From the NCBI GenBank assembly GCA_000310025.1, contig FN649744.1:1505113-1569112 (forward strand): a stretch of DNA of 64,000 nucleotides. Reading direction: 5' to 3'. Below, one piece after another: positions 1-64,000 of this stretch (positions are counted from its first letter, which is position 1; the number at the start of each line of letters is the position of its first letter). The translations under genes were made by a program, and so were the position numbers. The stretch is from Ectocarpus siliculosus (lineage: Eukaryota; Sar; Phaeophyceae; Ectocarpales; Ectocarpaceae). The notes under the pieces were generated by a model. That model saw only the letters and a program-made list of their open reading frames with translations. It was not told the origin of the DNA and did not search any database.

Positions 1-221
1 CCCCCCCCCCCGGTGCGTGTTGCGCTCAAGGTGCTGGACCCCCGGTCGGCAGTGAAGGACTCCGACAAGCCCCCCCCTCCCTTGACTCAACGAACTCCCC
101 GGCGCTACCCCTCCCCGCCCCCCGCCCCCCGCTCCCTTCTTCTTCCCTTTGGGTGCACAACCCGAAACAAATCGCGCCAACTCTTCTTCGGCCGATTGGT
201 CAACGCTGTTTTCAAGGCGAG

Positions 222-273
222 ACTCAACTCATCACGGAACATCACCTCGTGCACTCGCCAGACGTAATTATTG
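222..273 (+). CDS. Possible upstream exon of the dehydrogenase kinase
   Basis: An AG acceptor at 220-221 and a good GGTGAGC donor after 273 flank a 52-base open stretch. It reads TQLITEHHLVHSPDVII, which resembles the segment of PDK-family kinases that reads roughly (I/L)-x-x-H-H-L-A-L-H before the second helix of the regulatory domain. Its phase (ends after the first base of a codon) does not match the phase-2 start of the exon at 823, so at least one more exon would be needed between them, and I did not find it. Treat as a suggestion only. Nothing else coding is supported in 1-822. Confidence 0.25.
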
Positions 274-822
274 GTGAGCTGCACACCGCGATCGATATGC
301 ACCACCGGACGGGAGGCGCAGTGTAGCTAGCCTTGGGGCCGCCGTGTCAGAGGCTGTTGCCGCTGCTGCCGACAGGAAGGCAAGAAACAGGAACATTGCC
401 AGTTCCGTCTCCTCATGGAGAGCAAGGGAGTTAGTTATGGTGGCGGGGGTGATGCTGTTAGGTACAGCAGTTTCTTCGTCTGAACTACTTGTGGGGTAGG
501 CTTGTGACCGCGGAAGGCGCCCGCGTGAGTTGGACCAGTACGGACATTAGAAGGTACTGAGCGGAGACCGGAACGGTTTTTGAGGTGAAGATAACAACAA
601 CAACAACAACAACAACAACAATAGTCAACGACAACAACAAAAACAATAACAACCTATGCCCCTCTCGGCCTCAATGGCAACACCCCGGACGTGACGCCAT
701 CATGTCCACCACGTGCTCACGGCTTACCTCTGCTCATTCGCCGTTCATTATTTTTGCTTCGTGCCGGCTGGCTGCTTGCGGTTTCTCTCGAGAGAAGAGG
801 GGGACGTTGACGCTCGAGCCAG

Positions 823-4228
<3,406 letters not shown>

Positions 4229-6288
4229 CAGTGTAGTGTTGTCTTTTTGGTCCGCCGGTGACGTTTGCCACATAGGACACATGCCAACATGTAACTTAGC
4301 TTCCCCCATGACGCCGCCCCGCGGGGACTCAGATCGTGGCCTATTGCAGTATGTTCACCACACTGAGACTGACGTGTTTTCATTGGTCAGCCGGATACTA
4401 GCGCAGACGATGCAAATATTAGTAACAAACACACGCAACGCCTTCCCAATGGGGCATCTTGAGCAGCAGGAACGTGCGAAGTGGAGAGTTTGTTATTCTG
4501 GAAGGACGCAAAAGGGGTGTACAACTAGTCCTACGAATGAAATGCCCGTGTTCAGCGTTGAAGGGCGCCGCGCCTCAGTGTTGAACTCTAGAGCGACGAG
4601 CCGCAAGATCGGTGTTACTGGCTCGTAGAACGGAGGTCCCCAATTTTTCCGCGGTGACATAGTGCAGACGTAGCCAAAAGAACCAGAAGCGCTTTGGAGA
4701 TTGCACCACGCGCCGGGCAGCTTGGCGCCTCGCCTGGACTGCTGGCGTAGATGTTTGGAACGGAATCCTGTCCCAGGTTTGATGGCACGTGGAACCAGAG
4801 TTCACTCTGAGTCGGACCGAAGGATATGGATTATCTAGGTTAATCGGCGAGGTCACCCCCCCCTGCTGCTCCAGATTGTGGCGATTGTGGTGCTATTGTT
4901 CGTTTTGGCTTGGTTGTTGTTGGTTGTTGTGCCGGCGGGGCGGCGGGTGTGGTGTTGACCGAGCCCTAGAGAACTAGAGAGACATAGCCGGCGAACGTTG
5001 CATAGAGTTGTCGGAGCATGCCGTAGAAACACGCGGTTCTGCGAGAAGTTCGACCCCCAAACACGGAGAGCGATATTTACCAGTGCGCGGCAACGCTCGC
5101 ACAGACGATTACAGCAGACTGCACGTGGTAAACGCAAAGGCCAGCGGGCGGAGGGTCTTCTTGAGTGTGTATTGCGTACCCATTCTGGTAAGAGTATCGT
5201 GGAAAAGAGGGTGCGATCTCAAGGAAGTGCTTCGAGCCACCGCCGCTTCCATGGTCACACCGACCACAGCAGCGGTTTCCAGTGAAAGGGCTGAAGGCAG
5301 TTCAGCACGTGCATCGGAGGTTTATTTTGTGGAGGAGTTTGACGGGGAGCAGGGAAGAGCGTCCCTGCAGAAATTGATCGACGTGCCACAACTCCCAATT
5401 CCAGGTGCCTAACGAGTTGGGGGGGGGAGGCCCCCGTTTTCACTCCACTTGAGTGTGTTTTGGAGCTGTTCGGGGTCCCACAAAATGAGTTGTTTTGTTT
5501 TGGGTTTTTTCTTCACGTCCATTTTGGGTTCGAAATGAGTTCATCCGTGGAACGTTGGGAAATAATACGTTCCGCCAATGTTGACGGAATTCGTGTGGCG
5601 TCGGTGAACATGCAGTCTCATGGGGGGGCTGGATCAATTGGTCGCACAACAGCAGTGGCTGTATCGTAATACAAGGAAAAATCGTGTGTGCGACAACGAT
5701 AACACCATCACAACGCTAAAAAGCAGCAGTAGCAGCAGCAGCGACGGCCGCGGTGTGCTGAATGGGTGAGTGAAAACCCATGCAATGTAAAGTGATGCCA
5801 TACACATCAAAACGTGCTTCGTTTCTAGGCCTTCTTTTTCACGAGCAAGGCGCCAGCAGGACGCCTATGTGCGATGCTACTCCGACCGCGATTATCCCGT
5901 TCGGACCTTGCTATTCACAGAAAAAAGTGCCCCACATGTTAGTGCCAGCGTTTACCCACGCTGAAGTACTAAATGTTCGAGAGAGTTCTTGACGCATTGA
6001 GTTCAAGCCGTCACGTGCTTGGCAGGGCGTTTCCTGATCGCCGGCGCCTAGTGGCTTCTCGTGCGTCATACCGTACCATCCGCCCTTGTCGTCCGTGCTG
6101 ACACAAACCATTACGGCGGTCCTATTTTGCAACGCTCACATGAACACAACGGCAATATCCTTACACCGCCCCGCTCCAACGGCGGGCCAGCACCCTCCAT
6201 TTCGTCTACCATTTCCCTGCCTTGCGCACCCGTTCAGGCAACACCAGAAACGTCAGACAGACTACACTCAACTCGATTTACTACCCGC
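4229..6288. other. Tail-to-tail intergenic region, no supported gene
   Basis: Lies between the kinase stop and the isopropylmalate dehydrogenase stop. The longest plus frame (about 5008-5412) lacks an ATG at its start, contains no motif I recognise, and has no clear splice sites that would extend it. A short interrupted CAG/AGC run occurs near 5722-5742. I see no rRNA, tRNA or transposon ends here. Confidence 0.6.
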
Positions 6289-13446
<7,158 letters not shown>

Positions 13447-13919
13447 GGGAGACCCGAGCGAGGGGGCTCCGCGAAATCTCAGAACTCCTTGACAGCGGCG
13501 GGGTGCTGCATCTGAAACCGCTGCCATTTTTTTATATCAAATGTTATCTGTTTGTCGACCATCGACAGCACCCGACGAGCCGACGAGCCGACGAGCCGAT
13601 GAGCCCCATGCCAACGATTCCAGTCACCTCGTTACAATTATTTTTCATCGATGAGTAGAGAACTACCAAAAAACACAGTTGTTGATCTCGTTCCTCTCCT
13701 ACCGGCAGCATCCTACACGTGGACCGAGAACACAACCACGAGCAGTCGACAGAGAATTGATCTACACAACAGCAGTACGATCTATGCGCACGAAGCAAGT
13801 GCCTCTTGCTCTAGAGGCGTAGGCAACTCATGTGTCCCCCCTAACAGCGCGAAACCTCGCGCTTTCACTCTTTCACTTGAGATTGAAACTTGTTAAGAGA
13901 AAGCCAAGGTGATTCATCG
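13447..13919. promoter_or_regulatory. Shared upstream region between leuB (-) and the PH-like protein gene (+)
   Basis: The two start codons face away from each other across about 470 bases (about 390 if leuB starts at 13527). The region must hold both promoters and 5' untranslated regions. I see no recognisable TATA box or conserved element. A short direct repeat, GACGAGCC repeated around 13575-13601, is present. Confidence 0.5.
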
Positions 13920-16664
13920 ATGACGTCCAGAGAGCACAGCGCAGCCGACGATGAATCACTGGCGTCGACGTCAGCAGACACTACCACACCAGTGAGGAGG
14001 AATTCGAGGTTTCCTTTCAGCACCTACCCGAGAAGGTTCTCTGGCACAACCCGAATGTTTCGGGACCCGACCGAGCCAGGCTCCGGCACCAGGAGGTTCT
14101 CCTCGGCGGTCTACAGCAGCAGGCTCGCTGGAGCGACGCGAACGTTCCGAGACCCGATCATCTCGCACGGTCTGGAGACGGCAGGCACAGCGGGCGGCCG
14201 CTCTTCCACGGGTAGGCGCGGAGGTTCCCGATCCGATATGGACAGAATGATACCGGAGGGGGCTTCAGATTCTTCACCCGCAACAACCGCCGGAGGGAAC
14301 CAAACTTCCACCGCTAACAGCAGCAGCCGGCGCGCGAGTCTCTTCGAATGGCTGGTGGCAAAGAAAGGCACAGGAGGAGGAGGGGAATTTTCGCAGTACA
14401 TGTCGGCGGTCGAGTGCGGTAGTGACGAACAACAGGACGCCGTCCACAATGAGGAGCAGGATTTCGGGCGTGGTTTTAGCGACTATGAGTCCTCTATGGA
14501 CATGAACTCGTTGAGGAGGCAAGCAGCAGTGGTAGAAGTATTAGCTGAAGAGGGAGCAACAACAACCATCCCATCGATCGACAACATCAGCAGTGACCCC
14601 CCCCTCACCGCAGAAGCCCTTGAGCACCATACACGTACGCACAGCAGCGGTAAGAGCAACAGAAGCGAAGGTAGCGCCAGTGCCGCACTCAATGGAAATG
14701 ATACGAAGCATATATTAGCAGCCTCGGCGGGACGCAGCCTACCCCGACCCAGGAGCACGAGCAAGAGCAGCCACACGGGAAGCGATGACGAAGCGGGGGA
14801 CGCGGTTCTCCCAGAGTTTCACCAGTCTCATGACGAAGCCCAAGAAGAGCTTACCATCGATGAACCCACTACACCCGCCGCCGTGGACATCAACGACATC
14901 TACGCTGATGACGTCACGGGCGGAGAGTCGCGCCGGGTCACGTTCTTGTCCGGAACGATGGGGCTGACGGTGGACATCAGCGACCCGATGCAGCCACAGC
15001 CATCCGACGAATTTGACCGGGAACATCGGCAACAACACACGAAACACGATGACTACGACCAGTGGCCAGCGTCACCCTGCAGTGGAGTGATCCTGGATAC
15101 GTCCCCCCGATACGGCACCTTGCAGGCATTTCGCAAGGAAATGGCTTCCCGTGGCATCAACGCGCAGGTGAGGGGGACCTGGTCAATGCCATTTGCTATC
15201 CGGCGACTACGAAGTTAGTATTCGTAAGATTCGTAGTTACCGTACTGAGTCCACGCGTTCAAACCACCTTTTGCGAGTTGCAGGTTCCATCGTGCACTTG
15301 CACTCACTCAGCCCGTTGGGAGACTTCGCCAGCGATTTGCAGATGCGCAAGTTGATGGAGACAGTATGTACATGTAGACCTGAACGTTCGAACACGCGCG
15401 TTCTCCTTGTACACATTTGCGTTACAACACCCAAGATGATCGAGTACAGCCTCGTCTCCGCCGTTGCATCTCCCATACGTACCCCGTCGAGTGTATACCG
15501 GGTGACAAAAGGTTGACGTTTTTGAGGTGCTCACTAAGCATGCCTCACTTACGAGGTATGTAGAAAGTAGCCACAACATTTGTCGGCAGTTCAAACCAAG
15601 AACGGTGTATCTTTGCCTACTCTACAGTAGTCACGGACAAGAAGGCGGGATTTCAAGTACGTCAGACACGAAACCGCCGGTCTTACGACGTGCACACCGC
15701 GGCGGGATCTCGAGCGGGACGACCAAATGCGCCCCAACCTATTCTCCACAACAAAGAAATCGAACAGCCCCCCGGTGTGCCTAGTGTGTAACACGCCGGC
15801 ATTGTTGTCCCCTTGGCAGATGTTTCACACAGGATGGAAGGGCAGCTTCCTACCGCCCCGTGATATTCGACTCTTTATGACGGATTCAAGAAAAGCGTCA
15901 GTGCTGTATTGGAGGTACAAGACGGGACCGTTTGGTCGAGGGGCCGCCGCAGGGGCCAACCAAGGCCTCGGCGCAGAGGATCGTAGAGTGAGTGTGCCTG
16001 CGTTGCGCTGGAGCACACGTTTCTCTGTAACCTGATGGCATCGGTCCATCGACGATAAACAGAGAGGCCTTGACGGCCCGTGCGTTGCAACCATACGGGA
16101 CACCACCCGACAGCGTAGTGAGAGGTGATACGGTCGGTGTATGCATGTCCGATGCTATCAGTCTGATCATATCCGGTTCAAGGTTGTGGAACCCTGTGGT
16201 ACTCTGGGAAGCGCCAGATGCTGGTATTCATGAACATTCAACCATTTCGCCCCTAGCGCACGATGGCGCATAGAAACACGTATGGAGCTCGAGCGGCAGT
16301 GCTTGTCCCCGTTCGCGTCGGCGCCACCGACAACGTCTCACCCCCGGCATTCCCACACGTGCTCCTGTCTCCACCTCCATTGATGAACCCAACTTTCTCC
16401 TCCCAGGTGATCCCCCTGAGCTCATTAGCCAATATTGGCCCCGCGGAGCTCTACCGACAAGGGCCCCCCAGCAGCAGGCGTAACCTCTTGTCGTGGCTCT
16501 CAATCCCGTCGTCGCTCAGACGAGCAAGCGAGGACGCACCCGTCGGCTACGGGAAGATCCAGAAAGACAAGGACTTGGACAGTGTCGACAAAGGCACTGC
16601 CGGGTTGGTCGAGGCCGTTCCCGTGCTAGCCCTGAGCTACTGGGTGGAGGGGGAACCGAGGTGA
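13920..16664 (+). CDS. Unknown protein with PH-like C-terminal module, 599 aa
   Basis: Four exons join in frame: 13920-15213, 15284-15363, 15820-15987 and 16407-16664. Exon 1 ends at a GTTAGT donor in phase 1, which restores the frame of exon 2; reading on past the better-looking GTGAGG at 15169 would not. The first 430 residues are low-complexity (Ser, Thr, Arg, Asp, Glu). They include two degenerate repeats, RRFSGTTRMFRDP and SRLAGATRTFRDP (about residues 40-80), that look like phosphorylatable basic motifs. The last third reads SIVHLHSLSPLGDFASDLQM, then FHTGWKGSFLPPRDIRLFM and SVLYWRYK, then RRVIPLSSLANIG. This order, with Trp/Lys/Gly at a first strand, an L-x-W/Y-x-x strand and an IPLSSL-type strand, resembles a lipid-binding PH domain. 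No catalytic motif is seen. Start at 13920 is the first ATG in frame. PH assignment is inference. Confidence 0.72.
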
Positions 16665-18153
16665 ATTGGCAGAAAAAAAGTGTCGCTTGCGGGCACAGGA
16701 CATAAACTCAACAGCGTTGTCTGCAAGGCCCACTCCTGTTTATCAAAGGCTGCGGGTATCGTGAAGCTGATTTTGTCTACGGTTTGGTCCCCGTCAACCT
16801 TCGTGAGTAGGGCCAAAACACTACACGGCTGGGCCGCGAGGCTCGTTTTGTCATCATCAGCAGACGTCACAGAGTGCACCCATCTAGCTAACCGTGTGTG
16901 TACGCGTGAGGTGGCCTCAACGAAAACGCTCATTTTCCTCTCGGCGCCGTAGGTGGGTCGGAGACCAGCCGAAGCGCCTTCTCGTCAGGCCGGACAGCCT
17001 GGACTCCTTCCAGCGCCTCTCGCACGGTCTACGCCTGTGCTGTCTCCACTTCCACAACTACTCCTGCCCTCAAGATCTCGAAGATATCCGATGATGGTCT
17101 CTTGATCTTCGTTGGCCCACCAGCAGCGCGTGCGCGAATGCACCGACAACGGGGGAACTTCAGTGGAGCACCTTGTCGGCTCGTTTCGTGTGCGGTCACA
17201 TCGGGCTCTTGTTTCCAATTTAGACACCACACAATTCAAGAAGGAAGAAGGGCACGAGAAGATGCCTACAATACAGCCTCGCCGGGGGAGGGTTTATCTC
17301 CGGTAGAAATTGAATGCAAGCCGTGCTAATCGAGGAGATATCAGTAAGACTTCACAGAATCAATTGCTTCGAGCCCAAGGCTCACCGCCAGGATTCACAC
17401 GGAGTCCAGGCGTGGTTCGCGACCTGCGGAAACTGGAAGTTACACGTGCTACAGGAAAGGAGATAATGGCGCAAGTTGGCACCTTGAATGCCGGGCATGA
17501 TTTTTGTCGAACTTGGCCAGCTCGAAGTAATTGAACCCACACATGTTTTTCGACAGCCACCGCCACTCGAACACAAGTTCTTGACCTTGCCTCCTCTCTC
17601 CCTTCAAGGTGCATGTGGGAGACATCAACCCGATGATGCCCAATACAAGTCTCTGCGAGAAATAGAACGCACGTAATTGTCTCCGCTTGGGGTGCCACAC
17701 AAAGCCTGAAGAGACCTGCGACAGCTCCAATAAACTTCGAAGTATCAGATACTTTCTTCAACAAAAAACAGTAACACAGCGGCCAGAACTACTCCAGCGT
17801 GGCGCACACCAACAAAAGGTGGCGGCAAGGAAGACAGACTAACGCCGAGACGACATGAGCGATCATCCGTCACAGGGTGGTTTTGGTCACGAAGAACCAA
17901 GGAATGTTACTGCCTTCCGCTTGGTAGCATGAGAAGAGGCCGCAACGTTACAATTCATTCAACGACAGCAGTTGCGCTCGACTTGCTAGGCCGACCCCTT
18001 TCCCCGCTGCGATATCACCTATTCCACAAGATACAAGATACTGTTGAGGCATATCATACCGGCGACACTGCTCGTAGATATCCCTACCCCCTACGATGAC
18101 CTTCACCCCAACACTCATTACGCCAACACACGCTCCCCCCCGCCCCCGCCGCG
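16665..18153. other. Tail-to-tail intergenic region, no supported gene
   Basis: Between the stop of the PH-like protein gene and the stop of the mitochondrial ribosomal protein gene. Several frames of 60-130 codons occur on both strands but overlap each other, lack motifs and lack matching splice sites. I see no transposon ends or RNA gene. Confidence 0.55.
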
Positions 18154-20595
18154 CTATGCTTTGGGCGACCCCTTCGCCTTGACCGTCTCTACCACGGCGC
18201 GGAAGCTGTACGGCTCCGTGACAGCCATCTCGGCCAACACCTATCCCCACGAGAGCGTCATGCAGTACACAAGAGAGGCGAGGGAAGGAAGGAAACGCGA
18301 AGGGGGCGCGTGGGTGGGTAAATAGCCGGGCAGGGTAGGGCAGGGCGGCGTTGAGCCAAATCCGAAGGGTGACATGATGTTCGCTAGTCGCAGTAACTCG
18401 TGCACACAGAGTTCGGCGATGTCGGCAAGACAATCCCAAAGAGGCCACTCCCTTGTTTACGGACAGACGACAAGAAAAAAAAGCAAGAGTGTCTCCGACG
18501 AAACTCCCGCTCCCTGACGTGGTCGTACAGGATCATGTCAATCGCTGGCTGGTGACGTCGTGGCTCAACAGAAACGGCTAGTATTCCCACCCGACACCAT
18601 TCCATCAAGGAACTACAAAAAAAAAGTACGATGGTGTCTCCTGCTGGGCAAGTCACGACCAGCACTTTGGGCTCGAGATTGACAACGGAGATGGAGGCCG
18701 CCTCTACGCTAAAACCCATGTGTCTCGATCGACGCGACAGCGTCAGGTTATGATAGAGGTGATGGACGAATGTTTTCAATCGCGGATAAAATCCCACGTA
18801 CGTGGACCTGCTGCGGTACTGCTGCCTTCTCTCCTGCTCAAAAACACCGTAGCACCCAACTTATTCGGGTTTGGGATGAGGACGAAATTTCCCTCTCATC
18901 GAACCAGAATTGTTGTTATTGGTAATGTTGTCATCACATGATAAAACCTTCCTGCTTTGCGCAGTACCTTGCACTGGTACCGGTCCATCTGCCGAGAATA
19001 GCGAAGGAAATAGTATATAGCAGCACAAAACAAACGCAGCAAGCGACCAATCCCACACACGCGAGCCATGCACCTTTCTGTTCAACTCCACGTCCGCTTT
19101 CCTGGCCTTGTTGACGAACACCGAGTACGGCATACCGTGCTGGCGCACGCCGGCGTTGATGCGCTCGATCCACAGTCTGCGGAATTCCCTCTTCTTGTTC
19201 TGCGGACACGCAATATCCGGAGGTGGGGGGAGGGGGAGGAAGAGAGACAAGTCCAGACGTACACATCAGAAACGTGCGTTTCGCCTTGGCCAGACTATAT
19301 TGCAACAGCAGAGCGATGCATTCAAGGTTATAGACCAACACAGCATAGTGCGAATGGCTACGGAACATCCATATCCGGCCATGTACAAACTTCATTCACA
19401 ATGACCTAGTAATGCAACACACCCAAAAATAGCTTCGGTGGCAGGTGATAGTCATCACTCTCCGGACCCTACCCTCTCCATGATTTGAGGGCTCCCTACA
19501 CGTGCACAAACACACAAAAGACATTTCGTTTTCTTGACGTACCACAACAAATCCATCTTTTATCTATCGAGAAATAAAAAACAAACACCGGTGATTCAGC
19601 AGGCCCTTCCTTGCCTTTCTGTCGCGGTAGGCCTGCTGGAGGGCCTTCTCCACCCTCTGGATGGCGATCTTGAAAACGCTCTTGCTCCTTCCGCGATACC
19701 TGCGCCAGGTTGAAGTTGGGCAAGGTTAGAAGATGGAAGGGTTGGGGGTGGGAATGACGATGCATTGGTCGGTGAACTCGCTGTGCGCGGTGAATGTATT
19801 GCAGGGTGGAGGGATGTTGGGCGGGGTGGCGGCACGTGCGAAATACGCTGTGGCTCTTTGAGGGGTGGGGTTACTACTGATTGGTAGGTTACAAGAGTCG
19901 GGATCATTTGTTTTGTCTTGGGTGGCAAGTGTGCAACGTGAGCAAAGATGTGTCATGTACGGGAAGACAACGCACAATGCGGTCGTGAATGGCTTCGCGG
20001 TGTTCCCCTGGTGTGGTGCGGCGACAAACGTTCTCCCACCTTCCCCAGAGTCCAAACTACAGACCACATGTAAATACAAATACACACAGCTGTGAAAAAC
20101 GGAGCGATGTGGAGGTATGAAGGGCGAAATACGCATCAGATTGTGAGCAAACACACCTACAGCAGTTGCAGTCCTATTTACTACGAAGCATGAATACAAC
20201 GTACATTGCAGGCAAGGTATGCTGCACACCTTCGCGTTCGAGGCATGGCAATGCAGTGCGGTAGATGTACCCGCCCGTGTGTGCGTTCCGTCATGTTGGC
20301 GATGAGGGCTCTCACATCAGCACGCCCGCATATTCCGGGCAATACGGAGAACCACTCACCCTTTCGCCAACTTGAGGATTTTCTTATGCCTGTGGTTGTT
20401 CGCTGCCATGCCACGGCACTGCTGCTGCTGCTGACCGAGTGCATCGCACGGCCCTTGTCGCGAGCTGCTGCCGCCGCCTACAGCAGCTCCCAGCCCCCCT
20501 CCACGATGCCTCGCCACCGATGAGCATCCTGGTCTCACAAGAGACGACCACAGCGCTTGCGGCCTCACCTTTCCTAGGACGGCTGACCACGACAT
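18154..20595 (-). CDS. Mitochondrial large-subunit ribosomal protein bL20
   Basis: This is the bacterial-type L20 protein, an early-binding protein of the large ribosomal subunit. The four exons are 20595-20360, 19699-19615, 19199-19074 and 18240-18154. Motifs follow the family in order: [65 protein letters not shown] and a short C-terminus ending at TAG. From an internal ATG at 20409 the protein would be 115 residues, the usual L20 length. I prefer 20595 because the extra 62 residues look like a mitochondrial presequence ([20 protein letters not shown] and later Arg, plus a Gln run), giving 177 residues. The second intron uses a GC donor (AAG|GCAAGG). Plastid rpl20 is plastid-encoded in brown algae, so mitochondrial use is the likely role. 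Confidence 0.93.
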
Positions 20596-20992
20596 TGTTG
20601 CCAGTACTGCTGGACGCTACAGATACTGCGCGGCACACCAAGCAGAGCAAAAGAGTGAGGTGCCAGAGGTGCCAGTGCTGCGCGGCTCAACCACCGCCGG
20701 GGCACCGTAGATGAGTACGCATACGCGTTGGAATAACTGCCAACCGCTGTGCCCCTCGGTGGCCAGTGGGGGCCTGTGTCGGAGCTGACCACAAACACTC
20801 AGGATCGCGCAGGGCACCCACAGCAGCAGCACCACAGCGTCTCTTTCGCCTCACATCGCCGTACCCAGTGCATCCACGCACCGGGTAGAGCGTTGGCGTT
20901 GCTGTGGCATAGCTCATTTGGTGCGATAGACAAAGAAGGCAGCAGCTTTCACGGTGCGGTGAAAAGCGCGTCGAGGCAGGGAGAGTGCTGCG
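20596..20992. promoter_or_regulatory. Shared upstream region between bL20m (-) and the RS/FG protein gene (+)
   Basis: About 400 bases separate the two divergent start codons, so both promoters must lie here or inside the first exons. It is GC-rich with no obvious TATA box. The sequence at 20680-20720 is CCG/CACC-rich. Confidence 0.45.
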
Positions 20993-23900
20993 ATGGTCAA
21001 CCCGGCCATGGATCAGTCAAACCAGCCGCCGCTGCCTTTTCCGCCCCCCGGAGGTGGTGGCCACACCAACGGCCACCACGCGTCCGGCCCATCATCTTCC
21101 GCGATCACGAACGGAGATGCCGGGCTAAGGATGGTACGTTTTTCAACGCGTGTGTGTGTGGAGTATTTGACCCAAGTTCTTGTTGTGCGCGAGCGGTGAA
21201 GACGCTGTTTTGTTCTGGGTACGGTCTACAATGCGAAGTGGATGCATGCAGATTTGGGGCTGCTGACAGCTGCACAAAGTCGCTTCCAACGTGCGTTGGA
21301 AGAAGCAGGTTGTCGCCCTCCGTATCCTTGCTCGGCACGCCGAACGCTATGTCGGCGCTGTGACATTTAGTTAGGTACAACTTTGGAAGGGACTACGCAC
21401 AGAGTCTGGAATGACGGAAGGTCCTTCCTCGAGTGTACCCTTAAAATGATGTAGCCCGTTGCCGACCAGTCGACGCTCCCCCACCCTAGCTGTTCCATGG
21501 TTGACAAGTACCTCCACCAGATGGAAATCGTGCAAGCTAAGAAGGGCGGCGTGCGAAAGAGTTCTTCGCCTGTCTGATTCAAAGTGCATCGTTGGTCACG
21601 ATGACAAACCTACAAGGACTTTCGGCCAAGGAAAAGTTTAAATTTGTGCAATGCGGCGGCAGTGATTGGATCCAATCCCTCCGCCGTGAACAACCTCACA
21701 CAACGGCATAGGACACATGCTGATGCCCCTGGCGGGTGCGTTTGTTATTGCTGTTCCTGTTTGTTGAACCGAGAGAGACGTACGCCCCTTTTTGTACAGA
21801 GGTGCGAGTACGTAAGTTTCGTCGTACTGGTCTTTTTGTGTACGCTAATGAACAACCATGGGAGTGCGTTCAGACAGCAGAGTTTGTTTGCTTTTCTGAG
21901 TTCACCCTTTTGCCTTTGTCTCGTCTTCGACGCAACACCGCAGATGTCTGCTGTACAGCTTCAGGGAACCTTCGTTCAGCAATACTATTCACGAGTCCGT
22001 GTTCGAGTTTCCTGCCGTAGAACCCTCAACGGGCTCAACGGGGACGATCTGCTGCAGATCGTTCGGCGAACGATCTGTAACAGATCGTTGGGCGAACGAT
22101 CTGTAGCAGATTGTTGGGCGATCTGCAGATCCAACGATCCGTACAGCGCCTCCTCCCCTCCCTGCCCCACATCGTCATTCAATTCCTACCCTCCTCTTCC
22201 TTCACCTGCCCCAGCCTTACTCGAGGTTTACACCTCACACCCCGGCACCAACATTATCCTACTGCGCACACGCTGCGAACGCTGATTTGTGTGTGTGTTA
22301 TTAAACTCGTAGCGTGTGTTGTCTCCCGCGTCTCCGATGCAATGGCGCGTACAGCAGGGCGTGAACCAGACGGTAGCGACTGTGGCGGGAGATCTGGAGG
22401 GGCTTGTCCATGCGTGGGATAAGACGGTGAGTCTCGGCGGCGGCCGCCACTCCTTCCTTCGGTTTTGCCTCCTTCTTCATCGTTGTTGTCGTCGTCGTCC
22501 CCATCGCTGTTGTCGTAGCTCAAGACAATCAACCGTGTAGTGTCTTTTTTTATGAAATCATGGCGTAAATATTTGTAACCTAGGTAGATGTACACATTGC
22601 GTCCCTAAGGTCTTGGGGCAATACTTGTTGTTCGGTGCTGAGACGTCACCTCCCCCCTCTCTTCTTCTCCCGGTGATACCGTTTGCGAGGATGCATGCGT
22701 GTTGTGCCTGTCTCGTTCCTATGTAGTCTCAAGAACATGTGTGGTGTGTTGCGATACATTCCATAGGCGGTATCCAAGTCGCGTTCGAAATGAGACGTCT
22801 CTCATGTCGGAAGAACACGAACGCTTGCCCCCCCCCCCCCGTTTCGACTGAAAGTCCGACCGCCGCATCCGTTTACACCTCCGTTGGGTGCGTGCGTGCG
22901 TGTACGTTTGTGTGCGCGCCAAACGAAAGCGAGGGGCCATGGACTTCACAGTGGACGAGAGCCTCCGAACAGTGGCGTACAGCGTCGCGGAGAACAGGGT
23001 GCACACAGACCTCAGGGATAGGGGCATCGAGATCGTTGATGACAGCCGTGCGAAGGAGAGCAAGTCCTGGCGGGTAAGTGCCGATTGATGTGGTCGCCCT
23101 TGCTGCAGTTGTATATCCCTCCAGGTGGCGTTTTATGCGCCACTGCTGTTTCTACGCTGCCCTTGAACGATCACGAGACGCCATCGTCAATCTCCATCGA
23201 AGACAGGGTTGCGGAACAAGGGGAGATGGGGGGCAAAACTTGGTCTTTTTTTCTTCTTTTTTCTTCATTTGTGGGCATCAGTTCAGCACGTCTTGTCACC
23301 AACTTCCGAGGCTTCGCGACGCACTCTTCAGGCTTACCGAAGCACCTTCCAGCAGTACTACTGTCTCGGCTCCGGTGCTCGTTTTTTCTCGTCTTTGTCG
23401 GTGCGCTCTACTGCACTCACTCTCTGCGAAGCTCTCATCGTTTCGACCAGTCCACCGATTTTTTTCACTACTCTTACTTTGGCCCTCCTTCTCTCTCAGC
23501 TCCACGCCCCTCTCCAAGCTGTCCTGCCCAGCTTCCAGTCGACAAGGTCGCCACACCCACCAACACCTCCGGACGCCGTTCCACCGTTACATAAACGATA
23601 CCAGACCCCCCCTCCCGCTGGTTTGGGGATATGAACGAATCTCGTCTAATCCGCGCGTTCGTGACACTCTGTCCTCCCCCCACCCCTCCCGCCCCCCACC
23701 ACAGCATAGCGACAGAAGCAGGACGAGGTCGACGTCGTCTCCACGACGACCGCGGAAACCCCGATCACCACCGCCGTCATCGCTGTCGCGGTCACGGTCG
23801 CCGTTGCCATCGCCGTCTCCCTCGGCAGCAGGAGGAGGAGGTTCAGGTTTCTCCGGTGGGGAGATCGCGAGGCACGAGGAGGAGGATGAAGACGGTCTAC

Positions 23901-26427
23901 AAGTGACAGGGTTTGATCTGCGTGCGGCTCTGAAAAGCGAGAGCATCTCGGAGACCAGGCGGTTTCTGCGCGTTTTGTACGACCTGGTGAGTCTCTGCGT
24001 CAATACGTTATTGGAACGTATTGTGTAGCGCTCTAAACCGAACCACCAAATAGAAATACCGTGTTTTCCGAGAGAGGAGATTTGGCACATGGTCTTTTCT
24101 GGTTCTCGCCTTCCCTTGCAATTTTGGTGTGCTGTCGAGCTCACTGCCTCTCCGGGGGGCTGTGGTGTTGTTTGTTGCAACCGTATCGTGGGGAGTGCTC
24201 ACTGCCCTGCTGGCGTGCTTCAAAGGACTACTGTGTCACATGTGCCCTCGTTTTTGTTTCGTTTCTGTCGCTACGCCCTTCTCTGGTCTGCCCGTGAACT
24301 CAGGCGGCGCAGCAGGAGCTGATGCTGGACGAGATGGCCAGGGAGGGAATGTACGCCATCGAACTCAACGACAAGCTATCGTTGAAACTCGCCGACAAGG
24401 TGCGTTTTTTGTTTTTTCTTGGCATCATTTTTTGCCGCACGGGCGTTGCGGTGCGCGCTGTGACGTGTGGCTTGGCACTTCGGTCTCAAAAGGCGAACGG
24501 GGTTTCAACGAAAGGCGTTCCAGCCAACCCATGACTCCAGGCAAGCGGACAAACAAGTGACCCCCTCTTCCCGCCACCACCCCCGCCCTCTCCCCCCCAC
24601 CCACATCAGAGAAAGGAGGTAGAGGTGCTGAAAAAGGCGTATTTCTTGGCGATTGAAACCGACCCAGCCGCTGCTTGGGACACGAGTGACAACAACAACA
24701 ACGGTGCCGCCAAGATCACGGCGGCCACGACCGACTCTCCCGGCGCCGGCGCCGCTGAGTCCTTGCCCGGGGCCGAGCCCACCCTAGAAGCGGTCTCGTC
24801 GGGGATGACTCCGCCCCCGCCGCCCCGCCCGCCGCTCTCGGACTCCACGACTGCGGCGAGGCGGGAGCACTCTCGGGCGTTTTCGGGGATGGGTATCGCC
24901 GCTCCGGGTAACGGTGGTGCTATTAGCCCCCGCGGCGGGGTGGAGGCGGCTTCGAACGGCGGTAGCCCCGGCGCGGGCGGCGGCCGCACCCGGTCGGGAA
25001 GCGGGGCGAGCGTCGGCAGCAGCAGCGGCAACCGCAGCGTTCGCGCGGAGCTGTTCCCGGCACCGGGGGCGGCGGGAGAGGGCAAGAGCAAGAAGACTAC
25101 ACCGGAGGTTTCGCCGCGGGGGGGAAATGCCAACAACGGCCACGCGATGCCGCCGCCACCGCCGCCCACCGCGTTCTTCCCTACCGGGCCGCCGCCGACG
25201 CTGTCGGGGCCGCCTGTGATGATGGGAGCGGGGGTGTCGGAGCTTGCTGCGCCGCCGACAATGGCGGCGGCTGCGGCGGGTGGAGGAGACGTGAGCAGCG
25301 GTAGTGCGTTTGGAGGACCGGGCCAAGGGGGTGGGGTCGTCGAAGACCCCCTCAAGGTAGATGATACCAGCAAGTAGAGGCGTTTATTTATTGCAGGCTA
25401 GCGCAGCTGTCGACTCTACCTCTCGTAGTGTCCCCGTACACCTTTTTTGCTTTTTGCCCGGTTTCAACTCTTGAAGTTGCTAGATGTGGTTGTGGTTTTA
25501 TCTTTCGATTTCTCTTGTAGGCTCAGGCCGCGACCTCTTCCATCCGCACACCAACGCGCGCCTGCCTTTCCTCTTCCCCGACCGCAGGCGATGATGATGC
25601 CGCCGGCACCGCCCCAGATGAAGCAGCGCACGGAGACGGCTCGCCAGGATGATGCCGCCGAGGACAGCGGCGACTCCAAGAACGGAACCAACGCCCCGCC
25701 CGCGCTTGCCCCCCCGCCCGTCCTGCCGCACCCGGGGCAGGCGGTTTCCTACCGGGCCGTGCGGAAGGCTCCCGCCGGTGGCGTCGCGCCGCCGCTGACG
25801 GCGTTCGGCCCTTTCGGCGGCGGCGGCGTCAGCGCGTTTGGTGGAGGGGGTGCTGCGATGGGGGCGTTTGGCGGCAGGGGTGCCATGACCGCGCCGTTCG
25901 GCGGCGGAGGAGACAGCGGTAGCAGCAGCGTCGATGGCAGGGGGAGCGAGGGTACGGACGCCGCGGCGGCGACGTTGGGGGGCGGAGGTGACTGCGGCAC
26001 GACGACGGCGTCGGGCGGCGGCAACAGCAGCACCACCTTCGGCAGCAGCGTCGGCTCGTTTACCGGAAGCTTTGGCAGCGGCCGCGGCGGTGGTGGGGGT
26101 GTTGACGCGGGCGTCGCACCGGCAGAGGCTGCGGCTCAGCAGCCGCCGCCGCAGATGCTGCCGGGGGTCTCCTGCGGCGGGAGCGACTGCAGCGGAGCAG
26201 GGGTAGGCGGAGAGGCAGACCCTTCCGGCGACGGTCCGGCCGCCGCCGCCGCCGCCGCCGCCGCTGAGGGCGAGGAGGCGGCGATGATGCAGGGCAACGG
26301 CTTCCCCGATGGCGGATCGGCCGCGCCGGGAGTCGGAGACGAGAGCAACGGCGGCGGTGGGCAAGGCTTTGGGGGGCCGTCGTGGGCGAGGGAGGAGGAG
26401 ACAAACGAGTTCTTCGCCGGCGTTTGA
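20993..26427 (+). CDS. Unknown RS-rich / coiled-coil / FG-motif protein, 773 aa
   Basis: Seven exons join, all in phase 0: 20993-21133, 22355-22426, 22930-23073, 23705-23986, 24304-24399, 24610-25356 and 25588-26427. Residues 1-47 are Pro/Gly-rich. Residues 48-119 look folded (VNQTVATVAGDLEGLVHAW; LRTVAYSVAENRVHTDLRDR). Residues 120-160 are rich in Arg-Ser and Ser-Pro (HSDRSRTRSTSSPRRPRKPR). Residues about 185-275 are helical and charged, with coiled-coil character (LMLDEMAREGMYAIELNDKL; RKEVEVLKKAYFLAIETDP). The remaining 500 residues are Gly/Pro/Ser/Ala-rich with roughly eight FG dipeptides (AFGPFGGGG, SAFGGGG, GAFGG, APFGGGG, SFGSG). Combined RS and FG content points to RNA-processing or nuclear-pore material, but I do not recognise the family. 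Exon 4 has a textbook pyrimidine tract; the exon 3 acceptor is weaker. The very long antisense frames here are by-products of GC-rich codons. Confidence 0.72.
22044..22140. repeat. Clustered short palindromes in an intron
   Basis: A dense array of GATCTG/CAGATC half-sites: GATCTGCTGCAGATC at about 22046, AACGATCTGTAACAGATCGTT at 22069-22089, a degenerate copy AACGATCTGTAGCAGATTGTT just after, then GATCTGCAGATC. Two or three stem-loops can form. It lies in the first intron (21134-22354) of the RS/FG gene. Confidence 0.7.
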
Positions 26428-26552
26428 GAAACGCAAGCCAAAGCTCTGTTCATCTTGAGTCATGTCCCCTTGAGTACGCGAGCGCAGCGTTAGGTCAACC
26501 GTTGGAAGGGTTAAATGCCAAATCTTGACGACGGTTGCGCGCTTCTTTCCTT

Positions 26553-26980
26553 GATAGACGTGTTCGCGCTGGGCGCGAGTCTGTTGCCCAGAAGGCGCCG
26601 CGTTGCTACGGCAGTAGTAGCTGTAATGTACGAAGGATTGGATGCAAATTTTTGACGGGTGCACGGTTCGTCCCCCGATAGATGTGTTCGCGGTGGGCGG
26701 AAGGTCTATCGCCTCGAAGGCACTAGTGTCGCTTCGCTTGCATCGGACGTTGATTGGACGAGGCGGGGCTGTTGCCCTGCAGCTCGCATCACGGTACGGG
26801 CTTGCTCCCCCCGTAGGGGATGAAGAATGGCGGCGTCGTTTCTCACTTGTGAGTCTGTCTGTGCTGATAGTATCTATGAGTTGGTGCCAAAGACAAACCG
26901 CCCTTTTTCCGGGCGGAATAGATGCCGGTATGTGTCGGTGCGTCGGTGCCAAGACAGACCGCTTTTTTGCGGCAGAATAG
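26553..26980. repeat. Degenerate repeats with T-loop hairpins downstream of the RS/FG gene
   Basis: GATAGAyGTGTTCGCGsTGGGCG followed by GAAGGC occurs near 26553-26600 and 26678-26725. Then GTGCCAA-AGACA-ACCGC with a hairpin occurs twice with a period of about 62 bases. The first hairpin, 26898-26916, is CCGCCC-TTTTTCC-GGGCGG; the second, 26959-26972, is CCGC-TTTTTT-GCGG. Both are followed by nGAATAG. These look like short structured elements, not genes. Confidence 0.6.
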
Positions 26981-28190
26981 GCGCGATTTGTTTGCCTTGT
27001 CGGGAATTCCGCCATGTACCCCGGCGTTGTTCCATGACCCTAGAAACCTGTTTCTTCGTGTCGACACATGCTGGAAGAGCCCACGCGTGCATCGAAAGCA
27101 TGCTCGTCTACCTGTGTACACCGGTTCGCTTTGGAGTCGATAGAGGCTTGCCGGGTTGTTCAGCCTCCTGTAGTAAATTGTTCATGTTCATCTTCTACGG
27201 ACATGTGTTCTTGGCAGGCCCTTGATTGGTAGTGGGTGGGATTTGCTGCGCGGGACCCGCTGGGCGGCGACTGCGTTAGTGCTGTTACTTTGGACCCGTG
27301 CCTATCTCTCTCTCTGCGCTCCTCGTCGCGCCTAGTGTTTTGGATCTGGGCAAACAAGGGGCTGTGCAAATTTTCTGAATTTCGTCACAGGTGTGTAGTC
27401 TGTGTCGCTCTCCGTTATCTGGCCAGAGTTTTTTTGTCACAGGGAGAGGGAAATGATACCATTATTTAGTAGAAGTAAAAACAAAGTGCACCCGTGTATG
27501 TAGACGTTTCCATCTAGTGTTTCCCTCACGGACGAGTACGATGCACGTGGAGTTTCGTAGTCTAGAAGTTGACGTGTGTGGCTTTGTGATCCGCACCATC
27601 AAGCGGGCTTGCAAGCCGGGTTCTTGACAAATGCCGGCCTGATTTGGAGTCAGAAGATGCGCTGTTTGTGGTTCCTCGGGCGTCAGCATGCACGTCTTTA
27701 CTTTGGCTCGTTCAAGACCCCATTTTACCCTCAATATTATCTTACGCCGACCTGCCTCGTTGAGGCGCGCGTTGCAAAGAACAACAGCCGCGGCCTTTGC
27801 CTTGCAAGGAAAAAACTGCTCCGACCTGGCTCATCACGACTCCGCGCTGTCACTCTCTACCCATGGCACGGAATACGAAGATAAACATGTTGAAATCAAA
27901 ATCAAACAGCGAGGACCACCGACCACCCAGGGCGTGAACCAACGGAGCTTGAATCCTTTTTTTACACGCAGTGAAGTTCCGTGATGCCGGCCCAGCCGGA
28001 ACATTAATACAACAATGACACCTCTACATCTCCCAACAAGACACATATCTACAGAGAGAGAGAGGTGGAATGTAGGACCTCTCCGGCGCAGACTCTTTGC
28101 GTAAAAAAACATCCAAAGATTAGTCTTATTTGTTGTGTCATGCGTGCCACAATAAAAAAATCATTTTCTCTGCAGGAATAACTTCCGCGG
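26981..28190. other. Non-coding stretch, nothing recognised
   Basis: Several short frames on both strands, none with family motifs or paired splice sites. A short GA run lies at 28052-28062. No transposon ends found. Confidence 0.5.
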
Positions 28191-28277
28191 ATGGTCTTCG
28201 GCGTGGGCGATGTGGTGGGGGTGTTTAAGACCCTGCTTATCTATTTTCCCAAGGACATCGTCACGGTAGAGAAGTGA
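28191..28277 (+). CDS. Candidate very short ORF (28 aa)
   Basis: An ATG opens a 28-codon frame with a hydrophobic or amphipathic stretch (MVFGVGDVVGVFKTLLIYFP) ending VTVEK and TGA. A strong intron-like acceptor (TTTTCTCTGCAG) lies 15 bases upstream, but an in-frame TAA falls between it and the ATG. A second frame from the same acceptor is also open. This could be a terminal exon of an unseen gene, a microprotein, or chance. Confidence 0.18.
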   Translation: MVFGVGDVVGVFKTLLIYFPKDIVTVEK

Positions 28278-29227
28278 GAGGCGCCAACGATCCCCGAATG
28301 GTATAGTCTAAAGCCCAAGCACCCATCGGAGTACTTGTTGCTTGTTGACCGCTGGCAACTAAGGGCAACCAATTATGTAGCCTACTCTAATTAGTAGAAT
28401 GCTCTGTTTTGGTGACCCATTGCGAACAAATATATACAAATGAGCACATTTCTCTGTAATATTGAGAGTATCGGAATAGTGCATGTTTCTGCCAGCGAAA
28501 TTAGAGGGGATAACACAACTGAGCGAATCATTACCTATTGCTAAGTATCCTACAACTACAGTACATACCTACGACTGGCTGCGCATTGCGTCATACGGAG
28601 GAAATATCCCCGACATAAGCAAAGACGGACGGACAACCATCGGCTACTCAATCTCATGTTGTACATATGTAGAGAGTACAGACGAGAAAAGATTCGCACA
28701 TGCGCATGTACAACCGCCATCAATCCGTGCTGCGTACAAAACAAGTTGAAGACGTCCAACCCGACGACCATCCAGCTTTCACAACCAAGCACACGAGCAC
28801 TACTCGGTGGAGAAGGCTCTTCTTTCGTATGCACACACATACCCATACCCGAGTGGGGCACACGGGATGTCACGTAGATAAAGAACGTCTGTTCGATTCT
28901 CGCAGTGAAGAGATGAAGATTCGCACAAAAAGTAGCCTGGTAACTCTTGTTGCATCCGATCCTAAGGACGACGGTCAGGGCAAGAAACAAGCGTGAAGTA
29001 TATACTGGAGTACATAGTTTGGATGGACAACGCCTCATACATACTCAGTCTGATGTAGAGGGAACAGACGAGGATAAGGTTTCTGTGCTGCGTGCAAAAC
29101 TACGCGAATTGGGTTGTTACGGAAGAATTGGAGAACAACAGATCAGATGGTGTGACAACCCGCCTTGGACTGAGGGAACGCGTGATTTCCATGTCCTCGC
29201 GCGTACAACACCCACACACGTAGTTTG

Positions 29228-31470
29228 GGCTTGCTCACCGTGAGGTGGATACCATGGTGGTGCACGGTGGAATGAAAGATCGCCCCGGATCGCGGATGAA
29301 CGCGGATGAACATTTACCCGTCGTCGTCGTCGTTGGATCCTGGATCGTGGATGGTGACGAACTTCGTTCATGCTACTACAGAGTACTGCTTGGGACCGTT
29401 ACAAGCACGGCCATGTCTTCAATGCACACCCGCTGGCCAATTTGCATGAACGCGTGTACTGAGGCGAGGTGGACATAGGATGGATATGGTAATGTCACGG
29501 TTCCGGTTTAGTGGTGTGGTGGTATGTGGTGTTGTGGTGTTGTGGTGTTGTGGTGTTGTGGTGGGGGAGTTGGATACCCCCCGGGTTGTTTGATGTTTGA
29601 GTTTGGGGGAAGAATGAGAGACAGACATGCTGTAAGACTGAAACACTTTGTGCCAGCCAAACTCCCAATCAATCAAGACCACCGCTGGAAGAGATAGATA
29701 AATCTGTAAGACTGAAAAACTTTGTGCCAGCCAAACAATTCCAGGGTCGTCTGCTGTTATCCACGGTGCTCACCTTGTTTCTATACCCCATCGCTCAAAA
29801 CTCACCTATTTGGTCCGCGCCAACACGACGAAGAAACTGGCCAGCGTTCTGTGTGGGACCACCGATTGAGGTTGACTGCCGTGCCAACGGTCGTGCCAAC
29901 GGTCGTGCCGTGCCAATGAATGGTGTGTTCGATCTTACAACGTACAACGGCGTGCAGCAATCACCCAGCCAGGCTGTAGTGGTGTGCCCGAGCATCAGCA
30001 TGGCCAAACGGCCCCGTTGTGCGATACATGCCTTGGTACGCTAATATGCATGTCCGCCCGCGCCACGGTCCGCTGTAGAATGAAACGTGTACCCGTCGGA
30101 TCATCCGTGGATCCGTCCACCCCTCCACTTCTCTTGTTGCTGAAGGCATGTTGTTTGAGACCGCCACCACACTGGCATGTCTTCAGAGCACACTCGCTGG
30201 CTAATTGGCCACACACCACACACCCACACACACACACGTACACGTACATATGCAGTTCGGGCTTGCTTGCCGTGAGGTGGACACCATGCATGGTGGTGCA
30301 CGGTGGAATTAAAGATCGCCCCGGATCGCGGATGAACGCGGATGAATATTTACCCGTCGTCGTCGGATCATGCCGAATTTCGTTCATGCTGTCGACATAC
30401 TACTGCTTGGGACTATCCACCTCGCCGTGTCCATGCACATACATATATACGTTGTTGCCAATTGGCCAGCGGGTGTGCGTTGAAGACATGGCCGTGCTGT
30501 AACGGTCCCAAGCAGTAGTCCATGTCGACAGCATGAAAGAAGAACTTCGGCACGATCCACGATCCATGATCCGGCGACGGGTATATGTTCCTCCGCGTTC
30601 ATCCGCGATCCGGGGCGATCTTTCATTCCACCGAGCACCAACATGGCATCCACCTCACCGCAAGCCAAACCTACGTGTGTGGTGTGTGGTCACTTGTCTG
30701 ACGACATGCCAGTGTGGTGGCGGTCACAAACAACATGCCCTCAGCAACAGCAGAAGTAGCGGGGTGGACGGAACCACAGATCCGACGGGTACACGTTTCA
30801 TTCTTCAGCCTACAAGTGACGCCGACCAGTGACCAGCGGACCATGGCGCAGGCGGACATAGCATACCAAGGCGTGTGTCGCACAACGGGACCATTTGGCC
30901 ATGCTCATGCTCGGGCACATCACAGTCTGGGTGATTGCTGCACGCCATGGTACAATGTGTTGTACGGTCGAACCCGTACGTTGGCACGGCAGTCGACCTC
31001 AATCGGTGGTCCCGCAGCCCAATCGGTGGTCCCACACAGCACGCTGGCCACCAAATTGGTGAGCTTTGAGCGACAGGGTACACAGAAACAAGGTGAGCAC
31101 CGTGGATACCAGCAAACAACCCTGGAATTGTTTGGCTGGCACAGAGTGTTTCAGTCTTACAGATTTATCTGTCTCTTCCAGCGGTGGTCTTGATTGATTG
31201 GGAGTTTGGCTGGCACAAAGTGTTTCAGTCTTACAGCAGTGCCTGTCTCTCGTTCTTTCCCCAAACTCAAACCAAAAACACCCGGGGGGGTATCCAAACA
31301 ACCCCCCCACCCCCCACCACACCACCACACACCACCACACCACAGAACCGGAACCGCGACATATTGCGATATCCTATAGACTATGCATACGTGCCCATGC
31401 ACATAAACATAAGTACATACGTACGTTGTTGGCCAATTGGCCAGCGGGTGTGTTTCGTGCTTGAGAGCGC
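29228..31470. mobile_element. Large inverted-repeat (foldback) structure, about 2.2 kb
   Basis: Sequence from about 29390-30440 recurs, inverted and diverged, at about 30500-31470. Paired landmarks: CACACCCGCTGGCCAATT at about 29428 against AATTGGCCAGCGGGTGTG at 31434; CTGTAAGACTGAAACACTTTG at 29631 against its complement ending at 31237; GAAACGTGTACCCGTCGGAT at 30081 against its complement around 30778-30800; GACATGCCAGTGTGGTGGCGG at 30703 against its complement near 30160. A block with GAATGAAAGATCGCCCCGGA and TCGCGGATGAACGCGGATGA occurs three times: plus at about 29228-29380 and 30258-30400, minus at about 30520-30672. The short frames in the two arms are relatives of each other but match nothing I know. 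This is most like a foldback or non-autonomous DNA element, perhaps two nested copies. Ends and target-site duplication are not resolved. Confidence 0.65.
29519..29575. repeat. GTGTTGTG minisatellite inside the left arm
   Basis: TGGTGT/GTTGTGGT units in tandem. The complementary CCACCACAC-rich run lies in the right arm near 31312-31345, so the repeat is part of the inverted structure. Confidence 0.7.
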
Positions 31471-33268
31471 CGGTCATCGACACATCCAACCGTCAACAAC
31501 GTAAAAGGCACCAATCAAGCTGATTCTTGCGGAAGACTTCTAAAGCAGTGCAGGACGGCCGATGGGGTGATTTCTCGCGTCTCGGGCGTTCGGCTTGAAA
31601 AAGTGCGTGGTTCAGGCTTTCGGAGTAAAAGTGATCATTCATTCACATTTTTTTTTCCGTTCTGTGAGACCTCTAGAGACCGTATCGGTCTCTTAGAGTC
31701 AACCGGATCTGGAAGGAAGGCCATTTTTGTCGTTCGATGATTGATTTGATGTCGAACGAAGCGAGTTTTGGCGGGGGGGGGCGTGCAGTCTGCACAATCA
31801 AAACAAAAGAGAGTTTGTTTTACGTGTAGTGGTTGACAACTGCGAAACCCGTGTTGAAGCCGTGTCCAGCGATTTGCAAGATCGTTGTTCCCCCACTCAA
31901 TGGAAGACTGTGACCATCATTACTCGGGTACTACAGCGGACACACGTCGAGAAACTCGAAACAACGTGGTGCTGGGCAAGTACGACAAATTCTCAAGTGC
32001 ACATGACTCAAACGTGTTTTTGTGCTAGCGAAAGTACAAAGCACGTTACTGCTACTCGTGATGATGAGCTGCCGCCGCGAACAAGTCGCCTGTCTCGACG
32101 GTCAGCAGGTTTTCGAACTGGTGCATTGCTTTGTCTCTTCCAGCGCTGCGCGCGCGGCTCATCAGAAGCATGCGGGCATCCCTGCCGCCATGGAAGGCAA
32201 ACAGACAAGGTTGGGCACAGGAGGGGAAGACGACGGGGATGGGTGGGTACACACCGACATTGCGCCAAACAGAACTAACTGTCATCCCAAAGGCCAAGTC
32301 TGCCAAGAAAGGAAGAACAACCGAGCAACACAACCTGGAATTTTGTCTGCTTTGCGAAGCATGGGAGGGTGTATCCATAGACTATCGTATTCACGAATTA
32401 AGCCCCCGTCATATGTTTGACCAGACCTTGCATATCAACAAATCCTGACACAGGAACGCACCCCAGGGCTTCACCGGCGACGATCGCACCGCGCGAAGGA
32501 CGAGGTGGTTTGAGGTGTCTACCGAGGTGCCTAAAACGTGACCTGCATCCGGTGATATTCGATGTGCAGCGGACTCAGGCACTGCTGTCCGGCGGCCGAC
32601 TTCTCGCAGAGGTTACCTGGTGTCGGTTAATGAGATCGGAAGGGCTCTGCGTGCCAAAAGCCGTCCGAGGCTGGCGGCTTTAGCGGCAAGCGTCTGTCGA
32701 GCCTTTACCGCCGCCAGAAGAATCTCCATCTTTAATGGTTCGAGAACGCCGAAATCGAGTTTGCGCAGGGCAAAGAAAGCGGAGCAATCGGGGCGTTAAA
32801 TCGCGGCCACGATCGAATCGTTCCACCGAGAACGCGCAGAACAGATTACGTGCACAGAATGAAGATCTACATATTTTCTTATGCTCTTTGTGCTGAAGGC
32901 AAAGCCTATGGCTGGTATTCGCCGTTAACGGCCAACGGTGTGTGCTAATCGAAAAAACGGACCTTCTCCCCATTTCAAAAGTGGCCATTGCCAGTTTTTG
33001 GGACGATGAAGACCGACCGGATCATCACCATCAAGTAACTGAAACCTCGGCATTTTTTCACGTGTATTCGTGGGACTCTCACTTAAGTTGACGCCCGACG
33101 GGCGGGTACAGCCTGGGATGGCCAAAAGAGACACCTCTCGATTGTAATCGATACCAAATGACATGTGACCCACACATGAAGACGGCAATAGTCATGCGGA
33201 CAACAAGCTCGAACTGAGATGCTTTACTATCAGGTAAACCAGTCTCGTTTCACACCACCCCCTCTACT
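31471..33268. other. Region between the foldback element and the giant gene, no supported gene
   Basis: Plus frames at 31829-32278 and 32022-32420 overlap in different frames, have no motifs and no splice support. A perfect small hairpin, AGAGACCG-TAT-CGGTCTCT, lies at 31675-31693. Nothing else stands out. The 3' untranslated region of the giant gene would extend into this stretch. Confidence 0.5.
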
Positions 33269-33859
33269 CTATCTCCCTGCCAGGACCGAACACACCTCGC
33301 CCAGCTCGAAACCCTCGTCGTTGGTGACGTCATCCACCATGTCCATATCCACCGAAAACTGTCCATCGCTGCCGTGATCATCGCTTTCACGCCCGTCATC
33401 TTCTTCGCCGCCGATACACGCGTCCCCTCCTTCCCCATCGAGATCGTCACCTCGGTCCTCTTTCTCCCCCGCCTGGCTCGGCGGTGACTCCGGTCCCACA
33501 ACGATCGGGCCGACGACAACAGCATTGTCATCGCCGTCGTCCTCGTTGGTCGGACACACTCTGGCGGTTCCACCAGTGCCGGTGTTGCCCTGCTTCTTGG
33601 CCCCGCCAGGACCAGCGCCGCCGCCGATTTTCAGGAATCTTGATACCGCGTTCCGCGGATGCCTCGGCGGTGGTGTCACTTGTCTACCTGGAGGCGGCTG
33701 GCTCCGACTTGGCCCTTTGGCACGCCTTCCTCGCCACGGCCACCGCCGCTGACGCCGGCGCCGGCGCTGGCTCTTGGGTGTTTGAGATGGTTGCCCTCCG
33801 GAATGCTTGCTTTCTTCCAGGAGAGGAACTCGTACCCGACCGGTCGCCGCCAACGTAGT
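33269..33859 (-). other. Giant gene last exon: basic then acidic tail
   Basis: After a good CACAG acceptor the exon reads a strongly basic stretch (SQRRRRRQRRWPWRGRRAKG), then about 80 residues dominated by Asp, Glu and Gly, ending GFELGEVCSVLAGR and TAG. A GTGTGT donor-like site near the end means a further tiny exon cannot be excluded. Confidence 0.65.
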
Positions 33860-36800
33860 CTGTGTTTCGTGGCCGCCATGAAGAACGTGCCGTCCATTTG
33901 TGTTTGTTCCGTTTTATGGAGGGTAGAGGCAGGAGCGAGGTGAGTGCGCGAGGGTCGTGGATAAGAGGGGGTGGGCCCAGTTGAGGTGCGGAGGAAGGAA
34001 AAACTCTGCGAACAGAGCTAGTTTCACCCTAACCTACCGTGCTGCATCATCCCACTCTTGATAAACGGACGGTGGGTATCTTATATCTTCGCGCGTTCTT
34101 CCTGAGCTGTTGCTTGGTGATATGCTCGGTTTCGTGTTGAGCATCTACTTACTCGTTTCCCGTGCCCATGGTAGGCGCGATCATACGGACTGCTAAGTCG
34201 TAGGGAGTAGATCGCACTTGACGATGGTTTACCGTTGGTTGCACCAAAAACGCTCACTGACTCTCACGTGCCGCCTATGCGTTAGTCTTAACGGTGCAGT
34301 ACCTGAGGAATCCCCGCGAAAGAGAGCACATGCGCCGCTTCCGCCCTGCTTATCTCGCCGGGTACCCCGTCAGCCTTCACAAAAAAACGAGACAATAAGA
34401 AGAAGAGACGAGAGCAATGTTTTGGCAACAGAACAGCCGCTGTCACCGAATTCCTGTGGGACGATCAAGCCAAGGGCGTCTCGGGTGTTTTCTACGCACC
34501 TCGCAAAGCGCAAAAGCGCGCCGGAGTTCATCCCGAGCAAGATTGTTCATCGCCGAGGCTATCCGCCTGCAGTTGGGACGAAAGTGAGAGTCGAGAGAGT
34601 TGATGGCGGCAGTTAGGGACGTCCGTCGTAGGGTTATTGGGAGACAGGCGTCGGCGTGATTTTCGGGCGAACATGTTTCGGTAGCTTTTCGTACTTACAA
34701 CCAATCCTCCTTGCCGTCTTGCTTGCAACATTGTTCTAGAACAGCGCCGGAGCGCCCAGAGTAAGGCCACGTGTCGAATTATATGTACTTGGAGTCATTC
34801 ACCGATTGTACACGAGGGACGAGTCTCGAAACACGCTTGGACCATCAACCCCCCCCCAAACGCCTCTGTACTTTCCCAACGGCGGGTTGTTGATCTCACC
34901 TAATTGTCCTCACTCCAACCATGGATTTTCTCCACGGATCGACCGCCACCGCTGTTCTGGCGGCCGTGTGCTGTTTCTGCTGTCGACGTTGGTCTCTCAC
35001 CGTTGCAGTGGTAGCCCTGAGCTCCTCGCGGCCTGCGGACGTCTTCAGGAATGACCGACATTCCGCGGCAGCCAATTCCTGTCAGATGCACAGAAAATCG
35101 TAGACGGTTGGGTGAACAAACTTACACATTGGACACATATTCGTAGCAACACCGACTTGTGTTGAACACGATGCTACTCAGCCCAAGCGAGCTGTTTCGC
35201 GCTCGTATAGCCGAGACATGCGTATTGTCATTGATCAGCCGAACATCAAGAAAAATGTCGGCAAACCAAACACTTAAAAAACGTTTTCCTTGCGTGTCCT
35301 GTCTAACCTCACTTCGTTTTAGTTGTCAGCCGGCCAGCGCGATTGATACTGACCGCTGAAACACGTACGTACACGTATACAGACAAACACCAGCGCATTC
35401 AATGTCCGCGGGTTTTCTTTCCCGCTCCAGATGGACTCTTTCACTGGCAAACCAGCTAGCGCGGTCGGTGCAAATTACGCAAACACACACACACACACGT
35501 GCACACCTCGCCCAGCGCGAGCGCTCGGCCAAGCTTGGCGGCACCCATCGTCATAGCCCTGAGACGGTCCACGTCGGCCGGCGTAGCGCCTCCGGCTGAT
35601 TCTATGCCTCGCTTCGTTTCTGCAGCCTCGGCTAGGCGCCAGGGCTCGCCATCCTCCAAGGCGATGGCGCGAGCAAGTTCATGCCTACCGAACGGGGGAC
35701 GCGGGCATCCAGTATCTCGATGGAATGCACGGTCAAAAGTGGCTTAAGTACTCAAAGCAAGTTCATGCCCAGGGGTGGGGAGCGCCGTGGCACGTGAGTC
35801 GCACCGGGAGTCTGAATCTGGTAGCACGTTGAAAGGCTGCTCGGGAGTGAACCTTGGGTTGAGTAGGTTATCAACCAAGGAGAGGGTGCTACAGTTGTGA
35901 GCAGGAGGAATTGTACATTTTACCCAATTTGTAGACAGGCGGTTTCACGCACCTCTCGAAGGCCCTCCCTTCTGCTAGCAGAGCCTGTTTGGCCAGCTTC
36001 CGGAAAGCACCTGGCGTGAAGAACATTTTCAACTTTAGTTTCGCGATGGTCGCGAGGTCCGCCCGGATCTGAGCCTTTGTCCGAGGTCGCCTCTCGCCTT
36101 CCGCAGCGCTTCCAGCTGAGTTGGCCAAGGCCGAAGACGAGGGGCGATGCAGCGAAGCCAATACGTCTGCAAGGTCGACCCTTGTCGAGCGGAGAGAACG
36201 GAGCGGTAGGGTTAGCACGTCAAGAGAGGAGAGAGGTTGAAAGTGTTTCCCGTCAGCAGCAGATACGCGTTGTTTTTCGATTGATTGATGCAAGCAGGAG
36301 CGGCGCTGATGGTTGGCTCTTGTTCGTGTTTGGTTCGGCAAGGCCCCGGGAGGTTCTTGTCGAACGAACGAGCTTGGCCTTTGGGGAGGTACGCCACTGG
36401 TACGTTCGTCGTTGGTGACGTTTCACGAACAATACACTTCGACGGCGCGGCGGGGTGGGTGGGGGCGTCGAGAGCGCTACCGAGTGCCTTCGAGAGCATG
36501 TGAGAGGGCGATCGGTGTCTTTTGAACACTTTTCCCAATACTTTTCTATCCACCACGGTAGTAGAAAGCTCGCATGACGGCTACAAAAGGCACGGAAAAA
36601 AGGAAAAGGGTGTGTCGGTCTGGTGATGTTGGAAAGATCTGTTCGTTTGGTACCAAGAAATTGCTGTGTTGGAAGGCCTTATTAAAACAGGGCTTTAGAA
36701 ACGGTTGTTCGATGAAGAAGGTGAAAAAATATGACCGCACGAGTGAATTGCATGGTGGTGGATATTGACTACCACCATTGCCTTTGTCGATCGAAGGTAT

Positions 36801-39800
36801 GACAGTGAACGCTCAGGCTAGACCTCGCTGAATAAGTCCGACACCGGAAGAAGGATGAAGAAATGATACCCAAGAGAAGTCAGTTTGGGAGTGAATGGGC
36901 GTTGAAATATATGAAGTGGTGGTCTTTCGACGACGTAGTTTGTGGAACGGACGGAATGGAACGGAGCAACTTTGGACGCGGTTTGAAAGTAGGTTACTCA
37001 AGATTATCGTGGGAAAAAAGTCTTACATTAGCATAGGTCATTAGTCAAAACATTCGTTACCATTCGCACAGCACACACGGTACCTCGTCAGGGTCTTGAG
37101 GTCTCGAATTTCGTCGTGCGCATGGTCGTCGAAGATTGTGCTCAGGCTCAACGCATCTCCTGATTCCACACCCGCTGTACGAGCAGCATTTGGCAAGGTC
37201 GCTTCTTCTTCGGCTTGGGGCGGTAGCCCGAAATCAGCACTTGTACGAACGATGTTGGCGGTACGCCCCGCCGTGCCCTTTGCGAGGGTTGAACCTAGAA
37301 GCGTGACCTGCTTCCAACCGGATAGTCCGACGTCAGAGTAACGAGGCACTTGGACGCAGAGAGTCCTTGGTCGATATGGCAATCCTTTCACTTCCGAGAC
37401 AAACCTGGAATTACTTCCTTGAGACACGCGTAAAGCCTACCACAGGCTAGAAGCATTGGGTATATTGTTGAATTCGCTGATGACATTAGTGAGTTGCATT
37501 TCTTCACCTTCCTTTCTTCCCACCCTCCAGTGTGCCATACGAAACGACTCTTTCACAGCATTCCTTGATTTTTTTTCTTACGTCAACTCATGTGATGACA
37601 TTCCGAATATACATCTGTCCTTCCATATCGGCTATACTTCTTCCAGGTGTTCAAACAGGAATGAAGGCCAGCAAGCGCACCCGTACACCTGACTTTTCGC
37701 TCACGGCTCTTCGACGTGATGAACGTGGCATCACCTTGTACATCTGCACGCTCCATCGTTATTTTCTCTCTACCATAACCAATTGGTAAGGTCCCCACAC
37801 AACAGGGTTGATACCTCACCTGACTCCCCCATATTCTCCGGTTGGCCCCTCCTACCAACGTGCTGCGCAGACTAGCGCCAACGTACTTGAGTTCCGACGG
37901 CTCGACCCCCGCACTCGCCCCCGCCGTTTCCAGCGTTACCCCCGCCGCAGTACTGCGATGCAAGCCCCACAGAAATCGCAGGATGGGTGCCTCCACAAGC
38001 GGAATACCGGAGGTATCGGTGGAAGTAGCGTGCTGTCGCTGTTCTTTTCGCTGTGTTCGTTGCTCCTCCTTGTCGTGGCTGGCCCCTTCGTACGAGTAGT
38101 CAGCTGATCCTGCGGTGCCCAACTCTCCGCTTCCACTTTCCCGAGCGATGCTTGTGGCGGTCCTTATGGCAGCGCTCCATTCGAGGCGCAAGTCGCGGGT
38201 CCGCCGAGCGAGCTCCCGCTTTCCAGCTTGTGTGAGGATCATGGCCTAGGTTCAGGAAAGATCGTTTCATTTTTCCCGAAGAGCCATGCTGGTTGGTGGG
38301 ACGAGGGGCTATAAACGGCTTCTTTGAATGTCTGATGACTACGTCTAGGTACTGCGCCAAAATCACGCTTTCCCCAATAAAACAAACGGAAAAGAGCAAG
38401 GGTATCACAATAATAATAGAATACGCGTCATCACCACCTGCACATCGGCGTAGGCCTCAGCTTCCGCCCTGGCCAGCTTGGACGATCTAGCAGCCGCCAG
38501 CCTCTTGGCATTAAGCCTATCTCCTCGTCCCTCTCCCCCTTCGCCGACACCACTACCTTCGCCACCAAGGCCCTCGGTACCATCCTTCAGCAGCGGCTTG
38601 CCTGGTGGAGCGCTACTAGTACCACCACACTCGCGGCCAACTCTTGTTTCAAATGCCACGAAGTACTCGCCCGCGGCATCGGCTGCAACAGCACTAGCAG
38701 TGTTGCCAGTGGCGATCTTCGCGAGACGTAGCGCCTCCTCGTCTTCATCTTCGAGGCGAAGAACGTTCTTCACCTACGGTGGTGTTGGAACACGTCGGCA
38801 AGGCAAACGTTGGTAGGTAGCGGCTACGGTGTAAGAGGGTTGGGACAAGCCAACAACACTCTCTAATTACCGCTCGTCTCTTAACCCGTGCTGAATAATA
38901 TATGTATTTCTCATGGTCGGGACCAGCCAAAAACACTCTCTGAATGATTCGATTTTTTCTTCAATAGTCTCTCGCAAGCCGTAGCCTCTACTGTATTGAG
39001 CAAATGATCGGTTGAACAGCCACGGAAGCCCAATCATGATCAGAAGTCATAGGGGATGCCACTTCCAGCGCCTTTGCGGCGATTCACGTAAATTTTGCGC
39101 TTACGTTTCATTGCGGACGGCGCAAACCACGAACATCAACCACAGTACATCCGATCATAGAGCCAAGCGCAGACACGTTACAATTTGTGGTGAAACGGTA
39201 ACATCATGCAGATGGGGCGGTCGGACGGGGGTACACTCGGTGCGTTCGAACAAACGAAGGGAAAGCGTCGACATCGACATCCCTGCACTACCAGGGCCGA
39301 GCATCCATCGGCACCTTTGTTGGTAAACAAGCAAATGAAATGGTTAGAGAACATCTGAGACTACAAAATACATCAAATCTTAGGTCGTTTGAGAGTTTGA
39401 CGTCAACCGGAAAGACCACCGGAGGTTGTTGCAAAGGGAAACAACAACCCTTCCTACATCAGGCCTTCACTTCGTCTCACAAACGTTCCCGATTGATGTA
39501 CCCCTGTCCTCTTGACATCGAAAGTACACGTGTTGCATCCAAAGGGACGTATCGTCTGAAACCTACATGTCACACGACCCCAAAACTTTTGTCCCCCTCG
39601 GCCCACCACCCCACCTCAGCTCTCGCTTCTGCTCGCGCCCTGCTAATCAAGGCCCGTCGAGCGTCTCTCCGTGCTGCCGTTATCGGGGCCACCTTGGCCA
39701 CCAGCGATGATGCCGCCGAGCGGATCAGAGCTGCCGGGCGATTGGATCGCTTCAGCCCGTCTTTGTGCCACCAAGCCGAGAACTCGCAGAAGTCTACGTC

Positions 39801-42800
39801 GCCGCTGCCGTCTCTGAGAGCGTTCGATTTTGTTGCAACCCAGGGAGGGGCAAAAATCGCGGTGGGATCTAGCTTCTTTTTTTTTGGAAAGAGGGGGTTT
39901 CGGTGGGTGAGTACATGGGTACACACAGAATGGGTTGGGGGGGGCGCTCAACGGTACGGTTCGAAGTGGTTGTTTTGAGAGAGGAAAAGTGGAAGGGCGC
40001 CACACGGACGGGGGGGACGAATGTGACGAACGATCACATGTCGTTCGGGGATACAAGCCGCTGGGAACGAGCAGGTGGGGGAAATACCCTAACGACAGTG
40101 ATCGAGATACACGACGATGGCGTAGAAGGGGTGGGGGGTCGCACGCGTTGCTGGGCTTGACACGGTGGCGGGGTTTTCGCTCTCTGCCTACGGGACTTTT
40201 CTCCTTTGTTGTCGGCGTTTTTCTATTACTGTAGGCACGACGTTGATGCTTGTTTCATTCTCCGCGGTTGGCAAGACCGACGGTCACTTGCCTGTCCATC
40301 TCATGGAGCAGACCCACGATCTCTGCCTCGGACATCGGCACGTTCATGCGAGACAAGAGTCTCCCCAGCTCCTCCGCGTGGATGCAGCCGTCGCACGACA
40401 CGTCGAACAGCCGGAACATATGGCGCAGCTTCTCCTGAAAAGCAATGCACACCAAGATTATTGATGAGAGTCGGTTGACGGGTGGAACTCCAAGCCGCGG
40501 AAGGTTTGCAGAGTTATTGCCGTTAACAGTCGCTATGTCCCTTGAGCAAGCAACACCGTCGATAGTCGCGGCCGAAGAAGGCTTGAACACATGTGTGAGT
40601 CCAGTGTTCCATCTTTGGATGATCCCTACAACAGGAAACTCAACAGACTACAATTTTCACCCTCGTGCATTTCGTTCGACGAGCTATTGCATTCAACAAC
40701 AACAACACCTTCTTCTAGCCCTCTCAATAACATGGACCTGATCGCCCTTGCACATTCAACGCGCACAACACCACAACTACCTCTGCCCGTTTTGTCTCTC
40801 TCAGCGCTGAAGCATCTGTCTTTGTGACGCCTGCCTCCTCCTTTGCGAAGCTAACACCCGCATCCCAGGCTCGGAGGGTCAGGTTCAAGGCCTCCTCCGC
40901 TCCGCGTATCCTGTCCCGTTCCCGCTTGAGTTCTGCTGCCCCGGCTTGGGTTCTCCATTGTCTGAAAGGCAGTGGTTGTTGGGGTAGTTGAATCGCTCGT
41001 CTTCGAAGCATCTACTTTCAACAGAAGCAACTACAATATCTCTTGGCCTCAGGGGGATACTACATTACGTGGAGGCGGATCCTGTTGGCTCGGGCTTGGA
41101 AACGGATATTTGAGGCACTGATTGTAATGGATCCGTGCAAACATTTGCTGAAACAAGTTATCCTTCAGCGAAACCTTCACTCGTGACAAACGGAAATTCG
41201 TACAACCGTGATGAAAATAACTCATAAGAATAAAAGAGGTTCTTGGTTGAGGAAACTCTATTTAGTAGTCAGCGCCACAGAACACCATACCAACACATCC
41301 TGCAGAAAACGGCATGACATATGATGTGATTTACTCAAGTAATGGACGTGCGTGCGTGTGCACCTACCTCTTGATGCGCCGCTCCGCCACGTCCTCGGCC
41401 CGCTTCACCACCAGCTCCCGCTCAGCGTCCCTCTCCTCTTCCTCGAAACGCCGCCTCCTCCCCGTGGCCCTCGTGGCCAAGACCCGTCCCCGTTCCTTCC
41501 CTCCTGTCACCTTCACGGCCAATGCCGGCTCCTTCCTTGCCGTCGCCGCCTCCACCGCCACGGCGTCTTCGTCTATAACTTTCTTTTCTTCTTCGCCTCG
41601 TTGCTGATGCTGCTCCTGTTTTTGAGGATTTGGATCTTCTTGCTTGGCTTGTTCGTGGGGTCCGTCGATCGCTGCTGTCGATGCTGTCGTGGCTACCACC
41701 GCCGGTGCTGCCGCGGGTACTGGTGTAACGCCCGATGATGCCCACACTTCCGCCCTCGCGGCGGCCCTTGATCTCGCTACTATCGAGGCTCGAACCTTAG
41801 ACAGAGAGACAAACAAACCGGCAGACAGACAGAGAGACAGACAGACAGACACCGAGACAGACAGACAGACAGACAGCGACAGCGACAGCGACAGAGAGAA
41901 GGAGAGAGGGAGAGGGAGAGAGAATATGTATGGCGTGGGTGGGTGGGGGGTGGGTGGGGGGTGCGGGGAAGTGTCGCGTTCCTCATTTTCGGGAGGTTGC
42001 CCCAACGTTACGCTTGCTTAACCTGGGAACGTTCAGTGCATCGATTCTCTCTTGTTTCTTGTGCGCACAAGAACGCCGTACAAACGCCTGGGGAAGGTTT
42101 CAGTTCCACTTGAGACATGTTTCAGACGATTTAATGAAGGGGCGAGAGTGGTAAATTCGCACTCGTGCAAAGTTTCCAACAGTCGGGCAGCGTACCATGG
42201 GCCAAAGAAGGTTTGTCGAAACATTGTCTCGCTCGAAACAACTTTGCTTCGGTGGGACTTCCTCGGGAATTGTGTTGACCTACTGTAGATATCTACTTGT
42301 GTGTGCGCGTTTGTTAATTTTACCTGGCTTTCTAGTCGGCGTGTGGAGCTCCCACCAGCCTTGACGCTCTGTCCGGCCCGCAACATCTTGCTCAAGGGCG
42401 CCCGTCGGAGGTCCGCCCCCTCCTGCACGCAGATTGTTGGTTTGCCCGAAGAAACGCGGGACAAATGCCATTGGGTCAGCGTCTATGTTGCAGCAACTCC
42501 ATATCAACCAGCGGCATACATATGCGTGCGTGCGTTTGTTCAACAGGAAGCAACATTCGCGCACAGTTGGTCTTCGGGCATCCGTGTACACGCACAGATG
42601 GTCAGAAAAGTAGCACATGGAGTGTACGGAAACCTTTCAGAACGTAGCGGTGGTCAAATACGACAACCACGCAAGCTGCTTCCTTGCTGAAGATGTATCA
42701 ACAAAGCACAAGCCTCGATGAGCGCGTACATTTTCCAGCCACGTCACAAGTTCCTCCTGTCGGATGTCCCCGGAACAGTCGAGGTCTAGCCTTGGAAAGA

Positions 42801-45800
42801 GCTCGCTCGCCATCTTCGCGGTCACCCAGATGCCTAGCTGTCCCAGCAGGGGAGCGAGCTCCTCGCGATCGATGGCTCCGGAGCCGTCAGCTGGCATGAT
42901 TTCATCCCAGAGAGAGACGTGTGGAAATGAAGAATTGTCGTCACAGGACCCGTTGTTTGGCTGGTTTTAACCCTCCCGGTATACAAGCACTTGTGTGTAT
43001 ACACATGATGTGCATCCTTTTGCTATTCTACTGTTGTCTTGACGCCCAAACTAAGGACTGGTGACAACCATGGTACTTGCATGTGTTGTACATTCCGCCT
43101 GGTGCAAGTGACTTAAACCGTCGTGTGATGATTCTTTGTAGACTGAACTCACCGTCGAAGAGCTGGAACAGCTGCTCCGCCTGCCCCACCAGAGGTGACC
43201 TCTTCTCCCGTTCCTCCACCCGGTCAACAGCACCAGCAACATTGAGGGAAGTAGAGAGTTTAGCCACTGATGCCGTATGTTTCGCCCCCGCGTCCTCGCT
43301 CAATCCCGCGTTGGCTGGCGCCCCCCACGTAGCTCCCTCGCTTACCGCTCCCGCCGCTGCCACCTGAGTCACCACAGTTTGTCTCTCCTCGTGGGTGCCT
43401 TGTGCTGTATTGGTTTGCGGAGCTTCTCCACCCGCTTCCGCCGCCGCCGCCACCGTGTTTGACGTCGCGGCAATAACGCGGCTAGCTTTCAGTCGTCGAA
43501 CTGCTCTGGCAATCTCGGCCCGCCCGGTGGGTGTCTGAAAGGCTCTGCGACGAGCGGCTGCCGCATCTCTCTGTGGTAACCGGCCAAGCACGAGACGAAG
43601 GGTGTGTGGGGTGAGAAAGACAGGGACAGAAAGAGAGAAAGAGCAAAAAGTGGAAAGGGGTGACGTGCGGACATTGGGTCCTTGGACGCACCGACGCTGT
43701 TTCGCGTTTTACAAAGATCACCTCCATTCTGGGCAGAATCTATCACAACGATGCGTCTAACCTGAATGTTTTTGCACTAATAGCGGCGCGGAAATGTGGG
43801 GGCAGGATCGTAGAAAGGAAAACGGGTGCAAAACACAAACGGTGAAGAAAAGCGGCAATGGCAACCGACGACCGGGGAAGAACAAGTTGGTGTCCGAGGT
43901 TCGAATGTCGGCGACCGACCAGCTGGAGGGCACCTGTACCTACATGTTATCTGGTTTTTCTCCCTCACCTCCGCGGCCTTGACAGTCTCAGCGATATCAG
44001 CGGTCGGCTGTCGCTCTCCCCAGGTGCCAGGAGCATATACTTGAGTACCCGTGCCGCGACCGCCACCGCGGCGCCCCCACCACTTTCTTCCGCCTAACGA
44101 CCAAGCCAAGCGGGAAGGCGAGGAGGCGAGGGCGCCGACGCTGCCGCCATCCACCCCAATGGCGGTCGCGAGATTACCACTCCCGTCGGAATGGAGAGCA
44201 GCAGCGGCAGCGGCAGTGGTGGCGTTGGCGGCGCTGATACCAGGGTCGGGCGGAGGCAAGGGCGACGGCACCGAGCGCTCCTTCGAAAGGCCGTGCTGAA
44301 CCGCTTCTTCGGCCTCCCTTTGGCAGTTTGGATACGCGTAGGGCGACATCAAAAGGAGTACCATGTGCTGTCAAGATGAAAAGTGAAGAGGTCCGGGTGA
44401 AAATAGTGTTTTCTGTCGCAAGAAACAAACTAGTCACAATCGCGGTCTGACGCTGTGATGCACAGACTGGGGCGCGTCTTGTTCGTTCCTTTCTGCCGTA
44501 GAACTATGAATGATCCAGCCTTTTCTAGAGTGAAGTCGGTAGTTGGTATTGACTGAGGCTGTCAACTCCCAGCAATTTCTGAATACATACGCGAACCAGC
44601 TCCGCAGTACCAGTTTCGCGACAACTGCAGCGTTCGTTGCTCAAACCTAGAATCCTTTGATGTACCCCCGTGCAATGCTACCCAAGCACTTCCCAAGGCC
44701 AGCAACCGTCGCGTCGATACCGTTGATGTGGAAAGGAAAGTTTCCCCGACTAAGGATGGAATCGGTGCCCTGTGATCTAGCCCAAAACATCAGCTTCCTT
44801 CAAGTCAGGTTGAGCCTCATCAAAACACGAGCCCCCTCTACCTTGGTGGAATCCCAATCCAAAGCTCGTTTGGCAGAGCACCACACTGGTTTGCTCCCCA
44901 TTAACCGAGCCCCTCGAACCTTAGATTCCGGTGTAGGTTTTCCACGAAAATAGAGTCGGCATCTGCCGTTATCTCCGCCACAGTCTCTCTGTGCTTTTCC
45001 AGGAAGTCCGGCGAGCTCCATTCGTCGTACTCCGGTGGTCTTGTCGCCCGAAATCGAGCCAATTCATGAACCTGAGGTTGCCGGAAGGTCGCGGGCATTT
45101 ACGGGATCCGTGTTCAATTGCGGCTACAATGATTGTGCCGGGTGTGGTCTGATAATTTTCCGCCGCTACCCTTCTGCCCCCCTGCTAGAAACAACCCCGA
45201 GAGCAGCGCCAACAACGCTAAACGCGACGACCACGACAACTGCAACAACAGAACCAGTAACACCCATGAACAACGGTCCCATTCACCCCCAGCGCCGACG
45301 CGAGCGAAAACCACGAAACGACACCACCGGTATACAGGGGCTCACCTGCGCCCTGAGTCTTGCTCTCCGAAGCAGTAGAGTCCTGGCCTCCTGCTCCGCC
45401 ACCGCCCTTAACGTCTTGGCGTGCCTTTTCCAAGGGTCGGCTGTGGATGAAGACCACCGGTCGCCCAGCAAGCGACGGGGGGAGAACGGTGCGCCTCTGG
45501 CGCGGGTTTCGGCAACGGAACGGTTCGCCGAAGATGGGGACGCGAACGAACCATCTCCGGTGTTGCTGCCCCCAACGCTGGGACGACGCCGTTTCTTTGC
45601 TCCGCTTTCTCCCTTCTCGCTGTCGCCACCGTCGGTCGAGTTCGATGTGTCTTCTTCCTGCTCTTCTTCCTTCTCGTCCCACCGCTTGCGCTTGGTTTGC
45701 TTGCGTTGGCTCCCGTTGGTTGTCGCCGGTGCCTTCCGTTTTAACCACGCTCGAACACGGAAAACGCCTCCTGCTGCCGGCCTTTTTTCGTTCTTGGCAG

Positions 45801-48800
45801 ACTTGGGGTCGCCCGACGCACGTGCCCCTACCGTGTCATCTTCGTCGGCTGTTGACGCCGAAACCGATGACAAGGACGAAGAGTCGCTACTACCACCGCT
45901 ACTGTCGCTACCGCTACTGCCGTCGTCTGCGTCCTCTTCGTGGTTCGCTTCGCGATCTTCTTGCGCATTAGTCCCGCCGGTCGCGCCATTGCGCACGCCG
46001 AGGACTTTGACGTAGAGCGGCTCCTCCGACTCCCTCCCACGCTGAGGTAGTTCTCCGGGTGCTGTCGACCGGTTAGCCCCGTCGTGTGCGTCGTACCCGT
46101 TGAACCACCGCATGAACTCGTCGATATCGACCTGAAGGGAATCCATCAAGGGCAGGACGGGAAATCCCGGCACAGTAGTAGTGGGGGAAGGGGATGGGGT
46201 GAGACGGCCAGGGCTTCTTCTCCGGTGCCTTGTACAGCAATGGAACCTGATCACGGTGCAGCTACAGATAGATTGTCCTATATCGGCCTGGCTGTATCTC
46301 AATCCGTACCTGGCCGCTATGGTCTTCGTCCATCGCAAACATGGCCGCCTCAAGCCCGTACCCGGCTGCGGCAGCACCCGAACCCAAGGCCGTGCGTGCG
46401 GAGGGCGGCCTTCCCGCGATCCGCCGGAGCACCCCCAGCAGATCCGCGAGGTCGGACACATCGAGTTCGCCGTTCCCGTCTCGATCGAACGCCTGCGTTA
46501 CCCGGTGGAGAAAGCGTCATTTTGGGACTCGAACTTGATGATCTAAGGGGCGTACTCATGCTTTTCATGCCTTAGTTCTGTGACCGTCGACCACGCGTCC
46601 TCGAGAGGACAGAGCATTGTGATAAGCTTAGGGGTGGTATTGGTTCAAAAACAACCGTTTCTGCTGAGAATTGCAGTTCACGTGTAGCTTTCTGGGTATG
46701 TTCGAGCGCCCGAAATCGACACACGGCGTTCTGTTCTCTGGCCAAGAGGCGCGCTTCCGTTCATTGTTCTAATTTTCCAGGTCCCATCCACGAAACCCCC
46801 CGTCTTACTGCGCACTGTAGCTTAATAATCTCACCCACCACCACCCCCTCATATGCGCCTATGCGTGAGCCTGTACGAAGCAAGTCTTACCCGTCTCGGT
46901 ATTTAAACGTCCACCACCGATCTTCAAATCTGCGTACTAATGTACCCACAAGTCCCCTCGAAACCCTTCTTTTGTCCACACCTTTGTCCCGCGGCAATAC
47001 TACTTCAAGTAGAGTTTCTTCCGACAATCGAACGCATTCCGCACCGAGCACGGATGAGGGGAAAGACAACTAAATGTAGCAACATTGGGAGAAAGGCCGA
47101 CGCCCCCCCCCCGACACATACCTGAAAAGCTAGACGCGCAACCGTCGCCGTCGCCTCCTCAGTCGTTGGGACTGCTTCTTCTTCCGAGGAACCACTTTTA
47201 CCCCCGCCACGCTTGAGGTCGGACGATAGGGCCGCAAGCAACCTTGCCCCGAGAGCTGCGTGCTCGTGCGCGCCAGCGCTACCCTGAAGTTTGGCATCAC
47301 AGAGTTTTGTTTTAGTCTCGAAAGCCCGACGTGGGAACGGAACGAGCGAAGAATACAGCGATGGTGCGGTTGGCGGTGGTGTCAACACGCAGCTAGGGTC
47401 GTACGCTTGAGAGTGGAAACGTTCCGGGCACCAAGAACGTCTAGAGATGTAGCCAGTGCTAAATATCATGCTTGCTCGGTACACCACTATTATTGAACAA
47501 AGGTACATGTGACACAGAGCATGTCGGGCATGGCGGTGATTTGCAACAACTTTCAAGGTTACACCATGAATGCGTTCATGTCTACGACCAACCCTCGACC
47601 AAATGAATCGTAAGATCCCATAGCTGACGAAAAGACTGCGATCGTTGTTCTTAGACCAAGAAGTCTTATGTCGTGCTTTCTCCGTCGCTTCCGATGTTAT
47701 CGCTACTACCACGGAGCATTTGTTGTTGTTGCCCGTCGACATCTTCGCCAGGTGTTGGGCATTTACTCGTGTCTACCTCGAATCATCGCGGCCATTTGTC
47801 AATCTCTTGGGAGCGTTGTCGTGAGCACGGTGCAAGGGCCATCGCACTCATTTTCCAACTTTCCTTCACACCTTTGGTGCGATTCTGGCTTCTTCGGCGG
47901 CCTCCGCCCTGAGCCCGGCGGCCGCCAGGCGGCTCCTCTCATCCAGCAGCCGCGCCCACTGCCGCTCCGCGCCCCGTCGTCGGTGCTGCTCTTCTCTGAC
48001 GGCGGTAGTCGGGTCGAGAAACAGACGGCCACGCTGCAGACGTTGCTTCTGCTGCTGGTGGTGGTGGTGGTGGGGTTGCTGCTCCATTCTTCGCCGTTCC
48101 AGCGTCCCCTCGAGTTCTTTCCCGCATGTGAGACCGGCACCACGAGCGAGACTTGTAGTGGGTGGATCGTCCAGCGTAAAGGGTAAAACGAGAGAGAAGA
48201 AGAGGGTGGAGTTAACGAGAAGCAGGTGGAGCGTGCGTGGCTTGAGGGTCGAGGAGGCGGCGGTGCGAACGGGGGTGACGAGGGGGTGATCGCTCTTCAG
48301 TTACCGCATCCCTTGAAGAACCCTCAAGGATGCTCTTTGAGCTGGTGGACGTCGTCGCACTGAAGGATAGCCGTTTCGAATGGCTGGAGTCGTGTCCACC
48401 ATCTCTCAACTGTTCTATGTAGCACTTGCTATCAACACCACTATTCAATCGGTTCGAGTGCGCAACAAAAACAAATTACTTCGATTGAGATTCAACCACT
48501 ACGTGTTTGTTTCTCGGTACATTTTTTCGCCCTGTGTACCTGCCGCCCCCGAAGTGTCGCCAGTAGTCACCGTACAAAGCGAAGGCCTGGTGGCATGCCC
48601 AGCACTCCAGGGTAGGGGGCCAAGCCTCTCGGAATCGTACCTTCGGTGATAAAGAGGGAGTATTACGGAAAGGAGGGGGCGGGGGAGGAGTCGAAAAGTT
48701 CTTCACGAGAGTAGGCTATTGAGGACAATATGTTCAGAAGCCGAAAGCAGTGCGGCGTGTACGTTCAGAGACCTTTGCAATTAAATACCAAGCAGGTGGC

Positions 48801-51800
48801 ATTCTCAGGCTCTTGGCTCGCTTGCTACTCAAGGAGTAGACCTCAGTGTACCAAAATGTTTGGTTTTGAGAAGCCTTGCAACCGTTAGAAGGCGAGTGGA
48901 CGAAAGCCCCTAGCCATGAACCACTTGAAGCACTCACTCGCCGGCCACATTTACACAAAACCGGCATCTCAACTCTAGGCACTCGCGATTACAGGTTCAG
49001 CCGTCCCTCTCTTTCATTCAATACAAGTTACGCTATCGTTTGGAAGTCAAAACCTGCGGTACACAGTATGGGGGCATTCTGGATACCTGCGCTTCCCGGG
49101 CGGCCAAGGACACCCAACGACGGATGACGCTGCGACGGGCCCGGTCCTGCAAGGCCATGCCCGTGGCCGCTCGGAGGTTTCGGCGTGCCTGTCAAAGAGC
49201 ACAAGTTGTAGGGCACGTGCTGGCGTGTGACCGGAGAGAAAGATACTTCGAAGGATCCGTTCGTGGGAGCAACAACCAAAACGGCAAGCGCGGTGAACCG
49301 GTATTGGGACCAGAGCAAATGCTTGGGGGTGCAGGCGTGGAGTGTAAATCGGCAGGGGAACCTTGGATTATGTTCTGAAAAAAATTCCTTAGGGTGAGGG
49401 ACGGGGAGACATTCACTTCAACGAAATTTGAAGGTCGGGATCGGTCCCCCCGGTATAGGTAAGAAAGGTAACATCCCGCTCGCGGTGTCTGACAGAATTC
49501 TAGACTAAAACAGACGTACCTTCAGCAAGGAACGGAATTGTTCGTTCATTTTCAACTACTTCCACTTCTTGTCTAGGCAGCGAAGACAAAGCCGCTGAGA
49601 ATGCCGTCGTCATTTCTTCACCACGCCAACTACTACTTCTGATACAACAACCCTGGGCTTTCTTGGTCACCTTCACAAAAGTTGCGCGAGCCGTGTGTCT
49701 CGGCCCCCCGTTTCCCTCGGCTGATCGGTACCCGGACGTCAACGCCGCGGTGGACTCTTCCATTCCACTTCTCGCAGTGGAAAGGCTTGGACTGCTGCGA
49801 AGACTCCAGTTCTCTGATGTGTCGCTCGTCATACCACGAAACCCGAGGGCTTCACCCACGCCGTAATCACCGCCACCATGGAAGCCACCCCCACCGAACC
49901 AAGCGTAGAACTCGGAGAAACTGATCTCCCCGCTACCGTCGGCATCGACGGCGGCCGAAGTTACCTTCAGTTCCGCGTTGGTGATCCCAACGCCCAGAGC
50001 GCCTAGGAGGGCCTTTAGCTCCGTGTGCTGAGTGGGTTTGAGGGCACGCAACACTTGCGAGGTCATTTTGTTTGGTATGGCTGGGTCCATCATTCTAGAG
50101 TGAAGAGGCATGAACGATGGTCCATAGGGGTTCGACGGGGTATGGGAAGGGGGATGGAAGGGAACGACTCGGACGAACTGGTATCTTTGAGCCGATACGC
50201 CTTGACGCGAACGCAACGCATCATTTATGCCTGACATCCCTGACATCCCGGTGCAATATTTCGCAAATAGTACTTGGCACCAACTGCGACTGTGGGAAAA
50301 AGTACCCCGGCAACGGTGGCCGAGAGTTTGCTCCCTCTTTCGCACTCCCCCTGACTCGAGACCCCCGTCTCACATCGATGGTGCCAGAGCCATCGAGGTC
50401 GAAAGAATCGAACACATCGTGCGCGCTCGCTCGTCGCCGCTCCTCCGGAGACGCGCCTCGCATCAGGATCTTGGTTCGAACGACGGCAGCCTTCGCGCGC
50501 CTCATCTCCTGCGCTAGTTCAACTTTTCCTGCGTCTGTCTGCACGCAACCAGTTGCGGGGGGAAAAGGAGTAGATGTTTGTTGGGATTGTTGCTGTTGTT
50601 GTTCTTGTTCTTGTTTTGTGGTTCTGGGTGGGTGATGTGACAGTAGGCCATTGATGGACTTTGGGCAAACGTGGGTGCCGTCAATGGGTGATGACCATGC
50701 GCCTGGTCTCCCTCCTATGCAGCACTCTCTTACCGTCAAGTACATGTCGGCCCTCGTGGTCGCCAGTCGCACAGCTCCTCCTACCGCCGCCGCTTCCGCC
50801 TCGCACCGGGTTATCTCCCCGTCCACGGCGAACTGCCTCACCATCCCGGCGAAGCGCCGGTGCAAGAAGCCTCGGGCCACGCGGTTGAGCCCTGCAACTC
50901 GTATTTGTGACGACACGACAGAGAGCATCGTGGGGCTACGTAGACGCGTTTGGTTGTCACACGCACAGAGGGCCAGCCCTCGATGCGTCCGGGCGAACAC
51001 CGGAGTGAATGTTTCTGGGAGAGAAGGGGGTGGTGGCTTAGTTAAAGGTGGGCCCCTGACAATCGCTGTGTTGTGACAAGATAGGTATATTACATGAGGT
51101 GGTACGCCATATAAAGCGTCTAAATTTGAATCTTGAACAAGTGATGGTGGTAGGAGGGGCGCGCGCCCTTATGTCCTGATGCACAAAAGCGGTTCCGCAA
51201 CACGGAAGAACCAGACATGTTGCCGCATACAGTGACACACGGAGCCAAGTGCTTATCACGTATCAAAGCCAACATGCCTCCCTCATCAATACACCCTTTG
51301 AAGGCCGAGGGGGGATGGGGAAGTAGTGACATCACCATAGTGTGGCTAACGACTACGTCATGCCGTGTGGGAAACCAGGGGGTTGGTACTATGTGGCAGT
51401 AGCACGTGCATGTGTTGAGTCAGGCCTTGGCTCGGGCCGTTGCTGCAGTCCGAACGGGATCTGTCCTGTTATCTCCCTTGCTAGCCTGGGGTCAGTCATG
51501 AAGACATGGGAGATCCTGAAAGCGAAGACATCGACACCAACGACAACTTCAACAACGACAGCCAGAGGCATCCTCTGAAGAACCGACGCACAATCGAAGA
51601 AGTGCCTGTGTGTACAACAAATAAAGGCAGGCTTTATTACCCGAAAAACGATGTGTGCACGTACCTAGGGCCGCCCGCCACAGGCTAGTGTGAATCTCCG
51701 AGATCGCCGTCGCCCTCACCCTCCTCAGGACGAATCCCCTGTGCAAGGCCTGCAGGAGTCCAGCGGAGGCCTCCTCAAGGCGCATTCGTTGGGTCGTTCG

Positions 51801-54800
51801 CTTCGCCAGGAACATTCGGACCTGTTTCCAAGTCCAACGTTCCCGGAACCGATATGTCGTATGGCTAGACAAAGGAGGTTGGGCCGGGACCCCCGCCATC
51901 TCAGCTAGGGGCATGGCCAAACTCTTTTCATCCGCAGAGGGTGGTGGTTCACATACTGTCGCGCCTAGACTGTGCCGAAACATTTTCCAGCTCTCTCTAG
52001 GTTTGGGTGGACGCGTTGCGCATCGCTCAGACCCAACACCCTCACGTCCCTTCAATACCCCACTCTCTTCCTCACCACCGACTGCGCCGAGATGGTGTGC
52101 CGGATCAAGATCCGAATCTCTCTAGCCTTGCGCCTTCCGTGGGCCCCTCGTATGATCGCTTGAAACTTCACAGTCGCGAGGCCTAGCCGGTACATCCGCC
52201 GGCGCCAAGCCCTCGCCACGAACGTTGCCGCGCTGCTCCGGTGAGTTTTGTCCTTCCGGGCGCCGACGCGGGCCAGGTGCCCACGGAACGCAGCGGCGGC
52301 GAGCGTCTGGGCGGCGGTTCGTCTGTTTCACGCGCGGGAGGTTTCGCGTGGTTTGGCATTTTGAGGGTTAGTCGGTAATCTCGTATTTTTCGTTCTTCCT
52401 GTTCAAGGGTTATTAAAGGAAGCCTGGGCCGAGGCAACAGGGTTATGGTACTTCACGTTCGAGTCGCGCACTGCCTGCGCAGTTTGGTCCCCGATGGAAA
52501 TGTGACGTGCCTGAGGAAGTGTCGGCGATAGGTGCGCTCGATGATAGAAGCGAGGTAGTGGGCTCTAGCAGAGTACGGGAACAAATCCGGGCCGGCTCCA
52601 GCACCAACGCCGCGATCGCCGCCCCCGAGTTGGGCGGAGCGACCCTTTCCTGCAGCAGGGGGGCATGGGCTCGCAGTGCCACCACTACCGTCCCGAGAGC
52701 CAATGCGACTGGCGCCTTCTCTTTTCCCCGTGAGCTCTGCCGCCGCCTCCCCGTAGAGCCGGACCGCCTCGTCCCGGTCCCCCCTGGCCTCCATCACCGC
52801 CGCGACCTGCCCCAGCCAGACCGCGCGGGGCGCCTCCTCGGCGGTCCCGCGCTCCATCGTGACGGTGAGGAGCGAAGACGCAGCAGTACCGGGCGCCGAA
52901 ATACACGCGGCTCCTTGCGTTGTTGGGCCTCTTCCGGCTCCGGTTGGCGCCGCTTTGATGCCGCTGGTCGTTGTCGCCGTCGCTGTTGCTGTCTTCTTCT
53001 TCCTCCCGTCCGGGGATGTTGCGTGCGCCGCGGAGGGCTCATTGTCCGGGGGGAGGTTCGCTTCGGCTTCGTGGCTGCCGCCGGGGGGCGTGAAGCGACG
53101 GCCAGACTCATCGAACAGCTTTCGTTGACGTAATTGGAAGGGTCAGGGTTGGGGAGAGGGAGACAGGAAACTCAATTTATCGTCTTAGTGAAGGTATGTT
53201 TCTCGCTTGAAATTGTTTCCAAAAGCAAAGAGAAGGGGGTTGCCAACACAATGAACAACAGTAACACGTGTGGTTTTATGTCAAAGGATTTGCTGGGGCA
53301 AGGGCGCGAAGAAGAGATATTACACCCTGCAGAACGTCTCTCGACAAAAGAAGAGAATCTTTGCCCAGCGGAGCGACGTGTTCTTGTCAACACCCCTCGA
53401 GCAGGTGGTTATTGGGCAGCGCCGAACGTGTACCTGTTCAGGTCGCCTCCCCTTTGGCTTTCGGTGGGAGCTGCGTCGGATACAGGTATACTTCCACAAC
53501 GTCGCTGCCTGCACCGAACGCTAGCTCTGAGCAGATTTCCGCGACGTTTTCGAAATGGTAGTAAGCCGAGCCTTGTGATTGCCTCTCCGCAGCACCGGGG
53601 AGGAGGGCATCGCATTCGGTATCCGCCAACCATTCAAGTCTTGTCTAGCCCCTACCCCAACCAACCACCCAATTAGCTCAGTCTCAGCCCGGGTGCCAAG
53701 ATGCTCACCCGCACTTGCCCTTCAGAACACGTCAAGCGAGAACTCACACGGGTTCTCCTGACTCGCATCGAGTTTGTTGTCACCGCACAAAAGCACAAGC
53801 CTAAACCTGAAGGTGGCACGACAACAAATCCTCCCTTACCCGTGCGCCCTCCGGAGGAAGGTAGGCGAGAACGGCGTTCAGGGGTCTCGCCAACTGGGAT
53901 GCGACGGGGTCGGTCCACACGCCGAGGCCGAGCGAGCCCTCGAGGAGGCCGACAAAGTTGGCGGTCATGCTCTCGGAGGGGGGGGTTGGCTCCAGCGCGT
54001 CCCCCCCCAGCCCGAAGAAGGTTTGGTCCTTGCGCCCGGCGGTGACGGCGCTGGCGGCGATTTGAGGCCAAACAGAGAAAGCAAACAAAAAAATTGAAAT
54101 GAAGAGACGAAAAGGCGAGGGCGGTGTTTTGAACGAAACGATTTTGAACAACGAAACGTTTCTTCGAAGAAACAAGCGCAGCGGTGAAACAAACCGAAAG
54201 AGAGCATCGGCTTACCGCGGGAACACGCTTGGCGAGAAAACAAGCTTTGTCATCACAACGAAAGTGGCCAAAGAAACGCGATTGCGCCTGGCTCTTTTGT
54301 GGTTCCCATGCTCGTGCTCGCTGCACACACTCGCTGCAAGATTTCTAACGGTGCAATAGAATGAATCAATCTGGGCAGGGGGGAAAGATGGGCACACCAT
54401 TGCCCACAACCAAGGGATATATCAGGGTGGAAAGACAGTAGTACTGTATGTCACAATGCACACAATCGTGTCCTCAGCACAAAGGCGCTTCCAAACAAGC
54501 CTGCAGGCTACACCACACCTGTTGCTCCCATCGCATGGCTGTCCTTCTTCGGCACGGCCACCACCTCCGACTGCGCCCCCGTCTGAACGGCCGCCACGTC
54601 CACCCGCAACCATCGTTACGGCCCGGGGCGGGGACTTTGGCGACCCGGAACCTTGGCGTGCCGTACCTGCTGCCGCTGCCGTCGTGGACGAAGCCTGGTC
54701 TTCGAGAAAAGCAGCGAGACGACGTCGAGATCTCTCTCCGTTCCTCCTTTCGCCATCACCGCTGGCCGTGGCAGTGGCGGTCGCTCCGCGCTGGCGCTTT

Positions 54801-57800
54801 GGTCTTGACGCGTGCTGTTGTTGTTGGTCTGAGTAGGGCGGCCCGGAGGCCTTCGTCGGGAGGCCTCTCTGGTGGGCGGCGCCAGCCACAACGCAGTCAC
54901 CACCTCCAGTAGCAGCAGGGGCAGCTAGCGAAGAGGAAACATCTCTGCGACGTCGCGAGATGCAAATGATACGCGTAGAGCGCACACGTTCGCATAGGTT
55001 GTCAGCGCTGTACTTCAGTACTTCTGGAGCAGAGCAGAAGACAGGCTTCGACCGGCTGGAATACCATTCCAGTTAACAAGGCTACTTCAACTCATAGAAA
55101 AGGTAATATTAAACACCGCGTAAGAACAGACTCCAAGAGAGCATTGGCAAAGGTGACTGAGGCTGCTGTGTCGCCATGAAAGAGTACGACAAATTGGTGT
55201 TTCTCAACATTCACAACCAATCTTCTCCTGACTCCCATCAAGAGCCGCCCTGGATAGTAGCTATGCAGTGGTTGTCTCCGGCGCATCCCTCTATGATCAA
55301 CGCGAACACCCTCCAGCCTAGAGCATTCAACCGTTACAAGGATGTTGCATGCTCAGCGACCAAAACGAGCAAATCAATACACCAACCGAGTCATTCCCCA
55401 CCTTGAGCCGGTCGTAGCAGAACTTTCCACAGCGATCTTGATCGGCCGTCGCCCACTTCCCGCGCCATCGGCGGCATCCTCTGCGCTATTGGTTGCCCTC
55501 GCTCCTGCTGCCACAGTCACTGCTTTCAGCGACGACGACGACGACGACGGTTCTACCGCTGGCGGTGCGTCACGACAAAACTCCTCTGGAACGACGCCAA
55601 GCAGACTCGTGGACACCTGTGACGGTAAGAAGTACGTCAAACGCATGACGGACAGTCCGACAAGGGACGTTGTGTGATGGAGTTCGGGGGAGCACGGCAT
55701 GCAGCAGGCTGGACGTATAAGGCTATCGTATTCTCCAACCCGAGCAAGAGACGAAAGACGACTGGTGACATAACCTACCCTTGCTTTCGGTGGGTAGACT
55801 CGCTTGCGTTGGTCAGTGTGTCGAAGGGGATCGTTCTGCCAGCTCCTGAACTAGCGAGGGACAAACAACACAAGAGGCTCGTGGGACGTAACCTCGTTCA
55901 TGCCAGCCGTATCCGCAGCGGACCCGGAGTAGTCGACTTTTAAACCCAGTATTTCCAGACTTCGCACAAGGTTCTTAGGAACATACCCCGCCGTTGGACA
56001 GACCGGAAACTTGAAAGCCTTCATTACGGACGCAACTTGCAGTTCTGAAAGCGTCTAGCTAACGGCTCCTAAATCGTGTCCCTACATGCGCTCTAGGAGT
56101 GCTGGCACACAAGGGCGAAGCGACGTGGAGCCCACCCGTCGCTGCCAAATTATCCCAACATCTTGCACCACGTCACGCAATATAGTACGCAGCACAACAC
56201 ATCAAAATAACGAGCAGCAAGAGAACCACAGCGGACCGCATTTTTCGCGCACACCTTCTCTTCAATCTCCGCTCGAGCGTCCGCCGCTGTGGACGCCCCC
56301 CTCTCGGCCCTGGCCCGTCTTCCCGCCCGCGCCTTCGCCGCCGCCTCCGCCGAAGGACGGGGGCGAGGCCAAGGTGTGTGGTGCCGGTACTGCGGCAGAC
56401 GGTAGCAAGTATCTCTCCCTTGTCCCCTCCGGTCTGTGCGTTGCTCGGTGGCTGCTCGACGGCTGGCGCCGCGGCTGCCGCCAGTGGGTCTGGGTGATAT
56501 CGGTGCTGACGAAGAATTTGGCAGCAGAAGTGGCGCCTGTGTTGATGGGTGGCGTTGGTGGCCTTGCCTGTACTGTTGTTGCCCGGCAGTGTTGGCTGGC
56601 GGCGACGAAGCCATCTAGGAGACAAGAAGACGGGAATGTATTCATCGTTGGAGAGTGGGTGTAGCGATAAGGTTCTTTTGCCGACATGGCGCTTACTTCA
56701 CCGAGGGCCACGTACGGCAGGGCATGCCATGCGCCAAAGCTACACAATTCCCAGAACCCCAGTTCGGCTAGGCGATCTTTTCTCACACAACTCGTTTGCC
56801 CCTCCCACATGTACGCCGAAAAGCACAGAGGGAAATGGATTGGACATGGAGAACCAAGAGGGTAAAACATCTACTACGCATGGAAATTGAGCCCCGTAGA
56901 AATGTCGGGGCGTTCTCCCCCCCGAAGCTGGGTGGGACAACGTGCCCTGCCGACACAAGAAATAATACATCTGTGGCACATCCTTCACGGGCTCCTTCAA
57001 TTCTAGAGAGGGGTGATATCTACGAATACCGAGGGCGAGGACACCTTTCGCCTGAGCTCCGTCATCGGGTAGTCATGGTTACACTTGTCGGCATTCGTTC
57101 CGAGCAGGCTCAGCATGTCATCCGCCTCCTTTTTCCAGCGCCTAATATCTGGTGTGGCCGGTGTGGCTGTTTCACACCGGCCACTGTTTGCAGTAATCGG
57201 CCTAGCGCGACCACTACCGTCGTCCACATTCGCCTCGTCTTGCCCGCTTGGGGCACCATGCCGTTGGCCTGAGCGTCGTTGCCCATGTGGCTCGAATTCT
57301 TTCTCGGATTCAAAGGCTGCGGAGACTGGCAGGAGATCGTCGGTGGTGATACCTAGCTTTGTGCGAAGCTTGAGCATCTTTCGAGCGACCACCTCCTGCA
57401 CAGTGATGACTGGTTGCTCCGGGACCGGCGCCACATTCTGCGAAACAACGTTTGCGGCGACCGAAAATATATGCAATACACCGAGACTCTAGACTGCAGC
57501 CTAGTCTTGTCAATACGTGGGCAAAGGCACGTCGACTCCGGGAAGGTATGGCGTTCCGGTGGTTGCGTGTGTACATACATCCTTAGAAATACACATACGT
57601 TCACGGAAAGACTGTCCACATCCTTTCACCGCCACAAGATGCTGCAAATAAGGGAAGAGGGTCCATCGAGCAATGTAGAGAAGCCGACGTCCGTTTGACA
57701 GCGCCGTTCTTTTGATCGTGTATTGAGACTGGATTTTTAGCGGCATCCAAACTGCGTGCGTTCAAAGCAGTGGATTTCGCCCCAACGATGGGCTACAGGT

Positions 57801-58198
57801 GCAAATGTGCGCGGTGAGCGGAGAACCGCTATGATATCCGCACGTGCGCTTAATCACATCCCGTTGACTACATAAATATGTATGACTGCTCGGCTTCCAA
57901 AGGTTACGGTTTCGTGCTCGCTTACCTTATTGTAGGGGGACGCCCCAATGACGAGCTCCCGCCAGTCTTCACCCCACCGCCGCTTCCGAGGACGGGCTTT
58001 CTTGTCAACGGGGAAGGTCTGAGTCTGCGTGAGATCGACCCCGGACAGACCCGGGAAACCGATCCACGCCGGCGCTGTCGATAAGTCTCGCTCGCGGCCG
58101 AGCTTGATGAGCCTTGCGTCGTCGTCGTTTTGGCGGCGTTTCTTGGCGGCGGCGTTGGCGGCAGCGGCCGTAGCGATGGGAGTGGCAGTCTTACTCAT
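33269..58198 (-). CDS. Giant IQ / EF-hand / C2H2-finger protein, about 3,260 aa, 36 exons
   Basis: All exons join in phase, and the total of 9,783 bases is a multiple of three. Exons, 5' to 3': 58198-57926, 57437-57045, 56614-56255, 55616-55402, 54944-54519, 54050-53840, 53644-53492, 53118-52457, 52322-52076, 51992-51665, 50891-50734, 50538-50374, 50027-49671, 49188-49087, 48640-48540, 48383-48305, 48108-47872, 47283-47122, 46492-46310, 46131-45346, 45071-44920, 44317-43969, 43570-43153, 42890-42730, 42422-42324, 41795-41368, 40961-40781, 40434-40292, 39813-39615, 38773-38438, 38245-37820, 37307-37084, 36180-35953, 35684-35507, 34374-34303, 33859-33269. Order along the protein: basic N-terminus, TPR-like helices, tandem IQ motifs, two EF-hand pairs flanking a zinc finger, acidic/basic linker, two more EF-hand pairs, helical segments, acidic tail. 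Expected to bind Ca2+ and calmodulin-like proteins. I know no family with this arrangement. Least certain: the donor of exon 7, the acceptors of exons 10 and 17, and whether exon 1 is really first. Two adjacent genes instead of one is possible but no internal start and stop is needed. Confidence 0.75.
34303..41795 (-). other. Giant gene exons 26-35: helical charged segments and a degenerate EF-like site
   Basis: Exons 26-27 encode Glu/Arg-rich helices (RRRRFEEEERDAERELVVKR; ELKRERDRIRGAEEALN) suited to coiled coils. Exons 31-34 contain IRTATSIARESGSG, LKTLTRVDLADVLASLHR and RHELARAIALEDGEPWRLAE. The exon 34/35 join gives GEADGVPGEISRAEAAHVLS, which has the shape of an EF-hand loop with one extra residue and is probably non-functional. 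No catalytic domain was found. Confidence 0.55.
39615..40434 (-). other. Giant gene exons 28-29: EF-hand pair 4
   Basis: Loop 1 is DVSCDGCIHAEE (about 2473-2484), with His at position 9 and so possibly weak for calcium. Loop 2 is D-R-DGSGDVDFCE (about 2509-2520), created by splicing within codon 2 across an intron whose donor is GC (AG|GCAAGT). Spacing is again 36. Following SAWW matches the exiting-helix aromatic pattern seen in the other pairs (YAWF, MRWF). Confidence 0.85.
41802..41930. repeat. GACA/GA low-complexity tract
   Basis: Tandem GACA, GACAGC and GAGA units on the plus strand inside the giant-gene intron 41796-42323, just upstream of the acceptor of exon 26. On the transcribed strand this is a TCTG/CTCT pyrimidine-rich run. 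Minus-strand frames through it are Leu/Ser/Cys repeats. Confidence 0.85.
42730..43570 (-). other. Giant gene exons 23-24: EF-hand pair 3
   Basis: Exon 23 opens with an Arg/Ala-rich helix (RDAAAARRRAFQTPTGRAEI) and ends EQLFQLFD. The intron falls within codon 2 of the loop, and exon 24 restores D-A-DGSGAIDREE (about 2172-2183). Loop 2 is DLDCSGDIRQEE (about 2208-2219), 36 residues on, with Arg at position 9. Confidence 0.88.
45346..47283 (-). other. Giant gene exons 18-20: EF-hand pair 2 and charged linker
   Basis: Exon 18 ends LAFQ and exon 19 opens AFDRDGNGELDVSD, giving loop 1 at about 1546-1557 with Asp at position 12. Loop 2, DEDHSGQ|VDIDE (about 1598-1609), is split by the exon 19/20 intron. 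Spacing is 52 residues because an Ala/Gly-rich insert (ARTALGSGAAAAGYGLE) sits between the hands. Exon 20 then encodes a long Asp/Ser/Glu-rich run and a basic segment (RKQTKRKRWDEKEEEQEE) that could serve as a nuclear localisation signal. Confidence 0.82.
48305..48640 (-). other. Giant gene exons 15-16: single C2H2 zinc finger
   Basis: Residues 1363-1385 read C-WA-C-HQA-F-ALYGD-Y-WR-H-FGGGS-H, a full C-x2-C-x3-F-x5-(Y)-x2-H-x5-H pattern. The second histidine is the first whole codon of exon 16, so the finger exists only in the spliced product. It lies between the first and second EF-hand pairs. Confidence 0.65.
49671..50538 (-). other. Giant gene exons 12-13: EF-hand pair 1
   Basis: Loop 1 is DLDGSGTID|HTE (about 1189-1200), completed only by splicing: the first nine positions end exon 12 and HTE with its Glu12 opens exon 13. 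Loop 2 is DADGSGEISFSE (about 1225-1236). Loop-to-loop spacing is 36 residues, as in calmodulin-type pairs. All calcium-coordinating positions 1, 3, 5, 9 and 12 are acceptable. Confidence 0.88.
50734..52322 (-). other. Giant gene exons 9-11: tandem IQ motifs
   Basis: IQ motifs (I/L-Q-x-x-x-R-G-x-x-x-R) are the binding sites for calmodulin and myosin light chains. I see AAAAFRGHLAR (about 908-918), FQAIIRGAHGR (951-961), LQALHRGFVLR (1060-1070) and LNRVARGFLHR (1091-1101, assembled across the intron between exons 10 and 11), plus a weaker FVARAWRRRMYR (about 932-943). Two match the consensus fully. In myosins and IQ-scaffold proteins such arrays form long light-chain-bound helices; no motor domain is present here. 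Confidence 0.8.
52457..53118 (-). other. Giant gene exon 8: TPR-like helical region
   Basis: Residues about 777-810 read VWLGQVAAVMEARGDRDEAV then RLYGEAAAEL, matching the tetratricopeptide pattern W-x-x-L/A-G-x-x-x-x-x-x-G-D-x-x-x-A-x-x-x-Y-x-x-A. The preceding 90 residues of the exon are Ser/Thr/Ala/Gly-rich linker. Only one full unit is clear. The exon ends RRQCATRT, running straight into the IQ block. Confidence 0.6.
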
Positions 58199-59231
58199 GG
58201 TACACCCCTGGCAATAATGCAATCGCGTTGTTCTCAGCTGCACTCAGATGAACAATAGAGCGTCGAGGTCCGAATGGTGTAACATGTTTGCGTGAATGTA
58301 TGGCAAACTGGAGAGTGATTGTACTTCAACTTGTTGTAGATAGGGCATGCATCGCAGTCCTCAATGGGAGGCTTCCTTACGGCAGTGGGGACCCTGTGAC
58401 GCCTGCCTGATACTGAACGTACCAGCAACCAGCACTGAAAGTTTCCCGGGGACCTACAGCGCGTAATAGTGTCGAGACGAACAGACTGGTTCGGACATGC
58501 GAAGTGCGGCTTGAGTTGCCCTTCGCAACGGCTCGTCCCCTCTATTTCGCCGCGTCACGGTCCAACTCCCTCCCTGGAGCATGTCGACAACCCTCCTGAC
58601 TGCCGTCCGCTCCAACGCCGGCGGGATACCCAGGCGCACGGCTGGCTTGCTACACAACCTATGAAGTACTCTCCCGTCCCGGTATACCTGCTGCACGTCC
58701 TTACCTTCCTCGCTGTTCGGGCTGCCGCATTGTGAGTAGTTCAGCCATGCGGCATTGATCATTGCTTCGCAACATCAACGCGGCATCAGACGCAGAAGTT
58801 GACAGTTAGTGTGTAGGTGTGCAGTTCCTGGACCTTTGCTGTGTGCTGGCGCCGGCTATTTGCCTTATCCTGCAATTTGAGGAGGGGCGGGGAGGGGGAC
58901 GCGGGCGGGGCGGGGCGGATTCGTGAAGTCAATAGCCCCTTATACTCCTTTGGTACGGACTGCACTGTAGCCTACAGCCAATGAGGAGTAGCGGCATCTC
59001 CTACTTTCTACCAGCCTAACCATCTCGCTCAACTGCGGTACAGCACATCTGTTACTTTCGAATTTGTGCGGCGGCCATCATAACTCGTGTTTATGTACGT
59101 GCTTTGAACATGTTCTTCAACAACAACTTGGGGTAGAGCGGATTCGTGTTGTCCACACACCTTCAAAATACGGCTCGGGTTTTACGTTGCTGCAGTGATA
59201 TTTTGCGCATGGAACGTGTATATTCACAGCG
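58199..59231. promoter_or_regulatory. Shared upstream region between the giant gene (-) and the esterase gene (+)
   Basis: The start codons diverge across about 1.0 kb. A G-rich box of GGGGCGG units lies at about 58879-58918. A minus frame of 102 codons (58762-58454, starting MINAAWLNYSQCGSPNSEEG) is open. Because exon 1 of the giant gene is preceded by a plausible acceptor (ATTATTGCCAG before GGGTGTACC), that frame could be part of an upstream exon, though I find no matching donor. Otherwise nothing is seen. Confidence 0.4.
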
Positions 59232-62200
59232 ATGTATCGAAACACCAGACTCCCGCAGATGCTGTCCCAATCGCACAAGAGGGCGTTCAACACGTTTCAC
59301 CATCATGTGGTACACCACACATGTAAGCCGGACTTGGCTATCCCGCTAACGCGCTCGGCCCTAACCTCCCGTCTCGTTGGATATAACGCCTATGCCATCT
59401 CTGCCTCCCGATCGATGGACACACACAACCTGGTTCCTGTTGCTGCTAGCCCGATGAGCGCGACACCGCCGCCACCGCCACCGGCCGCAGCAGCAGTAAC
59501 ACGGGCAGCCAAACCCGACGTGGCTGATGCGACCGTGGCGGGGTCGGAACGACCTCATCTCCCGCCCCCGGCGCTGGCAGCAGACGCCACTACGGCAGCA
59601 GCTCCCGGTGTCGACACGAAGGTTGACGATAAGGGTTTGCCGGCACACCTTGTGGTCCTCGGTGAGACATGCAGTGACTCGATGTTTGTCCATTTTACGT
59701 ACTGCAAATGCCGCCACCATCGCGTTGTTGTGAGGGTCGGTCGAGATCAACATCGCTCCGGCGGTGGTCAACGTGTGTGTGTTCATTCAAGTGGTGTTTT
59801 TTCACCCCCCGCCTCCCCCACGCGCGCGCCTGGTAGTACCCAAGTTCTGTCTGACAAGCCATCCTCGTATGCAGGCCATGGCAATCTGCAGGACTAGGGC
59901 GGACGCCTATCGGACGCAAAAGTTGAAGTTTGTTCCTCGAACATACCAAGATTTATCCTCGAGCGTACCAAGTGTTAGCTCGAACGCCACGCCACGCCCA
60001 CCTTCCCGCCGGCAACCCCGCCCCAACAAACAACTCCCCCCCAAAAAAAACAATATCTCCTTGCGCTGCCTCGCATGTACGTAGCCCACGGACTGTCCGG
60101 TACACCCGAGGACCTAACCTATCTCAAGCAGAGCTTGGAACGGGAGGGCGGCTCCGAGATTCTGGTGCACTCGGCGAGGCGGAACGAGGGGAAGACCAAG
60201 GATGGCGTCGTCGAGGGGGGTTCGCGCTTGGCGGAGGAGGTCCGTCGGTTTGCGGAAACGACGACTGACTGTGTTTCTTTGATTGTAGGAGCGCTTGGTG
60301 CTGCTGTGTGTATTCGTTTTGCCTCTGGTTGGAAACGGTTCTTGATCGGGGTGGGCGGCAAGAGTGCTTCCGGTGTTCGTGACGAAGACCTCGAACAAGT
60401 TTCAGAATATGATAGGCAGGATGCGCTTGAAGTTCGAGTGTGTGGGTTCAACGTGTAGCAGCGCGTTAATGACGAAACAGACCAAGGAGGCGCAGCACAG
60501 ATTGTCGGCGGCGCCTGCGGCACGACATACGGCAGATTTTCGATTCAGTTCGATTCGCATTTGCATTTTATTCCTCATGCCCACCCCCTTTCCCCCGACC
60601 GCCCCGCAGATCCTCGAAGTGGTGCAATCCACGCCGTCCCTCTCCCGCATTAGCCTGGTGGGAAACAGCCTGGGGGGGCTGTACGTGCGGTACGCGGCGA
60701 AGCTCCTCTACCGCGATGAGACCACCGGCGGCGACGGTGGCACCGGGGCGACGGTAGCCGGCTTGTCGCCATCGGTCTTCATGACGATCGCCACGCCGCA
60801 CCTGGGCGTGCGGAGGTTCACCTACGTCCCGTTGCCCTCTCCGCTGCACTCGCTCGCCGGCGTGTTTGTCGGGAAGACCGGCCACGACCTCTTCCTCAGC
60901 AGAAAGAAAGGAGGCAGCGGCGGCGGCGGCGGCGAGGCAGGGGGCGAGGCTGCCGCGACGGCGCCAGCGGCGGCGGCGAAGGACGGCCGGGAAAACTCCC
61001 TCCTCTACAACATGGCCACGACCAAGGACTTCCTGCGGCCGCTGAAGGCCTTCCGGTGGCGGCGAGCCTACGCGAACCGCCGCGGGGACTTCATGGTGCC
61101 GTACGGAACGGCGGCGTTCGTCGAGCCCGATGAAGGGGACGGCTCCGACGCATCCCCTTCAGGTCGAGACGGCGCCAAGACGGGGGAGGAGGAGGAGGAG
61201 GAGCAGGACGTGTCCGAAAGCGACGCCGTCGTCTCGAGAGGCGTGTCGTCGCCACCGGATGGCGCCGCGGCCGCCCTTGCTGACGGAACGGAGTCGTTTA
61301 CCTTCGCGGATCGCTTGCTGGGCGCGAAGAACGCGGCGATCGTGGGGGTATCCCGCGTTTCCGCAGCGGGGGCGGCGGCGGCGGCGGCGGCAGCAAGGAC
61401 CGACAGCGACTCAGGAGTGGGAGATAGGGCTGGCGCTGCTAAGAAGGAGGAGGCGCTCACGAGAAAGAGCATGGAGGAGGAGATGGCCGCCGGGCTGAAC
61501 TCGTGCGGGTGGGAGAAGGTGAGGCTATTGTTTGTAGGATTTCTCGCATGAATGCTGCTGAAAGGACAGGCAGGAATGGCGATGCGGCGGAGAGCTTTGG
61601 GTAGCATGATCCCAACCCCCACGGTACTTGCGTTAGCCGTTGTTTTGTGTCTCGGTACGATGTCACGAACTGACAAAGAAGGTATTTACTGCTTCTTGGG
61701 TTGCGAGGTGACGCAGGCTTACTAAGGTACACAGAACGCGCCCGCACTTAGGAACCTCTATTAATAGTTTCCGCCGAGGCTGGAGTTCTTAGTTCTGAGG
61801 GTAATGCTACGAATGGTCGCTATATAGGTTTTAGTGTGGGGGTTCTTAACCGAGCTCATCAACGGTGCTCAAGTTCTTAAATTTTGATATTTGTTTTAGT
61901 CTCAATTTTTTATTAGCTCCTGGGTTCTTGAGTGCGGGCGCCTTCTGCATTTGTCAGCGTGTGTATCTATGGGAATCCGATGGCGGGCGCGTGAGCCCTC
62001 GTATAGGTATTATCGATCACGCCTTCCACCCCACCGTTCGCTGCTGATGCAATGTCACGGGGGGCACGACGGGCAGGTGTCGGTGGATTTCGGCGGCGTC
62101 GCTCCCTTCTCCCACAACAAGATCTGCGCGCTGTCCAGGACAGCCATCACGACCGCCTTGTACGGGTCCGGAAGGTCGGTCGTCGACCACGCCGCCGCCT

Positions 62201-62265
62201 TCCTGGTGAAGCGCGACCGTGAGACTAACGACGATGACGACGACGATCGAGGCAACCCTTCCTGA
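59232..62265 (+). CDS. DUF676-type serine esterase/lipase, 560 aa
   Basis: This is an alpha/beta-hydrolase of the DUF676 group, relatives of which hydrolyse membrane lipids. Four exons join in frame: 59232-59661, 60085-60239, 60610-61518 and 62077-62265. Exon 1 is a long N-terminal region, first basic and His-rich then Pro/Ala-rich, and ends PAHLVVL. Exon 2 continues AHGLSGTPEDLTYLK (oxyanion strand) and TKDGVVEGGSRLAEE. Exon 3 has the nucleophile elbow SLVGNSLGGLYVRY with Ser at about 215, IATPHLGVRR, and the acid region ANRRGDFMVPYGTA. Exon 4 supplies the likely catalytic His in PFSHNKICALSR. About 125 residues of acidic and Ala-rich sequence separate the Asp and His parts, more than usual. 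The exon 2 donor is the weak GTCCGT. Two ATGs (59232 and 59262) are candidates; an organellar presequence is possible but unproven. Confidence 0.88.
61731..61948 (-). mobile_element. MITE copy 2 (218 bp) in the last esterase intron
   Basis: Starts ACAGAACGCGCCCGCACTTA and ends GTGCGGGCGCCTTCTGC. Read on the minus strand it aligns along its length with the element at 8903-9138 (shared AGAACCCAGGAG, AAGAACTTGAGCAC, GAGCTCGGTTAAGA, AAACCTATATA, CCAGCCTCG). It is slightly shorter, through indels. It lies within intron 61519-62076 and has no coding capacity. Confidence 0.8.
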
Positions 62266-62972
62266 CTTCTCCTACCCCCCCCCCCCGCCGGCGATGGAGG
62301 CAACCCTTCTTGACTTCCTCTCTTCCCCCACTTGAAAGGGCATTGGTTTCGCACGACGATGGTTGAGAACTGGCTGCCTTCCGGTGGTGATGTGGCAGTA
62401 TTGGCTTCTTTTGGTGGTGAACTCGTCAACGCCTATTAGTACGATATTGATGTTGACCGACAGCCAGTGAGCCCCCGGGTTCTGGTTCGGCGAAAAACTC
62501 GACAAGGAACTTTACTTCGTCGTATGTACAAGCGTAGTGTCCAAGTGAACTTTATGACGTCAAGAAACGATAGGCGGTTCTAAATATTTACTTCTTAGTG
62601 TCCGCTGACGAACCTAAGGCTTGGCTGAACTGTTGCTACGGCGCGGCTTCTTGACCTAAGGACAATTCTACAGTTTGTCCTTTTGCCCGACTTGTCGCCG
62701 CGACGCCTGACTTTCGTGGGCCTCAATTCTCCCCTATATGCTACCACACTGTATCGCGTGGTTGTCTGGATCATTTCATTTTCTCTTGGTTGCACACTTT
62801 TCGGAGTGCGGCTCGCCTGTGGCCACGGCAGGCGTCCGGGTCAGCTAGACGAGTACGGATGTCAAAAAGCATTAAGCACAGAGACCGGAATTTCAGCGTG
62901 GCCCATAGCATAACAGCCAACAAACAAGCGGAACAACCAGCTAAACAACCGAAGAAAACGAAACGCCAAGCG
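62266..62972. other. Tail-to-tail intergenic region, no supported gene
   Basis: Between the esterase stop and the oxidase stop. A C/G-rich run at 62273-62290 and a short duplicated GGCAACCCTTCyTGACTTC near 62253 and 62301 are the only notable items. Confidence 0.5.
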
Positions 62973-63109
62973 TTACGCGCAGAGGACCAAGCGGCCCGTC
63001 TGGGGGTCCCTCCGATGCGCCAGCACTTTTCCCGGGTTCATAAGGCCTCCGGGATCAAGCCCCCGCTTGATGACCCTCATCGTGTGCATGGCGCCGTCTC
63101 CATGCTCCT
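62973..63109 (-). CDS. FAD-linked 2-hydroxyacid oxidase/dehydrogenase, C-terminal exon (partial)
   Basis: A CCAG acceptor opens EHGDGAMHTMRVIKRGLDPGG, then LMNPGKVLAHRRDP and TAA. E-H-G-x-G and the terminal (I/V)K-x-x-LDP-x-x-(L/I)MNPGK(V/I) are the C-terminal signature of flavoproteins of the D-lactate dehydrogenase / glycolate oxidase / D-2-hydroxyglutarate dehydrogenase family, where the His is near the active site. The family is clear; the exact substrate cannot be judged from one exon. Upstream exons must lie at higher coordinates, most or all beyond the window edge. Confidence 0.8.
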
Positions 63110-64000
63110 CTGGTGACCGTTGTTGTTGTTATTGTTGTTGATAACGCCGTTGTCGTTGTGGTGGTTGTTATTGAGCGCAAGGTTTTCGTTGTTGAGTGGT
63201 CGAGCGAGGGGGCAAAGAGAACAGGCCGAGAGCGACATACGGGCGAATACGGTCGGGTGGACGGACGGGGGGGAGAGCGGGCAACGTTGGACGTCGATTC
63301 TTGCAAGACAAGGACCTAACGTCGAACGAATGAAATAAGACACGCCATGACGCTAAAAAAAACCGAAAAGGTACGCAATGGAGCTGTCTAGACACTTGAT
63401 CGACCGCACGCTCAACTGCAGACCCCCCCCAGTTCATAGCTGATAATGTCAACCTTTACGTGAGGTGAATTCCTTGCCTCAGAGCGGGATCCCCGAATGG
63501 GAAGGATACATCTATGGGGTGGGAGGGGAGAAAAGAGGTTATGTTCGGCCAAAAGCGGCTGACGACCGTATCCTGGTGAAACAACGCCACCCTATCATAG
63601 GTGCACGGAAATTCTTCTACAAATTTCCCAAGCTTGGTAGGGCTTGGATCTCTATCAGCCTAAATTCACTTTTTCTGTCCCTGTCATTTTCATTCGCATA
63701 GCCCACCCCTTGCCCGACAGGGTCTCAAATGATGATCTCGAGCTGCAGTGCAAATCTCGTGGCGCCTCAAGAATGGTTCGGTAGGGAATTGCAACCCATG
63801 ACCGGTAGGGAATTGCAACCCATGACGCCTCCCCGAGTTTGAGCAGTTACCACCTCCTGTGGCCGACACGACCCGGCCTTGACTGTTCCTTGCACGTTTC
63901 GCCATGGGAACGGCCGATTGAACAGCGAAAAGAAGGTCCTGCGTGCTGCGCGCCACAATCTTCCATTTTTGAATATCTGCGTTGTTTGTGGGTAATTTAT
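63110..64000. other. Probable intron of the FAD-linked oxidase; nothing else recognised
   Basis: Starts with a TTGTTGTTATTGTTGTTG run that, on the minus strand, precedes the acceptor of the last exon. I found no further oxidase motif on the minus strand and no plus-strand gene. Frames of up to 94 codons lack support. Confidence 0.4.
63779..63826. repeat. Perfect 24-base tandem duplication
   Basis: CGGTAGGGAATTGCAACCCA followed by TGAC occurs at 63779-63802 and is repeated immediately at 63803-63826 without change, indicating a recent slippage or duplication event. Confidence 0.95.

Follow-up and report, generated by a model that had tools for sequence, protein, structure and literature searches.

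A candidate gene for a large calcium-responsive scaffold protein with four EF-hand pairs, most likely brown algal

Four EF-hand pairs resembling calmodulin are encoded along a multi-exon coding chain that occupies positions 58198 to 33269, on the minus strand, of the 64,000-nucleotide stretch of DNA analysed here, from now on referred to as the window (C19:1505113-1569112, from an assembly of 189 Mb in 492 contigs). The explanation we favour, to which we give about an even chance, is that this interval holds all or most of a gene whose product is a large stramenopile calcium-responsive scaffold protein, most likely of brown algal origin. A preliminary description of the interval had pointed to an unusual domain combination and suggested that the protein could be a calcium-sensing scaffold. 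Four calmodulin-like EF-hand pairs on a long charged chain are still best read as such a scaffold, whereas the domain combination itself is not supported.

Gene model and surrounding features

The working model begins with an ATG at 58198, ends with a TAG at 33271-33269 and consists of 33 exons encoding 2,948 amino acids. It was produced by a purpose-written gene finder combining a self-training three-periodic Markov model with splice-matrix Viterbi decoding, trained on the window and 28 loci. The run converged, and the 33 minus-strand exons falling within 58198-33269 were taken from it. Earlier, 36 exons and about 3,260 residues had been counted. The minus-strand multi-exon chain with the same start and stop codons stands, whereas both counts differ. 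In-phase exon junctions, previously offered as evidence, carry no weight because any exon assembly is built to satisfy them, and the antisense control is in phase as well.

As the first training set contained the window, the finder was retrained on 20 loci from outside the window only (200 kb). At start penalties of 7 and 9, the outside-trained finder overlapped 31 of the 33 model exons, 20 of them identical at both ends; the corresponding numbers were 31 and 18 at penalty 5 and 30 and 20 at penalty 12. No gene was predicted in any of five random sequences of non-coding composition used as a chance control, and most of the window's dehydrogenase gene (Iso_dh) was recovered by the same finder as a positive control. 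The antisense strand of the interval yielded 12 exons with a score of 100, compared with 464 for the sense strand at equal penalty. GC content ranges from 0.49 to 0.65 across the window in 2-kb bins and the median predicted intron is 531 bases long; in three sequenced brown algae, GC is 54-56% and introns average 530-740 bases (PMC6418280), which makes a brown alga the likely source. The features of the interval discussed below are as follows.

33269..58198, minus strand: working gene model, 33 exons, 2,948 amino acids; 31 of 33 exons overlapped by the outside-trained finder at penalties 5, 7 and 9, and 30 at 12
56255..58198, minus strand: exons 1 to 3 (aa 1-309), perhaps an independent gene; cut off at penalties 5, 7 and 9 and kept at 12 by the outside-trained finder
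52732..52827, minus strand: one TPR-like pair of helices scoring 14.2 bits, below the cut-off of 27.9
50848..52300, minus strand: aa 822-967, rich in arginine and holding IQ-like segments; Pfam IQ match of 13.6 bits, below the cut-off of 20.3
49911..50400, minus strand: EF-hand pair 1, loops at aa 1042-1053 and 1078-1089; loop 1a interrupted by intron 50373-50028; 51.4 bits, profile positions 3-66 of 67
46117..46486, minus strand: EF-hand pair 2, loops at aa 1319-1330 and 1371-1382; loop 2b interrupted by intron 46309-46132; 36.9 bits, profile positions 4-66 of 67
45580..45702, minus strand: basic clusters KQTKRKRW and KKRRRP beside acidic stretches, seen on inspection of the sequence
42751..43156, minus strand: EF-hand pair 3, loops at aa 1914-1925 and 1950-1961; loop 3a interrupted by intron 43152-42891; 36.6 bits, profile positions 4-65 of 67
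39783..40404, minus strand: EF-hand pair 4, loops at aa 2215-2226 and 2251-2262; loop 4b interrupted by intron 40291-39814; 52.2 bits, profile positions 1-65 of 67
35013..43540, minus strand: five segments like [FWIL]xTxxGxxEL (43540-43505, 40957-40922, 38239-38204, 36023-35988 and 35048-35013), pattern written post hoc
33296..33547, minus strand: acidic C-terminal tail, seen on inspection of the sequence

Elsewhere in the window, the control gene encodes a 3-isopropylmalate dehydrogenase-like protein in nine exons (12139-6289, minus strand; Iso_dh 448 bits, profile positions 2-348 of 348). Ribosomal protein L20-like exons are found at 19699-18154 on the minus strand (Ribosomal_L20, 121 bits), and a DUF676 putative serine esterase gene lies divergent from the EF-hand chain at 59454-62265 on the plus strand, where part of exon 3 scores 76.6 bits. 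Two long Gly/Ala/Pro-rich exons end a plus-strand gene at 24610-26427, and the strand opposite them also carries long open frames; when four exons just upstream and the start of the first long exon were searched with Pfam, no family matched at E up to 0.01. The window further contains a 66-base unit in a tandem duplication that looks recent (11311-11435, 98% matches) and a GA dinucleotide array of 83 copies (1305-1470). An Rfam search of the whole window at gathering thresholds returned no matches.

EF-hand pairs, other claimed domains and relatives

Searched as a whole, the joined protein matches Pfam EF-hand_7 with E = 4.5e-43. After splicing, each of the four pairs (eight loops) also exceeds the Pfam cut-off of 30 bits on its own, confirming the eight EF-hand units in four spaced pairs described previously. 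The first loops start at residues 1042, 1319, 1914 and 2215 and are thus unevenly spaced, at 277, 595 and 301 residues. One loop is cut by an intron in all four pairs, yet after joining the match covers nearly the whole profile, and four introns of the model therefore rest on protein homology beyond the finder. When the unspliced genome was searched, a single EF place appeared in the interval, at C19:1545406-1545546, covering profile positions 2-50 (150 of 206 candidates scored).

By inspection, six of the eight loops carry D, D, S and E at positions 1, 3, 5 and 12. Loop 2a departs slightly with N at position 5 and D at position 12, as does loop 4a, which has S, D and E at positions 3, 5 and 12 and cysteines at positions 4 and 7. 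Judged by these residues, most loops look calcium-competent. Alignment of the four pairs shows 13 invariant columns, including a tryptophan after the second loop, and because this terminal tryptophan is identical in all four, the pairs look like copies of one ancestral pair. PDB searches with the EF pairs gave calmodulins as top matches, together with centrins in one search, and no scaffold protein was recognised among the best matches considered (best 60 of 364, 60 of 433 and 60 of 188).

The preliminary description had further listed a TPR-like unit, tandem IQ motifs and a single C2H2 finger, and had suggested searching the spliced protein against Pfam. In such a search the EF-hands pass while C2H2, TPR and IQ stay below their family cut-offs. 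These three families were examined at loose Pfam thresholds on separate pieces and by regular expression or score. A C2H2 regular expression run on the three minus-strand frames of 58600-33000 found seven matches, two of them overlapping, and none of the seven lies in a model exon. A finger split by an intron would escape this expression, a case covered by a looser pattern applied to the joined protein, which gave no match either; the finger is therefore rejected. The best C2H2 lookalike, CWACHQAFALYGDYWRH in intron 49086-48049, has no second histidine at the usual distance and no Pfam match. Inspection by hand indicates that it could be spliced in via other acceptors, in which event the second histidine would still be missing. 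The TPR-like unit is likewise sub-threshold, with 14.2 bits for TPR_7 (cut-off 27.9) and 13.2 bits for TPR_14 (cut-off 23.5), and a TPR array was rejected as its Pfam matches fall below cut-off.

The claim of tandem IQ motifs is marginal: a basic region with IQ-like segments is present, whereas the sole Pfam IQ match stays at 13.6 bits, below the cut-off of 20.3, and the excess of segments over shuffled sequences is modest. IQ was not listed when a 208-aa region was searched with Pfam at E up to 10. Residues 801-1000, ahead of EF-hand pair 1, contain 45 K+R against 9 D+E. Using a hand-made IQ score, five segments score at least 6.5 compared with 1.77 for shuffled sequences, of which 30 in 2,000 contain as many, and eight reach at least 5.5 compared with 5.64 (213 of 2,000 reach eight); ten further segments of the chain outside this region also reach 6.5. 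Tandem IQ arrays have a spacing of about 23-27 residues, and the segments found here are unevenly spaced. Calmodulin binding by this region is possible because it is basic and contains FQAIIRGAHGRRKA and LQALHRGFVLRRVR, which we take to be close to the IQ consensus. Finder-predicted exons at two other loci of this genome (L001 and L002) are presumably calmodulin-like and centrin-like, and their products are natural candidate binding partners. With C2H2 and TPR failing and IQ marginal, novelty can no longer be based on a combination of TPR, IQ, C2H2 and EF-hand domains. The case illustrates how domain lists drawn up by eye can overreach, with EF-hands holding, C2H2 and TPR not, and IQ on the margin.

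Reading of the chain revealed five segments like [FWIL]xTxxGxxEL, for example FQTPTGRAEIAR, WRTQAGAAELKR and ILTQAGKRELAR, which sit among and after EF-hand pairs 3 and 4. The fitted pattern matches five times in the last 1,172 residues against a mean of 0.017 in 2,000 shuffles, and a looser pattern five times against a mean of 0.58 and a maximum of 4; both figures overstate the significance because the patterns were fitted to the copies themselves. Over these segments Pfam reported no family: a search of the entire chain at E up to 1 listed EF-hands alone, and separate pieces gave only sub-threshold matches. An alignment of the motif searched against the PDB gave two chance-level matches (E = 0.37). 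Basic clusters occur at residues 19-23, 66-75, 1521-1528 and 1556-1561, and KQTKRKRW and KKRRRP resemble nuclear localisation signals. The acidic C-terminal tail noted previously is present.

The genome was searched with residues 1-787, 788-1262 and 1776-2318, parts that include EF-hand pairs 1, 3 and 4. The gene's own exons account for 8 of 12, 7 of 10 and 7 of 7 matches. The remaining matches (4 of 12, 3 of 10 and 0 of 7) lie outside the gene, and all of them fall within the EF portion of the query, so that a paralogous family is rejected for the searched parts and, judged by sequence matches, the genome contains no close paralogue of these three parts. A multi-EF cluster on contig C12 (L037), predicted as 10 exons and 409 codons, was set aside, neither the tryptophan ending nor the motif having been seen in it. 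In contig collections, 12 stretches of viral contigs and 207 of genome contigs fitted the search patterns, as did one stretch in another search, and none was confirmed as a relative; this absence says little because the collections are not eukaryotic.

One gene or several

That all exons belong to one transcript is plausible. The preliminary description spoke of one giant gene, and a strong coding chain does cover the interval; its unity, however, depends on the start penalty, and the finder also fuses clearly separate genes. The window-trained run over-fuses, joining the interval to the L20-like exons and to exons antisense to the DUF676 esterase gene. The start penalty was varied on the whole minus strand with both the window-trained and the outside-trained models. 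At penalty 5, the window-trained model leaves the control gene whole, the L20-like exons apart and the interval as a single gene of 38 exons, which additional exons on either side extend to 61472-32052, and at penalty 4 it divides the interval at 52052/51815. The outside-trained model at penalties 4 to 6 gives four genes, 58198-56262 (N-terminal), 55477-52052 (middle), 51785-38405 (EF-hand) and 38242-33269 (C-terminal), and at penalty 7 two genes, 58198-56262 and 55477-33269, with the control gene in pieces throughout. At penalty 9 the control is whole and the interval is cut at 56262/55477, both parts being fused with other exons. Exons 51785 to 38405, which include the four EF-hand pairs and a portion of the IQ-like region, stay together at penalties 3 to 7 of the outside-trained model, fragment at 1 and 2, and fuse with true neighbours at 9. 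Splits forced at the 39 introns of the fused chain, one midpoint per intron, cost 1.3 to 29.9 log units in the window-trained model, the cheapest inside the interval being those at introns 52063-51822 (5.6) and 57023-56537 (6.3). From these penalty-dependent splits and the over-fusing it follows that a single gene is plausible and that the chain is weakest at its N-terminal end, in exons 1 to 3.

A serious alternative, which we place somewhat short of an even chance, is that neighbouring same-strand genes were joined by exon chaining. The N-terminal, EF-hand and C-terminal genes, and perhaps the middle one, would each be ordinary alone, and the EF-hand gene would be the sole calcium sensor. 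The outside-trained finder delivers exactly these four genes at penalties 4 to 6, or two at penalty 7, and the two forced splits named above are cheap. However, 55477-33269 forms one chain at the settings where the dehydrogenase control is whole (penalty 5 window-trained, penalty 9 outside-trained), the [FWIL]xTxxGxxEL motif is present on both sides of the 38405/38242 border, and a split at 52052 would land within the IQ-like region.

Predicted function and comparison with known systems

For the scaffold reading, the following mechanism can be proposed. Judging from the loop residues, calcium would open each lobe. The opened lobe would then clamp a basic amphipathic helix, a step modelled on calmodulin biology. 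This helix could belong to a partner or to the chain itself, where the arginine-rich IQ-like region and the [FWIL]xTxxGxxEL segments are candidates. The long charged linkers would space the four sensors such that the shape of the chain, or its hold on partners, follows calcium. Pfam reported no enzyme domain in the full chain at E up to 1. The scaffold reading is favoured by this result, by the above-threshold EF-hand pairs with their shared tryptophan, the basic region ahead of pair 1, the five-copy motif, the lack of a close paralogue of the three searched parts, the recovery of the chain by the outside-trained finder and the TtCFAP115 precedent. Counting against it are the sub-threshold IQ motifs, the finder's fusing at high and splitting at low penalties, the calmodulin and centrin rather than scaffold matches among the best 60 per PDB search, and the uneven spacing of the pairs. 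A more specific version, which we advance tentatively and consider rather doubtful in its full detail, is a stramenopile scaffold of a type not yet described. Its four calmodulin-type lobes, covalently linked and all closed by the conserved tryptophan, would be strung together with helical [FWIL]xTxxGxxEL segments that would be clamped in cis as calcium rises, allowing graded multi-site switching in one chain of about 300 kD. Any location is guesswork: a flagellar axoneme or basal body might be suggested by analogy to CFAP115 and EFCAB6, the nucleus by the basic clusters.

Zoospores of brown algae are flagellate, and an unlikely alternative is a CFAP115- or EFCAB6-like microtubule inner protein of the flagellum, in which a stapled chain of EF-hand pairs would lie along the doublet lattice and serve a mainly structural role. 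Tetrahymena TtCFAP115 is an axonemal microtubule inner protein of 110 kD with a 32-nm repeat that carries four EF-hand pairs in one long structural chain (PMC10105768). EFCAB6 is a structural inner protein of mammalian doublet microtubules that, like the chain described here, has multiple EF-hand motifs (PMC8595878). The likeness to TtCFAP115 lies in the four EF-hand pairs, here shown singly, while likeness as one chain presumes one transcript. Unlike TtCFAP115, the protein predicted here would, if one chain, have about 2,950 residues, about three times the size, with a basic IQ-like region and an acidic tail. Its uneven first-loop spacing and mostly calcium-competent-looking loops also speak against a lattice protein, as does the fact that neither CFAP115 nor EFCAB6 was recognised among the best 60 matches of each PDB search with the EF-hand pairs (of 364, 433 and 188) and that a search with the EF core gave no match at E 1e-40. 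Distinctly improbable is a nuclear calcium-responsive regulator in which the basic clusters would direct import, the acidic tracts, including the C-terminal tail, would bind chromatin or RNA factors and the EF-hand pairs would act as the switch, given that Pfam found no DNA- or RNA-binding domain above cut-off and basic clusters are common among charged proteins.

Returning to the calcium-responsive scaffold, PPEF/rdgC phosphatases combine an IQ motif and EF-hands in one chain; unlike these, the present chain is without a PP2A-type phosphatase domain in Pfam at E up to 1. The kind of protein is not new because four EF-hand pairs in one structural chain are known from TtCFAP115 (PMC10105768). 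The variant found here, in which long charged linkers space the four EF-hand pairs and a basic IQ-like region is combined with an acidic tail, was not recognised in the literature searched, largely by titles and abstract openings. If it is one chain, it would offer a way to study how calcium controls the brown algal cytoskeleton, flagella or nucleus. Calmodulin and, in one search, centrin, the top sequence matches of the EF-hand pairs among the best 60 per PDB search, are small free sensors. In contrast, the tryptophan-ended lobes found here are part of a long chain which, if single, joins four calmodulin-like sensors that elsewhere are mostly free proteins.
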